Source of the DNA: Catenulispora sp. EB89
GTDB taxonomy: Bacteria; Actinomycetota; Actinomycetes; Streptomycetales; Catenulisporaceae
Reading direction: 5' to 3'
DNA: 64,000 nucleotides
NCBI RefSeq assembly: GCF_041261445.1
Contig: NZ_JBGCCU010000003.1
Span: 310,001 to 374,000 of the forward strand
Shown here in pieces: positions 1-64,000 of the stretch. Position 1 is the first letter of the stretch. Every line of letters begins with the position of its first letter. Under the pieces are notes generated by a model. That model made no database searches, was not told the DNA's origin, and saw only the letters and a list, made by a program, of their open reading frames with translations. Made by a program: the position numbers and the translations under genes.

Positions 1-1
1 C

Positions 2-3000
2 AACCCCAACACCCCGATCTGGACCTGGAACTGCAACGGCCAGAGCGCACAGGGCTGGATCATCAACGGCGACGGCACCATCCGGCTCGGCACCGACACC
101 ACCAAATGCCTGGAGATCGCCACCAGCGTTCCCCCGTATCAGGTCCTGACCCAAAGCGGCAGCGCGGCCGGCAACTGGGGCGCCAACGCGGGCACCATGG
201 CCGGAACCCCCGTGCAGCTGAACACCTGCAACGACACCAACGGCCAAGCCGCCGCCAACCAACACTGGATCCTGCGGCCCTCCGCCAACGCCCAGTCGCT
301 CAACCAAAACGGCTGGTACGACATCTACAACCCCAACTCAGCCCGCTGCCTGGACAACGGATACGACACCACCAACACCAAACAACAGCTGTGGATCTGG
401 GACTGCCTGGACAACCAAGCCCAGCAGTTCCAGGCACCAGCCGCACCCGGAGGCTGGGACAACGCCAGCGCCGGAGTCCTGGCCTCCTACCCGACCACCC
501 CACCGAGCACATCGACCACCATCAACGGTGACACCTACTCCCTCGCGGCCACCAAGGTCGGCGACAACTACAGCCTGAACTGGTACATCCCCTACGACGG
601 CGACTACTTCATCGAATCCACCGTCGGCACCGGACCCGGCAACGGCATCATGCAGGCCAGCATCGACGGCGGCAGCACCCTGCCATACAGCGTCGACAGC
701 TACACCGCCAACGCCGGCACCGCACCCGCCTACTACGGCGCACAACACCTCACCGCCGGCACCCACACCTTCACGTTCACCGTCACCGGCAAGAACCCCG
801 CCTCCAGCGGCTACCAACTGGTCCTGACCCACATGAGCCTCGCCCCCGCGCACGGCACGGGACCGGTGAGCGTGCTGAAGACCACTCCGACTCCGACGAA
901 CGGCGTCGCGCCGCTCGCGGTCAGCCTCGACGCGTCCCAGTCCTACCCGGGCCGCAACGCGATCAGCAGCTACGCCTTCAACTTCGGCGACGGCACCTCG
1001 GTGCCGGCCGGGACCGCCACCACGGCGAGCCACACCTACACCGCGGCCGGAACCTACACGGCCTCCGTCACCGTCACCGACTCCGCGGGGGTCACGACCA
1101 CCGCGACCCAGTCGGTCGTCGTGACCGTCGTGCCGACCGGCCTCACCAGCGCGGACGGCACCACCACCGCGGCGTGCGCCACGACCTCGGCGTCTGCGGC
1201 GACCATGGCCTCGCTCACTCCGACCCTGAGCGCGACCGTCGCCCCGACCCAGGTGGCGCAGTTCGAACTCCGGGACCTCACCGACCCCTCGCTCACCCCG
1301 CCGATCGCCATCGGTGCCGCCGGCTCCAACGGCTCTTCCGGACCGACCTCGAGTACGAAGGCCCCGACGCTGGTCAACGGACACGAGTACGCCTTCGCCG
1401 CACGCGCGAACGACGGATCGGGCAGCATCTCGCCCATCTCGCCGACCTGCTACTTCTGGGCTCTGACCAGCGGGACGCAAGCCACCGCGACGGGTGCGGC
1501 CGGGCTGCCGTTCGACAACACCCTCTACCCAGCGAACAGCCCGCAGACCTGGACCGGACCGCTCACCACCCTCAAGTGGAACAACGGCGACCTCGACGTC
1601 TACCGCAACAGCGACAACGCGCTGATGTGGGGAGCCGGGGTGGCCAACGCGAACAACGTCCTGGCGTTGCAGAACGACGGCAACATCGTCATCTACAGCG
1701 CGCAGCCCAGCATCAGCATCACCGGCTGGCTTTCCGGGACACCGGTGTGGAGCACGAACACCTCCGGGCAGGGCGCCACGTCGGCGTTGCTGGCCGCGGA
1801 CGGCAGTTTCACGGTGCGCAAGGGCACCACGGTGCTGTGGACCGCGCCAATGGCCAGCCATGCCTGGCCGCTCAGCGACGGCCAGGGGCTCACGGCCGCG
1901 GACAACGGCTTCGTCGGGGGCTCCCCGGCGAAACTGGACAACGCCGGCGTGTCGTGGCAGGGCGGCGGCTACGTCGGCTTCGCCGGGACCAACCGGATCG
2001 CCACCGCCGCACCGGTCGTGGACACCACGAAGAGCTTCACGGTTTCGGCGTGGGTGAACCTGGCGACGGTGGGGACCGGCACCCAGACGATGCTGGTGCA
2101 GCAGGGGACCACGAACTCCGCGTTCTATCTGGAGTACAACGGCTCCAACTGGCAGTTCGCGATGCCGACCACCGACAACGCCTCGCCGACGTGGACCCGG
2201 ATCACCTCCACGAACGCGGCAGCGGTCGGAGCATGGACACACCTGATCGCGACCTATGACTCCACAAGCGGACGGATGGCCCTGTACGTCAACGGCGCCC
2301 CCAACTCCACCGGGACCATCGCCAACTCCATCGCCAGCACCGGCATATTCGCCATGGGCCGCGGCTTCATCGGCGGCGTGGTGAACAACCGGTTCAAGGG
2401 CTCCATGGCCGACGTGCGAGTGTTCCAGCAGACCGTCTCTGACAGCCAGGCCGCTTCGGTGTACCAGAGCAGCAGCTTCGCCAAGCCCGCTGTTCCCGGT
2501 ATCGCCGGTTCGCTGGTCTCGGGCAACAGCCCGGCCGGCGACCAGATCTGCCTGGACGACCTCAACGGCAGCCTGACCAACACCACCACCGTCATCGACG
2601 TCTACGGCTGCAACGGCACCTGGCCCCAGGCCTGGCAATTCGCCGCCGACGGCACCATCCGCCTGATGGGCGCCAACCCGGCCGCACCGCCGAACAAATG
2701 CCTCGACACCGGCGGCGTCAACACCCAGGGATCCAAGGTCACGCTCTTCGACTGCCAGCCGGGCAACGGCAACCAGCAGTGGAAGGCGGTTCCCTCAAGC
2801 AGCACCCCAGGGCAGTACTCACTCCAGAACCCGCCCACCGGGATGTGCCTGGACAACTCCAACGGAGCCACCAACAACACCAACCCGTTCCAGCTGTACA
2901 GCTGCCTGGACAACGCCAACCAACACTTCACCCTGCCCACCGCATCCGGCCAGGACCAGAAAGCCGAGGGCGAATCGCTGTGGGGCTCGGCCGCCGGCGG

Positions 3001-3382
3001 CGGCACCATGCAAATCCAAACAGGAAGCGAATACTCCAACGGCGCTCAGGAGTTCATGGGCAGCACCGCCTCAGGGGCTTCGATGACGCTGAACATGTAC
3101 GTGGCGAACCCCGGCAGCTACGCGGTCACACCGTTGATGACGATGGCCGCGGACTACGGGATCGTCTCGGTGAGTGTTGACGGCGCGGCGGCCCTGCCGC
3201 TGACGTTCGACGGCTTCGGCAGCGGCATCACCACGAAGCAGTTCGACTTCGGCGGCACGGTGAACCTCACGGCCGGGATGCACGCGTTCACCTTCACCGT
3301 GACCGGGACGAATACGGCCAGCACCGGGAACCGCTACAACCTCGGTGTCGACACGCTCATTCTGCAACCCACCGCGCGGTAA
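2..3382 (+). CDS. Secreted multidomain lectin/PKD/LamG protein, 5' end outside window
   Basis: The reading frame is open from the first bases, so the true start and any signal peptide lie upstream; 1126 residues are visible. In order there is a ricin-B-type lectin domain (about 1-140), a beta-sandwich CBM-like domain (175-285), a PKD domain (290-371, with FNFGDG and HTYTAAGTY motifs), a bulb-type-lectin-like stretch (500-616), a LamG/concanavalin jellyroll (618-830), a second ricin-B domain (833-980) and a C-terminal beta-sandwich (985-1126) that is a paralogue of the first one, sharing the FTFTVTG motif. No catalytic domain is seen; any would lie upstream. Such architectures belong to extracellular polysaccharide-binding enzymes of mycelial actinobacteria. 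The substrate is unknown. An inverted repeat follows the stop codon. Confidence 0.85.
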   Translation, partial: NPNTPIWTWNCNGQSAQGWIINGDGTIRLGTDTTKCLEIATSVPPYQVLTQSGSAAGNWGANAGTMAGTPVQLNTCNDTNGQAAANQHWILRPSANAQSLNQNGWYDIYNPNSARCLDNGYDTTNTKQQLWIWDCLDNQAQQFQAPAAPGGWDNASAGVLASYPTTPPSTSTTINGDTYSLAATKVGDNYSLNWYIPYDGDYFIESTVGTGPGNGIMQASIDGGSTLPYSVDSYTANAGTAPAYYGAQHLTAGTHTFTFTVTGKNPASSGYQLVLTHMSLAPAHGTGPVSVLKTTPTPTNGVAPLAVSLDASQSYPGRNAISSYAFNFGDGTSVPAGTATTASHTYTAAGTYTASVTVTDSAGVTTTATQSVVVTVVPTGLTSADGTTTAACATTSASAATMASLTPTLSATVAPTQVAQFELRDLTDPSLTPPIAIGAAGSNGSSGPTSSTKAPTLVNGHEYAFAARANDGSGSISPISPTCYFWALTSGTQATATGAAGLPFDNTLYPANSPQTWTGPLTTLKWNNGDLDVYRNSDNALMWGAGVANANNVLALQNDGNIVIYSAQPSISITGWLSGTPVWSTNTSGQGATSALLAADGSFTVRKGTTVLWTAPMASHAWPLSDGQGLTAADNGFVGGSPAKLDNAGVSWQGGGYVGFAGTNRIATAAPVVDTTKSFTVSAWVNLATVGTGTQTMLVQQGTTNSAFYLEYNGSNWQFAMPTTDNASPTWTRITSTNAAAVGAWTHLIATYDSTSGRMALYVNGAPNSTGTIANSIASTGIFAMGRGFIGGVVNNRFKGSMADVRVFQQTVSDSQAASVYQSSSFAKPAVPGIAGSLVSGNSPAGDQICLDDLNGSLTNTTTVIDVYGCNGTWPQAWQFAADGTIRLMGANPAAPPNKCLDTGGVNTQGSKVTLFDCQPGNGNQQWKAVPSSSTPGQYSLQNPPTGMCLDNSNGATNNTNPFQLYSCLDNANQHFTLPTASGQDQKAEGESLWGSAAGGGTMQIQTGSEYSNGAQEFMGSTASGASMTLNMYVANPGSYAVTPLMTMAADYGIVSVSVDGAAALPLTFDGFGSGITTKQFDFGGTVNLTAGMHAFTFTVTGTNTASTGNRYNLGVDTLILQPTAR

Positions 3383-3406
3383 TTCCCAAGCACCACAGCA
3401 GGACAG

Positions 3407-3442
3407 ATCAGGGCTTTCCAGAGAAATCTGGAGAGCCCTGAT
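3407..3442 (+). terminator. Probable intrinsic terminator after the lectin protein
   Basis: A 16-base arm (3407-3422) pairs with 3427-3442 with one mismatch around a GAAA loop and is followed by a TATTT stretch. It separates the lectin gene from the UPF0145 gene. Confidence 0.7.
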
Positions 3443-3510
3443 TATTTCACTTAAGACATTTGCTCTACGATCAGTGCTCCACCGCCCGACGAGTCACGGA
3501 GGAGAGAACC

Positions 3511-4338
3511 ATGGCCCAGCAGAACGGACCGATATCCCAGCAACAGCAGCCGCTTCCGGACTCGGCGAGGGGTCGGCTCGCGCAGTCGCAGCAGGGGCGG
3601 CCGTGCTTCACGTCCGACTTGTCGGTGAACGAGTTCGTGCTGGCGACGCAGGCCGGGTTCACGCCGGTCGGGCTGGTGATGGGGACCAGCATCTACCACA
3701 TCGGGATCCAGCCGGCGCGGTGGAACACCAGTCAGGAGCTGACGGTGTTGACGCAGGCGATGTACACCGCTCGGGAGTTGGCGATGGCGCGGATGGAGGC
3801 CGAGGCCGACATGCTGGGCGCCGACGGGATCATCGGGGTCGAGGTGCGGGCCCGGCGGTACGCGTTCTCGGCCGAGATCATGGAGTTCGTCGCGATCGGG
3901 ACGGCGGTGAAGGCCGAGAACAACGACATGCGGCTGCGGACGCCGGCCGGGCGGCCGTTCACGTCGCACCTGTCCGGGCAGGACTTCTGGACGCTGTGGC
4001 AGCACGGCTGGGTGCCGCGCGCGCTGGTGCTCGGGACGTGCGTCTACCACGTCGCGCACCTCACCTTCCGGCAGGCGCTTCAGGCCTCCGGGCAGAACAC
4101 CGAGCTGGGGACGTACACGCAGGCGGTCTACGACGCGCGCGAGATCGCCATGTCGCGCATGCAGTACGAGGGGAACCAGGTCGGGGCGGACGGCATCGTC
4201 GGGGTCACCGTGCACGAGAACGACTGGGTCTGGGGCGAGCACGCCATCGAGTTCTTCGCGATGGGGACCGCGGTCAGCAAGCTGCACCAGGACGCGTCGC
4301 CGGTGTCGCCGCAGATGACGATGCCGCTGTCCGGCTGA
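3511..4338 (+). CDS. Duplicated UPF0145/YbjQ-type heavy-metal-binding-domain protein
   Basis: This 275-residue protein contains two tandem copies of a YbjQ/UPF0145-like fold, about residues 30-133 and 150-262. Each runs from an F/V-x-x-G-T-S/C-x-Y-H segment through an A-R-E-x-A-M/S-R-M helix to a GADGI(I/V)GV strand and an EF(V/F)A(I/M)GTAV end. The ATG at 3511 is chosen because GGAGAG lies just upstream; an in-frame start at 3460 has no such support. Single-domain members form pentamers and their biological role is unsettled; the fused double copy would make a pseudo-repeat chain. No partner gene is evident. The family call is firm, the function unknown. Confidence 0.8.
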   Translation: MAQQNGPISQQQQPLPDSARGRLAQSQQGRPCFTSDLSVNEFVLATQAGFTPVGLVMGTSIYHIGIQPARWNTSQELTVLTQAMYTARELAMARMEAEADMLGADGIIGVEVRARRYAFSAEIMEFVAIGTAVKAENNDMRLRTPAGRPFTSHLSGQDFWTLWQHGWVPRALVLGTCVYHVAHLTFRQALQASGQNTELGTYTQAVYDAREIAMSRMQYEGNQVGADGIVGVTVHENDWVWGEHAIEFFAMGTAVSKLHQDASPVSPQMTMPLSG

Positions 4339-4365
4339 CGCAGACGAGCAGCCGGGGAGCAATCG

Positions 4366-4407
4366 GCGGTGGCGCCCTCCAGGTTCCGAGGGCGCCACCG
4401 CGCTTTT
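4366..4407. terminator. Convergent terminator, 14-bp perfect stem with T run
   Basis: Arms 4366-4379 and 4388-4401 are perfect complements around an 8-base loop and are followed by GCTTTT. It lies between the plus-strand UPF0145 gene and the minus-strand anti-sigma-like gene and could serve both. Confidence 0.85.
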
Positions 4408-4505
4408 CGCTGTCCGCCGTTCACAACGTCCCGCGAACCCATGTCGGCAGCAGTCGAGTCGCCGCCGATTCCGGGTGCTGCCGTTCAGCGCTCCCGGCCC
4501 GGACC

Positions 4506-5465
4506 TCACGGCTTGAGCGGCACGTATTCCTTCACACTCGCCGCCGCGGCCATCTGCTCCAGCGTGAACGGGAACGGGTTGTAGACCGACCCCGGCTGCT
4601 CGATCGCGGACGTGCTGTCGTAGCCGTCCCAGGCGACGATCGTCAGCGCCGAGCCCGAGGCCAGCACGCGCCTGGCCTTGAGCGCCACCCGATCTCCGTT
4701 CTGCACCTCGCTGAGGGTCAGCGTGGAGCCGTCCTTCAAGGTCGTGGTGCTCTTCTCGATCCAGGGGGTCGATCCGCCGCCGACACCGGGCCCGCGGTTG
4801 GCCAGCGTCAGGTCGCCGGTCTGCGGGGACGGGTCCGGTTCGCCGGGGTAGGAGAAGGTGACCTCGATGGCGACCTCGGGAAGCTCGGCGCACATGGCCT
4901 GGTTCCTGGTGGAGGCGAGGCCCTCGTTGTTGTAGCAGAGGTTGGCGACCGGGCCGAGCTTCTTGCCGTTGCTCTCCACCCCGGCCGACGTGATGTCCGG
5001 CCGCTCCGCGAGTCCGCCGCCGTTTGCCTCCACCAGGTGCTTGCCCGACGGGTCGAGAACCGTACCGATCGCCCGCAGCATTGGGCACGTCTGGAGCGTC
5101 AGACGCTTCCGTGCCTCGTTTCCCGCATCGTTGGGGACCTGCACGAAGGCCTTGGCCACGTCCGCCGCACAGACCGGATCCGGTGCGGCCGGCGAGGAAG
5201 AGGTGGCGACGGCGCTGATCTTCGCGGACCCGCTCGCCCCGCCCCGGCCCGAGCCCACGGCTCCCGGCAGCGCGGCGACCGCGATGGCGATCGCGGCGAC
5301 GCTGGCGGTGGCGCCGCTGACGGCGGCGATCCGGCGGGTGCGGGCCCCGCGGCGGCCGACGTCGGCGATGCCGTCGGCGGTGAAGCCCAGCGGCGGGGCC
5401 GGGTCCTCGGCGAGTTGCGCGAACAGGTCGTGGACCCGGTCGTCGCGGTACTGGTTGTCGGTCAT
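4506..5465 (-). CDS. Membrane protein coupled to ECF sigma factor (anti-sigma-like)
   Basis: The protein has 319 residues: a cytoplasmic N-terminus of about 44, one hydrophobic segment at about 45-68, and a secreted C-terminal region with several cysteines and a Ser/Pro-rich start. Its ATG overlaps the stop codon of the upstream sigma gene (ATGA at 5462-5465), so the two are translationally coupled. In actinobacteria a gene in this position with one membrane span is commonly the regulator of the sigma factor or its first target. No zinc anti-sigma HxxxCxxC motif is seen at the N-terminus, so an anti-sigma role is inferred from context only. The external domain is not recognised. Confidence 0.75.
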   Translation of the reverse strand: MTDNQYRDDRVHDLFAQLAEDPAPPLGFTADGIADVGRRGARTRRIAAVSGATASVAAIAIAVAALPGAVGSGRGGASGSAKISAVATSSSPAAPDPVCAADVAKAFVQVPNDAGNEARKRLTLQTCPMLRAIGTVLDPSGKHLVEANGGGLAERPDITSAGVESNGKKLGPVANLCYNNEGLASTRNQAMCAELPEVAIEVTFSYPGEPDPSPQTGDLTLANRGPGVGGGSTPWIEKSTTTLKDGSTLTLSEVQNGDRVALKARRVLASGSALTIVAWDGYDSTSAIEQPGSVYNPFPFTLEQMAAAASVKEYVPLKP

Positions 5466-6040
5466 CGATCCCACTCCTTCTCGGTCCGGCTGATGGAGGG
5501 TTCTGCGATCGGCTGGAGCAGCACGCGCAGGGCGGACAGGCCGCGCGCGGTCTGGGACTTCACGGTGCCGACCGAGCAGCCCAGCACATGCGCCGCCTGC
5601 TCGACGGACATGTCCTCCCAGAAACGCAGCACCAGCGTCGCGCGCTGGCGCGCCGGCACCTTCGCGAGCGCGGCGAAGATCTCGTCGCGGGTCCCGAGGC
5701 GGATCTCGAAGCCGGAGCCGGAGCTCCCGTCCGCGCCGCCCGCGCCGTCCTTGTCCCGCACGTGCAGGCCTGCCTCCGGCAGCTCGGCGAACGGCCGCTC
5801 GCGGCGCCAGCTCCGCCGCCGCTCGTCGATCAGGCAGCGGACCAGGACCTGGCGGACGTACGCGTCGCGGCTGTCGCTGCGCTGCACCTTCGACCACGAC
5901 CGGTAAAGCCGCAGCAGGGCGGTCTGCACGAGGTCTTCGGCCTGATGCCAGTCCCCGCACATCAGATAGGCGGTGCGGCGCAGCGCGAACGATTGCGCGG
6001 CGACGTACTCCTTGAACTCTGCCTCATCTCTAAGGCGCAT
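5462..6040 (-). CDS. SigE-family ECF RNA polymerase sigma factor
   Basis: The 192-residue protein has region 2 (about 8-75; helix with AYLMCGDWHQAEDLVQ and a YVRQVLVRCLIDERRR segment) and region 4 (about 120-180; LAKVPARQRATLVLRFWEDM followed by the VEQAAHVLGCSVGTVKSQ helix-turn-helix). This order without region 3 is the ECF architecture, and the sequence resembles the actinobacterial SigE family. A GGGAGGGGAGGG purine tract precedes the ATG. It overlaps the downstream membrane gene by 4 bp. The promoter target is unknown. Confidence 0.93.
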   Translation of the reverse strand: MRLRDEAEFKEYVAAQSFALRRTAYLMCGDWHQAEDLVQTALLRLYRSWSKVQRSDSRDAYVRQVLVRCLIDERRRSWRRERPFAELPEAGLHVRDKDGAGGADGSSGSGFEIRLGTRDEIFAALAKVPARQRATLVLRFWEDMSVEQAAHVLGCSVGTVKSQTARGLSALRVLLQPIAEPSISRTEKEWDR

Positions 6041-6141
6041 CCAGCACCCTCCCCTCCCATGTCCCGCCTAGGACGGAAGGAGTGTGGCAGGAGGTTGCAC
6101 GGCGATCGGAAGCGGTTCGATCGCGATGATCGGCCGGGGCG

Positions 6142-7188
6142 TTATCGCCGGGTCCCGACGAGCGGCGGGTTCAATCGCGCGAACGCCTCCTGCCGCTCGT
6201 AAGGGAAGTACGGATACGGCGCCGCCTTCCCGCTCGCGGCGTCCAGGCGCGCCACCTGCTCCGGCGTGAGTTCCCAGCCGACGGCGCCGAGGTTCTGGCG
6301 AAGTTGCTCCTCGGTGCGCGCGCCGACGATGACGGAGGCGACCGTGGGGCGGCGGAGCAGCCAGTTGATCGCGATCTGCGGGACGGCGGCGCCGGTCTCC
6401 TCGGCCAGCTGTTCCAGGACGTCGACGACGTCGTACAGCTGCTCGTCGTCGACCGGCGGGCCGAAGTCGGCGGTCTGGTGCAGGCGGCTGCCGGCCGGGA
6501 GCGGTTGTCCGCGCCGGATCCTGCCGGTGAGGCGGCCCCAGCCGAGGGGGCTCCAGACCAGTGCGCCGACGCCCTGGTCGGCGGCCAGCGGCATCAGCTC
6601 CCATTCGTAGTCGCGGCCGACGAGCGAGTAGTAGACCTGGTGGGCCACGTAGCGCGAGGCGTGCAGACGGTCCGACGCGGCCAGGGATTTCATCAGCTGC
6701 CAGCCGGAGAAGTTGGACGCGCCGAGGTACCGGATCTTGCCTGCGCGGACCAGGTCGTCGAGGGCTGAGATGGTCTCCTCGACCGGTGTGCGGGCGTCGA
6801 AGGCGTGCAGCTGGAACAGGTCGAGGTAGTCGGTGCCGAGTCGGCGGAGCGCGTCCTCGGTGGCCTTGACCAGGCGCGAGCGGGAGGTGCCGGCGTCCTG
6901 CGGTCCGTCGCCGACCGGCAGGCCGGCCTTGGTCGACAGCAGGACCTGGTCGCGCCGGCCCTTGACGGCCGCGCCGAGCACTTCCTCGGAGGCGCCGTCG
7001 GAGTAGACGTCGGCGGTGTCGAACATCGTCACGCCGGCGTCGAGGCTGATGTCGATCAGCCGCCGCGCCTCGCGGGCGTCCGTGTCACCCCACGCGCTGA
7101 ACAGCGCGCCCTTGCCGCCGAACGTCCCCGCGCCGAAGCTCAGGGCGGGGACGACGAGCCCTGATTCGCCCAGCCGTCGGTATTCCAT
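6142..7188 (-). CDS. Aldo/keto reductase
   Basis: This 348-residue NAD(P)H-dependent oxidoreductase of the aldo/keto reductase superfamily (TIM barrel) shows the family pattern: FDTADVYSDGASEEVLG with the catalytic Asp and Tyr, a lysine in STKAG, then the DLFQLHAFD segment, YLGASNFSGW, and the C-terminal SVIVGAR cofactor-binding motif. The ATG at 7188 is preferred over an in-frame GTG at 7197 because GGAGGTG is spaced correctly only for the ATG. A perfect 7-bp-arm palindrome just upstream looks like its operator. The substrate cannot be read from sequence. Confidence 0.93.
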   Translation of the reverse strand: MEYRRLGESGLVVPALSFGAGTFGGKGALFSAWGDTDAREARRLIDISLDAGVTMFDTADVYSDGASEEVLGAAVKGRRDQVLLSTKAGLPVGDGPQDAGTSRSRLVKATEDALRRLGTDYLDLFQLHAFDARTPVEETISALDDLVRAGKIRYLGASNFSGWQLMKSLAASDRLHASRYVAHQVYYSLVGRDYEWELMPLAADQGVGALVWSPLGWGRLTGRIRRGQPLPAGSRLHQTADFGPPVDDEQLYDVVDVLEQLAEETGAAVPQIAINWLLRRPTVASVIVGARTEEQLRQNLGAVGWELTPEQVARLDAASGKAAPYPYFPYERQEAFARLNPPLVGTRR

Positions 7189-7208
7189 GGGTCTCACCTC
7201 CAGATCGC

Positions 7209-7230
7209 TAACGGGGCTATAGTCCCGTTA
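7209..7230. promoter_or_regulatory. Palindromic operator upstream of aldo/keto reductase
   Basis: TAACGGG at the left and CCCGTTA at the right form a perfect 7-bp inverted repeat around GCTATAGT. It lies about 20 bp upstream of the start codon and contains a TATAG-like core, so a bound repressor would cover the promoter. The spacing is typical of TetR-family operators; the regulator is not identified in the window. Confidence 0.6.
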
Positions 7231-7283
7231 ACACTGGAGATCACCGTAGCACCGATGCAGCACCTAAAGGAACTGGAGACCCG

Positions 7284-7976
7284 TTACGGGAGTTTGCCCA
7301 CGGCCTTGCCGACGATCTGCTGGACCAGCGGCGCCGACACCGGCGAGATGCCCGGAACGCCGAACACGGCCACCTCGACGAAGGTCTGCCCCTTGCGGAC
7401 GACGACGACGTCGCCGGTGTAGGTCACCCCCGCCCTGACGGCCTTCAACTGCAACGCGTAGCTCTCGTCGCCGTAGGACGGGAACTGCGTGGTGGACAGC
7501 GTGGTCGACTCCCCGTTGGCGTCCGGCGTGGCGCACTTGGCCGCCGCCTGCTGGATCGACGCCCAGACGGTGTGCACCTGCGGCTCCGGGCCGGTGGCGA
7601 GGATCTCCTGGAGGAACGGGCCGTCTTCGGACTGCTGGAAGTCGGATTCGGCCTGCGCCGACAGCTGTTTGCTCGCGTCCGAGGTGAGCGCCGCGCACGG
7701 CGACGACACCGAACTGTTCGCGGACAGCACCGAAACCGCCCAGCCGTACGGCAGATCGGGCAGGCCCAGCACGAGCGCCTTCGTACCCGTCGCAGGGGGC
7801 TGTGTCGTAGACGCCGAAGAGGGCGAGGAAGGAGACGACGAAGAAGACGCCGACGAGGTGGTGGAAGCGGGCGTCGTCGACGTCGGCCGCGGAGCCGGAT
7901 GCGACGTCGAGGAAGAACAAGCAACGAGCACAGCTGATGACATGACCAGGACCAATGGCGCCATGATGCGGTTCAT
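7284..7976 (-). CDS. Secreted lipoprotein, PknH-sensor-like (tentative)
   Basis: The 230-residue product starts with a lipoprotein signal: hydrophobic stretch APLVLVMSSAVLVAC with the lipobox cysteine at about residue 20. A low-complexity Ser/Thr/Pro linker of about 45 residues follows, then a globular domain with two cysteines about 65 apart and a FVEVAVFG strand. The length and cysteine spacing recall extracellular PknH-like sensor domains of mycobacterial and streptomycete lipoproteins, but this is a weak resemblance. It is monocistronic and faces the chitinase gene divergently, so the DasR-type sites lie between the two genes. Confidence 0.75.
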   Translation of the reverse strand: MNRIMAPLVLVMSSAVLVACSSSTSHPAPRPTSTTPASTTSSASSSSSPSSPSSASTTQPPATGTKALVLGLPDLPYGWAVSVLSANSSVSSPCAALTSDASKQLSAQAESDFQQSEDGPFLQEILATGPEPQVHTVWASIQQAAAKCATPDANGESTTLSTTQFPSYGDESYALQLKAVRAGVTYTGDVVVVRKGQTFVEVAVFGVPGISPVSAPLVQQIVGKAVGKLP

Positions 7977-8077
7977 ACGCTTCGCCTTACTGCTGCTGTG
8001 GCGGCGGCACTCTCGAGGCAGGCTACCGCCACCGACTATGTCAAGGCTCGCGCATTTTGAGTAAGGGTCGCTCGAAC

Positions 8078-8122
8078 CGGTCTGGACCAATTCCGGCCCA
8101 AACCCTTGACTGGTCTGGACCA
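8078..8122. promoter_or_regulatory. Two DasR-type (dre) operator sites before the chitinase
   Basis: CGGTCTGGACCA (8078-8089) and TGGTCTGGACCA (8111-8122) are near-identical palindromes 33 bp apart. They match the dre consensus TGGTCTAGACCA bound by the GlcNAc-responsive repressor DasR and the classic direct repeats of Streptomyces chitinase promoters. A TTGACT hexamer (8106-8111) abuts the second site. A GntR/HutC regulator that could bind them is encoded at 20096-20857. Confidence 0.85.
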
Positions 8123-8180
8123 ATTCTGTTTGCTCCTAAGGGAACCACTCGATGTCCCCCACAACACAACGGAGTGGCAC

Positions 8181-9281
8181 ATGACCCATACTCACGCACC
8201 GGGGCGCTCCCGGTTGCTCGCGCTGCTGGTCGCACTGGCCAGTGTGCTCGGGCTGACGCTGGTCGCCTTCCCCCAGGCGCCGGCGCACGCGGCGGCGGCC
8301 TGCGCCGCGCCGTGGAGCTCGACCGCCGTGTACACCAACGGACAGACCGCTTCCTACAACGGCGACAACTGGTCTGCCAAGTGGTGGACCCAGGGTGATA
8401 TCCCCGGCAACAACGGCCAGAACGTGTGGGCCGATCAGGGCGCGTGTTCCGGCGGGGGCGGAGGCGGGGGTGGCGGCGGCAGTTGCAGCTACCCGGCCTG
8501 GGTCGCCGGCCAGAACTACAGCACCGGCGCCATCGTCACGTACACGGCCAACGGCGGGCTCTACATAGCCACCCACGACAACCCCGGCTATGACCCGACC
8601 ATCAGCACCTGGTACTGGTCGCCGTACACCTGCTCCGGCGGTGGCGGTGGCGGTGGGGGTGGTGGCGGCGGTGGCGGCTTCGTGGTCAGCCAGGCGCAGT
8701 TCAACCAGATCTTCCCGAACCGGAACTCCTTCTACACGTACGACGGACTCGTCGCCGCGCTGAGCGCCTACCCCGCGTTCGCGACCACCGGCAGCACCGC
8801 GACGCAGCAGCAGGAGGCGGCGGCGTTCCTGGCCAACGTCGACCACGAGACCGGCGGCCTGGTATACATCTCGGAGATCGACCAGACCGGGAACTACTGC
8901 GCCAGCGAGTCCTACGGCTGCCCGGCCGGCACCTACCAGTACTACGGCCGCGGCCCGCTGCAGATCAGCTGGAACTTCAACTACTACGCGGCCGGAAACG
9001 CTCTCGGCATCGACCTGCTCGACAACCCGAACCTGGTCGCGACCGACTCGGCCACCTCGTGGAAGACCGCGCTGTGGTACTGGTTCACCGGGACCGGCAA
9101 CGGCTCCGTGACCTCTCACGACGCGATGGTCAACGGCAACGGGTTCGGCGCCACCATCCGCGCCATCAACGACATCGAGTGCAACGGCGGCAACACCGGC
9201 GAGATGCAGGACCGGGTGAACGACTACGAGTCGATCGCCGGGGTTCTCGGTGTTTCGCCGGGCGGGAACCTCACCTGCTGA
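8181..9281 (+). CDS. Secreted GH19 chitinase with two chitin-binding modules
   Basis: The 366-residue enzyme hydrolyses chitin outside the cell. It has a Sec signal peptide (1 to about 37, ending PAHAAA), a first CBM5/12-type module (38-85, with the NWSAKWWT aromatic patch), a Gly-rich linker, a second CBM-like module (about 99-145), another poly-Gly linker and a GH19 catalytic domain (162-366). The likely catalytic acid E223 in DHETGG and base E232 in ISEIDQ are nine residues apart, the spacing known from Streptomyces ChiG-type enzymes; the YYGRGPLQISWNFNY substrate-cleft motif is present. ATG 8181 follows GGAG. Two DasR-type sites lie upstream, so induction by chitin degradation products is expected. 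Confidence 0.96.
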   Translation: MTHTHAPGRSRLLALLVALASVLGLTLVAFPQAPAHAAAACAAPWSSTAVYTNGQTASYNGDNWSAKWWTQGDIPGNNGQNVWADQGACSGGGGGGGGGGSCSYPAWVAGQNYSTGAIVTYTANGGLYIATHDNPGYDPTISTWYWSPYTCSGGGGGGGGGGGGGGFVVSQAQFNQIFPNRNSFYTYDGLVAALSAYPAFATTGSTATQQQEAAAFLANVDHETGGLVYISEIDQTGNYCASESYGCPAGTYQYYGRGPLQISWNFNYYAAGNALGIDLLDNPNLVATDSATSWKTALWYWFTGTGNGSVTSHDAMVNGNGFGATIRAINDIECNGGNTGEMQDRVNDYESIAGVLGVSPGGNLTC

Positions 9282-9317
9282 GGCAGCTCGCTGCTGACTG
9301 AGGATCAGAGCACTGCG

Positions 9318-9394
9318 GCGGCGGCCGGGGATCGGCTGTGCGGTGGTTCGGCGCGATTGACGCCGGACCGGCTGGGCAGCTCCCCGGCCGCCGC
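9318..9394. terminator. Long stem-loop after chitinase
   Basis: Arms 9318-9331 and 9381-9394 are perfect 14-bp complements; the interior can form a smaller GGCG/CGCC hairpin. There is no T tract, so it may be a factor-assisted terminator or mRNA-stabilising structure between the convergent genes. Confidence 0.5.
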
Positions 9395-9423
9395 TGGTTG
9401 CGCAGGCGATACGGCCGGGCCGG

Positions 9424-9762
9424 TCAGGGCTTGGTCAGTTTGATGGCGACCCTGGCCACGACGCGGCCGATGCGGTCGGAGAGCGACTGCGGTTCGGGCG
9501 GCGTGTCAGTGTCCTGAAAGGTTTGTACGGCCTGTTCAGCGGCCGCTGCGGCGGTCGCGGCCCGCACTCGGATGACGTAGCGCGCGCCGAGGCGTTTTAG
9601 GGCCTTGTGACCCTCCTCGATCCCCGCGGTCTGGTCTGGCGGGTAGGGCCCGGTCTGGCCCGTCGACCCACCGTCGCGGCCGAAGCCGTGGAGGTAAATG
9701 CCGTCCCCGTTGTCGTTCACGATGGTGGAACGGCCGACACCCGGGCAGCGTTCCGCCGACAT
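9424..9762 (-). CDS. Small hypothetical protein (112 aa)
   Basis: No family is recognised. The protein is polar with an Ala-rich helix at about residues 69-78 and no signal peptide or membrane span. It is divergent from the NmrA-like gene with a 67-bp gap, and the upstream ribosome-binding sequence is weak (GGCGG). The protein-like composition and the conventional arrangement around it favour a real gene, but this is uncertain. Confidence 0.5.
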   Translation of the reverse strand: MSAERCPGVGRSTIVNDNGDGIYLHGFGRDGGSTGQTGPYPPDQTAGIEEGHKALKRLGARYVIRVRAATAAAAAEQAVQTFQDTDTPPEPQSLSDRIGRVVARVAIKLTKP

Positions 9763-9829
9763 AGACCGCCGACTTCTTGATACTCAGTAGCCTGAAATCT
9801 TCGAGAAGATCAACTGGGAGGCGGAAGCG

Positions 9830-10687
9830 ATGAGCGCTCTGACTGTGGTCACCGGGGCGACGGGCAACGTCGGCGGGTCTTTGGTGTCGGCCCTGGTCGC
9901 CAGGAACATGCCGGTGCGGGCCGTGGTCCGTGCCGAGGCGGACGCGGCGCGGCTCGCCGGCGACGGCGTCCAGACCGCGGTCGCCGACCTCGACGACCTC
10001 GCGACGATGGCGTCCGCCCTGGCCGGCGCGGAGGCGCTGTTCCTGCTGCCCGGCTACGCCGACATGCCGGGGCTGTACGCGGCGGCGCGTGACGCCGGGA
10101 TCGGTCACGTCGTGCAGTTGTCGGGGGTGTCGGCCGGGAGCGGCGACATGACCAACGCCGTCACCGAGTACATGGTGCGCAGCGAGCAGGCCGCGGCGGA
10201 GTCGAAGCTGCCGTACACCGTGGTGCGGCCCTCGGCGTTCATGACCAACGCGCTGCGGTGGGCCGGTCAGGTGCGCGACGGCGACACCGTGACGCTGCCG
10301 TTCCCGAACGTGGCCACCGCCTGCCTGCACCCGGCGGACCTGGCCGCCGTGATCGCCGCGGTGTTCGCCGATCCGGACCGGTACGCCGGCGAAGTGCTGC
10401 TGCCCACCGGCCCCGAGGCGCTGCTCCCCCGCGAGCAGGTCGCGATCGTCGCCGAGGTCCTGGGACGGACGCTGGACTTCGTGGGACTCACCGACGAGCA
10501 GGCACGCGAATCCATGACCGCCGACGGGACGCCGCAGCGGTACATCGACGCCTTCCTGGACTTCTACGCCGACGGGAAGCTGGACGAGTCGCCGGTGCGC
10601 AGCACGGTCGCCGACGTCACGGGTACCGCGCCGAGGACGTTCGCGGCCTGGGCCGCCGACCACGCCTCCGCCTTCACGCGCAGCTGA
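9830..10687 (+). CDS. NmrA-like NAD(P)-binding oxidoreductase
   Basis: This 285-residue protein has a Rossmann fold starting with VVTGATGNVG, the NmrA/atypical-SDR dinucleotide motif. An AVADLDD acidic strand end, a LSGVS strand and a VVRPSAFMTN segment follow as in NmrA-like quinone oxidoreductases and redox sensors. The classical YxxxK dyad is not clear, so it may be a sensor or an atypical reductase. GGGAGGCGG precedes ATG 9830. It stands alone, divergent from a small hypothetical gene. Confidence 0.88.
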   Translation: MSALTVVTGATGNVGGSLVSALVARNMPVRAVVRAEADAARLAGDGVQTAVADLDDLATMASALAGAEALFLLPGYADMPGLYAAARDAGIGHVVQLSGVSAGSGDMTNAVTEYMVRSEQAAAESKLPYTVVRPSAFMTNALRWAGQVRDGDTVTLPFPNVATACLHPADLAAVIAAVFADPDRYAGEVLLPTGPEALLPREQVAIVAEVLGRTLDFVGLTDEQARESMTADGTPQRYIDAFLDFYADGKLDESPVRSTVADVTGTAPRTFAAWAADHASAFTRS

Positions 10688-10806
10688 CGACCTCGTCGTT
10701 GTAGCGCGGCCGTGACCAAGCTGTCGCCGCCCCGGGCCATCAGATCGCTGAGATCGGGGTGTTCGGGGGGCGTCAGCTTTACGGGAACGGGAAGTGGGGG
10801 TGCGGC

Positions 10807-12657
10807 ATGTCCGATCACTGGCAGCCGGACGAGCACGACGGGTACGACGGATACGACGGATACGACGACCACAGCGCGTACGACCAGCATCACGAGCACC
10901 ACAAGCACCACGAGTACGGCGAGAACGAGGTACACCAAGGACGCCGGGCACCTGAACCGGGGCATGGCCGGCGCCGGCAGAGCCGCCCCCGTTCCGGCAA
11001 GGAACGTCCACCCGCGGGGGTGATCGCCGGCCGGGCGCTGGCCTGCACGCTCAGCGCGGCCGTCGTCGTCGCGACCGGCTCGGTCTGGTATGTCAACAGC
11101 AGCCTGAACGACAAGCTCCACACGTCCGACGCGACCAACGCGGCCAAGCCCGGCGAGGGCGGCTACGTCCCCAAACACCTCGGCAACGACATCAACCTGC
11201 TGCTCATCGGCCTGGACTCGCGCAAGGACATGAACGGCAACGACCTGCCGACCTCCCTGGTCGAGGACGAGCTGCACGCCGGGTCCTCGGAGAAGGGCGG
11301 CTACAACACGAACGTCCTGATCTTCATGCACATCCCGGCCAACGGCGGCAAGGTCACGGCGTACTCGATCCCGCGCGACAGCGACGTCGACCGGCCGGGA
11401 GGTTCGTCCACGGTGTCGTTGGTGCCGAGCTTCCCGGACGACGGCAAGGGCAAGATCAAGGAGGCCTACGGCGACGCCAAGTCCTACGCCGAGACCAAGC
11501 TGGTCGCGGCCGGGAACAAGAACAAGGCCGACGTGGAGGCGAAGAGCCGGGAAGTCGGGCGGGAGGCGACGATCGCCGCCGTGCAGAAGCTGACCGGCCA
11601 GCACGTCGACCACCTCGCCGAGGTGAACCTGCTGGGCTTCTACGACATCGTGAAGGCGATCGGGAACATCCAGGTCTGCCTGAAGGCCCCGGCCTACGAC
11701 CCGATCGAGGACGGCGCCGGCACCGGCCTGAATCTGCACGCCGGCATCTCCACGCTCGACGCGGCGACCGCGCTGCAGTTCGTGCGCCAGCGGTTCCACC
11801 TGCTCAACGGCGACCTGGACCGCACGCACCGGCAACAGGCGTTCCTGTCCTCGGTGATGTCCAAGCTGCGCAGCGAGGGCCTGTTCGGGGACCTGGGCAA
11901 GATGGACTCGCTGATGAAGGTCGTCGCGAACGACATCGTCATCGACAAGAACGACAACTGGAACGTCCTCGACTTCGCCGCCAGCGCGTCCAACCTGACC
12001 GGCGGCAACGCCGAGTTCATCACGCTGCCGACCGGCGCGCCGATCACGGTCAAGGGCGAGGACGCGGTGACGGTCGATCCGGCCGCGATCAAGCAGGAGT
12101 TCACCTCGACCTTCGACAACGACGCGGCGGTCGCGCCGCCGCCGACCACCGCGTCGTCGGGCTCGTCGGCGCCGACGACCCCGACGTCCGCCTCGGCCCC
12201 GACGACCCCGGCGCCGCCGAAGGACGCCATCACCGTGCTGAACGGGACCCCCAGCAACGGCCTGGCGTTGAAGGTGTCCTCGTTCATCATGGACAAGACC
12301 GGGGTCCCGGTCACCAAGACCGGCAACCACGACAACGTCCGGCGCAGCGTCATCCAGTACGGCAGCGGCGCGAAGGACGAGGCACAGAAGATCGCCACCG
12401 CGATGGCCGCCGGGACGGTGCCGGTCGCCAGCAGTTCGCTGCCGGCGAACGGCATCACCGTCGTCGTGGGCAGCGACTTCAAGCAGTCCACGCTCAGCGC
12501 GAGCACGCCGACCGGCAGCTCCTCAACCGGTTCCACCGGCGGTTCGACAGGCACTCCGACGAGCGGCTCCACCAGTGCGAGCACGTCGGGCGGCGGGCTC
12601 GACAGCGGCCCGCCGGTCGACGCCAACTCTCAGAACGGCATCCCCTGCGTGTACTGA
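10807..12657 (+). CDS. LCP (LytR-CpsA-Psr) family cell-wall ligase with LytR_C domain
   Basis: The 616-residue membrane protein probably transfers undecaprenyl-linked glycopolymer onto peptidoglycan. The order is: Asp/Tyr/His-rich cytoplasmic tail (1-70), one membrane span (71-93), LCP catalytic domain (about 125-350), Ser/Thr/Pro spacer, and LytR_C domain (about 476-560, beginning ITVLNGT). Conserved LCP residues are visible: D137 and R139 in GLDSR, R190-D191 in IPRDSD, and R327 in VRQR, with DRTHRQQ downstream. ATG 10807 lies after a G-rich stretch. Its last 28 bp overlap the convergent GH20 gene. The histidine-rich tail (HHEHHKHHE) is unusual and might bind metal. Confidence 0.92.
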   Translation: MSDHWQPDEHDGYDGYDGYDDHSAYDQHHEHHKHHEYGENEVHQGRRAPEPGHGRRRQSRPRSGKERPPAGVIAGRALACTLSAAVVVATGSVWYVNSSLNDKLHTSDATNAAKPGEGGYVPKHLGNDINLLLIGLDSRKDMNGNDLPTSLVEDELHAGSSEKGGYNTNVLIFMHIPANGGKVTAYSIPRDSDVDRPGGSSTVSLVPSFPDDGKGKIKEAYGDAKSYAETKLVAAGNKNKADVEAKSREVGREATIAAVQKLTGQHVDHLAEVNLLGFYDIVKAIGNIQVCLKAPAYDPIEDGAGTGLNLHAGISTLDAATALQFVRQRFHLLNGDLDRTHRQQAFLSSVMSKLRSEGLFGDLGKMDSLMKVVANDIVIDKNDNWNVLDFAASASNLTGGNAEFITLPTGAPITVKGEDAVTVDPAAIKQEFTSTFDNDAAVAPPPTTASSGSSAPTTPTSASAPTTPAPPKDAITVLNGTPSNGLALKVSSFIMDKTGVPVTKTGNHDNVRRSVIQYGSGAKDEAQKIATAMAAGTVPVASSSLPANGITVVVGSDFKQSTLSASTPTGSSSTGSTGGSTGTPTSGSTSASTSGGGLDSGPPVDANSQNGIPCVY

Positions 12658-14198
12658 GCGCCTTCCCAGCCGGCCGGACGAGCGGCTGGCAACGCCCCGA
12701 GCGCTGCCAGCCGTTCCAGGTGGGGCTGGAGCCGCCGGGCGAAGTCCGCCGGATCACGGCGTTCGTCGCTCCACGCCCCTTCGGCCAACGCGCACAGCCG
12801 CGGGTACAGCAGATGCCTGACGACCTCGGTCGTCGGTGCGGACTCCGTCCACAGCTGGGCCTGGGTGCCCAGCACGCCGGGCCCGCCGGAGCCGTCGTCC
12901 AGGGCGGCGGCTCCGACCGCGGTCAGGCCGGTCGGCAGCGGGTCGAAGGAGTAGGCGTCGGCCAGGGTCAGGACGCGGTCGTCCGCCGAGGGCGGCTCGT
13001 CGGGGTGGCCGGTCTGGCGGTAGTCCAGGTAGGTCTGCTCGTGCGGGGCCATGATCACCTGGTGGCCGCGGGCGATCGCCTCGGCGGCGTGCTCCGGTTT
13101 CAGCCAGGCGGTCGCGACCACGCCGAGGTCGAGGTTGTCGACGCCGACGCCGTCGTTCCAGCACACGGCGCGGCGGCCGTGCTCGGCCAGGAAGGTGTGC
13201 ATCTGGCTGAGGAACCAGCCGAGCAGGCCGGAGACGTCCGGCAGGCCGAGGCTGGCGGCCCGGCCGCGCGCGTCGGGGTTCTCCTGCCACTGCCCGGTAC
13301 GGCACTCGTCGCCGCCGATGTGGACGGCGCGGGACGGGAAGAGCGTCATCACGTCGGAGAGCACGTGGCGGCAGAAGTCGAGGGCTTCGTCGTGGACGGC
13401 GAGGATGTCCTCGCTGATGCCCCAGGACGTCCACACCGGGAGCCGGACGTCCGGGTGGTTGCCGAGCGCCGGGTAGGCGGCGATCGCGGCGCGGGTGTGG
13501 CTGGGCATGCCGATCTCGGGGACGATCGTCACGCCGCGGGCGGCGGCGTGCTCGACGAGCGCCGCGAGTTCGCGGCGCGTGTAGTGGCCGGAATGTGGGA
13601 CGCCGTCGAAGACGGTGGATCCGGCGCGGCCGACCATCGACTCGGCGCGGGTCGAGCCGATCTCGGTGAGCAGCGGCAGGCCGTCGATCTCGATGCGCCA
13701 GCCCTGGTCGTCGGTGAGGTGGAGATGCAGGACGTTGAGTTTGTGCAGCGCGATCTCGTCGACGAAGCGGTGCAGGAAGTCGACGGGCATGAAGTGGCGG
13801 GCCACGTCGAGCATGACGCCGCGCCAGGGGAGGCGGGGCGCGTCGCGGATGTGGCAGGCGGGCCAGCGCTGGGGCGCCGCGGACGCGGTCGCGGTCATCA
13901 CGGGAAGCAGTTGTCGCAAGGTCTGCACGCCGTTGAAGAGCCCTGCTTCGCCGGCCGCCGCAAGCCGCACGCGGTCCGGGTCGATGCGCAGGTCGTAGCC
14001 CTGCGGGTGGTCGTGGGCGCCGGGGTCGAGGCGGAGTTCGACGGCCGGGCCCTGTTCGGTGCGCGGGCGGTCGCCGAGGTAGGAGGCCAGCAGGTCCGCG
14101 GCGCGTTCGGCACCGGGATCGGCGGCCAGGTTCAGAGCGGGTCCCAGGACGAACTCGCCGGAGTGCGGGGTGTACTCGGCGGGACGGGGGATTATCAC
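12630..14198 (-). CDS. GH20 beta-N-acetylhexosaminidase
   Basis: The 522-residue enzyme removes terminal GlcNAc from chitooligosaccharides. It has the N-terminal GH20b alpha/beta domain (about 1-130) and the catalytic barrel with the Asp-Glu pair D297-E298 in HIGGDEC; barrel motifs HLHLTDDQGWR and PEIGMPSHT are also present. No signal peptide is seen, so it probably acts in the cytoplasm on imported disaccharide. Start is GTG 14198 after AAAGG. It follows the sugar ABC permeases by 65 bp on the same strand, which fits chitobiose uptake coupled to intracellular cleavage. Its 3' end overlaps the convergent LCP gene. Confidence 0.95.
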   Translation of the reverse strand: MIIPRPAEYTPHSGEFVLGPALNLAADPGAERAADLLASYLGDRPRTEQGPAVELRLDPGAHDHPQGYDLRIDPDRVRLAAAGEAGLFNGVQTLRQLLPVMTATASAAPQRWPACHIRDAPRLPWRGVMLDVARHFMPVDFLHRFVDEIALHKLNVLHLHLTDDQGWRIEIDGLPLLTEIGSTRAESMVGRAGSTVFDGVPHSGHYTRRELAALVEHAAARGVTIVPEIGMPSHTRAAIAAYPALGNHPDVRLPVWTSWGISEDILAVHDEALDFCRHVLSDVMTLFPSRAVHIGGDECRTGQWQENPDARGRAASLGLPDVSGLLGWFLSQMHTFLAEHGRRAVCWNDGVGVDNLDLGVVATAWLKPEHAAEAIARGHQVIMAPHEQTYLDYRQTGHPDEPPSADDRVLTLADAYSFDPLPTGLTAVGAAALDDGSGGPGVLGTQAQLWTESAPTTEVVRHLLYPRLCALAEGAWSDERRDPADFARRLQPHLERLAALGALPAARPAGWEGAQYTQGMPF

Positions 14199-14263
14199 GA
14201 AAAGCCTTTCAGTTCGGCCCGGATCGGCATGGATCGGCCCGGTTAAGTACGGCTCAGTCCGAC

Positions 14264-15094
14264 TCAGCCCTTGACGGCGCCGGCGGTCATGCCGGCGGTG
14301 AGCCGGGTCTGCGCGATCAGGAAGAAGACGACGGCGGGGACGGCGAACAGCGTCGAGCCGGCGATGAGGCCCGCGTAGTCGGTGCCGGTGTTGGTGGAGA
14401 AGGTGGCCAGCCAGACCGGAAGCGTGTAGTGGGCGTCGTCCTTCATCATCACGTAGGCGTAGATGTAGTCGTTCCAGGCCGTGATGAAGGCGAAGATCGA
14501 GGTGGCGATGATGCCGGGGGCCAGCAGCGGGAGCATGACGTGCCGGATGACCTGGCCGGGGCTGGCGCCGTCGAGCTTGGCGGCCTCCTCCAGCTCGACC
14601 GGGATGCCCTGCGCGAAGCCGCGCAGGATCCAGATGGTGAGCGGGACGACGAACGCGGTGTAGGTCAGGCCGAGGGACAGCAGGTTGTTGAGCAGGTGCA
14701 GGTTCTTCATCGTCAGGAACATCGGGATCACCAGCGCGGGGGCCGGGATCATCTGGATGCCGAAGATCGTGACGAGCAGCGCGCGGCGGCCCACGAAGCG
14801 GAAGCGGGCCAGCGCCAGGGCGGCCAGGAAGCCGACGACGGTCGCGACGACCACCACGGACAGCGTGACGATGAGGCTGTTGACGACGTAGGAGCCGAAG
14901 TGCGGCTTGCCGACGGCGTCGGCGAAGTTGGCCAGGGTCAGCGGGAACGGGAGGAACTTGGGGGTGGAGGTAAGGATGTCGTGCTGCGGCTTGAAGGCGG
15001 TGTTGACCATCCAGTAGAGCGGGAAGGCCCAGACCAGGACGAAGGCCCAGCCCGCGACGTTCAGCAGGACCCTGTTACGCGGCGATGCTCTCAT
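14264..15094 (-). CDS. Sugar ABC transporter permease, MalG-type (DasC-like)
   Basis: The 276-residue inner-membrane protein has six predicted spans and the cytoplasmic EAA loop (EEAAKLDGASPGQVIRHVML) that docks the ATPase, typical of CUT1 carbohydrate importers. It pairs with the permease just upstream and the lipoprotein at 16761-18110. No ATP-binding protein is encoded in the operon, as in Streptomyces systems that share the MsiK ATPase. Start ATG 15094 uses a GGGAG within a duplicated 14-bp unit. Chitobiose as substrate is inferred from the neighbouring GH20 gene. Confidence 0.93.
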   Translation of the reverse strand: MRASPRNRVLLNVAGWAFVLVWAFPLYWMVNTAFKPQHDILTSTPKFLPFPLTLANFADAVGKPHFGSYVVNSLIVTLSVVVVATVVGFLAALALARFRFVGRRALLVTIFGIQMIPAPALVIPMFLTMKNLHLLNNLLSLGLTYTAFVVPLTIWILRGFAQGIPVELEEAAKLDGASPGQVIRHVMLPLLAPGIIATSIFAFITAWNDYIYAYVMMKDDAHYTLPVWLATFSTNTGTDYAGLIAGSTLFAVPAVVFFLIAQTRLTAGMTAGAVKG

Positions 15095-15118
15095 GACTGC
15101 TCCCTCATGACTGCTCCC
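15091..15118 (-). repeat. 14-bp tandem duplication carrying Shine-Dalgarno and start codon
   Basis: TCATGACTGCTCCC occurs twice head-to-tail at 15091-15104 and 15105-15118. Read on the minus strand each copy supplies GGGAGCAGTCATG, so the second permease has two consecutive SD-plus-ATG units; the upstream one opens only a five-codon frame. Confidence 0.9.
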
Positions 15119-16111
15119 TCACGATTCCTCCCCGGACAGGACCAGGCGCCGGACCCACCAGCCGACCAGCACGGCCAGCAGCACCACCGAGAAGACGGCG
15201 ATGGCCGCGCCCTGTCCGTAGGACTGGGAGGCGAACGCCTTGGTGAACGACCAGATCGCGATGGTGGTGGTGGCGCCGTCGGGGCCGCCCTTGGTGAGGA
15301 TCCAGATCTGGTTGAAGACGTTGAAGTCCCAGATCACCGACAGCACGGTGACCAACAGGAGCACCGGCCGCAGGAACGGCAGCGTGACGGTGCGCAGCCG
15401 CCGCACGTACCCGGCGCCGTCGATCGCGGCGGCCTCGTAGTAGTCGCCGGGGATCTGGCTCAGGCCGGCATAGAGGGTCAGCGCGACGAAGGGCACGGAG
15501 ATCCAGACCACGAGCAGCCACACCACGACGAAGCCGGAGGTGGTACCGGCGAGGAAGTCGTGCTGCCGCAGGTCGCCGAAGACGTGCAGCTGGGTCAGCA
15601 GCCAGTTGACGACACCATAGGTGGGCTGGAAGAGCCACTGCCAGACGAGCGTCGAAGCGACCGTCGGCATGGCCCAGGCGCCGAGCAGCGCGAGCATCAT
15701 CGCCACCCGCAGCCGCCGCCCGACCGCGACCAGCATGAGCGCCGCCCCGAAGCCGATGACGACGGTCCCGGCGACGAGCGTCGCGGCAAAGACGACGGTC
15801 CGCACGAGGACGGGAACGAGCTGCGAGTCGTGCAGGATCGCGGTGTAGTTGGCGCCGCCGACGGAGGTGGCCCGCCCGGTGATCAGGGTACGAAGGCCGA
15901 AGCCCTGAGTGGAGATGACACCGAGCCGCACGAGCGGATACCCGACAACCGCGCCGAGCAGCACGAGGGCAGGCACGAGCAGCACGTAGGGCTGGAGCTG
16001 ACGGCGACGACGCGGACGGGGCGCCGCCCCCGAGCCCGGGTCGGCAGGGGCGGCGGGCCTGCTCGGCGGCGCGCCCCGGCGCCGGAGCGCGGGGGTGGGC
16101 GGGGCGTTCAC
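15119..16111 (-). CDS. Sugar ABC transporter permease, MalF-type (DasB-like)
   Basis: The 330-residue CUT1-family permease has an Arg/Pro-rich cytoplasmic N-terminus (1-40), six predicted membrane spans and an EAA motif (EAAAIDGAGYVRRLRTVTL) near residue 225. GTG 16111 overlaps the stop of the preceding Ala/Pro-rich frame by 4 bp (GTGA), with AAAGGA upstream. It forms the transmembrane pore together with the permease downstream. Confidence 0.93.
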   Translation of the reverse strand: MNAPPTPALRRRGAPPSRPAAPADPGSGAAPRPRRRRQLQPYVLLVPALVLLGAVVGYPLVRLGVISTQGFGLRTLITGRATSVGGANYTAILHDSQLVPVLVRTVVFAATLVAGTVVIGFGAALMLVAVGRRLRVAMMLALLGAWAMPTVASTLVWQWLFQPTYGVVNWLLTQLHVFGDLRQHDFLAGTTSGFVVVWLLVVWISVPFVALTLYAGLSQIPGDYYEAAAIDGAGYVRRLRTVTLPFLRPVLLLVTVLSVIWDFNVFNQIWILTKGGPDGATTTIAIWSFTKAFASQSYGQGAAIAVFSVVLLAVLVGWWVRRLVLSGEES

Positions 16112-16764
16112 GGGTGGGTTCCTTTGCGACGGTCGGGCGGGAGTGGCAGCGCAACAAACCGAGCCAGTCCGGCAAGCTCGGCCAATTCAGATGGCGCGAC
16201 CGATTCGGTAGGTGCGGCGGCTGCGGGCGGCGCGGTTGCTGCGAGCGCGGTCCGCATTGCGGGTTCGGCCAGCGCAACCGGTGCATCTTGCTCGGGCGGC
16301 ACCGTGGCAGGCGCGATATGTGCGATCGGCGATGCCAGCGCGGTCTGCAATTCGGGCGCGGCAGGCGCAGGCTGAACTGCCGGCCAAGCCTGCTCAAACA
16401 GCACTGCCGGCGCGACCCACATTGCCGGCGCGGCAGGCGCCGGCAGCGCTGCCGGTACGGTGACCGGCGCAGACTGCACTGCCAGCCAAGCCTGCTCAAG
16501 CGGCACTGCCGGCGCGACCCACATTGCGGGCGCGGCAGGCGCGACTGGCTTGGCGATCCTGCCTAGCGCGAGCGGCGCGGCCGGTGCGAGCGGCGCGGCC
16601 TGCGCGAGCACAGTCGGCGCAAGCGGCGCGGCCGGTGCAAGCGGCGCGGCCTGCGCGAGCACAGTCGGCGCAAGCGGCGCGGCCGGTGCAAGCAAAGTCG
16701 GCGCGAGCGGCGCGGCCGGTACGTCGTACCCGGCCGGCGCCCCCGCAGCGGTGCGCAGCCTCAT
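16108..16764 (-). CDS. Repetitive Ala/Pro-rich 218-aa frame nested in the sugar ABC operon
   Basis: No family is recognised. The frame starts at an ATG overlapping the binding-protein stop (ATGA, 16761-16764) and ends in a TGA overlapping the permease start (GTGA, 16108-16111), so it exactly fills the gap with translational coupling at both ends. The product is mostly Ala, Pro, Leu and Val. It contains 17-residue repeats such as PLAPAAPLAPTVLAQAA and a pair of roughly 34-residue units with the shared core APAAPAMWVAPAV and a following EQAW. The DNA has a 51-bp period. It could be a real low-complexity linker protein or an expanded repeat kept in frame to preserve coupling. Related operons I know have no gene here. 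Confidence 0.5.
   Translation of the reverse strand: MRLRTAAGAPAGYDVPAAPLAPTLLAPAAPLAPTVLAQAAPLAPAAPLAPTVLAQAAPLAPAAPLALGRIAKPVAPAAPAMWVAPAVPLEQAWLAVQSAPVTVPAALPAPAAPAMWVAPAVLFEQAWPAVQPAPAAPELQTALASPIAHIAPATVPPEQDAPVALAEPAMRTALAATAPPAAAAPTESVAPSELAELAGLARFVALPLPPDRRKGTHP
16383..16700. repeat. Tandem repeats with 51-bp (and 102-bp) period
   Basis: A block containing TGCGCGAGCACAGTCGGCGC recurs at 16601 and 16652 (period 51). Two copies starting GCCAAGCCTGCTCAA at 16383 and 16485 lie 102 bp apart, twice the same period. Because 51 is 17 codons, copy-number change would keep the surrounding frame open. Confidence 0.85.
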
Positions 16765-18110
16765 TGCGCGGGCGCGTTCAGCGCCTGGCTGAGGTGCGCG
16801 TCCAGGGTCTTGGCGGCGTCCGCCGGTGATTTGCGGCCGGTGGCGATGTCGGCGAAGAAGTCGTTGATGGACTTGTCCGACTCCACCGTGGCCCAGCCGG
16901 CCACCGCTGGGGTTGCCACCGAGGTCTTGGCTGCCGTGAAGAAGGCTTTTGAGGTGTCCGGCAGGGTGTTGATGGTCTGGTCGATCACCTCGGTGGAGGC
17001 GGGGATCCAGTGGTCGATGCCGACGATGGCCGAGGCCTGCACGCTCGGGTCCGTCGCGGCCTTCAGGTACGCCAGGGCCAGGGCCTGGTTCTTGCTCTTG
17101 GCCGCGATCGCGAGGTCGGAGCCGCCGAGGAAGACCGGTTGGGTCTTGCCGTCGGTGGCGCTGGGGAAGGGGAAGGTGCCGATGTCGTTCTGCAGGGACG
17201 GGTCGACCTTCAGGACCCGGTTGATGGTCGAGTTCAGGATGGTCGCGGTCTTGCCCTGCGCGAACAGGGTGTTGAAGTCCGGCGCGGTGGTGTCCACGTC
17301 CTGGGAGGCCGTTGAGGAGTACTTGCCGACGAAGCTCTTCCAGGCCGCCAGGCCCTGCTGCGCTTGCGGCGACTCCAGGGCGCCGGACCATTTGCCGCCG
17401 GATTCCGTGGCGAGTTGGCCGCCGGCGTCCCAGACGAACTGGAGCGCGCCGTACCAGTAGCGGCCGGGGAAGTAGAACGCTGAGAAGTCCGGGGCCGGGT
17501 TCTTCGCTTTGATGGCGTCCAGGTCCGAGGTCAGCTGCGTGAAGGTGGTCGGGGCTGTGGTGATGCCTGCCGCGGCCCAGATCTTCTTGTTGTAGATCAC
17601 CGCGCGGTTGCCCGCGAACAGCGGTGCGCCGTAGCTCTTGCCGTCGACGGTCGCGGGGCCCTCCAGGCCGGGCAGCCAGTGCTGGCCGTTCTGCAGCTGC
17701 GGGAGTGCGGAGGTGATGTCGGTGAGGCCGGAGCTCGCCGCGAACAGTGGGACGTCGGTGTTGCCGATCTCGATCACGTCCGGAGGGTTGTCCTGGGCGA
17801 GTGCGGTGGCGATCTTGGTGTTGATGCCGTCCCACTGCTGGATCTCGACCTTCACCTGGGCGCCGGTGGCGGCGGTGAACTTGTCGTCGATCGCCTTCTG
17901 GGCCTCGGTGGACAGGTCGCCGTCCATGTACCAGACGGTCAGGGTCTTGCCGGTGCCGGATCCGGGGCCGGCCACCGCGGCCGGCTGCGCGCCGCCGGTC
18001 GAGGACGTGCCGCTGCCGGAGGCGGAGCTGGAGCAGGCCGTGGCGCCGAGCGCCAGCAGCGGGACGAGAACAGTGCCTGCGGCCTGGGCGGCCGAGATGC
18101 GTATGCGCAT
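16761..18110 (-). CDS. Sugar ABC transporter substrate-binding lipoprotein (DasA-like)
   Basis: The 449-residue extracellular solute-binding protein (family 1) has a signal peptide with lipid-attachment cysteine in GATACSSS at about residue 25, a Ser/Gly linker, then the two-lobed binding fold (LTVWYMDGD at its start; YNKKIWAAAGI; QGKTATILN). It is first in an operon with the two permeases and GH20, so it probably captures chitobiose or a related oligosaccharide. ATG 18110 is preceded by GAGAGG. A TTGACA-type promoter lies upstream on the minus strand. Confidence 0.93.
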   Translation of the reverse strand: MRIRISAAQAAGTVLVPLLALGATACSSSASGSGTSSTGGAQPAAVAGPGSGTGKTLTVWYMDGDLSTEAQKAIDDKFTAATGAQVKVEIQQWDGINTKIATALAQDNPPDVIEIGNTDVPLFAASSGLTDITSALPQLQNGQHWLPGLEGPATVDGKSYGAPLFAGNRAVIYNKKIWAAAGITTAPTTFTQLTSDLDAIKAKNPAPDFSAFYFPGRYWYGALQFVWDAGGQLATESGGKWSGALESPQAQQGLAAWKSFVGKYSSTASQDVDTTAPDFNTLFAQGKTATILNSTINRVLKVDPSLQNDIGTFPFPSATDGKTQPVFLGGSDLAIAAKSKNQALALAYLKAATDPSVQASAIVGIDHWIPASTEVIDQTINTLPDTSKAFFTAAKTSVATPAVAGWATVESDKSINDFFADIATGRKSPADAAKTLDAHLSQALNAPAQ

Positions 18111-18164
18111 GGTGATCCTCTCACCTTCGAGCTCTGTCGGATGGAGATGAGCGAGGTGCGACGG

Positions 18165-18194
18165 ATGCTTGCACTTTCCCATTGGTAATGTCAA
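18165..18194 (-). promoter_or_regulatory. Promoter of the sugar ABC operon
   Basis: On the minus strand TTGACA (18194-18189) is followed after 18 bp by AAGCAT (18170-18165), about 55 bp before the binding-protein start. The -35 is a consensus match; the -10 is moderate. Confidence 0.5.
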
Positions 18195-18287
18195 CGGTTC
18201 GGTCGTGACGCGGTCCAGCGGGTGGAGCAACTGACCGAAGGTCGTCTGTGACCACAAGAAATGGCCATATCGGGCACAGCGGAACGA

Positions 18288-18320
18288 GGTCTTGACAGAC
18301 CAGTGGCTCGGTCGCATCCT
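18288..18320 (+). promoter_or_regulatory. Promoter of CBM3-GH16 gene with dre-like half-sites
   Basis: TTGACA (18292-18297), 17-bp spacer and CATCCT (18315-18320) form a plausible promoter. GGTCT (18288-18292) and AGACC (18297-18301) are DasR-like half-sites separated by 4 bp instead of abutting, overlapping the -35. Confidence 0.4.
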
Positions 18321-18418
18321 GAACGCCAGCAGCTCCAGGAAGTTACCTATGGTCCTGTCCAAGGTGAACACGGGGAACCGCCTCGGCAGCCACCGACCCC
18401 ACAAGGAGTTCTTCTCAG

Positions 18419-19843
18419 ATGCGCCACAATCCCGCCCCTCGCCGCTCGATCGCGGCGCTGGCCGCCGCCGGTGTCGCCGGCGCCTTCGGCCTCACCGCGG
18501 CCGCGTTCTCCACGACCGCGAACGCGGCCGGCGCGCCGGCCGCGCTGGCCTACCACGTCGGCTCCGCCGGCTCGGACATGGTCGAGCCCTGGTTCACCGT
18601 CACCAACACCGGCGGCGGGCCGCTCGACCTGTCGACGGTGAAGATCCGCTACTACTTCACCGTCGACTCCTCGCCGTCGTACCAGTTCTCCTGCGAGTGG
18701 GCACAGATCGGCTGCGGGAACGTCACCGGCACCATCGGCACGCTGGCCTCGCCGACCGCCACCGCCGACCACTACCTGGAGGTCGGGTTCACCGGCGGCT
18801 CGCTGGCGCCCGGCGCCTCGACCGGCGACCTGCAGCTGCGGATGAACGCCGCCGGCTGGGCGCCGGTGGACCAGGCCGACGACTACTCGTTCAACGCCTC
18901 GCAGACCTCGTACGGTCCGACGAACACGATCACGCTGGCGGTCAACGGAACGGTCGTCTCCGGCACCGCGCCCGGCGGGAACCCGCCGCCGACCAGCCCG
19001 TCCAGCTCCCCCAGCACCAGCCCGTCGAGCTCGCCGAGCTCCGGCGGCGGTGGCGGGACACCGTCCGGCGTGCTGTTCGACGACTTCTCCTACAGCGGCC
19101 CGTCGGACCCGAACCTGGGCGCGCACGGCTGGGCGATCCGCACCGGCGCCGGCGGGCCCGGCGTGCAGAACTCCTGGACCGCGGACACGTTCAGCTTCCC
19201 CGCCGACAGCACCGCCCAGGGCGGGCACGTCATGGACCTGACGGCCTCCACCGACGGCACCACCTCCGGTACCAAGCAGGCCGAGATCGACACCACGCAC
19301 CAGAAGTTCTTCGAGGGCACCTACGCCGCGCGCGTCTACTTCAACGACGCCCCGACCACCGGCGCCAACGGCGACCACGTGAACGAGACGTTCTACACGA
19401 TCACCCCCGACAACTCGCTCTACAGCGAGGACGACTTCGAGTACCTGCCCAACGGCGGCTGGGGCGGCCCGGCGAACTCGATGTACACGACCTCCTGGTA
19501 CAGCGCCGACGCCATGGACCGGGTCACGAACGACACCATCGGCAGCCTGCAGGGCTGGCACACGCTGGTGGCCACCGTCTACGGCGGCACCGTCACGTAC
19601 TACATCGACGGCAAGCAGGTGTTCTCCAGCACCGGCAAGTACTACCCGCGCGAGGCGATGACCATCGACTTCAACGAGTGGTTCATCGACCTGCCCTTCA
19701 CCGGCGCCCGGACCTGGAACGAGAAGGTGAACTGGGTCTACTACGCCAAGGGCGTCGCGCAGTCCCCGACCGATGTGCAGAGCGCGGTCAACGGCTACTA
19801 CCAGGGCGGCACGCACTTCACGGACAGCGTCCCGAACAGCTGA
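18419..19843 (+). CDS. Secreted CBM3-linker-GH16-type glycoside hydrolase
   Basis: The 474-residue secreted protein has a signal peptide (1-37, ending ANAAG), a CBM3-like cellulose-binding module (about 40-185), a Ser/Pro/Gly linker (185-220) and a concanavalin-fold hydrolase domain (220-474). The sequence SEDDFEYLPN gives E337-x-D339-x-E341, matching the ExDxxE-type catalytic signature of GH16 in its shortened form, with a TYYIDGKQVFS strand and FNEWFID downstream as in GH16 jellyrolls. It probably cleaves a beta-glucan; the exact linkage is not readable. ATG 18419 is preceded by AAGGAG. Confidence 0.85.
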   Translation: MRHNPAPRRSIAALAAAGVAGAFGLTAAAFSTTANAAGAPAALAYHVGSAGSDMVEPWFTVTNTGGGPLDLSTVKIRYYFTVDSSPSYQFSCEWAQIGCGNVTGTIGTLASPTATADHYLEVGFTGGSLAPGASTGDLQLRMNAAGWAPVDQADDYSFNASQTSYGPTNTITLAVNGTVVSGTAPGGNPPPTSPSSSPSTSPSSSPSSGGGGGTPSGVLFDDFSYSGPSDPNLGAHGWAIRTGAGGPGVQNSWTADTFSFPADSTAQGGHVMDLTASTDGTTSGTKQAEIDTTHQKFFEGTYAARVYFNDAPTTGANGDHVNETFYTITPDNSLYSEDDFEYLPNGGWGGPANSMYTTSWYSADAMDRVTNDTIGSLQGWHTLVATVYGGTVTYYIDGKQVFSSTGKYYPREAMTIDFNEWFIDLPFTGARTWNEKVNWVYYAKGVAQSPTDVQSAVNGYYQGGTHFTDSVPNS

Positions 19844-19888
19844 CCCGCGGCCGGCGACAGCTGATCCGCGGCACCGAACCGGTGTCCC

Positions 19889-19918
19889 GGGACCAGGCCG
19901 GGCCACCGGCCTGGTCCC
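19889..19918 (+). terminator. 13-bp stem terminator after GH16 gene
   Basis: Arms 19889-19901 and 19906-19918 are perfect complements around GCCA. There is no long T run, but the position 45 bp after the stop codon fits. Confidence 0.65.
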
Positions 19919-20081
19919 TCCCGACCGGCGGCGCGGCCCGACCTGAGCCCGGGCCGCGCCGCCCTACCGATTGCTCCGATTGCTCCGATGACTTCCGTAC
20001 CTCCCGCGCCTCCCGTTCCCCCGACTCCCCCGCCGACGCCCCGCCGCGGCGGCGGGCCGAGACGCCCGCCGGGCCACCTGG

Positions 20082-20098
20082 CAGAATCGTCCGATGTG
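20082..20098 (+). promoter_or_regulatory. Leaderless start signal of GntR regulator
   Basis: CAGAAT (20082-20087) resembles a -10 hexamer and lies 8 bases before GTG 20096. There is no Shine-Dalgarno sequence, which supports leaderless initiation at that GTG. Confidence 0.4.
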
Positions 20099-20857
20099 AC
20101 AGGCAGCGAGACCCGCCCGGCCCGCAAAGTGGCCACCGCCAAGCGCGACCGCGTGCGCGACCACCTGCTGCAGCTGATCGACACCGCGGCGCCGGGCACC
20201 AGCCTGGACTCCGAACGCGACCTGGCCGAGGCGCTCGGGGTGTCCCGCCCCACGGTCCGCGCGGCGCTGCAGGACCTGGCGCGCTCCGGCTACCTGGTCC
20301 GCCACCAGGGCCGCGGTACCTTCACCAGCCCGCGCAAGATCGACCAGGCACTGACCGGCGACAGCGCGGACGGCGCCGCGGCACTGGCCGCACCGTCGGC
20401 GGAGGGCACCTGGACCAGCCACGTGGTGACGTTCCGAACCTCGCCGGCCGGCCCCTCGCGCGCCACCCGCTTCGGCATCGCCGCCGACGCGCCGATCCTG
20501 CGCATCGTGCGGGTCCGGCTGGTCGAGGGCGAACCGATCGCGATCGAGCGCCTGGACGTCCCGGCGGCACTGGTCCCGAACCTGAAACCGGACGACGTCG
20601 AATCAGGCAACTTCTACCACCTGCTCCGCGACCGGCACGGGATCACGGTCTCCGACGCCGTGCAGACGATGGAGCCGACGGTCGCCAACCCGGAGCAGGC
20701 CGAACTGCTCGACATCGAGGTCTACGCGCCGCTGCTCCAGGTCGAGCGCACGACGAAGGACACCACCGGCCGGGTCGTGGAGTTCGCGCACTCGGTGTAT
20801 CGCGGCGACCGGTACCGGATCACGACGCGGCTGCATCTGGACGCCACGTCGGGGTGA
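20096..20857 (+). CDS. GntR/HutC-family regulator (DasR-like)
   Basis: The 253-residue regulator has an N-terminal winged helix (about 15-80; LDSERDLAEALGVSRPTVRAALQ and a YLVRHQGRGTF wing) and a C-terminal UTRA ligand-binding domain (about 100-250). This is the HutC subfamily, to which the GlcNAc regulator DasR belongs. The GTG at 20096 is chosen over an upstream ATG at 19988, which would add a Pro-rich tail without a ribosome-binding site. It lies close to chitinase, hexosaminidase and sugar-uptake genes, and dre sites occur upstream of the chitinase. That it is the regulator of these genes is inferred. Confidence 0.88.
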   Translation: MTGSETRPARKVATAKRDRVRDHLLQLIDTAAPGTSLDSERDLAEALGVSRPTVRAALQDLARSGYLVRHQGRGTFTSPRKIDQALTGDSADGAAALAAPSAEGTWTSHVVTFRTSPAGPSRATRFGIAADAPILRIVRVRLVEGEPIAIERLDVPAALVPNLKPDDVESGNFYHLLRDRHGITVSDAVQTMEPTVANPEQAELLDIEVYAPLLQVERTTKDTTGRVVEFAHSVYRGDRYRITTRLHLDATSG

Positions 20858-21003
20858 GGGCGGGGTGACGGCGGCGGGGCGCCGCGGGGCGGCACAGCGG
20901 TTGCGCTGCGCCACCTGCTCAGCGCCGTGACCGAAAAAACAGCGCAGCCGTCCACCGAAAACACCCGGCGGCGGACGGCCCGCGCCTGCGTTATCCCGCG
21001 CGC

Positions 21004-21336
21004 CTACTGCGCCGCGGCGTGGTTGCGGTGGTTGCGGACCACCTCGTCGATGATGAAGTTCAGGAACTTCTCCGCGAACTCCGGGTCCAGCCGGGCCTCC
21101 TCGGCCAGCGACCGCAGCCGCTTGATCTGCACGGCCTCGCGGTCGGGGTCGACCGCGGGCATGCCGTACTGGGCCTTCAGCCGCCCGACCTGCTGGGTGC
21201 ACTTGAAGCGCTCCGCGAGCAGGTGCACGACGGCCGAGTCGAGGTTGTCGATGCTGGCGCGGAGCTCCAGGAGGCGGCCGCGCGCGTCCTCCTGTGATGC
21301 TTCGGTGTCTTGCATTGTGGACAAATCACTCGTCAT
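21004..21336 (-). CDS. Chorismate mutase, AroQ type
   Basis: This 110-residue all-helical protein belongs to the AroQ class that converts chorismate to prephenate for Phe/Tyr synthesis. The RASIDNLDSAVVHLLAERF first helix, the VGRLKAQYGMP lysine-containing segment and the C-terminal helix FLNFIIDEVVRNH match short actinobacterial chorismate mutases. The likely start is ATG 21336: TAGTCT is placed six bases upstream as in leaderless genes. It stands alone. Confidence 0.9.
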   Translation of the reverse strand: MTSDLSTMQDTEASQEDARGRLLELRASIDNLDSAVVHLLAERFKCTQQVGRLKAQYGMPAVDPDREAVQIKRLRSLAEEARLDPEFAEKFLNFIIDEVVRNHRNHAAAQ

Positions 21337-21348
21337 GTAGCCAGACTA
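21337..21348 (-). promoter_or_regulatory. Leaderless -10 element of chorismate mutase gene
   Basis: TAGTCT on the minus strand (21348-21343) is followed by six bases and then the ATG, so the transcript would begin at the start codon. No Shine-Dalgarno sequence is present. Confidence 0.55.
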
Positions 21349-21375
21349 CCGGTCGCTGCGCTCGAAACCTCAGTG

Positions 21376-21405
21376 ACCTTGTCTCGGATCGCGAGATGAC
21401 AAGGT
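21376..21405. promoter_or_regulatory. Interrupted palindrome between chorismate mutase and LLM oxidoreductase
   Basis: ACCTTGTC (21376-21383) and GACAAGGT (21398-21405) are perfect 8-bp inverted arms around 14 bp. A TATATC hexamer lies shortly downstream on the plus strand. It is probably an operator for one of the divergent genes. Confidence 0.55.
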
Positions 21406-21563
21406 AACTCCTATATCAGGGCTCTGTATCGGGTGGCTCAAGCCGCGCGGCCGACTTGAGGATCGGCCACGGACCCGGCCCGCATCTCAGGACTATGATC
21501 CACTACGGGGCGCCAACACCCCCGGCGCCCGAACAACCCCCGAACACTCACGAGGTGTCGCAC

Positions 21564-22454
21564 ATGGTTCGTCCTTTCCGATTCGGCGTCAACATGATCA
21601 CCCCGGCCGCGCGCGACCGGTGGCGGGAGAAGTGCCGCAAGGCTGAAGCGCTCGGCTTCGACGTGATCACCGTGGCTGATCACCTGGGCATGCCGGCGCC
21701 GTTTCCCGCGCTCGTCGCCGCCGCCGAGGCCACCGAGCGGCCGCGGTTGGGGACCTTCACGCTCAACGCCGGGTTCTTCAACCCGACGCTGCTGGCCCGC
21801 GAGGTCGCCACCACCGATCAGCTCACCGGCGGCCGCCTCGAACTCGGACTCGGCGCCGGCTACGTGAAAGCCGAGCACGACAAGGCGAATCTGCCGTTCG
21901 GCACCCCCGGTGAGCGCGTCGCACATCTGCGGGCCACGATCGAGGAGCTCGATCGGCTCGCCGTCGCCGAGGACTTCGCACCGCATCCGGTGCAGACGCC
22001 CCGCCCGCCGCTGCTGATCGGCGGCAACGGCGACCGGGTGCTGGAGCTGGCCGCGCGGCACGCCGAGATCGTCGCGTTCACCGGTGCGGGCGCGAATCCG
22101 GCCGATCCGAGTGGGATTCCCCGTGCTCTCACGGCGGAACAGCTGGAGGAACGCGTTGCCGCGTACCGGAAGTTCGCCGCTGAGCGTCCGGAGCCGGCCG
22201 AGCTCAACCTCATGATTCACATGGTCATGCCCACGGACGACCGCCGCGCCGCGGTCCGGCCGCATCTGGGCAACATCCCGCACCTCACCGAGGACCAGGC
22301 GCTCGATCTGCCGATCCTGCTCATCGGCACCACCCAGCAGATGGTCGAGCAGCTTCGGGCGCAGCGGGAGCGCTTCGGCTTCTCGTATCTCACCGTGCTG
22401 GAGCCGTGGATGGAGGCCTTCGTGCCGGTCATGGAGGCACTGCGCGGCGAGTAG
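21564..22454 (+). CDS. F420-dependent LLM-class oxidoreductase
   Basis: The 296-residue protein is a luciferase-like TIM-barrel oxidoreductase, most like the family of F420-dependent enzymes in actinobacteria. It shows FRFGVNM at the start, the DVITVADHLG strand with its active-site His-region, LGTFTLNAGFFNP, and the RLELGLGAGY motif. ATG 21564 is preceded by GAGGTG. The next gene encodes a TetR regulator 113 bp downstream on the same strand. The substrate is unknown. Confidence 0.9.
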   Translation: MVRPFRFGVNMITPAARDRWREKCRKAEALGFDVITVADHLGMPAPFPALVAAAEATERPRLGTFTLNAGFFNPTLLAREVATTDQLTGGRLELGLGAGYVKAEHDKANLPFGTPGERVAHLRATIEELDRLAVAEDFAPHPVQTPRPPLLIGGNGDRVLELAARHAEIVAFTGAGANPADPSGIPRALTAEQLEERVAAYRKFAAERPEPAELNLMIHMVMPTDDRRAAVRPHLGNIPHLTEDQALDLPILLIGTTQQMVEQLRAQRERFGFSYLTVLEPWMEAFVPVMEALRGE

Positions 22455-22541
22455 TCGCCGCCTTTCAACAACTCGACGACTCGACAACGCTCTGGGCCGA
22501 ACCCGGTCCAGAGCCGTCGGCCTTCCGCGCCTACCCTTCTG

Positions 22542-22567
22542 TACCTACTGGTATGTACACTGGCTCC
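22542..22567 (+). promoter_or_regulatory. TetR operator and leaderless promoter
   Basis: TACC (22542-22545) and GGTA (22550-22553) form a palindrome around TACT, typical of TetR operators. TACACT (22556-22561) is a -10 hexamer followed by six bases and GTG 22568, so a repressor bound here would block its own leaderless gene. Confidence 0.6.
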
Positions 22568-23134
22568 GTGAGTACGAGAGAGCGGCTCATCGAGAGCACC
22601 CGCACGCTGCTGTGGGAACGCGGCTACGTCGCGACCAGTCCGAAGACCATCCAGCAGCTGGCCGACGCCGGCCAGGGCAGCATGTACCACCACTTCTCCG
22701 GCAAGGAGGAGCTGGCACGCGTCGCCATCGACCGCACCGCCGAGGAGATGCGCGCGAGCGTGGACGCCGTGCTGTCCGGCCCCGGTACGGCGCTGGAACG
22801 CATCGCCGCCTACCTCCGTCGCGAGCGCGACGTCATGAAGGGCTGCCCGATCGGCCGACTGACTCAGGACCCGGATGTGATGTCCACGCCGATGCTGGTC
22901 GCGCCGGTCGCCGAGACGCTGGGCTGGCTGCGCGAGCGCCTGGCGGCCCTGGTGGCGGAAGGCGTCGCCGACGGCGGACTGAGCCCGACGCTCGATCCGG
23001 TGACCACGGCGGCCGCGATCGTCGCCACCCTCCAGGGCGGATACGTCCTCGCGCGCGCCGCGAACGACCCGCAGGCCTTCCAGCAGGCGATCGAGGGCGT
23101 TCTCGCGCTGCTCGGCGCCCCTTCCGTCCTCTGA
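22568..23134 (+). CDS. TetR-family transcriptional regulator
   Basis: The 188-residue protein has an N-terminal TetR helix-turn-helix (about 4-50; TRTLLWERGYVATS and the recognition segment GQGSMYHHFSGKEEL) and a C-terminal ligand-binding domain with a conserved MKGCPIGRL motif of the LmrA/YxaF-like group. GTG 22568 is chosen because a -10 hexamer sits six bases upstream; ATG 22553 lies inside the operator. The bicupin gene follows 20 bp downstream, so the pair is probably autoregulated together. Confidence 0.92.
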   Translation: MSTRERLIESTRTLLWERGYVATSPKTIQQLADAGQGSMYHHFSGKEELARVAIDRTAEEMRASVDAVLSGPGTALERIAAYLRRERDVMKGCPIGRLTQDPDVMSTPMLVAPVAETLGWLRERLAALVAEGVADGGLSPTLDPVTTAAAIVATLQGGYVLARAANDPQAFQQAIEGVLALLGAPSVL

Positions 23135-23154
23135 CCACCGAAGGAAGACCGATC

Positions 23155-23937
23155 ATGCAGATCTCCCGCACTCCCCGCATCGGCGTGCCCGCCCTGTCCG
23201 AGTGGATCACCGGCGGCGCCCTGATCGACGAACTCGCCGCACCGGCCGGCCCCTCCCGCACGCAGGTCGACAGCGTGCGCTTCGAGCCCGGCGCCCGCAC
23301 CCGCTGGCATCGCCATCCGCTGGGCCAGGTCCTCGTCGTCACGGACGGCACGGCGCTCGTGCAGCGCCGCGGCGGTGCCGTCGAGACCGTCCACACCGGC
23401 GACAGCGTGCGGATCGAGGCCGGCGAGTGGCATTGGCACGGCGCGACGCCCGACGGCGCGATGACCCATCTGGCCATCGAGGAGCTGCCGGAGGACGGGA
23501 GCACCGCGGAGTTCGGCGACGCCGTGACGGACGCTGAATACGGGGCCGGGGCCGGGCATACGGATACGGCGGGCGCCGAAGCCGGCTCCGCCGAACCCGA
23601 GCCGCCGATGAGCCGAGTCATCGTCATGGACCAGAAGCTGCCCGAACCCCTTGCCACGCACCGCGTCGAGATCCGCCGGATCACCATCGCCCCGGGCTAC
23701 GCCGCCGGGCTGCACGTCCACAACGGCCCGGTCTTCGGCAGCATCGAGACCGGCTCGGCCGTGTACCAGATCGAGGGCGAGCCCGCCGTCGTGCTCGGGC
23801 CCGGGGACGTGTTCCACGAGCCCGAGGGCGTGCGGATCGCACGCTTCGACGCGGAGCAGGACGGGGTGACGTTCCTCGGCTACTTCCTGCTCGCCGACGG
23901 CGTGAACGCCGAGCTCGTCTTCCCCGACGCTGATTGA
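23155..23937 (+). CDS. Bicupin protein
   Basis: The 260-residue protein has two cupin barrels. The first (about 20-125) carries the metal-site histidines in RWHRHPLGQVL and EWHWHG, like the cupin-carboxymuconolactone group; the second (about 150-255) has LHVHNGPVFGSIETG and a GDVFHEPEG motif. A Pro/Glu/Ala-rich linker joins them. The start at ATG 23155 is preceded by AAGGAAG. It is co-transcribed with the TetR gene. Metal-dependent catalysis on a small molecule is likely, but the reaction is unknown. Confidence 0.85.
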   Translation: MQISRTPRIGVPALSEWITGGALIDELAAPAGPSRTQVDSVRFEPGARTRWHRHPLGQVLVVTDGTALVQRRGGAVETVHTGDSVRIEAGEWHWHGATPDGAMTHLAIEELPEDGSTAEFGDAVTDAEYGAGAGHTDTAGAEAGSAEPEPPMSRVIVMDQKLPEPLATHRVEIRRITIAPGYAAGLHVHNGPVFGSIETGSAVYQIEGEPAVVLGPGDVFHEPEGVRIARFDAEQDGVTFLGYFLLADGVNAELVFPDAD

Positions 23938-23940
23938 TTG

Positions 23941-24025
23941 TTCAAGTCATAACGGAAAAGGAGGTGCACTACAGCACCGGCCTTCCCCCCTTCCACTTGA
24001 CGCTTCAAGTCATAAGACCTAGAGT
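23941..24025 (+). promoter_or_regulatory. Promoter and MarR-type operators for the SDR-MarR operon
   Basis: TTGACG (23997-24002), 17-bp spacer and TAGAGT (24020-24025) form a good promoter. ACTTGA (23995-24000) and TCAAGT (24005-24010) make an inverted repeat across the -35. The sequence TTCAAGTCATAA is repeated at 23941-23952 and 24004-24015. The MarR protein of the operon is the natural binder. Confidence 0.7.
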
Positions 24026-24078
24026 CGCACTTGAAGGAGCACGTCGAAACCGCACCAAACCGCAGAAGGGTGAAGACC

Positions 24079-24960
24079 ATGAAAGTCGCACTCACCGGCG
24101 CCACCGGGTTCATCGGCTCGCACGTCCTGACCGAGCTCCGCGAGCACGGCCACGAGGTCGTCGCCCTCGTCCGCGACGAAGCCGGCGCGAAGACCGCCGA
24201 GGCCAACGGCGCCACCCCGGTCGTCGTCGACCTCGGCGACCGGGCCCGGGTCGCGCGGCTGCTCGCCGACACCGACGGCGCCGTGCACACCGCCAGCCCC
24301 GGCGACGCCACCAGCGCCGACGTGGACACCGCGGTCGTGGACGCCGTGATCGAGGCCTACGCCGGCACCGGCAAGCCCTACGTCCAGATCAGCGGCCTGT
24401 GGGTCTACGGCGACAACACCGCGATCACCGAGGACTCCCCGTTCCGGGCGCCGGCCATGGTGGCCTGGAAGGAGCCGATCGAGCAGCGGATCCTGGCCGC
24501 CGACGGCCCGCGCACGACGGTCCTGGTGTCCAGCGTCGCGTACGGCGACGGCGGCGGTGGCATCCCGGGCGCGCTGCTCGGCTCGCCGCGGGACGAGTCC
24601 GGCAAGCTGATCATGCTCGGCGACGGCCGCCAGCACTGGTCGACGGTGCACGCCGCCGACCTCGCCACGGCCTTCCGCCTGGCGCTGGAGAACGACGACG
24701 CGCGCGGCTACTACGTCATCGGCGACGGCAGCAACCCGACGGTCGCCGAGCTCACCGAGGCCGTCGCGGCCGCCGTCGGCGCGCCGGGCGCGGTCCCGGG
24801 ATCGGTCGAGGAGGCGCAGTCGCGCTTCGGCGAGTACTTCGCCGAAGTCCTGCTGCTCGACCAGTCGACCACCGCGGAGAAGGCGCAGCGGGAGCTCGGC
24901 TGGCGCCCGACGCGTCCGAGCCTGGTCGAGGAGTTCCGGCACGGAAGCTACCGCCAGTGA
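24079..24960 (+). CDS. NAD-dependent epimerase/dehydratase-type (extended SDR) protein
   Basis: The 293-residue protein starts with the Rossmann motif ALTGATGFIGSHV and continues with a VVVDLGD strand end, HTASPGD and a QISGLWVYG segment in place of the usual Ser-Tyr active site. The classical YxxxK motif is altered (MVAWKEPIEQ), so catalysis is uncertain. ATG 24079 follows AGAAGGGTG. The stop codon overlaps the MarR gene start by 4 bp. Confidence 0.88.
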   Translation: MKVALTGATGFIGSHVLTELREHGHEVVALVRDEAGAKTAEANGATPVVVDLGDRARVARLLADTDGAVHTASPGDATSADVDTAVVDAVIEAYAGTGKPYVQISGLWVYGDNTAITEDSPFRAPAMVAWKEPIEQRILAADGPRTTVLVSSVAYGDGGGGIPGALLGSPRDESGKLIMLGDGRQHWSTVHAADLATAFRLALENDDARGYYVIGDGSNPTVAELTEAVAAAVGAPGAVPGSVEEAQSRFGEYFAEVLLLDQSTTAEKAQRELGWRPTRPSLVEEFRHGSYRQ

Positions 24961-25457
24961 GCTCGGACCTCCACGAGGGGCTCTGGCTCGACGCCGGAGA
25001 GCTGTCCGCATGGCTCGCGGTGGTCCGGTTGATAACCAGGCTGCCGTGGGCCATCGACGGCCGGCTCCAACGAGACGCCGAGCTGAGCATGGTCGAGTAC
25101 ATGACCATGGCGACGCTTGCCAAAACCCCGGCGTGGACCATGCGGATGAGCGACTTGGCCGAGGACGCCAGCGTGTCCCTGTCCCGCCTGTCGCACATGG
25201 TCCGGCGGCTGGAGGACCGAGGCTTCGTCCGCCGCGAGCCAGACCCCTGCGACGGCCGCTTCACCCACGCCGTCCTGCTCCCGGAGGGGATGCGCAAGAT
25301 GGAGGAGGCGGCGCCGGCCCACGTCGCGTTCGTCCGCCACCTGGTGGTCGACAACCTCTCCCCCGAACGACTGCGCCGCCTGGGCCAGGACGCGCAGCAG
25401 ATCGTGCGACGCATCGACTCACCGGCCTCCGCCGAACGGCGGTCGTCCGCGGCCTGA
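24957..25457 (+). CDS. MarR-family transcriptional regulator
   Basis: The 166-residue winged-helix protein carries the MarR core (about 60-115): MRMSDLAEDASVSLSRLSHM recognition region, then VRRLEDRGFVRREPDPCDGR forming the wing with the conserved D-x-R. GTG 24957 overlaps the stop of the SDR gene (GTGA). The inverted and direct repeats in front of the operon suggest autoregulation. Confidence 0.92.
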   Translation: MSSDLHEGLWLDAGELSAWLAVVRLITRLPWAIDGRLQRDAELSMVEYMTMATLAKTPAWTMRMSDLAEDASVSLSRLSHMVRRLEDRGFVRREPDPCDGRFTHAVLLPEGMRKMEEAAPAHVAFVRHLVVDNLSPERLRRLGQDAQQIVRRIDSPASAERRSSAA

Positions 25458-25517
25458 ACCGCTGCCGCAGCGCGCCACCCCGGCGCCAGTCCGCACCCGC
25501 TACCCCCCTCTTCGTCG

Positions 25518-25550
25518 CTTAGGCAATCCTAAGTAAGGTGTGCCTAGGCT
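25518..25550 (+). promoter_or_regulatory. Iron box (DtxR/IdeR-type) before Fe(III) ABC operon
   Basis: CTTAGG-CAAT-CCTAAG (25518-25533) is a perfect 6-bp-arm palindrome and runs into TAAGGTGTGCCTAGGCT, both resembling the consensus TTAGGTTAGGCTAACCTAA of actinobacterial iron repressors. It ends 60 bp before the binding-protein start, so iron repression is expected. Confidence 0.8.
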
Positions 25551-25610
25551 CAACTACGAGCGCCAGTCGGTCGATCAGCCGGCAGTTCGTCGTCAACAGG
25601 GAGGTTCTCG

Positions 25611-26699
25611 GTGCTCACGCGTGCCGTACGGTCCGGTCGGAAGTCGGCGGGGGTGGCCCTCGGGGCCGCGCTGACCAGCGTGGTGCTGGCGGCGTGCAGC
25701 AGCGGCTCCTCGAAGCCGGCGGCGGGTGGCTCCGGCGGCGGTTCCGCGGCCGGCGGTTCGGTGGCCGGGCAGTCGATAACCCTGTACAGCGGCCAGCACG
25801 AGCAGACCGTGCAGGCGCTCGTGAAGGACTTCGAGGCCAAGTCCGGGGTCACGGTGAACGTGCGCTCCGGCGACGAGGCCGAGCTCGCGAACCAGGTCCT
25901 CACCGAGGGCAAGGCCTCCCCCGCGGACGTCTTCTTCGCCGAGAACCCGCCGGCGTTGACCACGCTGGAGGAGAAGGGCCTGCTGGCGAAGGTGAACGCG
26001 AGCACGCTCAGCGCGGTGCCGGCCGCCGACAGCGCGGCCGCCGGGGACTGGGTCGGCGTCTCGGCCCGCAGCGCGGTGTTCGCGTACAACACCGGATCGG
26101 TCCAGACCGCGCAGCTCCCGACGTCGGTGAAGGACCTGGCGGGCGCGGCGTGGAAGGGCAAGCTCGGGATCGCGCCGAGCGAGACCGACTTCACGCCGAT
26201 CGTGACCCGCATGATCAAGTCCGTCGGCGCCGACGCGACCAGGACCTGGCTGCAGGGCCTCAAGGCCAACGGCAAGGTCTACGGCTCCAACGAGGACCTG
26301 ATCGCGGCGATCAACAAGGGCGAGGTCGCCGGCGGCGTCGTGGACCACTATTACTGGTACCGCATGCGCGACGAGGTCGGTGCCGGCTCCGTGCACAGCG
26401 CGCTGTCCTTCTTCGCCGCCGGGGACCCGGGGTCGCTGGTCGACGTGTCCGGCGTCGGCATCCTGTCCTCCAGCAAGCACCAGGCCGCGGCTCAGGCGTT
26501 CCTGGCCTACTTGGTTTCCCAGCCGGCCCAGCAGATCATCGCCACCTCGCAGAGCTACGAGTACCCGCTGCTGGCCGACGTGACCGCCGCGAAGCTGAAC
26601 AAGCCGTTGTCGGCCGCGGGTCCCGTGGTCCCGGCCACCGATCTGGGTGACGGCAAGCAGGCGCTGGACCTGTTGCAGAGTGTCGGCCTCCTTTCGTGA
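25611..26699 (+). CDS. Fe(III) ABC transporter substrate-binding lipoprotein (FbpA-like)
   Basis: The 362-residue lipoprotein has a signal ending VLAACSSG (lipid cysteine at about 29), a Gly/Ser linker and a type II periplasmic-binding fold beginning ITLYSGQHEQ, which matches the iron-binding YSGQHE motif of FbpA/SfuA proteins. GVVDHYYWYR supplies the conserved tyrosine pair region of the iron site. GTG 25611 follows GGGAGG. It is the first gene of an iron-box-controlled operon with permease and ATPase; the stop overlaps the permease start by 4 bp. Confidence 0.93.
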   Translation: MLTRAVRSGRKSAGVALGAALTSVVLAACSSGSSKPAAGGSGGGSAAGGSVAGQSITLYSGQHEQTVQALVKDFEAKSGVTVNVRSGDEAELANQVLTEGKASPADVFFAENPPALTTLEEKGLLAKVNASTLSAVPAADSAAAGDWVGVSARSAVFAYNTGSVQTAQLPTSVKDLAGAAWKGKLGIAPSETDFTPIVTRMIKSVGADATRTWLQGLKANGKVYGSNEDLIAAINKGEVAGGVVDHYYWYRMRDEVGAGSVHSALSFFAAGDPGSLVDVSGVGILSSSKHQAAAQAFLAYLVSQPAQQIIATSQSYEYPLLADVTAAKLNKPLSAAGPVVPATDLGDGKQALDLLQSVGLLS

Positions 26700-28291
26700 G
26701 CCAGAACTCTTTGTTGAAGACGCTCGGCCCGGCGACGCTGCGTCGCCGGGCTTCCGGCGCTCCGTTCGTCCTTCCGCTGGTCGCCGCCGCGGTCGCGCTG
26801 GTCGTCTGCTGCCCGCTGGTGTTCGTGGTGATGCAGGCCGGGCAGTCCGGCTGGGACTCGGTCCGCCGGCTGCTGGGCCGTCCGCTGGTCACCACGCTTC
26901 TGCGGCACACACTGGAACTCACCGTCACGGTCACGGCCGCGACCCTGGTGCTCGGCTTCTGCGCCGCCTTCCTGACGCAGCGCACTGACATCCCCTGCCG
27001 CCGCGGGTTCACGGTCCTGCTGGCGATGCCGCTGGCGGTCCCGGAATTCGTGCACGGCTACTGCTGGGTCTCGCTGTTCCCGTCGGTCCAGGGCTTCTGG
27101 GGCGCGGTGCTGGTGATGACCACTTCGTTGTACCCGCTGGTGTTCCTGCCGGTGGCCGCGACGTTGCGCCGCAGCGACGCCGCCACCGAGGAAGTGGCGC
27201 GCAGCCTGGGCCACGGCCGGTGCCGCGTGCTGTGGCGCGTGACGCTCCCGCAGACCCGGCCCGCGCTGGCCGGCGGTGCGCTGCTGGTGTCGCTGTACCT
27301 GCTCGGCGAGTACGGCGCGTTCGCGATGGTCCGCTACACCACCTTCGCCACCGCGATCTACACGCAGTTCGAGACCAGCTTCGACACGGTCTCGGCGTCG
27401 GTGCTGGCGCTGGTGCTGATCGTGTTGGCGGTCCTGGTGATCGGCGCCGAGGCCGGAGCCGGACGGCGGCGGGGCCGCGTGGTGCGGGAGGGCGCGGCGG
27501 CTCGGCCCGCCGACCCGATCCGGCTGGGCGCCGGGCGGATCCCGGCCGTCGCGGCCCTGGCGGCCGTGGTCGGAACCACTCTCGGCGTCCCGGTGTACGC
27601 CCTCGGATACTGGCTGGCCAAGGGCAACTCCAGCACGCTGCCGTCCGCCTCGATCTGGACCGCGACCGCGACCACCACCGGCTACGCGCTGGTCACCGCG
27701 GCCGTGGCGACCGCGGCGGCGGTGCCGGTCGCGCTGCTCGCCTGGCGGCACCCGGGGCACGTGTCGTTCGGGATCGTGCGCCTGGCGTATCTGACGCGCG
27801 CTCTTCCAGGCATCGCAGTGGCCCTGGCCGTGGTGTTCTTCGCGATCCGCTACGCGCAGCCCTGGTACCAGCAGCCTCCGATGCTGGTCGCCGGCTACGT
27901 CGTGCTGTTCTTCCCGCTCGCGCTGACCGCGGTGCGCGCCTCGCTGGCGCACGTCCCGCACGGAGTGGAGGACGTCGCGCGCTCGCTGGGCCGGCGCCGC
28001 CTGGTCGTGCTGGGACGGGTCACGCTCCCGCTGATCGCGCCGGGGCTGGCCGCGTCGTTCGCGATGGTGGCGCTGACCGCCAGCACCGAGCTGACCGCCA
28101 CGCTGCTGCTGCACCCCACCGGCACCGAGACGCTGGCGACCCGGTTCTGGTCGTACACCACCGGCCTGGCTTACGGCGCCGCCGCGCCCTACGCGGCGAT
28201 GATGACCGTCCTGTCGGTGCCGGCCGTCGTCCTGCTGACCCGCCGCACGCTCGCCACCCGCACGTCCGTCGAAGGAAGAAGCCTGACATGA
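26696..28291 (+). CDS. Fe(III) ABC transporter permease, fused double domain (FbpB-like)
   Basis: The 531-residue membrane protein contains two permease domains in tandem, each with about six spans. Each has an EAA-type loop: VARSLGHGRCRVLWRVTLP near residue 170 and VARSLGRRRLVVLGRVTLP near residue 425. This fused layout is normal for FbpB/SfuB iron permeases. The start is GTG 26696 in a GTGA overlap; its stop overlaps the ATPase start (ATGA). Confidence 0.94.
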   Translation: MSQNSLLKTLGPATLRRRASGAPFVLPLVAAAVALVVCCPLVFVVMQAGQSGWDSVRRLLGRPLVTTLLRHTLELTVTVTAATLVLGFCAAFLTQRTDIPCRRGFTVLLAMPLAVPEFVHGYCWVSLFPSVQGFWGAVLVMTTSLYPLVFLPVAATLRRSDAATEEVARSLGHGRCRVLWRVTLPQTRPALAGGALLVSLYLLGEYGAFAMVRYTTFATAIYTQFETSFDTVSASVLALVLIVLAVLVIGAEAGAGRRRGRVVREGAAARPADPIRLGAGRIPAVAALAAVVGTTLGVPVYALGYWLAKGNSSTLPSASIWTATATTTGYALVTAAVATAAAVPVALLAWRHPGHVSFGIVRLAYLTRALPGIAVALAVVFFAIRYAQPWYQQPPMLVAGYVVLFFPLALTAVRASLAHVPHGVEDVARSLGRRRLVVLGRVTLPLIAPGLAASFAMVALTASTELTATLLLHPTGTETLATRFWSYTTGLAYGAAAPYAAMMTVLSVPAVVLLTRRTLATRTSVEGRSLT

Positions 28292-29397
28292 GCGGACTCA
28301 CGATCACGGGCCTGCGCGCGGGCCACGGCGGCGCCGCGGTCCTGGACGGCCTGGACCTCACCGTCGAGGACGGCACGCTGGCCTGCATCCTCGGCCCCTC
28401 CGGATGCGGCAAGAGCACGCTGCTCCGGGTGATCGCCGGCTTCCACCGGTCGAGCGCGGGGACCGTCGCGGTCGGCGGACGCGTGCTGAACGACGACCGC
28501 ACACAGGTCGCGGCCGAGCGTCGGCGCATCGGGTACGTGCCGCAGGACGGCGCGCTGTTCCCACACCTGTCGGCCGCCGCCAACATCGGCTTCGGCCTGC
28601 CTCGCTCCGGCCGCCGCGAACGCGTCGAGGAACTGCTGGGCCTGGTCGGCTTGTCAGGGCTCGGAGACCGGCATCCGCACCAGCTGTCCGGCGGCCAGCA
28701 GCAGCGCGTCGCGCTGGCGCGGGCGCTCGCGCCGCGTCCGGAGCTGCTGCTGCTGGACGAGCCGTTCGCCGCCCTGGACGCCGCGCTGCGCACCGAGGTG
28801 CGGGCCCAGGTCGCCAGTACTCTGCGCGCGGCCGGCGCCACCGCGATCCTGGTCACGCACGACGTCGACGAGGCGCTGTCGTTCGCCGACCTCATCGCGG
28901 TACTGCGCGCCGGACGGATCGTGCAGGCCGACAGCGGCCACGCGCTCTACCACCGGCCGGCCGACGCCGAGATCGCGCGGACGCTCGGCGAAGCCAACCT
29001 GCTGCCGGCGGTCGTGCGCGGCGAGGTGGCCGAGACGGCGCTGGGCGCGCTGGCCTTGGAAGACGGCTGCGAAAGCCGGGGTGGATCGCAGACGGTCATG
29101 CTGCGCCCCGGACAGCTCCGGCTCGGTGCGGACGGGGCGGGTACCACCGAGGCGCGGATCGTCGACTCCCGGTTCCGCGGCACCGACTGGCGCGTCGAGC
29201 TCACCCTGGAGGACAGCCACGTCGTGGGTCCGCCGCTGATCGCCTACGTCGCCGAAGCACCGCCGGCGACCGGACAGCGGGTGCACATAGGCGTCAATGG
29301 ATACGCCCACCCGATCGGCACCTCGGGCGATCCGAAGAATGCCGTGTCCTCCGATGGTCAGCCCACGAAGGTGACCACCAGCGCCGTCGTGTCCTGA
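28288..29397 (+). CDS. Fe(III) ABC transporter ATP-binding protein (FbpC-like)
   Basis: The 369-residue ATPase shows Walker A (GPSGCGKST, about 36-44), the Q-loop, signature LSGGQQQRVALARAL, Walker B LLLLDEPFAALD and the H-loop VTHDVDEA. A C-terminal TOBE-like beta domain (about 240-350) is typical of FbpC/PotA ATPases. ATG 28288 overlaps the permease stop. Only one base separates its stop from the downstream recombinase gene. Confidence 0.95.
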   Translation: MSGLTITGLRAGHGGAAVLDGLDLTVEDGTLACILGPSGCGKSTLLRVIAGFHRSSAGTVAVGGRVLNDDRTQVAAERRRIGYVPQDGALFPHLSAAANIGFGLPRSGRRERVEELLGLVGLSGLGDRHPHQLSGGQQQRVALARALAPRPELLLLDEPFAALDAALRTEVRAQVASTLRAAGATAILVTHDVDEALSFADLIAVLRAGRIVQADSGHALYHRPADAEIARTLGEANLLPAVVRGEVAETALGALALEDGCESRGGSQTVMLRPGQLRLGADGAGTTEARIVDSRFRGTDWRVELTLEDSHVVGPPLIAYVAEAPPATGQRVHIGVNGYAHPIGTSGDPKNAVSSDGQPTKVTTSAVVS

Positions 29398-29398
29398 C

Positions 29399-30751
29399 AT
29401 GGCCGGGCAACAAGATCAGGCGGGGCGCGGCGCACTCTACTGCTGTGTCCCGCACCGGGCCGACGCCGACCAGGCGCCGATCGACGACCAGGAGCGGCAG
29501 GGCCGCGCGCGGGCCGCCACGCTCGGCATCAGCGTGCGGCCGGAGCTGGTGTTCGCCGACCGGCAGCGGGCCGTCTGGCAGCCGGACGCCGACCGGCCGG
29601 GCTGGACCGCGCTGCTCGCGGCGGTCCGCGAGGGCCGGGCCCGCACGGTACTGGTGTTCCGGCCGTCGACGCTGATCCGCCACCGGCCGGCCGACGTGGT
29701 CGAGTTGCTGGTCCTGGCGAAGGCGAAATCGGTGGCTCTGCACGGTTTCGGCGATGCGGTGGATTTGAGCAATCCTCAGATTCGCGAGTCCGCACTTGAG
29801 CAAGCGCGGCAACTGCGCCACACCTCCGCCGCACTGTCAGACTCCGTCCGCGCGGCGCACCGGCTGGCTGCGGAATCCGGGCAGCCGCACGGCGGCGGCC
29901 GCCGCGCCTACGGCTACGAGACGGGGATGCGGGCCCTGATCCCGGACGAGGCGCGGGTGGTCCAGCAGATCTACTCGCGGTACCTCGACGGCGAGAGCCT
30001 GCGCGCCATCGCCTGGGGCCTGAACGCCCGCGGCGTGCCGACCTCCACCGGCAGCACCTGGACCACGACCGGCGTCGACCGGATTCTGCTGGCCCCGCGG
30101 TACGCCGGGCTGCGGGTCTTCCGCGGCAGCGTCGACCGCGAGGAGGGCGGGCTGCGTCCGGGGACGTGGGAGCCGTGCGTCAGCATCGAGGACTGGCGCA
30201 GCGCGCAGAAGGAGCGGACGGCGCGGGCCGCGGCCAACAGCGGGCACCGGAAACGCGCGCATTACCTGCTGACCGGGCTCGTCATCTGCGGCCAGTGCAA
30301 CGTCCACATGGTCGGCTCGATCGTCGGCGACTACCGGATGTACGCCTGCGCCTCCCTGAACAGTCCGATGCCCCGGACCTGCAAACTCCACATAGCCGCG
30401 GCCTCCTTGGAACGTTTCGTCAGCGAAGCGGCGGTGGGCCTGCTGACCGACCGGGACGGCTCGATCGACCCGGACGGTCCGATCAGCATGCGGCGCGGAC
30501 CGGCCGAGACGCCGGCCGGCCGCCGCGACGGTTTCCGTCGGGATCACGGACGAGTGGACCTGCGCGACATCCGCGCGCTGGACGGCGTGGCCACCGGGCC
30601 GGACGCGGCGCACGAATGGCAGCGGCTGTCGGCGGCGCGGCAGGCTGCGGTGCTGCGCGCGCTGTTCGCGGCGGTGGTGATCGGGCCGAAGACGACCGCG
30701 CGCAGCGTCTTCGACACCAGCCGCATCACTTTGGTCCGCGGCGACCCTTGA
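29399..30751 (+). CDS. Degenerate large serine recombinase
   Basis: The 450-residue protein has the layout of large serine recombinases: a resolvase-like N-terminal domain (1-140), a recombinase DNA-binding domain (about 160-240; GGRRAYGYE, LNARGVPTSTGSTW), and a zinc-ribbon (VICGQCNVHMVG, then two further cysteines, about 297-330). In the N-terminal catalytic motif normally Y-x-R-V-S, residues 14-18 read YCCVP, so the Arg is Cys16 and the nucleophilic Ser is Pro18. Strand exchange is therefore unlikely. It starts one base after the iron ATPase stop, so it is probably in the same transcript. No att-like direct repeats were seen. Confidence 0.85.
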   Translation: MAGQQDQAGRGALYCCVPHRADADQAPIDDQERQGRARAATLGISVRPELVFADRQRAVWQPDADRPGWTALLAAVREGRARTVLVFRPSTLIRHRPADVVELLVLAKAKSVALHGFGDAVDLSNPQIRESALEQARQLRHTSAALSDSVRAAHRLAAESGQPHGGGRRAYGYETGMRALIPDEARVVQQIYSRYLDGESLRAIAWGLNARGVPTSTGSTWTTTGVDRILLAPRYAGLRVFRGSVDREEGGLRPGTWEPCVSIEDWRSAQKERTARAAANSGHRKRAHYLLTGLVICGQCNVHMVGSIVGDYRMYACASLNSPMPRTCKLHIAAASLERFVSEAAVGLLTDRDGSIDPDGPISMRRGPAETPAGRRDGFRRDHGRVDLRDIRALDGVATGPDAAHEWQRLSAARQAAVLRALFAAVVIGPKTTARSVFDTSRITLVRGDP

Positions 30752-31093
30752 CCCGGTCCCCGGCCTTGACGAGTCCGGGGCCAGCGGATATATGAACTCT
30801 GAGATACTACGCGGCGTAGCACTGCGGGTACCGGACGCGGCGCGCGTCCGGTCTCCACCAACCCCCGATTCTTCACCTGATGGAAAAGTACGCAGGCCGA
30901 AAGCTATTACTGGCGCGTAGTTCTTCTGCGGTAGCCAGTGGTCTTGTATCTACATACTTATATGAGAGGCCGTTGACCGACCAACTCCGTGGCGCTAATT
31001 TCCCCTCCAGATCGATCGGGCTCATCCCCTGCCGAACGGCGTCGTGCCTGACAAGGCGTGCCGCCACCCCACACCGAGAGGGAAACCATCCCC
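30752..31093 (+). other. 342-bp gap between recombinase and S53 peptidase
   Basis: It contains a weak CCCCGG/CCGGGG hairpin right after the recombinase stop (30758-30780), a locally AT-richer segment (about 30866-30970) with an ACTGGC/GCCAGT inverted repeat, and the promoter of the peptidase gene. No small gene is supported. Confidence 0.6.
30973..31001 (+). promoter_or_regulatory. Housekeeping-type promoter of S53 peptidase gene
   Basis: TTGACC (30973-30978), 17-bp spacer, TAATTT (30996-31001): a strong match to the vegetative sigma consensus, leaving a leader of about 85 bases before GTG 31094. Confidence 0.65.
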
Positions 31094-33454
31094 GTGAGAA
31101 TCAGTTCACGCCTGCGCGCGACCGCGCGCCTGGCAACAGCCGTTGCCCTGGGCAGCGCGCTGGCCGTCGCCGGCGCCTCGGGGGCCACCGCCTCCCCGGC
31201 CCCGGCCGCGACCTCCTCGGCATCCGCAAACCTGATCGCCGCGGAAGCCGCCGGTTCCGCCCACGCCTCGCAGCCCGCGCTCTCGACGGCGAACCAGGGC
31301 TCCACGCACGCCTGCTCCGCCGTCATCGTCGTCGGCCACCAGTCCTGCTTCGCTCTGAAGCGGAACGGGGTCGGCGTCTCGTCGAATGCGGTCTCCCCGA
31401 ACGCCATCCCGTCCGGCGTCGGATACGGGCCCTCGCAGTTGCAGTCGGCGTACAACCTGACGTCGACGTCGGCCTCGAACGGTTCGGGCCGCACGATCGC
31501 GCTGGTCGACGCCTATGACGACGCCAACGCCGCATCCGACCTGGCCGCGTACCGTTCGGCCGCGGGTCTGCCCGCGGGCACCTTCTCCAAGGTGAACCAG
31601 AACGGCCAGACCTCGCCGCTGCCCTCGGCCCCGCCGGCCGGCGACGACTGGACCCTTGAGGAGTCCCTGGACCTGGACATGGCCTCGGCGATCTGCCCGC
31701 TGTGCAAGATCGTGCTGGTCGAAGCCAACGACGACTCCAGCGACGGCCTGTACGTCGCGCAGAACACCGCCGCGAGCCTGGCCGGCTACATATCGAACTC
31801 GTGGGGCGGCTCCGAGTCCTCGACCGAGAGTTCGCAGGACTCCTCGTACTTCACGCACGCCTCGGGCATCGTGACCACCGTGTCCGCGGGTGACTCGGAC
31901 TACGGGGCTTCGTACCCGGCGACCTCGCCGAACGTCGTCTCCGTCGGCGGCACGAACCTGACCACCGCTTCGAACTCGCGGGGCTGGACCGAGTCGGTGT
32001 GGAACACCACCCCGGGCTCTGAAGGCACCGGATCGGGCTGCTCCTCCTACGAGGCGAAGCCCTCGTGGCAGGCCGCGCTGAGCCTGCCGTCCGGCTGCTC
32101 CAACCGCATCGACAACGACGTCGCCGCCGACGCCGACCCGGCCACCGGCGTAGCCGTCTACGACACCTCCAACGGCAACACCGGCTGGAACGAAGTCGGC
32201 GGCACCTCGGCCTCCTCCCCCATGGTCGCCGCGATGTTCGCCCTGGCAGGTAACGCCGGCGCCACCCCGGCGCAGGACATCTACCAGCACACCAGCAACT
32301 TCTACGACGTCACCTCCGGCAACGACGGCAGCTGCACCCCGGCCTACCTGTGCACCGCCGAAACCGGCTACGACGGCCCCACCGGCATCGGCACCCCCAA
32401 CGGCATCGCCGGCCTGCAGACCGGCAGCAGCACCGAGACAGTGTCGGTCACCAACCCCGGCACCCAGACCTCGACACAGGGCACTGCGATCAGCACCCTG
32501 CAGATCTCGGCGACCGACTCCGCCGGCAAGTCGCTGACCTACTCCGCCACCGGACTCCCGGCCGGCCTGTCGATCAGCAGCTCCGGCGCCATCACCGGCA
32601 CCCCGACCGGCACCGGCAGCTCGACCGTGACGGTCACCGCATCGTCCGGCACCGCCTCGGGTTCGACGTCCTTCACCTGGACGGTCAACGCCCAGGGCGG
32701 CACCGAGACCGTCTCGGTGACCAACCCCGGTAGCCAGACCTCGACGCAGGGCACTGCGATCAGCACCCTGCAGATCTCGGCGACCGACTCCGCCGGCAAG
32801 TCGCTGACCTACTCCGCCACCGGACTCCCGGCCGGCCTGTCGATCAGCAGCTCCGGCGCCATCACCGGCACCCCGACCGGCACCGGCACCTCCAGCGTCA
32901 CCGTGACGGCGTCTTCGGGCACCGCCTCGGGCTCCACGACGTTCTCCTGGACCGTCAACTCCTCCGGCGGCGGCTGCACCGCGACCCAGCTGCTCGGCAA
33001 CCCCGGCTTCGAGACCGGCAGCGCCACCCCCTGGTCCGCCACCTCCGGCGTCATCAACAGCGACACCACCTCCGAGCCCGCCCACTCCGGCAGCTACGAC
33101 GCCTGGCTCGACGGCTACGGCACCACCCACACCGACACCCTGTCGCAGAAGGTCAGCATCGCCTCCACCTGCAAGACGGCGAACTTCTCCTTCTGGCTGC
33201 ACATCGACACCGCGGAGACCACGACCACCACCGCCTACGACAAGCTGTCGGTACAGGTCCTCAACGCCTCCGGCACCGTGCTCGGCACCCTGGCCACCTA
33301 CAGCAACCTCAACCACAACAGCGGCTACACCCAGCACTCCTTCAGCCTGGCCAGCTACATCGGCCAGACCATCACCCTGAAGTTCACCGGCACCGAGGAC
33401 TCCTCGCTGCAGACCTCCTTCGTCATCGACGACACCGGTCTGAACGTGAACTGA
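31094..33454 (+). CDS. Secreted S53 (sedolisin-like) serine peptidase with Ig-like repeats and CBM-like tail
   Basis: The 786-residue secreted peptidase has a signal peptide (1-36), a short pro-region and an S53 catalytic domain (about 110-440). The sedolisin Glu-Asp pair is E189 and D193 in EESLDLD, and the nucleophile is S372 in GGTSASSP; the calcium-site region follows ([12 protein letters not shown]). Two almost identical 90-residue putative Ig domains (about 447-625) and a C-terminal galactose-binding-like beta sandwich (about 630-786) follow. GTG 31094 is preceded by GAGAGGGAA. Sedolisins usually work at acid pH; a nutritional role in protein breakdown outside the cell is likely. Confidence 0.92.
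32431..32970 (+). repeat. 270-bp near-identical tandem duplication inside S53 gene
   Basis: Units 32431-32700 and 32701-32970 have an exact 270-bp offset (90 codons). Their central stretch, from the GCACTGCGAT at 32481/32751 onward for about 130 bp, appears identical, which indicates recent duplication or gene conversion. Confidence 0.9.
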
Positions 33455-33484
33455 CGACTGAGTAAGTCACCGTCTTAACGACGG

Positions 33485-33520
33485 CGGGCGGCGGACCGGA
33501 AACGGCCCGCCGCCCGTTTT
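33485..33520 (+). terminator. Strong terminator after S53 gene
   Basis: CGGGCGGCGG (33485-33494) pairs with 33507-33516, with an inner CCG-GAAA-CGG hairpin, and TTTT follows. It isolates the conflict cluster from upstream transcription. Confidence 0.85.
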
Positions 33521-33522
33521 CT

Positions 33523-33531
33523 GTCCGTCAG
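33523..33531 (+). promoter_or_regulatory. Cluster motif GTCCGTCAG, copy 1 (before CHAT protein 1)
   Basis: The motif lies directly after the S53 terminator and 9 bases before ATG 33541. The same string recurs through the plus-strand cluster. Confidence 0.55.
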
Positions 33532-33540
33532 ACTGAGGAC

Positions 33541-36500
33541 ATGGACCACCAGGACCCCTCAAACCTGCGTGAGGAAGTACAAAAGCTGCTGCCCCGAGCG
33601 GTGGCGTTGGTCGCCGTGGGGCCTTCGGCGGCACCGCCGTCCGCCCCCGACCTCGACCGGATGATCGAGGAGGCCTCCGAGCTCGAAGCGCGCGCGGGCA
33701 CCTGCCTCGCCGACGACGACGCGTCGCTGGGCACGCTGCGAGTGGCGTTGGGCACGCTGTACGCGTTCCGGGGCAACCGCTTCGGATGGACGGACGCGCA
33801 TCGGGCCCAGGCCCTGCGCTGTTTCCGAGCCGCGCGCGCCGGCGGCCACCTGACCGCCGTGGCCAATCTGGAGGCGATGCTGCTGTTCGTGGTGATGCTC
33901 GTGCCGGCGAAGGTGGCTGATTTCGGGCCGGACGTGACCGGCAAGCTGGGCTCGATGCTGGCTCTGATCCGGGAGATGCAGGAGAGCGGGCCGATCATCG
34001 CCGACCTCCACGAGTTGCGCGAGCTCATCGAGGAGATCGTCGCCGCTCACCCGGACGATCCGCGTGCCGCCAAGTTGAAGGCCTTCAGCGTGACGCTGAA
34101 CATCTGGTTGCGGCTGATGCGGGATCCCTCGAACGTCACGACGGCCGAGATGCGCGGACACGTCGAAGATCTGCCCGTCCAGCCGACCGGCCAGATCGGG
34201 GCGCTCCTGGGCGAGCTGATGAAGCAGGCTGAGAACCTTGAGCGGCGCCAAGATCCTGAGGTACCGAGTCTGCCGGCGGCCGCGGAGACGGCGCTGGCTG
34301 CCGACCAGGCCTTGCCCTGGGACGACCTGACCATATTGATCGAGATGTGCGTGCCCGGGGCACTCGATCGGGCCGAGTTCCAGACACTGATCAGCAGCTA
34401 TGAGGCCGAGGGCACGAGCCGGAGTCTGGGGATCGCCGCGTTCGGCCGGCTCGCCATGGCCGTCCGCACGAATGATCCCCAGGAAGTGGATCGGGCCCTG
34501 CGGAACCTGCGGGAGGTGATGAACAGTCCGGACGCCGGTGAGATGGCCTGGCTCCTCACCTCGGTCTATCCCAGCCTGCTGTCATGGTCGGCGTCCTCCC
34601 ACGGCAACAGGCAGGACGAGGCGAAGGCCTTGGGGCTGTTTCAGGGCGACGGGCTTCAAACGCCGGATCCGGAGCTCGACGAGATCGGTCTGGTGAGCGG
34701 AAACCTCGGGCAAAGTCTGCGAATCTCCCAAGCCATCGAGGCCGAGGACGAATCAGCCCTGGCCGGTCTCATCGCAGAGTTCGCCCAAGCCGGTCCGACT
34801 CCGGATGCCTTCGCCGAGTGGCAGTTTCTCCAACCGATGCAACAGGCGCTGGCGAAGCTTGCGTTGGCGGTGCGCCGTCACGACGGGGACATGGCTCGCG
34901 AGGCGTACGCGCATCTCCAGGTCGCGCGCGAGAAGCCGATGCCGGAGGCGGTACGACCGCTCATGGAAAGCCTCGCGTCCTCGGCGCACATGATCGTCGG
35001 GGCGCTCGAGAATCAGCCGGTGGAGGTCGGGAAGGCTGTCGAGAGCGCGCGCGACCTGCTGATGACAGACCTGGGCCCCTACGACGGGGCTGTCCAGACC
35101 CGGATGCTTCTGGCCTCCGGGCTGATGGCGCAGTACCTCCTGCTCAGCGACGGTCCCGCCAGGGCAAAGTTCCTCGGTGAGGCGATCGATGCCCTCGAAC
35201 AGGCCAAGGACCTGCTCACCGAGCGCACCGGCACGCAGACCGCGAGCCGCGTCCTGTGGAGCCTGGCGGAGGCGCTGCGGAGTCGGCGCGACGCCGCGCG
35301 GCGCGACAACCGCCGGGCGGTGGCGCTGACGCGGGAGTCGCTGGAGCTGGTGGCCGGGGACGTGCTGTTGCAACTCGGGGCCGAGCACGGGTTGCAGACG
35401 GCGCGGACCGGCGCTCTTCGTGGGTTGCGAGCCGCCGGCTGGGCGCTGGAGGAGTACCGCGTCGAGGACGCGATCAGGGTGCTGGAGCTGGGACGAGGCC
35501 TCGTCCTGCGCGCCACGGCGACCGCCGGGACCGTGCCGGACCGGCTGCGTGCGGTCCATGAGGTGGAGCTCGCTGAGCAGTGGGAGCGCTCAAGTGCGGG
35601 TTCTGGGAAGGATGCCGGCCGGGTCGGCGAAGTCGGCGGGAACGGCGAGGCGGTGTCGGACGCAGCGGTGCCCGGTGCGGACGCCGCGCAGTTCAACTTG
35701 CCCAGCGATCTGAGGCGTCGCGCGCTGGAAGCCTTACGCGCGCCGCGTACGGCTGCTTCGGATGCCGCATCGGGACCGGGCTCGGACTCCCAGCCGCAGC
35801 GCGATCTGCTGGTCGTGCCGACGCTGGCGCAGATCGTCGGACACCTGGATCGGGCCGGTCTGGATGCCCTGGTCTACCTGCTGCCCGGTACCGACGACAC
35901 GGCCGGCAAGGTCCTGATGGTCCTCCGGGACGGCGCCACTCGGGAGTTGCCGCTCACCAGCCTGGGGAAGGTGGACGACTACCTCGACCAGTCGGCCCGG
36001 CGGTATCAGCGGTTGCGGAGCCAGGAACGTCAGGAACGTCAGGAACGTCAGGAACCGACGCGGGATCTCGAGCCCGAAACGCGCTGGGAGCTCTCGTTGG
36101 ACGAGCTCTGCGCCTGGGCCGGGACCGCGGTGATGAACCGGGTCATCGCGGCGTTGCCTTTCGTGCCCACGCCGGAAGCCCCCGGCCGTGTCGTGCTCAT
36201 CCCCTGCGGCCGGCTCGGTCTGGTGCCCTGGCACGCGGCGCTGGTCGCCCCCAGGCCGTCGACGGCGGGGCTGTCCCGGCCGCCGCGGGCGTGCGATGTG
36301 CTCGTCGTGTCGTATGCGGCGTCGGCGGATGAGCTGGTGCGCAGTCTTTCCAGGCGCAGGACGCCGTATGCCACGGATCCGGTCCTGGTCGTGGACCCCA
36401 GCAGGACCCTGCGTTACGCCGAGGAGGAGGCCGTCACGCTGCGTCGGACCTACCTACCCGCGGCGCGGCTCATGGGGTCGGTGAAGGGCCAGGAGGTCGA

Positions 36501-37095
36501 GGCGGCGGGGACACCCGAGCAGGTGCAGGCGGCGCTCACCGGGGACGGCGGCCGGGAGCCGGCGTCGATGGTGCAGATCATCGCGCACGGCACGGCGAGT
36601 TCGCGGCCGACGGCCTCGCGGCTTCTGCTGGCGCGGCCGGATGGGGCGGAGGAAGAGTCCGAAGACGACGGCGGCCCCGAATACCTCACGGTGGCCGAGA
36701 TCGTGGACGCCTCGCGGCCCGGCTCGCGAGACCGGTTCTCCTCGCTGGTCATCCTCGACTGCTGCGAGACCGACCTGAGCAGCCGCGACCACGACGAGGC
36801 GCTGACCCTCACCACGGCGTTCGTGGCGCGCGGCGCGACCGACGTGATCGGCTCCCGGTGGGCCGTCGACGACTGGGCGACCGCGGTCTGCATGGTCGTC
36901 TTCCACCACTATCTCGCCGGCGGCGGCCGTACTCCGGCCGAAGCCCTGCGGGCAGCCCAGCGCTGGATGCTGGACGCCGACCGGGAGCCGATTCCGGCGG
37001 TGAGCGAGCATCTGCTCCAGGAGATGCAGACGCCGTTGGACGACGTCTCGAAGTGGGCTCCGTTCATCCACCAGGGCAACGCAGGGCTTTCATAA
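33541..37095 (+). CDS. CHAT-domain protease 1 with long helical-repeat N-terminus
   Basis: The 1184-residue protein has a mainly alpha-helical N-terminal part (1-850) that looks like TPR-type repeats, and a C-terminal CHAT domain (about 855-1180), a caspase-HetF-related cysteine peptidase fold. The His of the dyad is H1016 in QIIAHGTA; the Cys is C1075 in LDCCETD, followed by the TTAFVARGATDVIGSRW strand and FHHYL helix typical of CHAT domains. A short ERQ repeat (about 823-833) interrupts the domain start. It is the first gene of the cluster, has its own terminator, and is preceded by GAGGAC and the shared motif. Substrate unknown; a signal-gated protease effector is inferred. Confidence 0.9.
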   Translation: MDHQDPSNLREEVQKLLPRAVALVAVGPSAAPPSAPDLDRMIEEASELEARAGTCLADDDASLGTLRVALGTLYAFRGNRFGWTDAHRAQALRCFRAARAGGHLTAVANLEAMLLFVVMLVPAKVADFGPDVTGKLGSMLALIREMQESGPIIADLHELRELIEEIVAAHPDDPRAAKLKAFSVTLNIWLRLMRDPSNVTTAEMRGHVEDLPVQPTGQIGALLGELMKQAENLERRQDPEVPSLPAAAETALAADQALPWDDLTILIEMCVPGALDRAEFQTLISSYEAEGTSRSLGIAAFGRLAMAVRTNDPQEVDRALRNLREVMNSPDAGEMAWLLTSVYPSLLSWSASSHGNRQDEAKALGLFQGDGLQTPDPELDEIGLVSGNLGQSLRISQAIEAEDESALAGLIAEFAQAGPTPDAFAEWQFLQPMQQALAKLALAVRRHDGDMAREAYAHLQVAREKPMPEAVRPLMESLASSAHMIVGALENQPVEVGKAVESARDLLMTDLGPYDGAVQTRMLLASGLMAQYLLLSDGPARAKFLGEAIDALEQAKDLLTERTGTQTASRVLWSLAEALRSRRDAARRDNRRAVALTRESLELVAGDVLLQLGAEHGLQTARTGALRGLRAAGWALEEYRVEDAIRVLELGRGLVLRATATAGTVPDRLRAVHEVELAEQWERSSAGSGKDAGRVGEVGGNGEAVSDAAVPGADAAQFNLPSDLRRRALEALRAPRTAASDAASGPGSDSQPQRDLLVVPTLAQIVGHLDRAGLDALVYLLPGTDDTAGKVLMVLRDGATRELPLTSLGKVDDYLDQSARRYQRLRSQERQERQERQEPTRDLEPETRWELSLDELCAWAGTAVMNRVIAALPFVPTPEAPGRVVLIPCGRLGLVPWHAALVAPRPSTAGLSRPPRACDVLVVSYAASADELVRSLSRRRTPYATDPVLVVDPSRTLRYAEEEAVTLRRTYLPAARLMGSVKGQEVEAAGTPEQVQAALTGDGGREPASMVQIIAHGTASSRPTASRLLLARPDGAEEESEDDGGPEYLTVAEIVDASRPGSRDRFSSLVILDCCETDLSSRDHDEALTLTTAFVARGATDVIGSRWAVDDWATAVCMVVFHHYLAGGGRTPAEALRAAQRWMLDADREPIPAVSEHLLQEMQTPLDDVSKWAPFIHQGNAGLS

Positions 37096-37130
37096 GGCTT
37101 TGACAGCCTGACGGCTTCACAGGCGCCCCT

Positions 37131-37169
37131 CACCTCGTCGACCACCTGGTCGGCGAGGTGCTTTCTTTC
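37131..37169 (+). terminator. Terminator after CHAT protein 1
   Basis: CACCTCG-T-CGACC (37131-37143) pairs with GGTCG-G-CGAGGTG (37148-37160) around ACCT, with one T-G wobble, and is followed by CTTTCTTTC. Confidence 0.8.
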
Positions 37170-37184
37170 GTGCCGCCCCTCCTC

Positions 37185-37193
37185 GTCCGTCAG
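37185..37193 (+). promoter_or_regulatory. Cluster motif GTCCGTCAG, copy 2
   Basis: Lies just downstream of the CHAT 1 terminator and 67 bases before ATG 37261, as expected for a promoter-proximal element of the next gene. Confidence 0.55.
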
Positions 37194-37231
37194 TAATCCA
37201 CCGCACAGCGTCACGGGTCTGGACCGGCTCT

Positions 37232-37240
37232 GTCCGTCAT
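37232..37240 (+). promoter_or_regulatory. Cluster motif GTCCGTCAT, copy 3
   Basis: Second copy in the same gap, 20 bases before ATG 37261 and just before the GGGAGGG ribosome-binding site. Confidence 0.55.
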
Positions 37241-37260
37241 ATCCGAACGGGAGGGATTGT

Positions 37261-38514
37261 ATGAGTTCTGGAGGAATCCTCATCGCGCCGCCGGCCGTGG
37301 CCGCCGCGGCGGCAGCAGCCACGATGCTGGCCGCGGGTGCAGCCGCGGTGCTGGTGGCACGTGCGGCGAACATGGCCGCCGAGGCCGCGTTCCGTGCGGT
37401 CGGCGACTATGGCGCCCGGCCGGAGGACCTGGCGGCCGCGCCGTCCGATGCCGAGATCATGGCGCGGATCTGGGGTGTGGTGGCGGCGAACGCGGTCGAG
37501 CTGAACAGCCGTATCAGTGCCCTGACGGCGCGGGCCGCCAAGGCCGGCGTCGCGGTCGACGTCCCGGCGCCGGTGAGCATCTCCGGCTGCACCGCGGCCG
37601 AGGCGTCGCGGCGTGCCGAGCTGACGGCGCAGCTGGTGGCCCGGGCGCAGGCGGCGGTGCGGGTCGCGGTGGCCGACGACGAGGCCAGGCACCTGGGCGC
37701 GTATCTGCCGCAGTACGTCATGGCCCGGCCGGATGCCGCCAAGGCTCTGAAGGAATACCAGCAGATACTGCAGAAACGGGGCGAGCAAGGCGAGTCGGCC
37801 GCGGCCGGCAGCGAGACGCCGATGAAGCCGACGCCGGCCGACGTCAAGGCGGTCCTGGCGACCCTGGACCCGGACGCCGACGAGCGCGAGCACCTGGAAG
37901 TGCTGGCCGCCGCGGCATGTGTCGCGCAGGACGACGCCCGCGAGGCGCGGTCGTACCTGGAGGGTCTGCGGGCCAAGGTGAGCGCGGTGAACGCGGCGGC
38001 CGCCCGGCGCCGGCTGACCGGGCAGTGGCTGGTGGTGCTGGAGGAGCAGTCGGCACTGGGCGATCCCCCGACGCCGTTCTCCGGCACGGCCGCGAAGCTG
38101 CGGGCCGTGGTGGCCGGCGACCGCGACCTGAGCGCGGATCTGCGGGCCGAGGGCGCCGAGGCCGCCGAGTGGGCCGCCGCGCAGGCGCGCTGCCGCTTCG
38201 TCAAGGGTCTGATGCGCTCGTGCCTGACCGATCTGGGCTACTCGCTGGAACCGGAGTTCGACGTGCGGCACTCGGGCGAGCTGCGGCTGGCCCGGCCGGA
38301 CTGGGGCTCCGAGCACTCGGCGGAGATCTGGATCGACAGCCACGGCACCGTACACGGCCGGGTCGTGCGCGCGCACGGCGTGGAGGGCGACGAAGCCGCG
38401 GCCCGGGAGCGGGAGCGCTGCGTCGGCTTCAACGCCGACATCCGGACGCTGGGCAGCCGGCTCGGCGCGGCCGTGGTCACCGACGAGGGCTACGTGCCGC
38501 AGGGGACATCATGA
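37261..38514 (+). CDS. Hypothetical Ala-rich protein of the CHAT/rSAM cluster (417 aa)
   Basis: No family is recognised. The N-terminus has a strongly hydrophobic Ala-rich segment (about 9-37) that could be a membrane helix. The middle (about 60-330) is predicted helical and Ala/Glu/Arg-rich, consistent with coiled coil. The C-terminal 90 residues look like a small alpha/beta domain (EIWIDSHGTVHGRVVRAHG). GGGAGGG precedes ATG 37261, with two copies of the cluster motif upstream. It sits between CHAT protein 1 and the first radical-SAM-type protein and could be a target or scaffold of either; that is inference from position. Confidence 0.75.
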   Translation: MSSGGILIAPPAVAAAAAAATMLAAGAAAVLVARAANMAAEAAFRAVGDYGARPEDLAAAPSDAEIMARIWGVVAANAVELNSRISALTARAAKAGVAVDVPAPVSISGCTAAEASRRAELTAQLVARAQAAVRVAVADDEARHLGAYLPQYVMARPDAAKALKEYQQILQKRGEQGESAAAGSETPMKPTPADVKAVLATLDPDADEREHLEVLAAAACVAQDDAREARSYLEGLRAKVSAVNAAAARRRLTGQWLVVLEEQSALGDPPTPFSGTAAKLRAVVAGDRDLSADLRAEGAEAAEWAAAQARCRFVKGLMRSCLTDLGYSLEPEFDVRHSGELRLARPDWGSEHSAEIWIDSHGTVHGRVVRAHGVEGDEAAARERERCVGFNADIRTLGSRLGAAVVTDEGYVPQGTS

Positions 38515-38531
38515 TGCGCTCCGTCGAGGCC

Positions 38532-38540
38532 GTCCGTCAG
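38532..38540 (+). promoter_or_regulatory. Cluster motif GTCCGTCAG, copy 4
   Basis: Located in the 157-bp gap before the first radical-SAM-type gene, 131 bases upstream of its ATG. Confidence 0.5.
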
Positions 38541-38671
38541 CACAACCACGATGACCCGTCGCCGAACGGGGAGGGGACGATCGGCGGCGTCACCGGGGGG
38601 AACGGTCCCGGGCCGGCGTCTGACGACGCTCAGGCCCGGGACCGGGCCCGGCACGGCCGGAGGACTCCGGC

Positions 38672-39406
38672 ATGAGCGCCCCGACACTCCGGATCAGCCG
38701 GAGCCACTATCCCGTCACCGCCCTCGGCCCCGGAATCCGCCTCGGGGTATGGGTGCAGGGATGCCCGCTGGCCTGCCACGGCTGCATGTCCCGGGACACC
38801 TGGGACGCCGCCGGCGGCGTCGACGTCGCGGTCGAGGATCTGATCGACCGCTGGCGGACCGCGCTGGCCGACGGGGCCACCGGGCTGACCGTCAGCGGCG
38901 GCGAACCGCTGGAGCAGGCCGGGCCGCTCGCGGAGTTCCTGCGGCGCGCGGCCGAGGTCCGCGCTGCGGTCCGTGCCGACGGCGCGGTCGCTGCGGCAGC
39001 CGGCTACGGCGAGGCCGACATCCTGCTGTACACCGGGTACGAGCTCGCCGAGCTCGACGAGGAGCAGCTGGCCGCGACGCGGTACGCGGACGCGCTGATC
39101 AGCGGCCGTTATGAGGCCGGGCAGCCGACGGATCTGGTGTGGCGCGGCTCCGCGAACCAGCGGCTGAGGCCGCTCACCGAGCTGGGGCTCCGGCGCTACG
39201 CGGTTTCCGTGGACAAGCATGTGCCCGCTCCCCCGCTGCAACTGCGCGTGGACGAATCAGGGGTCTGGGTCATCGGGGTGCCTCGGCCCGGCACCCTGAG
39301 CCGTATCGACCGGACGCTGCGGCAGGCCGGGCTGGTCGTGGACGGGGTCACCTGGCGGGCTTCCGGCAAGAAAGAAAGCGAGGTGCTGCCATGTCCGAAC
39401 GACTGA
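38672..39406 (+). CDS. 4Fe-4S single-cluster radical-SAM-type protein 1 (activase-like)
   Basis: The 244-residue protein has the radical SAM cluster motif CX3CX2C at C31, C35 and C38 (GCPLACHGC), then a SAM-binding SGGEP motif, a LLYTGYELAELD strand-helix, an ISGRYE segment and WRGSANQR. The size and order match the short activating-enzyme group (NrdG/PflA-like) that uses one 4Fe-4S cluster and SAM. No glycyl-radical enzyme is encoded nearby, so the target may be a cluster protein. The 3' end overlaps the next gene by 16 bp. A paralogue with the same cysteine positions ends the cluster at 55801. Confidence 0.9.
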   Translation: MSAPTLRISRSHYPVTALGPGIRLGVWVQGCPLACHGCMSRDTWDAAGGVDVAVEDLIDRWRTALADGATGLTVSGGEPLEQAGPLAEFLRRAAEVRAAVRADGAVAAAAGYGEADILLYTGYELAELDEEQLAATRYADALISGRYEAGQPTDLVWRGSANQRLRPLTELGLRRYAVSVDKHVPAPPLQLRVDESGVWVIGVPRPGTLSRIDRTLRQAGLVVDGVTWRASGKKESEVLPCPND

Positions 39407-42400
39407 CGCGCTTCGAGGGATTCCGGGACTCGGTGCGCGCCCGAATGACGGATGCGCTCGCGCAGGAGTTGAACGTGCTGTGGAACCGGGCCGCCGCGGC
39501 CGGGGTCGAGCCCGAGCGGATGGCTGCGGCGTTGGAGACCTGGCGCGGCCGGATGCAACGGGCCGCGCACGGCAGGGTCGGTGGGGCGGCGACGTCGTTC
39601 GTCAGCACGTCGTACGTCAGCACGCCGTTCGTCAGTCGGACCGCCGAACTCGGGCAGCTCGTCGATCTGGTGCGCCAGGCCGGATCGGGGCGGGCCGGCA
39701 CGGCGATGATCGCCGGCGAGGCGGGTGTCGGGAAGACGCGGTTGATCGCCGAGTTCACCGAGCAGGCTCGCCACGACCTCAACGCGCATGTGTTGTCGGG
39801 TTCGTGCGTCAAGCTCGGCGACGGGGTCCTGCCGTACGCGCCGCTGGTCGAGTCGCTGCGTGCGCTGCTCTGGGAGAAGGGTCCTGAGATGGTGCGGCAG
39901 GTGGCCGGGCCGGCGTGGAACGATCTGGCCGATCTGGTCTCGGATGTCGCAGGGGGCGGTTTCGGGAGCGGTGGCGGTGGCTCGGCTGGTGCCGCCGGGC
40001 CGGACGTGGGAGTGCCGGGACGGTTGCGGATCTTCAACGCCGTGCGGCGGATGCTGGAACGGCTCGGCACGACCGCGCCGGTGGTGCTGGTCTTCGAGGA
40101 CCTGCACTGGGCCGACCAGTCGACGCTGGATCTGGTCTCGTATCTGACGCACACGATGGCCGACGAACGGACGCTGTTGGCGTGCAGCCACCGGTCCGCG
40201 CTGCCGGCGGGGCACCGGCTGCGGAAGATGCTGGCCGAGCCGGGATTCGGGCCGCGGGTGACGAGTATGGAGTTGCCGCGCTTCACCGAGGCGGAGCTGA
40301 CCTTGTTCCTCGACGAGTTCGCGCCGCTGGATCGGGACGCGACGCGGCGGTACTACGAGGTCTGCGACGGCAACGCGTTCTTCGCTGAGCAGTTGGCGGT
40401 GTCCGGGGTGTTGAGCGGGCCGGCCGACTCGGTCGAGGAGCCCGTGCCGCGGTCCGTCGAGGAGTTGGTGCTGGCTCGGGTTTCCGCGCTCAGTGCGGCG
40501 GCTCGGCGCGTCCTGCGGATCGCGTCGGCGGCACGTCGGGTCGACGATCGGTTGCTGGAGGCGGTGAGCGGGCTGGAGCCCGATGTCCTCGACGAGGCAC
40601 TGAACGAGTGCCAGGACCAGGGCATGCTGGTTCTGGACGCGGTCGAGGGCCGGTACGTCGTGCCGCACGCGCTGCTCGGCTCGGCGGTCTACAAGGCGAT
40701 GGCTCCGCGAGAGCGCCGGTGTCTGCATGGTGAGGTCGCTCAGGCGCTGGCTGCGGGCGCCGGGGGTGCTTTCGCCAGGGACTGGGGCGTCGCGGTGGAG
40801 GTGGCGCACCACTGGCATCGGGCGCGGCGTCGTCCGGAGGCGCTGGTCGCGGCCGTGCGGGCCGGGGAGACGACGATGCGGGTGCGCGGCTTCCCCGAGG
40901 CGGTGGGCCACTATCGACGGGCACTGACTTTGTGGGAGCAGGTGGCCGAGCCGGAGGAGTCGGCGCACTGTTCCCGCGAGCAGATCCTGCTCGCATTGGC
41001 GGACGCGGCCCGGTGGGCCGGGCACGCCGGGCAGGCCGTCGCGCATGTGCAGGAGGCGGTCGACGCCGCGGGACCGCATGCGAACCCGCGGCGCTTGGGC
41101 GAGTTGTACGAGCGGCTGGGCAGCTACCAGCGGGAGGCGCGGGTGGTGCCCGAGGACGGCCACGCGTACGCCGAGGCCGTGCGGCTGTTGGCGCAGGCCG
41201 CGCCGGACGAGGCGGTGTACGCCCGGGCGTTGTCCGGGCTGGCGATGGCCGAGGTGCGGGCGGGGGCGTACGACACGGCGCTGGACCGTGCGCAGGAGGC
41301 GGTGGCGCTGGCGCACGACTGCGGCGACGCCGCCGCGGAGAACAAGGCGCTCAACGCGGCCGGCGTGGCGCTGGCCGTCAGCGGCCGGACGGCGGAGAGC
41401 GAGCCGGTGCTGCGGCAGGCGCTGGACGTCGCGGACCGCGCCGACCGCCTAGAGGACGTGCTGCGCACGTACAGCAACCTCGCGCGAACGCTGGCCTTCA
41501 CCGGCGACACGGCCGGCTCGGCCGACCAGGCCCGCGCCGGCCTCCGACGCGCCCAGGCGCTGGGGCTGGCGGGCACGCGCCTCGGCGGCGCACTGGCCGG
41601 CAACGCCGGCTCGTCGCTGATGCTGCTGGGGCACTGGAACGAGGCCACGGACCTGCTGAACGAGGCGCTGGCGGACCGCCCGCACGCCGAGAACACCGCC
41701 CGCCTACGGCTGACCCTGGCCGGCATCGAGGTGGAACGCGGCCGGTTCGCCGACGCGGAGACCCTGATCGACGAACTGCGCGGACAGCACAGCGGCGACC
41801 CGTGGCTCACCGCGGCACTGCACGCCTGCGAGGCGGAGCTCTGGTGCTGGCGCGGGCAACCGGTCCGGGCCTACGGGGCGGCGTGCCGGGGTCTGGAGGG
41901 CACCGACAACGCACTGATGCGCCTCCGCCTGTGCGCGGTGGGGCTCCGGGCAGCGGCCGACCACCGCCTGCGGCACTCGAGCGGGATTCCGGCGGCGGGC
42001 GGGGACCTGGTCGACATCGCCACGGAGGAGGCGGCGACGCTGCCGGAGACCGCGGTGGTGCAGCTGCTGCGGCGACAGTGCGAGGCCGAGCATCGGAGGG
42101 CGTCGGCGGCGGACTCGCCGGAGGACTGGGCCGCGGTCGCCGCGGGTTGGGACGGGGTGGAGCGGCCGTATCCGGCGGCGTACGCGCGATGGCGGGAGGC
42201 AACTGCGGCAGTGCGCGATGGCGCGGCGGGAGCGGTGGCGACGGCGACTCAGGCCGCTGAGGCCGCGGCTCGGCTCGGGGCGGAGCCTTTGCGGGCTGAG
42301 GCGGCGCGGTTGGTCGCGCGGTTGGGGGGCGGGGGCACGGCGGGCGGCCTGACCGGCGATATCGCAGCCGAGAGCAAGACAATCGGCATCGCAGTGGACG

Positions 42401-42690
42401 AACATGTGGCCAGCAGCGACACGGCGGGCGGTAGCGCGGCGCGTGATGCAGCGGCAGGCAGTGCGGTGGCGCCCGAACTCGGCATCGCGTCCCTGACCCC
42501 GCGCGAGGCCGATGTGCTCCGGCTGCTCGCCACCGGCTGCTCCAATCGCGAGATCGGGAGTCGCTTCCAGCTCGCCGAGGGCACTGTGGCCACGCATGTG
42601 CATCGCATCATGCGCAAGCTCGGGGTGCAGAACCGGACCGAGGCGGCGTTGTGGGCCGTCAGGAATGGGCTTGGGGCGGAGGGCGAGTAG
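39391..42690 (+). CDS. Large LuxR-family ATP-binding regulator 1 (LAL/STAND-like)
   Basis: The 1099-residue protein has an N-terminal extension (1-75), an AAA/STAND-type ATPase (Walker A GEAGVGKT with K115; Walker B VVLVFEDLHWAD with D237), a long helical TPR-like middle (about 430-1000), and a C-terminal LuxR helix-turn-helix (1035-1092; LTPREADVLRLL, REIGSRFQLAEGTVATHVHRI). Such proteins are signal- and ATP-gated transcription activators. ATG 39391 overlaps the radical-SAM-type gene and has GAGGTG upstream. A paralogue is at 44564. It may activate the cluster, but this is not shown. Confidence 0.93.
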   Translation: MSERLTRFEGFRDSVRARMTDALAQELNVLWNRAAAAGVEPERMAAALETWRGRMQRAAHGRVGGAATSFVSTSYVSTPFVSRTAELGQLVDLVRQAGSGRAGTAMIAGEAGVGKTRLIAEFTEQARHDLNAHVLSGSCVKLGDGVLPYAPLVESLRALLWEKGPEMVRQVAGPAWNDLADLVSDVAGGGFGSGGGGSAGAAGPDVGVPGRLRIFNAVRRMLERLGTTAPVVLVFEDLHWADQSTLDLVSYLTHTMADERTLLACSHRSALPAGHRLRKMLAEPGFGPRVTSMELPRFTEAELTLFLDEFAPLDRDATRRYYEVCDGNAFFAEQLAVSGVLSGPADSVEEPVPRSVEELVLARVSALSAAARRVLRIASAARRVDDRLLEAVSGLEPDVLDEALNECQDQGMLVLDAVEGRYVVPHALLGSAVYKAMAPRERRCLHGEVAQALAAGAGGAFARDWGVAVEVAHHWHRARRRPEALVAAVRAGETTMRVRGFPEAVGHYRRALTLWEQVAEPEESAHCSREQILLALADAARWAGHAGQAVAHVQEAVDAAGPHANPRRLGELYERLGSYQREARVVPEDGHAYAEAVRLLAQAAPDEAVYARALSGLAMAEVRAGAYDTALDRAQEAVALAHDCGDAAAENKALNAAGVALAVSGRTAESEPVLRQALDVADRADRLEDVLRTYSNLARTLAFTGDTAGSADQARAGLRRAQALGLAGTRLGGALAGNAGSSLMLLGHWNEATDLLNEALADRPHAENTARLRLTLAGIEVERGRFADAETLIDELRGQHSGDPWLTAALHACEAELWCWRGQPVRAYGAACRGLEGTDNALMRLRLCAVGLRAAADHRLRHSSGIPAAGGDLVDIATEEAATLPETAVVQLLRRQCEAEHRRASAADSPEDWAAVAAGWDGVERPYPAAYARWREATAAVRDGAAGAVATATQAAEAAARLGAEPLRAEAARLVARLGGGGTAGGLTGDIAAESKTIGIAVDEHVASSDTAGGSAARDAAAGSAVAPELGIASLTPREADVLRLLATGCSNREIGSRFQLAEGTVATHVHRIMRKLGVQNRTEAALWAVRNGLGAEGE

Positions 42691-42745
42691 GGGTTCTCCG
42701 GCGGCGTCGCCCCGGCCGTGGCGGGTCGGGGTGGCGTCGCGGCGT

Positions 42746-42754
42746 GTCCGTCAG
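42746..42754 (+). promoter_or_regulatory. Cluster motif GTCCGTCAG, copy 5
   Basis: Lies 56 bases after the LuxR 1 stop and 359 bases before the sigma-like gene, so its relation to that start is less direct than at the other sites. Confidence 0.45.
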
Positions 42755-42791
42755 GGTCACAGGGTGCTGAGAATGCTCGCGGATGCCTCGC

Positions 42792-42852
42792 CGTGCGGGG
42801 TAATGGAAGCGTCTACGCGGGCCGGCGCCGAGGTCGCGTGGGGGTAATGGAA
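42792..42852 (+). repeat. Direct repeat CGTG(C)GGGGTAATGGAA
   Basis: Copies at 42792-42808 and 42837-42852 differ by one inserted base and lie about 45 bp apart, a spacing close to four helical turns; possibly a pair of activator sites. Confidence 0.5.
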
Positions 42853-43113
42853 TCTCAGCGATCGGCGTCGCAGGGCTCTCCGTCGGCCGCTTCGGGGCCC
42901 TGGCACGTACTTAGTTATTAGTGTCTTTCTTCTTACCGCTAGCCGGGATACGGCGCGGCTCCTTACCGTGAAATCGCCTCGGAAAACACGATTTCCGAGT
43001 CCGGCTTCCGGACCATCCCTGCTGATCTTACGCGCTCCGCTGCACGTACGGCGCGCGATTTCGGCATCCGTGAAACGGCCTGCGGAAGCGGTAGAAGGAG
43101 AAAGGGACGCGGC

Positions 43114-44142
43114 ATGGCCGACAAGAACCCGGAACACGAGAATGACGAAGAGGAAATCAAGAAGGCGGCTCGGGAAGGGCGGTTGGGGGATTACCTGGCG
43201 CAGAATCCCGACACCGCCAAGCCGGCGCTGTACCGGTTCGTCATGGAGGTCGTCTTCGAGCGCCTGACGCGCCGCTTGGAGCGCGGGCGGGGACACCACC
43301 GGTGTGCCGCCAGTGCGGACTTTCTGCTGCCCGAGTGTCATGATCGTTTTCAGGACGATGTCGAGGCCGCGCTGAACGACCTTGACAAGCACTCCACCAA
43401 GCAGATCGCGAATCTCGGCGGCTGGATAGCCTCGCGGCTGAACGCCGTCACTGTAGATGCCAATCGCAAGCGTCGTGGCGAGCGCGGTGCCCAGCAGCGG
43501 CCGCGGCTGCCGCTGTGGCTGGGCGACGCCCTCGGCCAGGATCAGTGGCTGCTCGCCTTGGCCCTGGACCTCCTGACCTGGGTCGGGGTGCCGACCGTGG
43601 CGCCCGGGGGGCTCTGGCCGCTCGGCGCCTGGGCCGACAAGCGCGCGGCGTTCACCGGCGATCCCGGTGTCACCGAGCGGCAGGTCGCCACCGATGTCGA
43701 GCGCGTGCTGGCCGCCATGAAGCAGAATCCGGCCTGGTACGAGCGCTACGTCGAGCGCCCGCTGGGGCACAAGCAGGCGCCTCTCATGTGCGCGCCGCGT
43801 GCCGACGGCGACACCGAGCGCGAGCCCGACTACGTCTGCTGCGCCGGCCCGGACCAGTCGGCCGAGGCCGAGCTGCACGAGCTGGCCGCCCGCGTGATCG
43901 ACCGGGTCGAGGCCCGCCTGCGGACCGGCGACGACCCGCGCACCGCCCTCGCGGACAGCCTCACCGAGGTCTTCCACGGCGGCACCGGCTCCGAACACCT
44001 CGACCGCACCCCCGGCAGCGCCCCCGACCTCGACGAGCGCGTGGCCCGGATGATCGAGGACCCCGAGGCCCTGGCCCGCGTGACCGAGGTGCTGCTGGAC
44101 ATCCTGCTCGATGCGCTGGCGCAGGACGAAGAAGACACGTGA
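43114..44142 (+). CDS. Hypothetical cluster protein, possible sigma-region-2-like fold (342 aa)
   Basis: The family is not firmly recognised. After a charged N-terminus there is a helical region (about 35-125) with an FQDDVEAALNDL helix and GWIASRLNAVTVDANRKRRG, which resembles region 2 of sigma-70 factors, where a W-x-x-x-I-A-x-N-x-x-x-D-x-x-R-R helix binds the -10. No region-4 helix-turn-helix is evident; the rest (about 130-342) includes a Leu/Trp-rich hydrophobic stretch and an acidic tail. If it is sigma-like it could read the repeated TCCGTCA motif, but this is a hypothesis. GGAGAAAGGGA precedes ATG 43114. Confidence 0.7.
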   Translation: MADKNPEHENDEEEIKKAAREGRLGDYLAQNPDTAKPALYRFVMEVVFERLTRRLERGRGHHRCAASADFLLPECHDRFQDDVEAALNDLDKHSTKQIANLGGWIASRLNAVTVDANRKRRGERGAQQRPRLPLWLGDALGQDQWLLALALDLLTWVGVPTVAPGGLWPLGAWADKRAAFTGDPGVTERQVATDVERVLAAMKQNPAWYERYVERPLGHKQAPLMCAPRADGDTEREPDYVCCAGPDQSAEAELHELAARVIDRVEARLRTGDDPRTALADSLTEVFHGGTGSEHLDRTPGSAPDLDERVARMIEDPEALARVTEVLLDILLDALAQDEEDT

Positions 44143-44246
44143 GGCCACCACATCTGGCCTGGAGGAACGCTTCCAGGCCAGGTGCCCCACCGGACCGGCG
44201 GCACTCCGCGACGACCGTCGGTCAGAACCTGTCTGGAAGGAGACCC

Positions 44247-44477
44247 GTGAATTCCAGCGAGAACGCCACCGCCGCAACGGCCACGGCCGTCGCGGCCGAC
44301 CGGGAAGACGCCGCGCTCCGTACCGCCGCCGCGACGCGGAGCCCGCACAAGGCAGTCAGGGCTTTGAAACACGCCGCAGACCGCTCAGGGATGCCCCGCC
44401 AACGTCGCAGAGTCCTGCGGCGGCAAGGAAAATCTCCCTGCTCAACCGGCCAGCCTATCGTCGGCGGCACGGCATGA
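44247..44477 (+). CDS. Small basic hypothetical protein (76 aa)
   Basis: The frame opens with GTG 44247 behind a strong AAGGAGA at the right distance. The product is Ala-rich at the N-terminus (ENATAATATAVAADRED) and Arg/Lys-rich after residue 25. No family is recognised. It lies between the sigma-like gene and LuxR ATPase 2. The ribosome-binding site is the main evidence for it. Confidence 0.45.
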   Translation: MNSSENATAATATAVAADREDAALRTAAATRSPHKAVRALKHAADRSGMPRQRRRVLRRQGKSPCSTGQPIVGGTA

Positions 44478-44563
44478 TGCCGAATGTTCGGTATCTCCAG
44501 CTCACGGAACCAGAATCCGTCATTGGGTACCGGTGTCCACCGTGGTCGCGCCACAATGACGCC

Positions 44564-47500
44564 ATGACGGCCGAACGATTCGTCGGACGCGACCATGAAC
44601 TCCAGCAGCTGCGGGGCCTGCTCGATCAGGCGGCCGCCGGGCGGGCCGGCACGGTCGTGCTGGGCGGCGAGGCCGGGGTCGGGAAGAGCCGGCTGCTGGC
44701 GCAGTTCGTCGCGGAGGCGGAGAAGGACCACCAGGCGCACGTGCTGCGCGGAGCGTGCATCGAGCTCGGTGGCGGCCTGATCCCGTACGCGCCGCTGGTC
44801 GAGTCGCTGCGGATGCTGGTGCGCGAGCGCGGCGAGGACGAGATCCGGGCCGCGGTCACCGATTCCACCTGGAACGACCTGGAGCACCTGGTCTCCGACT
44901 TCACCGGGACGGCGGTCGCCGCCGCCCCGGACGTGGCGCCGTCCGGCTCCGCGCAGCTCCGGGTCTTCGGCGCGGTCCTCAGGATGCTGGAACACCTCGG
45001 GAAGAGCGCGCCGGTGGTGCTGGTCTTCGAGGACATGCACTGGGCCGACCAGTCAACGCTGGACCTGGTCTCCTTCCTGGCCCGGCGGCTGTCGAGCGAG
45101 CGCGCGCTACTGGTGTGCAGCCACCGCTCGGTCCTCGTCCCCGGGCACGCACTGCGGGTGCTGCTGGCCGAGCCCGAGTTCAAGCGGCACGTCCATCCGG
45201 TGACGCTGCCCTCCTTCACCGAGCGCGATCTCAGGGACTTCATCGGCGCGCTCTTCCCCGACGCGGCCACGGCGCCGGACCGGGACCTGGTACGGCGGTG
45301 CCACCAACTCTCCGGCGGCAACGCCTACTTCGCCGAGCAACTGCTGCTCTCCGGGGCGCTGACCGATCCGAACGCCAGCCGCGTCCCCGAGTCCATCAAC
45401 GAGCTGATGATCACGCGCATCGCCGCACTCAGCGAACCGGCCCGGCAGGTGATGCGCGTCGCGGCAGCCGCCGCCCGGCGCCTGGACGACCGGCTGCTGG
45501 AGGCCGTCTGCGGCCTGCCCTCCGACGTCCTCGACGCCGCCCTGCGCGAATGCCGCAACCAGGGCATGCTCGTCGTCGACCCGGTCGAGCAGGAGTCCTA
45601 CGCCATCCAACACGCCCTGCTCAGCGAAGCCGTCTACCAACAGATGGGCATAGGCGAGCGCCGGCGGCTGCACACCAGGATGGCCGAGGCGCTGACCGAG
45701 GACGTGGCGCTGGGTCTGGCACACGGCTGGGGCGCCGAGGTCGAGCTGGCGCATCACTGGTTCCACACCGATCACCGCCCCGAGGCGCTGGCCACGGCGG
45801 TGCGCGCCGGTGAGGCCACGATGCGCGTGCGGGCGTTCCACGAAGCGGAGAGCCAGTACGGACGGGTGCTGGACGAGCTGTGGGCCAGGGTCCCGAATCC
45901 GGAGGCAGCCGCGGGCCGCTCCCACGTGGACCTGCTCGACGCCGCCGCGGCCGCCTCGCGCTGGGCCGGGCACGTCCCGCAGGCCGTCGCCCGGCTGCGG
46001 AAGGCGATCGAGGCGGTGGCCGGCCAGCAGGATCCGGGCCGGCTCGGCGAGTTGTACGAACGCCTCGGCAGCTATCACTGGGAGAACGGAGCGGTCGCCG
46101 AGGGACGGTCGGCCTACACCGATGCCGTGCGCCTGTTGGCGGCGGCCGCCCCTGAGGGCGCGGCCCATGCCCGGGCGCTGGTCGGGCTGGCGATGGCGGA
46201 GATCCGGGCGGGCTCCTACCAGGCCGCGCTGGACCGGTCGGAGCGGGCGGTCGCGCTGGCCGAGACCGCGGGCGACGCGGCCGCCATGGGCCGGGCGCTG
46301 AACGCCGTGGGCTTGGCGTTGTCGATGGCGGGACGTGTCGGGGAAGGTGCGCCCCGGCTGCGGCAGGCCGTGGAACTGGCCGACCAGGAGGATCATCTGG
46401 AAGGGCTGCTCGGCGCGTACGGCAATCTCGCTGTGGCGCTGGAGCTGGCCGGGGATCTGGACGGCTCGGTCGCAGCGGCGCGCACCGGCCTGGAGCGCGC
46501 CCAGGCGATCGGGGTGACCGAACTACGGTTGGCAATCGTCCTGGCGAACAACGCCGGGGCGTCGCTGATGCTGCTGGGCCGGTGGGACGAGGCCGGCGAG
46601 GTCCTGGCGCGGGCGATGGCCGACCGGCCGCGGCTGGAGCTGAGCGCCTATCTGCGGCTCACCGTCGCCGAGTTCGATGTGGCGCGCGGCGAGTTCGCCG
46701 CGGCCGAACGCCTGATATCCGAGGTCGGCGACCAGGGGATCACCGACCCGCGCTTCGTCGCCGCGTTGCACACGTGTCAGGCGGAACTGGCGTGTTGGAA
46801 GGACCAGCCGTCGGAGGCGCTGGACGCGGTGCGCCAGGGTCTGGCCGCGGTCGCGGACACTGAGAACGTGCTCGTCCGGCTGCGCCTGTACTCGGTCGGC
46901 CTGCGGGCCGCGGCGGACCGCGCCGCGCGCGCCGTGGCGGCGGGCACGCCGACCTCCGAGGCCGCCGAGCTCGGCGCGGAGCTGATCGCCGACGCCGAAC
47001 AGCAGGCCGCCACCATGCCGGGGATCGACGAAGTGCAGATCCTGCTGCAGCTGTGCCGGGCCGAGTACCACCGGACGCTCGGCGACGACACGGTCCCGCT
47101 GTGGGACGACGTCGCGACTGCCTGGGCGCGGATCGGCCGTCCGTACCCGATGGCGTACGCGCGCTGGCGGCAGGCCGCCGCGGCCCTGGCCGCCGGGGAC
47201 GAGGAGGCCGCGGCCGCCGCGGTGGCGGAGGCGATGGACACGGCGACCCGGTTGGGAGCCGAGCCGTTGAAGGGGGCGGTGGAGAAGCTGAACGCTGATT
47301 CGGGGCCCCAGTCTCAGCCTCAGCCGCAGGAGCCGGATTCGCAGCAGGTGGCGGTGATTCCGGTTATGCCGCCCGTGCGGCCCTATCGCCTGACGAAGCG
47401 GGAATGGGAGATCTTCCGGATCCTGGTCACGAAAGCCGCGACCAACCGGCAGATCGCCAGAGAGTTCGGCATCGAGGAGACCACCGTCGCGACCCACGTG

Positions 47501-47608
47501 TACCGCATCTGCCACAAGCTCGATGTCCAGAGTCGGAACGAGGCGACCGTGATCGCACTGACCACCGGCTTGTTCGAGGACCCCCGGGGCGGGGCGCCGA
47601 CCGCCTAG
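44564..47608 (+). CDS. Large LuxR-family ATP-binding regulator 2 (LAL/STAND-like)
   Basis: The 1014-residue paralogue of the protein at 39391 has Walker A GEAGVGKS (K41), the shared YAPLVESLR segment, Walker B VVLVFEDMHWAD (D157), long helical repeats, and a LuxR helix-turn-helix at 943-1000 (LTKREWEIFRIL, REFGIEETTVATHVYRI). It lacks the 75-residue N-terminal extension of the paralogue. ATG 44564 has no Shine-Dalgarno sequence, but CACAAT lies six bases upstream, suggesting a leaderless start; ATG 44474 is an alternative. The caspase gene follows. Confidence 0.92.
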   Translation: MTAERFVGRDHELQQLRGLLDQAAAGRAGTVVLGGEAGVGKSRLLAQFVAEAEKDHQAHVLRGACIELGGGLIPYAPLVESLRMLVRERGEDEIRAAVTDSTWNDLEHLVSDFTGTAVAAAPDVAPSGSAQLRVFGAVLRMLEHLGKSAPVVLVFEDMHWADQSTLDLVSFLARRLSSERALLVCSHRSVLVPGHALRVLLAEPEFKRHVHPVTLPSFTERDLRDFIGALFPDAATAPDRDLVRRCHQLSGGNAYFAEQLLLSGALTDPNASRVPESINELMITRIAALSEPARQVMRVAAAAARRLDDRLLEAVCGLPSDVLDAALRECRNQGMLVVDPVEQESYAIQHALLSEAVYQQMGIGERRRLHTRMAEALTEDVALGLAHGWGAEVELAHHWFHTDHRPEALATAVRAGEATMRVRAFHEAESQYGRVLDELWARVPNPEAAAGRSHVDLLDAAAAASRWAGHVPQAVARLRKAIEAVAGQQDPGRLGELYERLGSYHWENGAVAEGRSAYTDAVRLLAAAAPEGAAHARALVGLAMAEIRAGSYQAALDRSERAVALAETAGDAAAMGRALNAVGLALSMAGRVGEGAPRLRQAVELADQEDHLEGLLGAYGNLAVALELAGDLDGSVAAARTGLERAQAIGVTELRLAIVLANNAGASLMLLGRWDEAGEVLARAMADRPRLELSAYLRLTVAEFDVARGEFAAAERLISEVGDQGITDPRFVAALHTCQAELACWKDQPSEALDAVRQGLAAVADTENVLVRLRLYSVGLRAAADRAARAVAAGTPTSEAAELGAELIADAEQQAATMPGIDEVQILLQLCRAEYHRTLGDDTVPLWDDVATAWARIGRPYPMAYARWRQAAAALAAGDEEAAAAAVAEAMDTATRLGAEPLKGAVEKLNADSGPQSQPQPQEPDSQQVAVIPVMPPVRPYRLTKREWEIFRILVTKAATNRQIAREFGIEETTVATHVYRICHKLDVQSRNEATVIALTTGLFEDPRGGAPTA

Positions 47609-47617
47609 TGACGCGGC

Positions 47618-47631
47618 GCCCGCCGGCGGGC
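47618..47631 (+). terminator. GC hairpin between LuxR 2 and caspase genes
   Basis: GCCCGCCGGCGGGC is a perfect 14-base palindrome 10 bases after the stop, without a T run; a weak terminator at best. Confidence 0.35.
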
Positions 47632-47644
47632 CCGGACGCCGGGG

Positions 47645-47652
47645 TCCGTCAT
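47645..47652 (+). promoter_or_regulatory. Cluster motif TCCGTCAT, copy 6 (before caspase-like gene)
   Basis: Lies 45 bases upstream of ATG 47698 and after the GC hairpin; preceded by GGGG. Confidence 0.55.
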
Positions 47653-47697
47653 GTATTCGTTGGACTCGTTGTTTCCGCACGCGACAAAGGACACGCC

Positions 47698-50277
47698 ATG
47701 CCTGGAAGAGCACTGCTGATCGGCGGCGCCCTCGAACAACTCACCGGTGTCGACAACGACATCGCGGCGATGAAGGAAGCGCTGGAGAACCGCGGGCTGA
47801 CCGTGGACCCGGAGTTCGTCCTCACCGGGAAGAACGCGACTCGGGCCGCGATCCTGAAGGCCTACGAGCACCTGATCTCCCTGGCCGTGCCCGGGGAACC
47901 GTCAGTGGTCTACTACAGCGGGCACGGCGGCCGGGCGCTGCCGCCGCCGGCCGCGGCTTCCACGGCGCCCGACTCCGAGCCGGAGCCCATGGACCTGCAG
48001 TTCATCGTCCCCTACGACTTCGACCAGTCCGGGCCGGGCGATTTCCGCGGGATCACGTCGGTGGAGCTGTCGGTTCTGCAGAGCCGGCTGACCGAGCGGA
48101 CCGACAACGTGGTGTCGATCTTCGACTGCTGTCATTCCAGCCGCATGTCGCGTATCGAGTTCAAGCCGAAGCGCACCGGCCACGTGACCAGCTACGAGGA
48201 GCTGAGCTCGCACATCGCGCGGATGGAAGCCGAGGGGCTGCGCTCGGGCCTCGCGCGCTCGGCCGGGAACCACCAAGCCGTGCGGATCGTGGCCTGCGCG
48301 CCGGAACAGCTGGCGTACGAGTACCCCGGTGTCGGCGGCAAGCGGATCGGCATCATGACCGAAGCCCTCACGATGGCGCTGCACGCCGTGGGCCGGGAGA
48401 AGGTCACTTGGGCGAGTCTGCTCGACGGCATCCGTTTCCGGGTCTCCAAACTGGTCTTCGACCAGCGTCCCGAAGCCGAGGGCCCGTCCCGCCGACTGCT
48501 GTTCGAGACGACCGAGGGCGACCACCTCGACTCGCTCCCGGTGCAGGACATCGGCGGCAGCCGTCTCCAGCTCGATTGCGCGCCGCTGCTCGGCGTGCGC
48601 CTGGGCGACGTCTTCACGATCGTGTCGCCGTCCGAGGACACGATCGGCGAGCTGACGGTGGACGCGGTCGGGCCGCTGTTCGCCCAGGGGCCGCTGACCT
48701 CGGCGAGCGGGGCCACGCCGGTGCCGACGGGCTCGCGGGCGGTGCGGGTGAAGGCGTCGGCGCCCAAACTCGTGGTGTCGATACCCACCGACGCCACGCA
48801 CAGTACGGAACTGCGGAGCGCGGTGCAGGACTCCGTCCTGCTCCGGGTCGCCGAGGGCGACGAGCCCTTCGCCGCCCAGCTGCGGACCGACGAGTACGGC
48901 GGCGTGACGGTGGCCGACAGGCTGGGTGCGCTGCACGAGCCGCGGACCGGCACCGCGGCCGACCGCGCCGAGGCGGTCAGCGATTTGGAACGGCTGGCCC
49001 GGGCCACGGCGCTGCGCACCCTGGACGCCGACTCCAGCTGGGCCCTCGGTGCGAAGGTCACGTACGAGTGGGGCCTCGTGGAGGACGGGCAGCGCCGGCC
49101 GTTGCCCGAGGCCGGCGCGGTGGTCCGGGCAGGTCAGAAGGTGTACATCAGTGTCCGCACCCAGAACGACGCTCCCGTGTACGTCACGCTGGTGGACATC
49201 GGTATCACCGGGAGCATCACGGTCCTGACGAATATGGCGCCGTCCGGCTACCGCCTGTCGCTCAACGATCAGCAGGAGTACGTGTTCGGCTACGAACTCG
49301 TGCCGCGCGCCCTCGAAGGAAAGGCCCTGGGCTGGCCGAGCGATCTGGCCCTGGTGAACTCCCGGACCGAGACGGTACTCGCCTTCGTGACGGAGCAGCC
49401 CCAGGATTTCAGTGCCCTGAAACAGCATGGAATCGTCACCACGCGGCGGCCCGGCGAGCTGATCTCGCCGCTGACGGCGGTGGTGGACCAGGTCGCCGCC
49501 GGCGGCGACCGGGACCTGCCCCAGGACCGCAGCGTGAGCGGCCGTTACGACGTCCGGAAGATCGACTTCGAGCTCGAACCGGCGTCCGGCCCCGGCTTCC
49601 TGGTCGAGGAGGTGGCGGTCCCGGGGACCGCCGGTGTGACGCCGCGCGGCACGGAGGTCGGCACGGTCAGCCCGGCCGGCCCGAACCTGCCGACCAGCCT
49701 CACCGTGCCGACCGCGGTGGCGGTCCGGCTGGACGAGCTGGTGGTCCACCGCAACCGGGCCCGGTTCGGCGGGGCCGACATCCGGGTCGACGCGATCGTG
49801 CTGACCGGGAGCAAGGACTCGCCGCGGCCCGCGTTCCGGGCGCGGACCCAGCGGTTCTCGCGGATCCGGGACGGCGAGCCGCTGCCGCTGGACCGGATGC
49901 TCGTCTTCCACGGCCCGGTGGTGGACTACCTCGACATCGCGCTGTGGGTGTCGCGGGACAGCGACGGCGCCGTGGACCTCGGCGAGCTGCTGAGCGACGA
50001 GGCCGCCGCCTTCGAGATGCAGGAGGCGCTGGCGAAGGCGGGCGGGGCGATGACCGGCCTGCCCTACGCCGCCGCGGCGGCGGCCATGGTGGGCGTCGGC
50101 GCGATCGTGGTGAATGTCGCCTACCGGCTGCTGCGCGGGACGGTCAGCGACGTCATCGGGCTCTACCGGGGCTCGCGGCTCGCCGGCGAGACGTTCGGCG
50201 TCGGGCGCCACCCCGCCGAGGGCGCGCGGCGGGTCCAGGACTTCTCCCTGGCCTACAGCATCGACGACGTGTCCTGA
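47698..50277 (+). CDS. Caspase-like (peptidase C14) protein
   Basis: The 859-residue protein begins with a caspase/metacaspase-type domain (1-270): ALLIGGALEQLTGVDNDIAAMKEAL, catalytic H76 in YYSGHGG and catalytic Cys C145 in FDCCHSS. A beta-rich region follows (about 280-560), part of which (ALGAKVTYEWG to VFGYELVPR) resembles the DUF4384 fold found with bacterial caspases. A late domain (about 690-800, with DIALWVSRDSDG) and a hydrophobic helix (about 785-805, YAAAAAAMVGVGAIVVNVAY) suggest membrane association at the C-terminus. ATG 47698 follows AAAGGA. Protease effector role inferred from family. Confidence 0.92.
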   Translation: MPGRALLIGGALEQLTGVDNDIAAMKEALENRGLTVDPEFVLTGKNATRAAILKAYEHLISLAVPGEPSVVYYSGHGGRALPPPAAASTAPDSEPEPMDLQFIVPYDFDQSGPGDFRGITSVELSVLQSRLTERTDNVVSIFDCCHSSRMSRIEFKPKRTGHVTSYEELSSHIARMEAEGLRSGLARSAGNHQAVRIVACAPEQLAYEYPGVGGKRIGIMTEALTMALHAVGREKVTWASLLDGIRFRVSKLVFDQRPEAEGPSRRLLFETTEGDHLDSLPVQDIGGSRLQLDCAPLLGVRLGDVFTIVSPSEDTIGELTVDAVGPLFAQGPLTSASGATPVPTGSRAVRVKASAPKLVVSIPTDATHSTELRSAVQDSVLLRVAEGDEPFAAQLRTDEYGGVTVADRLGALHEPRTGTAADRAEAVSDLERLARATALRTLDADSSWALGAKVTYEWGLVEDGQRRPLPEAGAVVRAGQKVYISVRTQNDAPVYVTLVDIGITGSITVLTNMAPSGYRLSLNDQQEYVFGYELVPRALEGKALGWPSDLALVNSRTETVLAFVTEQPQDFSALKQHGIVTTRRPGELISPLTAVVDQVAAGGDRDLPQDRSVSGRYDVRKIDFELEPASGPGFLVEEVAVPGTAGVTPRGTEVGTVSPAGPNLPTSLTVPTAVAVRLDELVVHRNRARFGGADIRVDAIVLTGSKDSPRPAFRARTQRFSRIRDGEPLPLDRMLVFHGPVVDYLDIALWVSRDSDGAVDLGELLSDEAAAFEMQEALAKAGGAMTGLPYAAAAAAMVGVGAIVVNVAYRLLRGTVSDVIGLYRGSRLAGETFGVGRHPAEGARRVQDFSLAYSIDDVS

Positions 50278-50288
50278 CGAACCCCGGT

Positions 50289-50296
50289 CCGTCAGG
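50289..50296 (+). promoter_or_regulatory. Cluster motif TCCGTCAG, copy 7
   Basis: Lies 11 bases after the caspase stop and 52 bases before ATG 50349. Confidence 0.55.
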
Positions 50297-50348
50297 TAGT
50301 CGGCGGAACGGGGAATCGCAAGTATCCCAATGGAAGGAAACCCGAGAG

Positions 50349-50594
50349 ATGACCGACAGCAGCACCGACAAGCAGATCACCGTCGACGGCGCCGTGTGGA
50401 TCCTGCCGGAGACACCGGACGCGGCCGACGTCTTCAAGCAGATCGAGGACGCGCTCGACAACGGCACCGTCGCGCGGGTGGCCGTGCTGGACGCGAAGCG
50501 GCGCCGGGTCGAGATCCTGATCAACGGACGCACCGTCACCAGCGTGATCCTGGACGCCTGCGTGGACCCGCGGCCGAGCGAGACCTCCATCTGA
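50349..50594 (+). CDS. Small conserved-looking protein of the CHAT/caspase cluster (81 aa)
   Basis: The 81-residue protein is compact and predicted alpha/beta: a VDGAVWILPE strand, a DVFKQIEDALDNG helix and two strands (VAVLDAKRRRVEI and GRTVTSVILDA) ending PRPSETSI. It resembles small uncharacterised actinobacterial proteins found beside CHAT and caspase genes, as far as I recall. GGAAGGAAACC precedes the ATG. It sits between the caspase-like protein and CHAT protein 2 under its own motif copy, so it may be an inhibitor, adaptor or substrate; this is positional inference. Confidence 0.75.
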   Translation: MTDSSTDKQITVDGAVWILPETPDAADVFKQIEDALDNGTVARVAVLDAKRRRVEILINGRTVTSVILDACVDPRPSETSI

Positions 50595-50604
50595 GCGCCT
50601 CGCG

Positions 50605-50643
50605 GCGGCGGTCCGGTCACCCCGGGGGTGACCGGACCGCCGC
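50605..50643 (+). terminator. 19-bp perfect hairpin after the 81-aa gene
   Basis: Arms 50605-50623 and 50625-50643 are perfect 19-bp complements separated by a single base. No T run follows; it is probably a strong transcription or processing barrier before CHAT protein 2. Confidence 0.7.
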
Positions 50644-50724
50644 GTGTTCCGGTGCGGTCGATCAGGGTTCGACGATAATGGGACGCCCGCGCACCGGACC
50701 CGCACGCCGCACCGGACCGCCCGA

Positions 50725-50732
50725 TCCGTCAG
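50725..50732 (+). promoter_or_regulatory. Cluster motif TCCGTCAG, copy 8 (before CHAT protein 2)
   Basis: Lies 21 bases upstream of ATG 50754, immediately before the AGGAGGTG ribosome-binding site. Confidence 0.55.
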
Positions 50733-50753
50733 ATGGCCCACAGGAGGTGCGTT

Positions 50754-53450
50754 ATGTCGATCGATCCGGACAGATACCTGGTCTACGCGGCCATCGCCGG
50801 CGAGGGTGACTGGAACCTGGCGGTGGAGGCGCTGCACCGGCTCGGCGGGGACGCCGGGGACACCGGCATGCGAGCGCGGCTGGCGGTCAAGCTGATGGCG
50901 CTGCAGCTCGGTCAGGGACTCGACCCGGCCACGATGCTGGCGCGCGGCGGGGCCCAGGCCGCGCAGCTCGAGCGACTGCTGGTCATCGCCGACCAGGACC
51001 CGCCCCGGGACCCGGGCTGGCCGCGGCTGCGGATCATGGCGCGCCTGAACATCCTGATGGCCGCGGTGTCAGGGGACTCGCATCTGCCGCCGGCCCAGGC
51101 CCTGGCCGAACTCGAGGAGCTGGCGGCCTCCGCCGGTGCCGACGACCCGATGATGGCCAAGCTGCTCGACGTCGCGCGCCAGATGCTGTCGGCCTCGGTC
51201 TCCTTCGAAGAGGGCGACGCCTCGATGCCGAACCGGCTTGTCGAGAACGCGCAGGCGTTCCGCGACTTCCTTCCCGGCAACAGCGAAGCGGCGCTGTTGG
51301 CCGATCTGATCGCCGGCGCCGCAGAGGTCCAGCGCATCCAGCAGTCCGGTGGCGATCCCGTGCCCGCCATCCAGAGATTCCAAGCGATGGTCGCGCAGCT
51401 TCCGCCGGAGCACCCGATCCGCAAGGGCCTGCAGGAATCGATGGCCGCGATGGACCCGCTCAAGGCGATGCTCGACGACGCGCGGGGAGCCACCCCGCAG
51501 TCGACCGAGGCGAACTTCGCGGCCGCCGAGGAACTCGCCGCGCGGACCGACGCCGAGCCGTCCATCCGCGCCCTGCGCCACGCGACGGCCGGCGGCTTGG
51601 CGCTGCGCGGGTGGGAGGAGACCGACGTCGACCGGGTCGGCGCCGGCGTCGAGCACTACCGGATGGCCGTGGAACTGTCGCCGAACCCGACCGGGGAGCG
51701 AATAGCCCACCTCGGCGGCTACGCCATGGCGCTGATCCGGCGCAACGAGCTGACCAACTCCGTGAGCGACCTGGACATCGCCCACGAAACCCTGACCGAG
51801 GCCCGGGCCCTGGCCGGCGGCCCCCGGCATCCGCAGTGGTCGCACATCAACGACATGTTCACCCGGATCCAGCGGCGCCTCGGAGACACCGCGGCCGGAC
51901 AGGGCGCCCTGGACTCGCTGCGCGGCACCGCGTGGCAGGTGCTGCTGCAGGACGGCGTCAGCGCGGCGAAGAGCGCCGCGAGCGACGCCGCGGAGTTCGC
52001 GGCCAACGCGGCCCGGATGTGCCTGCAGGAGGGCAAGGTCAGCGACGCCGTCCAGTCCCTGGACGGGGGCCGCGGCCTGATGCTGTTCGCCGCGACCGAG
52101 TTCCGGGACGTGACGGGGCGTCTGCAGGAGGCCGGGCGGCCCGATCTGGCCGAGCGCTGGAGCGCGGCCACCGCCGAGGGCGCGCCGGAGCTGATGCCGG
52201 CCGGCCTGCGCGGCGAGGTCCTGCGGGCGCTGGACCAGGACGCGCGCGTGCTCGATCCGCCGAGCGTCGCCGAGATCCGGTACGCGCTGCACGATCTGGA
52301 CGCCGACGCCCTGGTCTACCTCCTGCAGGCGGCGGGCAGCCAGCCCGGCTGGGCGGTCGTGGTGCCGGCACAAGGCGCGCTCACCGCGCTGAGTCTGGCG
52401 AACCTGCAGGTCGGGCCGAACACCGACGCCGAGCGGTACCTGACGTCCCTGGCGACCCGCGATCTCAAGCCGGAGGCCCGCGAGCCCGAGGACTCGGACA
52501 GCGTGGACAAGCTGTGCGACTGGGCATGGCGGGCGGCCATGGGGCCGATCATCGAGCAGTTCCTGCCGACCCTGCCGGCCCCGGAGAACGGCCGGCCGCA
52601 TCGGCTGGTGCTGGTGCCGATGGGCCAGCTCGCGCTGGTCCCGTGGCAGGCGGCACGCAGCCGCGACGGCCGCTACGCGCTGGAGTTCGCGGCCTTCTCC
52701 CAGGCCGCCTCGGCGCGCATGCTGTGCCGGTCGGCGGACGCCGAGCCGGTCCGCACGCTGCCGGTCGGGCTCGTCGTCGGCGACCCGGACACCGCCGGGG
52801 AGGCCGCGCCGCTGCCCGCGGCGCGCCTGGAGGCGTTCGCCGTCCACCAGACCTTCTACCGGGCCGGCCGCTACGTCGGCCGGCGCGCCGACGGCAAGCC
52901 GAGTCCGGCCGGCGCCGGGACCGCGCAGGAGGTCCGCGACTGGCTCGCGGCCACCCGCCCCGGCGCGGTCCTGCACCTGGCCTGCCATGGCGTCATCGAC
53001 TCCGTCGCGCAAGAGGCCACCTCGTATCTGATGCTGGCCGACAACAGCCGGGTGACGGCCCAGGAGATCATCGAGCTGATGGGGCGCGGCCCGGACAGCG
53101 GCATCGGGCTGGCGGTCCTGGCGGCCTGCCGGACCGGCCGGTCGATCCACGGCTACGACGAGGCCTACAGCCTGGGCACGGCGTTCCTGGCCGGCGGCGT
53201 CCGCTCGGTGCTCTCCACGCTGTGGGCGGTGCCGGACGAGGAAACCTCGGTGCTGATGTTCATGTTCCACCACTATCTGAGGACTGATTCGCCGGCTCCG
53301 TGGGAAGCGCTGCACAAGGCCCAGTTGTGGATGCTCGACCCCGGACGGCAGCTGCCGGAGTCGATGCCGGGGCCGCTGCGGAAGCGCTACGACGCCGTCC
53401 GCGCGGCCGGGGTCGAGGCCTGGGCCGGTTTCGTGCACTGGGGAAAGTGA
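50754..53450 (+). CDS. CHAT-domain protease 2
   Basis: The 898-residue protein has an N-terminal helical-repeat region (1-560) and a C-terminal CHAT domain (about 570-895). Catalytic H745 is in LHLACHG and C792 in LAACRTG, both in canonical context, followed by GTAFLAGGVRSVLSTLWAVP, MFHHYL and the GFVHWG end typical of CHAT domains. ATG 50754 has a near-consensus AGGAGGTG. The stop is 13 bases before the TTG of CHAT protein 3, so the two are co-translated. The helical region may bind a regulator. Confidence 0.93.
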   Translation: MSIDPDRYLVYAAIAGEGDWNLAVEALHRLGGDAGDTGMRARLAVKLMALQLGQGLDPATMLARGGAQAAQLERLLVIADQDPPRDPGWPRLRIMARLNILMAAVSGDSHLPPAQALAELEELAASAGADDPMMAKLLDVARQMLSASVSFEEGDASMPNRLVENAQAFRDFLPGNSEAALLADLIAGAAEVQRIQQSGGDPVPAIQRFQAMVAQLPPEHPIRKGLQESMAAMDPLKAMLDDARGATPQSTEANFAAAEELAARTDAEPSIRALRHATAGGLALRGWEETDVDRVGAGVEHYRMAVELSPNPTGERIAHLGGYAMALIRRNELTNSVSDLDIAHETLTEARALAGGPRHPQWSHINDMFTRIQRRLGDTAAGQGALDSLRGTAWQVLLQDGVSAAKSAASDAAEFAANAARMCLQEGKVSDAVQSLDGGRGLMLFAATEFRDVTGRLQEAGRPDLAERWSAATAEGAPELMPAGLRGEVLRALDQDARVLDPPSVAEIRYALHDLDADALVYLLQAAGSQPGWAVVVPAQGALTALSLANLQVGPNTDAERYLTSLATRDLKPEAREPEDSDSVDKLCDWAWRAAMGPIIEQFLPTLPAPENGRPHRLVLVPMGQLALVPWQAARSRDGRYALEFAAFSQAASARMLCRSADAEPVRTLPVGLVVGDPDTAGEAAPLPAARLEAFAVHQTFYRAGRYVGRRADGKPSPAGAGTAQEVRDWLAATRPGAVLHLACHGVIDSVAQEATSYLMLADNSRVTAQEIIELMGRGPDSGIGLAVLAACRTGRSIHGYDEAYSLGTAFLAGGVRSVLSTLWAVPDEETSVLMFMFHHYLRTDSPAPWEALHKAQLWMLDPGRQLPESMPGPLRKRYDAVRAAGVEAWAGFVHWGK

Positions 53451-53463
53451 GGAGGAGACTGCG

Positions 53464-55728
53464 TTGGACAACGAGATCACCCGCCTCGAGACGGAACTGG
53501 CGGGGCTGACGGGCAGTGCCCGAGCCCAGACGCTGCTGCGGCTGGGGCAGGCGCACTGGATGCGGTACTGGCGCACCGGGATCGGCTCCGGGGTCGGGCT
53601 CCCCCATCTGGACCGGACGATCACCGCCATGGACGAGGCGCTGGGGTACCTCGAACCCGGGGACGTGCTCCGCGTCCAGGCCGTCTCGATGGTCGGGGTC
53701 TTCCGCTGCATACGGCACTCCGTCCACAACGGCCCGACCGCCGACCGCGACGCGGGCATCCCGCTGATCGAGGAGGCGCTGGCGGCCGGGCCCGGCGTCC
53801 TGCCACCCGCCTCGGCCGACTTCGCGCGCGTCACCCTCGGCGAGGCCTACCTGCGGCGCTCCATGCAGATCATGCAGACGCAAGACGCGATGATGGCGGT
53901 GATGAGCCGCGGTATGCCCCCCGGCACGATCGCGGACATGGAGCGCGCGATCGAGATCCTGCGGGAGGTGACGAACAACTCCACGGCCCCGCAGATGACG
54001 CAGATGGCCGCGAAGATGCTGCGCATGGCCGAGACGATGCACCGGATCTTCACGGCGTTCGGCTCGCCGAACCTGAGCACGCAGGTTCAAGCGATGATGG
54101 GCTCCATGGCCGAGATACAGGAGCTCGTCCGGGAGCTCGAAACGGACGGGTTCGGGATGGGTAGCCACATCACGAACGCTTCGGTCCTCGACACCGAGTG
54201 GACGCAGTACGTCGACACCACGGACATTCCCAGCGCCATGTTCCGGGAGGCGGGATCTGACGCGGGTGGGGATGAGCCGAAGCGGCCTGAGTCCGCGCAG
54301 CCCAAGCCGGCGCAGCCTCAGGCAAAGCAGCCTGAGCCACAGCCGCCGGAGCCGAAACGGCCTCAGCCGGAGCGGCCTGAGTCTGAGCGGCCTGAGTCTG
54401 AGCGGCCTGAGTCGGGGGCGTCCGAGCAGCCGGAACAGCGGGAGCGGCCCGAGCGCGCACGATTCTCGGTGGACGCCGAAGCGATACGGGCCGATCTGCG
54501 CACCCTGATAGGCGCCGCGAGCGCCGGCGACGCCGTGTTCGCGGTCGCCGCCGACCTGCTCCGGGCCGCCGAGCCCCCGGCGTGGGTCGACGAGTTCGTC
54601 GCCTCGGCGGCCGGGGTCGTGCACAGCGTGGAGGCGCCGTCCGGGACCGACCACTTCCTGCTGGCGGTCGCGCTGCACCTGCGGTCGCGCCGGGACGGGG
54701 ACGACGACGGTTGGGGCGACGGCTCCGGTGGCGCCGACGCGGCGGTCAACGGCGATGCGCAGGCGGCCGTCGCGAGCCTCCTGACCGCCGCGCAGACCGT
54801 GCCCGACGAGGATCCGGACGCCATCCCGACGCTGGTCCAGTTGGCGCAGCTGTCCCCCGACGGCGCGCTGAAAGCGCTCGGCTCCCGGCTCGGCGGTCTC
54901 ACGACTCTGCTTCAGTCCGTCGGCGCGGAGGCGGTGGAGCTGCCGGAGCCGACGGATTCGCTGCGCTGGAACGCTGTCGAGAACCGGTTCGAGCCCGCCG
55001 CCGAGCCTTGCGAGGCTCGGACGCTGGTGGTCGTCGACGGCGGCTCCCTGCGGGAGTCCAAGCCGTCGGCGTCCGAAGACGACGTGACGGTCTCCTACGT
55101 CGCGTCGCTGTCACAACTCAGAACCCTGTCGCGGCGCAAGGTCCGTCCGGTCGCGCAGGAGCCCGTCTTCGTCGCGAACCCGCGCGGCGACCGGATGCCG
55201 GCCGCAGTGGAGACGATGCTGCTGCGGCGCAGCTTCTATCCGCACTCCGTCGGGCTCGGCGGCCTCATCGAGGCCGCGGACGGCGCGGGGACGGCGAAGG
55301 AGGTGCGGGCCCGGCTGGAGGCCTCGGTGCTGCACCTGGCGTGCGGGGTGACGGAGTCCGGCGCGTTGGAGCTGGCCGACTCCACCGAACTGGACCTGAC
55401 CGACGTCGAGGTGGAACACGGCGGGGTGACGGTCCTGCCGCCGGATCACTTCCAGCCGTTGGCGGACATCCTGCTCGCAGCAGGGTTCACCGGGGTCGTC
55501 GGGTGGCGGCGGCCGGTGCCGGAGGACTTCGGCGCGGTGGCCTATTTCCTGCTGCACACGGAGCTGGCCGACGTCGGTCGCGCGCCGGCGGCGGCGGTTC
55601 GTGCGGTCCGCGAACAGCTGCGCGCGCCTGATCTCGGCGCGCTGCCGCCGTTGCTGGCGTCGCGGTTCGAGGCGGCGGGTGGTGCGGCCGGGGATGACTG
55701 GACGGCGTTGGTGTACCGGGGTCGGTGA
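53464..55728 (+). CDS. CHAT-like pseudoprotease 3 (catalytic residues lost)
   Basis: The 754-residue protein starts at TTG 53464 behind GGAGGAG. It has a helical region (1-255), a charged Pro/Glu/Arg/Gln linker (about 262-330) with repeats of PESER, and a CHAT-like C-terminal domain (about 500-750). The strand that is LACHG in active CHAT proteins reads LACG here (C627-G628), so the catalytic His is missing; the equivalent of LAAC is replaced by an ILLAAGFTGVVGW segment without Cys. The surrounding fold is conserved, including a FLLHTEL helix. It is probably a regulatory partner of CHAT protein 2. Confidence 0.88.
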   Translation: MDNEITRLETELAGLTGSARAQTLLRLGQAHWMRYWRTGIGSGVGLPHLDRTITAMDEALGYLEPGDVLRVQAVSMVGVFRCIRHSVHNGPTADRDAGIPLIEEALAAGPGVLPPASADFARVTLGEAYLRRSMQIMQTQDAMMAVMSRGMPPGTIADMERAIEILREVTNNSTAPQMTQMAAKMLRMAETMHRIFTAFGSPNLSTQVQAMMGSMAEIQELVRELETDGFGMGSHITNASVLDTEWTQYVDTTDIPSAMFREAGSDAGGDEPKRPESAQPKPAQPQAKQPEPQPPEPKRPQPERPESERPESERPESGASEQPEQRERPERARFSVDAEAIRADLRTLIGAASAGDAVFAVAADLLRAAEPPAWVDEFVASAAGVVHSVEAPSGTDHFLLAVALHLRSRRDGDDDGWGDGSGGADAAVNGDAQAAVASLLTAAQTVPDEDPDAIPTLVQLAQLSPDGALKALGSRLGGLTTLLQSVGAEAVELPEPTDSLRWNAVENRFEPAAEPCEARTLVVVDGGSLRESKPSASEDDVTVSYVASLSQLRTLSRRKVRPVAQEPVFVANPRGDRMPAAVETMLLRRSFYPHSVGLGGLIEAADGAGTAKEVRARLEASVLHLACGVTESGALELADSTELDLTDVEVEHGGVTVLPPDHFQPLADILLAAGFTGVVGWRRPVPEDFGAVAYFLLHTELADVGRAPAAAVRAVREQLRAPDLGALPPLLASRFEAAGGAAGDDWTALVYRGR

Positions 55729-55736
55729 CGCGGCTC

Positions 55737-55744
55737 TCCGTCAG
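55737..55744 (+). promoter_or_regulatory. Cluster motif TCCGTCAG, copy 9 (before radical-SAM-type protein 2)
   Basis: Lies 8 bases after the CHAT 3 stop and 56 bases before GTG 55801. Confidence 0.55.
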
Positions 55745-55800
55745 AAGTCCCACACACGAAGCCAGTGCATCGAGTCGCCGTGGAACCCCGGAGGTCTGCC

Positions 55801-56427
55801 GTGAGCGGAACCGAACTGTCCATCAGCCGCTTCGCCAGTCCGGTCCGCACGCTCGGGCCCGGGGTCCGCGCGGTGGTGTGGGTCCGGGGCTGCCCGTTGC
55901 GGTGTCCGGGGTGCATCGCGATCGAGGACCTGGACTTCGACGGCGGGATCCGGACCACGGTCGGGGTGCTGGCCGAGCAGATCAGTGCCCTGCCGGCGGA
56001 GGTCACCGGCGTCACCTTCTCCGGGGGTGAGCCGATGGCGCAGGCCGCGGCGCTGGCCGAGGTGGTGGACGTGATCCGAGCCGGGCGCGACTGGTCGGTG
56101 ATGGCCTACAGCGGATTCACGCTCGAGCACCTGACCCGGCACGGCGACACCGGCCAGCAGGCGCTGCTGGACCGGCTCGACATCCTCGTCGACGGGCCGT
56201 ACGTGCGGGACCGGCATGCCGACCTGGCGTGGCGCGGCTCGGACAACCAGCGGGTGCGCCTGCTCAGCGGTCGGCACGTGCTGCCCGATCCCGACACCTC
56301 CGCCGGGATCGAGTTCCACGTCGAGGCGGACTCCGTGACGTTCGTCGGGGTGCCGCCGGTCCCGGGGTTCCGGCAGTCCTTCGAGGACGCGGTTTCTCGC
56401 GAGGGTGTGGTCCTGAGTCCGGAGTAG
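55801..56427 (+). CDS. 4Fe-4S single-cluster radical-SAM-type protein 2 (activase-like)
   Basis: The 208-residue paralogue of the protein at 38672 has C31, C35 and C38 in GCPLRCPGC at identical positions, then FSGGEPMAQ, AYSGFTLEHL, the LVDGPYV segment and WRGSDNQR. It is shorter by 36 residues, mainly between the SGGEP and Y-x-G-F/Y segments and at the C-terminus. GTG 55801 follows GGAGG. It is the last gene of the plus-strand cluster, converging with the GTPase operon after 52 bp. Substrate unknown. Confidence 0.9.
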   Translation: MSGTELSISRFASPVRTLGPGVRAVVWVRGCPLRCPGCIAIEDLDFDGGIRTTVGVLAEQISALPAEVTGVTFSGGEPMAQAAALAEVVDVIRAGRDWSVMAYSGFTLEHLTRHGDTGQQALLDRLDILVDGPYVRDRHADLAWRGSDNQRVRLLSGRHVLPDPDTSAGIEFHVEADSVTFVGVPPVPGFRQSFEDAVSREGVVLSPE

Positions 56428-56479
56428 CGGGCCGGCCGACCTCGCATGCGCCGCACCGGACGGAACCCGCGCCGCGTCC

Positions 56480-58099
56480 TCACGGCGCGCTGGGTTCGGC
56501 CCGCGGCCGCGCCGTCGTCAGCTTCCTGAGTTGCCGGGGCAGCCGCTCGCCACCCAACAGCCACGAGCTGAGGTTGGCGATCGTGGGATCGACCTCGCCA
56601 TCGGCGGTGAGGACAGCGGCCGTGAAGGAGAACCGGACCTCGCCGAACTCGTGCCGCATCGACCGGACCAGGTTGCCCAGGCCCAGTTCCTCGGTCAGCC
56701 AGCGCTCGCACGCCGCCGAGTCCGAGGTCCGGGGCGGGGCCGTGCCGAGCCCGTCGAAGAGGTCGAACTTGCTCACCGCCACGGCCAGCCGGGTCCGCTT
56801 GGCCGGCGCACCCATCTGGATCAGGGTCTGCACGGCCTGGTCGAACACCAGGCCCGGCGGCTCCTTCGAGGCCAGCGACCAGTCCAGCGTGTCGCGGGCC
56901 TGGGGCCGCAGCGTCTCTCGGAACGCCGGCACCGACAGCGGGTCCAGCACGAACAGCAGCGAGCGCGCCGCGCGGAAGTACTCCAGCTCGTCGGTCCGGT
57001 CCACGGTGGTGAACCGCTCGCCGGCCGCGTCGAAGAGGTGGATGAGGCGCTCGGAGCGGCCGCTGCCGAGGTAGATGGACCGGGCCCGCGGCAGTTCCGG
57101 CCCGGTGCCGGTGACGTGCCCGGCCTCCTGCAGGATCTCCGTGAGCACGCGGTAGGCGCGGCTGGTCTCGTCGTCGGCGAGCCGGGCCGGGATCCGGTCG
57201 CGCTCGGCCTCGCGCATCAGCCGCATCATGATGGCCGCCATCAGCTGGGTCTTGCCCGCGGCCCGCGCGCCGAACAGCGGCACGATCTGCTCGCGGCGGC
57301 GGCCGGTCTCCTCACTCATGGCCCTCCCACACTCCGGTTCGGGACAGAACGCCGGCAGCTGGTGGCTCCCGAGGAGCAGCAGCGTCGGCAGCCGGGCGCC
57401 GCACGCGCAGCGCCGGCGCAGCACGCCGTAGCGGCCGGGACGCACGTCCCGGTGACGGCGTGAACAGTCGGGGGCCTCGCAGCTGTACGAGGGGTAGTCG
57501 ATCTTCCGGTAGCAGTGCGGGCACGTCATGCCCCTGATCCCCTTGGCCGCCGACGCCGCGGTGTCGGCACCGCGGAGCACGCCGATCGCGGCCCGGCTGA
57601 CCAGCTGCGCGATACCGATCGTGAGCACGTGCAGGAGCGCGACCACGGCCAGCAGGACCGCGGCACCGAACCCGCCGACGACCAGCCCGACCCACAGCGC
57701 CAGGCCGACCGGCCGGGCGATCAGCGGCGAGAACCCCGGGCTGGTGATGAAGCGCCCCGTGATCGCCGCGCCGCTGTCCTGGAAGAGCGTGATGCCGTCG
57801 GCCTGTCCCCGTCTGAGGATCCGCCGCAGATCGAACATCGCCGGTCCGAAGAAGTACTGCCGGTAGGCCTGCTCCGGTTCCCGCTCCGGCGGGAACCCCC
57901 GCGGGTCGCGCTGCGCCGGGTCCGGGTTGGACATCGTCCGGATCAGGATCCGGACATACCCGACGACGGCCGCGCCGACGAACACCGCCGCCGTGCCGAG
58001 GACGACGAACGGCCCGACGACGACCGCGAAGAAGATCAGGGCGAGGCAGTACAGCGCGATGCCCGCCACAATCACGGCGAAGAAGAACAGTTCCTCCAC
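56480..58099 (-). CDS. Membrane-anchored TRAFAC-type GTPase B
   Basis: The 539-residue protein starts with two membrane spans (4-49), has a further hydrophobic region (about 127-165, two spans), cysteine pairs of a zinc-ribbon type (CPHC and later, about 193-265), and a C-terminal P-loop GTPase domain. Walker A is FGARAAGKT (K283), switch-II-like DAAGE (D357), and the base-recognition motif SKFD (K444, D446). It resembles the double-GTPase conflict-system families of actinobacteria. GTG 58099 begins 6 bases after the GAP1-like stop. Last gene of the minus-strand operon. Confidence 0.85.
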   Translation of the reverse strand: MEELFFFAVIVAGIALYCLALIFFAVVVGPFVVLGTAAVFVGAAVVGYVRILIRTMSNPDPAQRDPRGFPPEREPEQAYRQYFFGPAMFDLRRILRRGQADGITLFQDSGAAITGRFITSPGFSPLIARPVGLALWVGLVVGGFGAAVLLAVVALLHVLTIGIAQLVSRAAIGVLRGADTAASAAKGIRGMTCPHCYRKIDYPSYSCEAPDCSRRHRDVRPGRYGVLRRRCACGARLPTLLLLGSHQLPAFCPEPECGRAMSEETGRRREQIVPLFGARAAGKTQLMAAIMMRLMREAERDRIPARLADDETSRAYRVLTEILQEAGHVTGTGPELPRARSIYLGSGRSERLIHLFDAAGERFTTVDRTDELEYFRAARSLLFVLDPLSVPAFRETLRPQARDTLDWSLASKEPPGLVFDQAVQTLIQMGAPAKRTRLAVAVSKFDLFDGLGTAPPRTSDSAACERWLTEELGLGNLVRSMRHEFGEVRFSFTAAVLTADGEVDPTIANLSSWLLGGERLPRQLRKLTTARPRAEPSAP

Positions 58100-58105
58100 T
58101 TTCCG

Positions 58106-60523
58106 TCACCCCCCTCGGCGGAAGCCGCCGCCGAACCGCTGCTTCCGGTACTTGGTCTCGAAACCGTGGAACTCCTCGGCCAGCAGCGGATCGCCGGTCT
58201 CCACGAGGTGCCGCAGCTCGTCCCATTCGGCCTTCCTTAGACCCCTGACGATGTCCACGAGCGGCGCGAGCATCGCGGCGCGGGCGCCGTCCTCATACAT
58301 GTTCGCGAAGCGGAGGTAGACCCCCGCGATGCGCTTGAGATCCGCCGTGTTCCGATCGCCGCGACCGGTCCTGAGGCGTGCGAGGTAGTCGTGCACGATG
58401 TTCGGCGGGATCCGTTCCAGCACCTTGCGAACCTGCACGGGCTCCCATTCGCTGCGTATGAGATGCCACAACAGGTAGCGCCGCGCGATCAGCGCGATCA
58501 CCCGGCTGTTCGACGAGACGCCCTGGACGACCTGCCCCAGCTGCTCGAAGTTCTTGACCGCGCGACAGACGTTGACGAACTGGTGCGCCTCGTCGAGCGG
58601 GGCGCGCGACTTGGTCAGGCGCCCTCCCGCCGGAGAGGCCAGCAGGTCACGGCTGATCTGCAGGTACCACTCCAGGTCGACGTCCTCGGAGGCGGTCTTG
58701 AGCGTGTCCAGGAACCAGATGGCGACCTCGTCGTCGTCCAGCCGGCTCACCGGCACCTTCGCGGCGATGGCGCACATGTCCTTCTTGGACCACTGCCAGG
58801 TCTGCCACAGCCGCTTGAGCAGCGCCGGATCCGGCAGCTCCTGCCCGCGCCGCTTCAGGATCCGCAGCAGCACCTCCACCCGGAACGCGGCCTGCCGCCG
58901 GGCTCGGGCGATCAGCACCGACTCCCGGAGCTCCCGGTACTCCTTCAGGTCGTCGTCGAAGTCCGCGCCCGCCAGGAACTCCCCTGTCGGACCGTCGAGA
59001 AGCTGGTCCGCTTCCTCCGGCTGTTTGCCGACCAGGGTCGCCAGCTCCGCGACGAAGCCCCGGCGGATCGCCGGCCACTCCCGGAGTGCGGTGTGCAGGG
59101 ATCCCGGGGCGGCGGCCTGCTTTCCGCCGGCCGCCGCGGACACCAGGGCGCGTTTGCCGAACCCGAACAGGAACACCTGGTCCAGCTCCGGCTCCAGACC
59201 GGCCCGCCGGGCCCAGTGCAGCAGCCGCAGCGCTTCGACCGGCGGGCAGGCGTCGAGCAGTTCGCGCAGCCGGGCCGCCGCGCGCCGCCGGATCGTCGGC
59301 GACTCGATGCGGATCGCGGCGGAGTCGTCGGTGTCGTCGGTGTCGGCGGTGTCGGCGGCGCGGACCCGGGCCAGCTCGGTGTCGATCTGCTCGAACCGGA
59401 TCTCGTCGCACAGCGCCTGGTCGCCGCCGCGCCGGGCCAGCTCCACCAGCGCCGGGAGGTGGTGGTCGCGGCGCGCGGGCTGGTCGTGCAGGACCATGGC
59501 CAGCTCGGCCAGCGCCGCCGGGGCCAGCGCGGCGTCGGTCGCCCACGCCACCGCGCGGTCGGCCTCGGCGACGGTGAGCTGGACCCGGCCCAGCGCCGCC
59601 GCCGCCGCGACCGGGCCGAACCAGGCGTCCAGGCTGAAGCTGTCGGGGGCGGCGAGGGTGCCGGCGGTCTGCCACAGCGCCCGCGCCTTCGACACCCCTA
59701 CCCGGACCGCCAGCTCCGCCAGCGGATGGACCGCGACCTCCGCGACGCTCCCGGCGGTCATGTCGAAGACCACGAACGAGTCGATGACGTCCAGCGGCAG
59801 CTCGGCGACCGTCTCGGGGACCGTGCCGATCAGATGGAGGCGGCTGGCCGTCGGGTCCGCGCGGTAGGTCGCGAACGCCAGCGACGCCCCGGCGCGCGGC
59901 GGCAGCAGGTACGACACGGCCGCGATCCACTGCGCCGCGCGGTCGGAGTCCGACTCGACGAGCAGCACCGGCCGGGCCCGGCCTTCCACCGCCGCCGCGG
60001 CCGCCGACACCAGCGCCGACAGCGCCGCGTCCAAGCGGTCGCCGAGCAGATGGCCGGCCAGGAAATCACGGGCCGAGGCCGGACTCACCCGGCCGCGCGG
60101 CAGCTGCCCGGAGAAGCGCGGCAGCACGGTGCCGTCGGCCTGGCCCGCGGCCCACACCGGCGCGCGCCACAGCTCGATCGGCAGCAGCGGCCCGAGGGCT
60201 TCGGTGAGGTCGTCGATCGAGTCGGCGGCGAAGGCGTGCGCGAAGTAGTTGCCGAAGCGCTTGGAGAAGTCCTGGCCGACGTACTCGACGTTGGCCAGGA
60301 GCGTGGGCGTGCCGGGCCGGAAGCACAGGTTCACCGGGCATCGCGCGAGCTCGTCGGCCTCGGCCGGGAACATCTGCGAGCGCGGCGGTTTGTAAGCGAT
60401 CTGCGACAGCACCTCGCGTTGGGTCTCGGCCGAGGCCCCGGGGCTCACCGCGTTGAACTGGTAGCCCGCGAAACCGGTCAGCCCCTGTTCGCAGGAGGTG
60501 TAGTAGAGCTGTTCGAGGGCCAC
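58106..60523 (-). CDS. GAP1-like (GTPase-associated protein 1) family protein
   Basis: The 805-residue protein begins ALEQLYYTSCEQGLTGFAG, which I recognise as the start of the GTPase-associated protein 1 (GAP1-N2/M) family. The N-terminal alpha/beta part (1-270) is followed by a long helical region to the end. Known members are encoded between or beside TRAFAC GTPases in NTP-dependent conflict systems, and here the gene lies exactly between GTPases A and B, one base after the first and six before the second. The biochemical role is not established; a bridge or regulator of the two GTPases is likely. GTG start. Confidence 0.85.
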   Translation of the reverse strand: MALEQLYYTSCEQGLTGFAGYQFNAVSPGASAETQREVLSQIAYKPPRSQMFPAEADELARCPVNLCFRPGTPTLLANVEYVGQDFSKRFGNYFAHAFAADSIDDLTEALGPLLPIELWRAPVWAAGQADGTVLPRFSGQLPRGRVSPASARDFLAGHLLGDRLDAALSALVSAAAAAVEGRARPVLLVESDSDRAAQWIAAVSYLLPPRAGASLAFATYRADPTASRLHLIGTVPETVAELPLDVIDSFVVFDMTAGSVAEVAVHPLAELAVRVGVSKARALWQTAGTLAAPDSFSLDAWFGPVAAAAALGRVQLTVAEADRAVAWATDAALAPAALAELAMVLHDQPARRDHHLPALVELARRGGDQALCDEIRFEQIDTELARVRAADTADTDDTDDSAAIRIESPTIRRRAAARLRELLDACPPVEALRLLHWARRAGLEPELDQVFLFGFGKRALVSAAAGGKQAAAPGSLHTALREWPAIRRGFVAELATLVGKQPEEADQLLDGPTGEFLAGADFDDDLKEYRELRESVLIARARRQAAFRVEVLLRILKRRGQELPDPALLKRLWQTWQWSKKDMCAIAAKVPVSRLDDDEVAIWFLDTLKTASEDVDLEWYLQISRDLLASPAGGRLTKSRAPLDEAHQFVNVCRAVKNFEQLGQVVQGVSSNSRVIALIARRYLLWHLIRSEWEPVQVRKVLERIPPNIVHDYLARLRTGRGDRNTADLKRIAGVYLRFANMYEDGARAAMLAPLVDIVRGLRKAEWDELRHLVETGDPLLAEEFHGFETKYRKQRFGGGFRRGG

Positions 60524-60524
60524 G

Positions 60525-61751
60525 TCACCCGCTTCCCTCGCGGCCGACGGCGCCGAACTCGCTCAGCAGCCAGATGAACGGGTCCGCCACGCGGTAGGGC
60601 TGGATGCCGGTCGCGGCCACTTCGGCGTTCTGCGTCGGGTTGGCGCCGAGCGCGGACACGCCGAAGTAGCGGTAGCGCCGGTAGGTGTTGCGCATCAGCT
60701 GGTCGATCTGGACCCCGTCCCAGTCCCGCAGCAGGCTCGTCATCTCGGTGTGGACGTCGAGGCTGTCGGCGACGTCGAACTTCTCCCCGGCCGGCGGCTC
60801 GACGGTCAGCGGGCTACCGCGCCGCAGGCGGTGCCGGAAGACGTCCATCTTGGGGAACACGACCGCGACCGGGACGTCGATCCGGCCCTTCCTGGCCGCT
60901 CCGGGCTGGGACAGGAGCATGTCGGTGATGCGGGTCAGGACGCCGACCGAGGTGTCGTACTGCGCGCTGGGCATCCGGGTGCCGGGCGCGGCCTCGAGCC
61001 GGGCGCCGGGCATCTGGAGCGGATCGACGAGCAGCAGGACGCCGTCGGCGTTGGCCAGGTAGCGGGTGTTGAGGTCGACGCTGTCCTGCGAGGTGAGGTC
61101 TTCGCCGGCGGCGTCGAAGAAGGACAGCAGCGTGTGCACGGGGCCCCGGCGCAGCGGACCCTGCCCGCTGACGCTGAGCCGGAACACCAGCGGGTCCACG
61201 CGGTTGTCGTTGGTGCTCGCCGACACGGTGCCGGTCGGCAGCCGGTGGTCCTCGTAGAGGTTGTCCTCGTAGTTGCGGCGGAACCGGCTCAGGGTGTGTT
61301 CGTCCCCTGCCATGAGCGAGGCGTCGAGCCGGGCGCCGACGCGGTTCATCACCTCGTGCAGCAGCACCGTCATGTAGACGGTCTTGCCGGACTCCTTGGA
61401 ACCGACCATCGCGATCAGCAGGTTGTCGACCAGGCCGAACTGGGTCGGGAGCTGGCTGTGGCAGACCGGGCAGACGCGGTAGCGGGTCTCGCTGGTGCAG
61501 TCGGGGCAGGACGCGGTGGTCTGGCGGCCGTCGGCGGCGAACACCGGGCCGATCTCGCGGCCGTTGCCGGTGCGCTCCTCCAGGATGCCGTCGGTCTTGG
61601 CGACGCAGCGCTGGCCGGTGCGGCCGGTGCGGGTGTTGCAGCGGAAGAGGATGTCCCGGATCGGGAACTGTTCGTAGCAGTAGGGACAGATCAGCTTCTT
61701 GGACGGCAGCGCGCCGGACAGCTTGTCGGGCAGTGACATCCTCATGGTCAT
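60525..61751 (-). CDS. TRAFAC-type GTPase A with zinc-ribbon N-terminus
   Basis: The 408-residue protein has cysteine-rich zinc-ribbon segments (C22, C25, C38, C49, then CPDC and CPVC around 80-100) and a P-loop GTPase domain with Walker A VGSKESGKT (K123), switch-II-like FDAAGE (D213) and LLLVDPLQM; the base motif is degenerate (FPKMD). No membrane span is seen. ATG 61751 overlaps the Hsp70-like stop (ATGA); a second ATG at 61745 is possible. It is probably the soluble partner of GTPase B. Confidence 0.85.
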   Translation of the reverse strand: MTMRMSLPDKLSGALPSKKLICPYCYEQFPIRDILFRCNTRTGRTGQRCVAKTDGILEERTGNGREIGPVFAADGRQTTASCPDCTSETRYRVCPVCHSQLPTQFGLVDNLLIAMVGSKESGKTVYMTVLLHEVMNRVGARLDASLMAGDEHTLSRFRRNYEDNLYEDHRLPTGTVSASTNDNRVDPLVFRLSVSGQGPLRRGPVHTLLSFFDAAGEDLTSQDSVDLNTRYLANADGVLLLVDPLQMPGARLEAAPGTRMPSAQYDTSVGVLTRITDMLLSQPGAARKGRIDVPVAVVFPKMDVFRHRLRRGSPLTVEPPAGEKFDVADSLDVHTEMTSLLRDWDGVQIDQLMRNTYRRYRYFGVSALGANPTQNAEVAATGIQPYRVADPFIWLLSEFGAVGREGSG

Positions 61752-63451
61752 CCCACCTTCAGCCGGTGCAGCGATTCGGGCAGCAACTCCACCGACGCCT
61801 CCGCCGGGTCGGCGGTGAAGCACACGAGCCAGAACGGCCCGCGGTGCCCCGCCAGCGGGAACTGGACGGTCAGCGGCATCCTCGGCGACAGGTGCGCGCC
61901 GGCTATGCGGTGCACGACCTCGCCTTCGTGCGCGCCGCGCGGAAGGTAGTGGCCCCGGGCGAGCACGACGTCGATCGCCGGGAACGTGCAGTCGGTGTCG
62001 CTGGTCAGCGTCACCTGCCCGGTGCGGCGGCTGCCGCGGCCCTGGACCGCCGGGACGTAGCGGATCGCCGGCGGCAGCGCGGCCAGCCCGACCGAGGAGG
62101 GCGGGGCGGGCTCGGGGCTGGAGCCGGGGACCAGGGCCTCGACGGTGAACAGGCTCTCGCTCGCCCCGATCCGCAGCTGGAAGCCGCCTTCGTGCTCGTA
62201 GACGCGGCGCGTGCACTCGGTCTCGCCGCGCCGGGCGTCGCCGCCGCGGCCGATCTGCCAGCGGACGACGGAGATGACGCAGTCCGGCGGCCAGATCCAG
62301 GTGAGCAGGGCGTGCTCTTCGCGGCGCTCGGCGGTCAGTGCGGCGACCGGCTGCGGGTAGGAGGCGTCGGGGCCGGCGGAGGGCGCGGGGCGGGTCGGAG
62401 GGACGTGGCCGGTGGGTGGTGCGGTGGGTGGTGCGGTGAATGGTCCGGAGGGGGTCTGCGGTGGCGGTGAAGGTGGGGTCGGCGGCGTATAGGGAGGCTG
62501 AGTTCGGGGCCTGATCTGCTCTTCTGGGGTGGAGACCGGCTGCTGGCGGGCGGGTTCAGGGTCTTCGCGCTCAGGAGTGGTGACGAACGGCAACGGCCTT
62601 GGTGCAGGATTCGACGAAGGCGTCCCGGAGGTGTTGACCCGCAGGAATCCGAAGTCCGCGGACCGCGCCGCACCGGCCGCGACCGCCGCCCCGGGCTCGT
62701 CGCAGCGGACCGGGATCCCCAGCGCCTCGTGCAGCTGCGCGGCGAGGTCGGGTGTCGCATCGGCTCCGGCGAGCAGGACGGCGTCCAGGTCGTCCAGGAC
62801 TGCCCCGCCGACCGTCGCCCCGGCCGTACGGACCGCGTCGATCCAGCCCTCGGTGCTGGTGTCGGCGATGTGCGGCACGCGCACGACGTCCACCAGGTAC
62901 TCGCGCACCCGCAACGCGCAGATCTGCGGTCCGGCCGCGTCCACGATGCAGACCACGAGGTTCTGCGCCAGGCCTTCGCCGATCGCCTCGTAGTGCATGC
63001 AGACGGCGATCGGCGCGAGCACCGTGCCCCGGACCGCCAGGCCGGCCTCGTCGGCGGCCCGGCGCTGCGCGGCGATCGGCGCCACGCCGAGGTCGACCGG
63101 CGTGGCCAGGACCACGTCGCGCACCGTGCCGCCGGTCGCGGCCCGGGCCCGGTCGGCGAGCTCGGACAGCACCCGGGCCGCGACCCACTCCGGCGAATGC
63201 GTGCGCTCGAAGGCCTGCACGTCGGCGTCGAGGACGTCGGCGGACCGGGCCAGCAGGTCGTAGACCGAGGCGATGAAGGGTCCTGACGTACCCGGCGGCG
63301 CGGCCAGCGCGGGTTCGCCGACCAGGACCTCGTCCGGACCGGCGAAGCGGACCGCCGGCGGGATCGCCGCCGAGCCCGGCGCGCCGGCTCCGGCCGGGAG
63401 CCAGGCTATGCACGCCCGGCTGCGGCCGAGGTCGATGCCGAACACCGTCAT
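61748..63451 (-). CDS. Hsp70-like protein with Pro-rich linker and beta-sandwich C-terminus
   Basis: The 567-residue protein has an actin/Hsp70-type nucleotide-binding domain (1-270; phosphate-1 loop FGIDLGRSRACIAW at the start; VLLAGADATPDLAAQL near the adenosine site). The phosphate-2 motif, normally DLGGGT, reads VDAAGPQ, so ATP hydrolysis may be impaired. A Pro/Thr-rich linker (272-368) replaces the usual interdomain linker, and the C-terminal part (369-567) is Ig-like beta structure rather than the peptide-binding domain. ATG 63451 overlaps the AAA+ stop. It is second in the GTPase operon. Confidence 0.85.
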   Translation of the reverse strand: MTVFGIDLGRSRACIAWLPAGAGAPGSAAIPPAVRFAGPDEVLVGEPALAAPPGTSGPFIASVYDLLARSADVLDADVQAFERTHSPEWVAARVLSELADRARAATGGTVRDVVLATPVDLGVAPIAAQRRAADEAGLAVRGTVLAPIAVCMHYEAIGEGLAQNLVVCIVDAAGPQICALRVREYLVDVVRVPHIADTSTEGWIDAVRTAGATVGGAVLDDLDAVLLAGADATPDLAAQLHEALGIPVRCDEPGAAVAAGAARSADFGFLRVNTSGTPSSNPAPRPLPFVTTPEREDPEPARQQPVSTPEEQIRPRTQPPYTPPTPPSPPPQTPSGPFTAPPTAPPTGHVPPTRPAPSAGPDASYPQPVAALTAERREEHALLTWIWPPDCVISVVRWQIGRGGDARRGETECTRRVYEHEGGFQLRIGASESLFTVEALVPGSSPEPAPPSSVGLAALPPAIRYVPAVQGRGSRRTGQVTLTSDTDCTFPAIDVVLARGHYLPRGAHEGEVVHRIAGAHLSPRMPLTVQFPLAGHRGPFWLVCFTADPAEASVELLPESLHRLKVG

Positions 63452-64000
63452 ACGCCGCTCCCGTCAGGGTTCCAGTCCGCGTTCCAGCCCGCGGTAACGT
63501 TCGTGGTGGTCGGGGTGATCGGGGCGGTCGGGGTGATCGGGGTGCCGAGCGGGTCCGCGCCGCCGAGGGTGTCCGCGCCGCCGATCGCGGGCACGGCGCC
63601 GATCTCGAACCCGCCGTCCGCGTTCACGCTCACCCGCAGCCGGCTCCCCTCCGCCGGGTTCGTCTCGACGACGTACCCCGCGAGCGCGACGCGCAGACCT
63701 TCCAGCTCGTTGCGGATCTGCCGGCCGCCGTACCGGGCGTTCTCCGGCAGCTGCATCCGGGCCAGAATCCACGCGGACAGCCCCGGCCGGTCCAGGTCGA
63801 GCACGATCTTGCCGTCCTCCAGCGCCGACTCGGCCAGCTGGTCCAGCAGCCGGTTGGCGATGCCGGTGACGAACTCCGAGCGCAGCAGGTCGAAGACCAC
63901 GACGCCGGGCTTGAGCCGGCCGAAGATCTCCGGCCGGTGCATGGCCTGGAACGCGGCCTCCACCTCGCGCATGAAGTGCTCCTGGATCCGCTCGAACGGC
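63448..64000 (-). CDS. ClpB-like AAA+ protein, C-terminal part only
   Basis: The frame is open to the window edge, so only the last 183 residues or so are visible. HRPEIFGRLKPGVVVFDLL corresponds to the H-F-R-P-E-F-x-N-R-I-D sensor-2-side segment of ClpA/ClpB D2 domains, and ARYGGRQIRNELEG to the sensor-2 arginine region (GAR-x-L-x-R). A short Pro/Thr/Asn-rich tail rich in GGADPLG-like repeats follows. It is the first visible gene of the operon with Hsp70-like and GTPase genes and overlaps the Hsp70-like start by 4 bp. Walker motifs would lie outside the window. Confidence 0.8.
   Translation of the reverse strand, partial: PFERIQEHFMREVEAAFQAMHRPEIFGRLKPGVVVFDLLRSEFVTGIANRLLDQLAESALEDGKIVLDLDRPGLSAWILARMQLPENARYGGRQIRNELEGLRVALAGYVVETNPAEGSRLRVSVNADGGFEIGAVPAIGGADTLGGADPLGTPITPTAPITPTTTNVTAGWNADWNPDGSGV

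What the first reader, a model, noticed from the sequence alone, without database searches (positions are those of the whole stretch)
33541..56427. Candidate undescribed conflict or cell-death locus: three CHAT proteins, a caspase, two radical-SAM-type proteins and two LuxR ATPases
CHAT and caspase proteases are established effectors of bacterial suicide or immune systems, usually with one protease and one sensor. Here four protease-fold proteins lie with two single-cluster radical-SAM-type proteins and two large ATP-gated regulators in 23 kb on one strand. The radical-SAM-type genes bracket most of the cluster, at 38.7 and 55.8 kb. I do not know a described system with this set. Post-translational modification by the rSAM proteins coupled to proteolysis is a testable idea.
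Basis: partly seen in the sequence, partly recalled or inferred. Interest (0 to 1): 0.82.

Follow-up and report, generated by a model that had tools for sequence, protein, structure and literature searches.

The report
Conserved bacterial caspase–CHAT protease gene cassette
This stretch of a soil bacterium's genome holds a conserved set of protease and switch genes, probably for sensing trouble and triggering a drastic response; the radical-SAM enzymes beside it look like optional neighbours rather than its heart.

Summary
In detail: 33.5-56.4 kb carries, on one strand, CHAT1, unknown P2, NrdG-like rSAM-A, LuxR-AAA A, a helical protein, LuxR-AAA B, a caspase, CHAT2, CHAT3 and rSAM-B. Corrections: CHAT3 lacks the catalytic His and Cys, as do its four orthologues that keep the domain. 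A conserved 81-aa gene, here SP (50349-50594), was missed. The island continues into a GAP1-N2/DO-GTPase/HSP70 system on the other strand.

Sampling through SP (27 of 300 genomes of one family) shows the unit: LuxR-AAA 27 of 27, caspase 26, helical protein 25, CHAT 19. An rSAM of this family lies within 30 kb in 7 of 27: above chance (0.17 expected), but optional. rSAM-A goes with a kinase-P2-AAA+ module whose AAA+ gene is missing here; rSAM-B and CHAT1 resemble a GAP1/GTPase arrangement in Streptomyces. So the linkage is real outside this genome, but rSAM plus protease is not the defining pair. The searches named below found no description of the cassette. Conflict or cell-death function is inferred, not shown.

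The parts
33541..37095 (+). CHAT1: long N-terminal region plus CHAT protease domain, His and Cys present
   Evidence: PF12770 E 3.4e-32; catalytic motifs; after C. rubra, the best-scoring relatives among the fetched loci lie in Streptomyces rSAM/GAP1 loci
37261..38514 (+). P2: unknown protein, relatives sit in kinase-AAA+-rSAM modules
   Evidence: no Pfam; relatives next to AAA+ and rSAM in C. rubra, G095, G395, G400
38672..39406 (+). rSAM-A: NrdG-like single-cluster radical-SAM protein, CxxxCxxC, no SPASM match
   Evidence: Fer4_12 E 7e-28, Radical_SAM 24.3 bits (cut-off 29.5); NrdG model 87 bits, cut-off 126.1; alignment; overlaps LuxA by 16 bases
39391..42690 (+). LuxA: AAA_16 ATPase, TPR, LuxR HTH
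   Evidence: AAA_16 E 2e-27, GerE E 1e-18; start by comparison with C. rubra
43114..44142 (+). Conserved helical protein (weak resemblance to sigma-factor region 2)
   Evidence: window protein without Pfam or NCBIfam match at E<=0.01; 445 relatives at E<=1e-10, a lower bound; model and structural comparison
44564..47608 (+). LuxB: AAA_16 ATPase, TPR, LuxR HTH; the cassette's own STAND-like ATPase (start uncertain, 44474 or 44564)
   Evidence: AAA_16 E 5e-32, GerE E 9e-13; LuxAAA model matches in 27 of 27 SP loci
47698..50277 (+). Caspase-like protease with long C-terminal region
   Evidence: PF00656 E 6e-16; His and Cys present in all 10 rows aligned, which stand for 9 genes
50349..50594 (+). 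SP: 81-aa conserved small protein, DUF3107-like predicted fold, conserved disordered C-terminal tail
50754..53450 (+). CHAT2: CHAT protease with catalytic His and Cys
   Evidence: PF12770 E 8e-51
53464..55728 (+). CHAT3: CHAT-like protein without catalytic His and Cys (pseudoprotease)
   Evidence: 24.0 bits at the cut-off; motif alignment
55780..56427 (+). rSAM-B: NrdG-like single-cluster radical-SAM protein (start uncertain, 55765-55801)
   Evidence: Fer4_12 E 9e-32; NrdG model 97.5 bits, cut-off 126.1
56480..58099 (-). DO-GTPase2 (neighbouring GAP1 system)
   Evidence: PF19993 E 4e-16
58106..60523 (-). GAP1-N2/M/C protein
   Evidence: PF20013, PF20014, PF20052 over cut-off
60525..62216 (-). 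Second DO-GTPase2 (start overcalled, as the ORF overlaps the next gene)
   Evidence: PF19993 E 2e-9
61748..63451 (-). HSP70-like protein
   Evidence: PF00012 24 bits, cut-off 20.6
63448..64000 (-). AAA+ protein of the rSAM-linked family, continues to 65583 beyond the window
   Evidence: family member in L085 AAA_2 E 2e-48

Best explanation
The locus is a composite actinobacterial island. Its core is a conserved protease cassette: a STAND-like LuxR ATPase, a caspase, a small tailed protein (SP), a helical protein, an active CHAT and a pseudo-CHAT. Two NTPase modules, each with its own NrdG-like rSAM, are docked on either side: a reduced kinase-P2-AAA+ module on the left and a GAP1-N2/DO-GTPase/HSP70 module on the right. 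Likely working (inferred): the NTPase modules and LuxB act as energy-gated sensors; when triggered, caspase and CHAT2 are activated; SP, with an exposed conserved tail, is bound or cut by them; CHAT3 serves as scaffold or substrate-holder; the outcome is a LuxR-driven transcriptional response and/or death of the cell. The rSAMs serve the NTPase modules (perhaps modifying a module protein such as P2), not the protease cassette as such.
For: Cassette conservation and order: LuxAAA 27, caspase 26, helical protein 25, CHAT 19 of 27 SP-anchored loci; LuxAAA-caspase-SP consecutive on one strand in 23 of 27; also in Kribbella, Amycolatopsis and Actinokineospora. Tail motif in 117 of 120 SP relatives, at the very C-terminus in 85. 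Pseudo-CHAT conserved as such in 5 of 5 CHAT3 proteins that keep the domain. rSAM with its own AAA+/kinase/P2 or GAP1 partners. rSAM optional: within 30 kb in 7 of 27. GAP1-N2 systems are described as conflict systems (PMC7159879, abstract and passages).
Against: No experiment; no phage or toxicity data. No CHAT match within 20 kb in 8 of 27 SP loci, two of them (G464, G468) at contig ends. A purely regulatory (developmental) role fits the LuxR ATPase about as well. Cleavage of SP is a guess; its tail might bind rather than be cut. The AAA+ partner of rSAM-A is absent here, so that module may be non-functional in this strain. rSAM and SP occur in the same genome in 18 of 27 SP-positive against 1 of 20 SP-negative genomes, which could mean a closer tie than optional neighbour, but is confounded by genus.
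Confidence: 0.55

Rival explanations
1. rSAM-centred system: the rSAM proteins modify a protein of the locus (SP or a protease) and the modification gates proteolysis.
For: Linkage above chance: 7 of the 18 genomes with both SP and rSAM have them within 30 kb, 0.17 expected; rSAM-A overlaps LuxA by 16 bases and rSAM-B follows CHAT3 by 36-72 bases, so they are probably co-transcribed here; rSAM in 18 of 27 SP-positive against 1 of 20 SP-negative genomes, confounded by genus.
Against: 20 of 27 SP cassettes show no rSAM within 30 kb (some contigs end earlier) and 9 of 27 genomes none at E<=1e-20. 18 of 26 rSAM genomes have no caspase match at E<=1e-15. SP lacks Cys in 109 of 120 relatives, although the window's SP has one.
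Confidence: 0.15
2. A regulatory rather than suicidal system: the cassette is a proteolysis-controlled transcription switch for development or stress, with no cell death.
For: A LuxR-AAA-family ATPase matches in 27 of 27 SP loci (the HTH itself checked by Pfam only in the window and G095); helical protein with weak sigma-region-2 resemblance; every listed relative of SP whose source names an organism is actinobacterial.
Against: Neighbourhood with a GAP1-N2 conflict system and CHAT1; patchy presence (27 of 300 genomes) fits a conflict system better than a core developmental switch.
Confidence: 0.2
3. Chance clustering of unrelated conflict genes in an accessory island, without common function.
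For: The docked modules occur independently of the cassette; a serine recombinase lies at the left edge.
Against: Fixed order LuxAAA-caspase-SP in 23 of 27 loci and recurrence in several families; short gaps between many of the genes in the window.
Confidence: 0.1

Closest known systems
GAP1-N2-type DO-GTPase conflict systems (Kaur et al. 2020, PMC7159879; abstract and passages seen)
   Same: The right-hand neighbour has GAP1-N2/M/C, two DO-GTPases, HSP70 and, past the window, a vWA-like protein; Streptomyces versions carry CHAT1-like and rSAM genes beside it
   Different: 'CHAT' has 0 occurrences in the main text held, and the passages seen name no rSAM with GAP1-N2; the LuxR-AAA/caspase/SP cassette is not part of what I saw there
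EACC1-caspase two-gene system (same paper)
   Same: Caspase followed by a long C-terminal region
   Different: Caspase scores 34.9 bits against the EACC1-caspase model's cut-off of 140; neighbours are LuxR-AAA and SP
FxSxx-COOH / radical-SAM-SPASM peptide systems and FtsH-type systems with rSAM (same paper, passages seen)
   Same: rSAM beside NTPases and a protein with a conserved C-terminal motif
   Different: rSAMs here are NrdG-like without SPASM match; the tail is of the PRPSEMS type, not FxSxx; SP occurs in genomes without such an rSAM
Craspase TPR-CHAT (Csx29)
   Same: Large protein ending in a CHAT protease
   Different: 23 and 28.4 bits against a cut-off of 300; no CRISPR family among the Pfam matches of the 20 window proteins scanned
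Rv3208A / DUF3107 small proteins
   Different: Sequence match weak (22 of 90 members at E<=0.1, best 0.0027, not the window's own SP); the conserved tail lies beyond the matched range (8-71)

Membership tests
GAP1-N2 DO-GTPase system (neighbour module) | GAP1 with N2-type N-terminal domain | tested here: met
   PF20013, PF20014, PF20052 over cut-off
GAP1-N2 DO-GTPase system (neighbour module) | DO-GTPase, one or two copies | tested here: met
   two PF19993 proteins over cut-off
GAP1-N2 DO-GTPase system (neighbour module) | HSP70 theme | tested here: met
   PF00012 24 bits, cut-off 20.6
GAP1-N2 DO-GTPase system (neighbour module) | FNIII-repeat protein | tested here: inconclusive
   no FNIII match in the proteins scanned; not all genes to 70 kb were scanned
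EACC1-caspase system | EACC1-type caspase | tested here: not met
   NF047832 34.9 bits, cut-off 140
EACC1-caspase system | EACC1 gene directly 5' of the caspase | tested here: inconclusive
   5' gene is LuxR-AAA; no EACC1 match seen, but I did not check whether the libraries hold an EACC1 model
CATASP (caspase and TPR associated small protein; full name recalled) | SP matches PF20271 | tested here: not met
   PF20271 searched in 9 cassette genomes at E<=1: no match listed lies at the cassette; none of 90 SP members matched it at E<=0.1 among the families listed
NrdG ribonucleotide reductase activase | NrdG equivalog score | tested here: not met
   TIGR02491 87 and 97.5 bits, cut-off 126.1
FxSxx-COOH rSAM peptide system | rSAM with SPASM domain | tested here: not met
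   Pfam gives only Fer4_12 and Radical_SAM, proteins of 208-244 aa; NCBIfam's StsB SPASM model 19.1 bits, cut-off 625
FxSxx-COOH rSAM peptide system | FxSxx C-terminus | tested here: not met
   117 of 120 SP relatives carry P[RKQ]x(0,2)P[ST][EQ]x[SA] near the end (110 of them exactly P[RK]P[ST][EQ]xS)
Craspase Csx29 | Csx29 model score | tested here: not met
   NF041237 23 and 28.4 bits, cut-off 300
DUF3107 (for SP) | DUF3107 fold and sequence | tested here: inconclusive
Sigma-70 region 2 (for the helical protein) | region 2 fold and profile | tested here: inconclusive

The most novel reading that the evidence does not exclude
A previously undescribed actinobacterial protease-signalling pathway: an ATP-gated LuxR STAND protein, a caspase, an active/pseudo CHAT pair and a small protein whose conserved tail is the shared recognition or cleavage tag, plugged interchangeably into rSAM-bearing AAA+ or GTPase sensor modules, giving a bacterial counterpart of inflammasome-type caspase cascades that also writes a transcriptional output.
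Probability: 0.3. Interest if true: 0.82.

Novelty: new variant of a known kind. Interest (0 to 1): 0.62.

Why it matters
If true, it adds a multi-protease cascade, with a built-in pseudoprotease and a small tailed partner, to the bacterial relatives of caspase-based immunity, and offers a defined substrate candidate (SP) that makes bacterial caspase and CHAT signalling directly testable. It also shows how protease cassettes and NTPase sensor modules are combined as exchangeable units.

Tried and rejected
rSAM as the defining partner of the proteases: rejected as core, kept as docked accessory. SP as an rSAM-modified peptide: not excluded but weakened, since SP occurs in 9 of 27 genomes without an rSAM match and mostly lacks Cys. 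SP as CATASP: PF20271 does not match at these loci. Caspase as EACC1 type: below cut-off. Helical protein as a sigma factor: structural rows suggest it, profiles do not. PADLOC: the caspase hits a caspase model (E 2e-17); the other matches are weak and lie in HTH, TPR or ATPase stretches of the LuxR-AAA proteins. Sequence search of solved structures gave nothing convincing for SP or the helical protein (best E 0.1 and 0.86). SP in the family of G242: 0 of 35 genomes. Helical-protein search over the class: 3 of 394 genomes, the window's own included; rSAM-A search over the class: 29 of 296, own included, many of them weak. Literature: searches listed no paper that describes the cassette by title or opening of the abstract; of the papers I looked into only PMC7159879 (outline, abstract, passages) and PMC8195603 (passages). 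Most subscription journals and the supplements were not available.

Limits of the counts: the 26 genomes were chosen by me from the rSAM loci after I had seen neighbours, so those counts are biased. The 80 loci are the best 80 of 219 that one search confirmed; several are related (three from one C. rubra genome), and some flanks are short. The SP model was built from 7 of the 9 sequences it then found, so only G397 and G409 were new. Of the 20 SP-negative genomes, taken because one search listed them by name, 18 belong to genera without an SP-positive genome. The figures assume random placement and independence. The gene caller used on fetched stretches is a simple GC-position script that misses or misplaces some genes; family matches count from 50 bits. 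The rSAM-within-30-kb count of 7 is 4 within the stretches plus G095, G675 and G538 read from coordinates; for G432 and G464 the rSAM is on another contig and SP near a contig end, so distance is unknown. vWA-like and kinase-like labels of the rSAM-B type module rest on matches below Pfam cut-offs.


Full report
What is there. The ten large genes are real and lie on the + strand. Comparison with Catenulispora rubra DSM 44948, whose contig NODE_119 holds the same locus, suggests the starts: LuxA 39391, caspase 47698, CHAT2 50754. Similarity to C. rubra begins at window base 33523, with only 665 bases of that contig beyond it. To the right the island goes on, on the other strand, with two DO-GTPases, GAP1-N2 and an HSP70-like protein and, past the window, an AAA+ protein, an unknown protein and a vWA-like protein to about 70.0 kb, where an aminotransferase-like gene begins (that last name is my reading of the sequence).

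The proteases. CHAT1, CHAT2 and the caspase keep the catalytic His and Cys (motifs recalled); CHAT3 does not, and neither do its orthologues in C. rubra, G095, G400 and G405. In G395, G396 and G397 the CHAT3-like protein shows no CHAT motif in that alignment. An active/dead CHAT pair next to a caspase is thus a recurring feature, not decay in this strain.

What belongs together, seen from the rSAM. Of 80 rSAM loci from named genomes (the best 80 of 219), 17 have a CHAT domain within the fetched flank of at most 10 kb; by record title 40 of the 80 are actinobacterial and all 17 are among these. CHAT density in 26 rSAM genomes is 160 in about 225 Mb, so about 0.6 of 40 would be expected. Of those 26 genomes, which I picked, 8 hold the caspase and in 7 it lies within about 22 kb of the rSAM; in G409 it does not.

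What belongs together, seen from SP. 27 of 300 genomes of G095's family hold one SP match each, in 8 of 44 genera. Within 20 kb (less at contig ends): LuxR-AAA 27, caspase 26, helical protein 25, CHAT 19, CHAT3-like N-terminus 15, P2 6, AAA+ 5, rSAM 4, GAP1 1 of 27; LuxR-AAA, caspase and SP follow each other on one strand in 23 of 27, and the helical protein comes next in 19. In the whole genomes, 18 of 27 SP-positive ones have an rSAM at E<=1e-20 against 1 of 20 SP-negative ones (confounded by genus), and in 7 it lies within 30 kb of SP, where 0.17 would be expected. So the rSAM is a frequent lodger, not a member of the core.

Where the rSAMs belong. In actinobacteria rSAM-A relatives sit in a module of kinase, P2 or a similar protein and a ClpB-like AAA+ protein, in some loci with an FHA protein. 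C. rubra has that AAA+ gene between P2 and rSAM-A; in the window it is missing (window 38499 to 38538 against L056 5896 to 8040). rSAM-B and CHAT1 have their like in Streptomyces loci; the fullest (L088, L114) read CHAT, vWA-like, kinase-like, rSAM, AAA+, HSP70, GTPase, GAP1, GTPase. A CHAT1-like protein with GAP1 is seen in L088, L097, L103, L114, L116, L119 and the unnamed G089. In C. rubra and the window rSAM-A overlaps LuxA by 16 bases, and rSAM-B follows CHAT3 by 36-72 bases in the window, so co-transcription here is likely; that keeps a functional tie possible. The window's genome has another rSAM-CHAT neighbourhood, at G000:C8 62-71 kb.

How it probably works. Shown: composition, order, conservation, lost catalytic residues of CHAT3, conserved SP tail. 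Inferred: LuxB (AAA_16, TPR, LuxR) and the docked NTPases are ATP- or GTP-gated sensors; triggering activates caspase and CHAT2; SP is bound or cut through its tail; CHAT3 holds or guides substrates; output is transcription and/or death. The conflict reading leans on the GAP1-N2 neighbour, a class described by Kaur et al. 2020 as a conflict system associated with multicellular bacteria (PMC7159879; abstract and passages seen). 'CHAT' has no occurrence in the main text held there; in the passages seen, rSAM appears with FxSxx/SPASM and FtsH-type subsystems.

Novelty. The literature searches named under Tried and rejected listed no paper on this cassette. I rate it a new variant of a known kind: known protease and NTPase folds in an arrangement that I could not find described, plus a small protein family without a Pfam entry of its own in the library used. 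The function is untested.

Noticed in passing
window 38499-38538 against L056 5896-8040: A ClpB-like AAA+ gene present between P2 and rSAM-A in Catenulispora rubra is absent from the window, so the left module is reduced in this strain.
   Followed up: yes
window 29399-30751: A large serine recombinase lies just left of the point (33523) where similarity to the C. rubra contig ends; it may mark an island border.
   Followed up: no
L054 (G000:C8) and L065 (C. rubra): Another locus in the same genome, and one in C. rubra: P2-like protein, AAA+, rSAM, kinase and a very large CHAT protein (1746 aa in L054) on one strand.
   Followed up: partly
L083, L101, L106, L120, L124, L135 and similar loci: Outside actinobacteria relatives of this rSAM sit with an AAA ATPase and a DUF1257-like protein (Pfam match checked in L135 only), in records titled Polyangiaceae, Phycisphaerae, Anaerolineales and Deltaproteobacteria.
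   Followed up: partly
L054 and L062 (c60 proteins): The P2-like proteins beside the rSAM in these two loci carry a Tyr-rich N-terminal motif, GYSYSY, a conceivable rSAM target.
   Followed up: no
window 39391-42690 and 44564-47608: LuxA and LuxB look like a tandem pair in Catenulispora: the C. rubra copy of each matches the window copy of the other at 66-68% DNA identity.
   Followed up: partly
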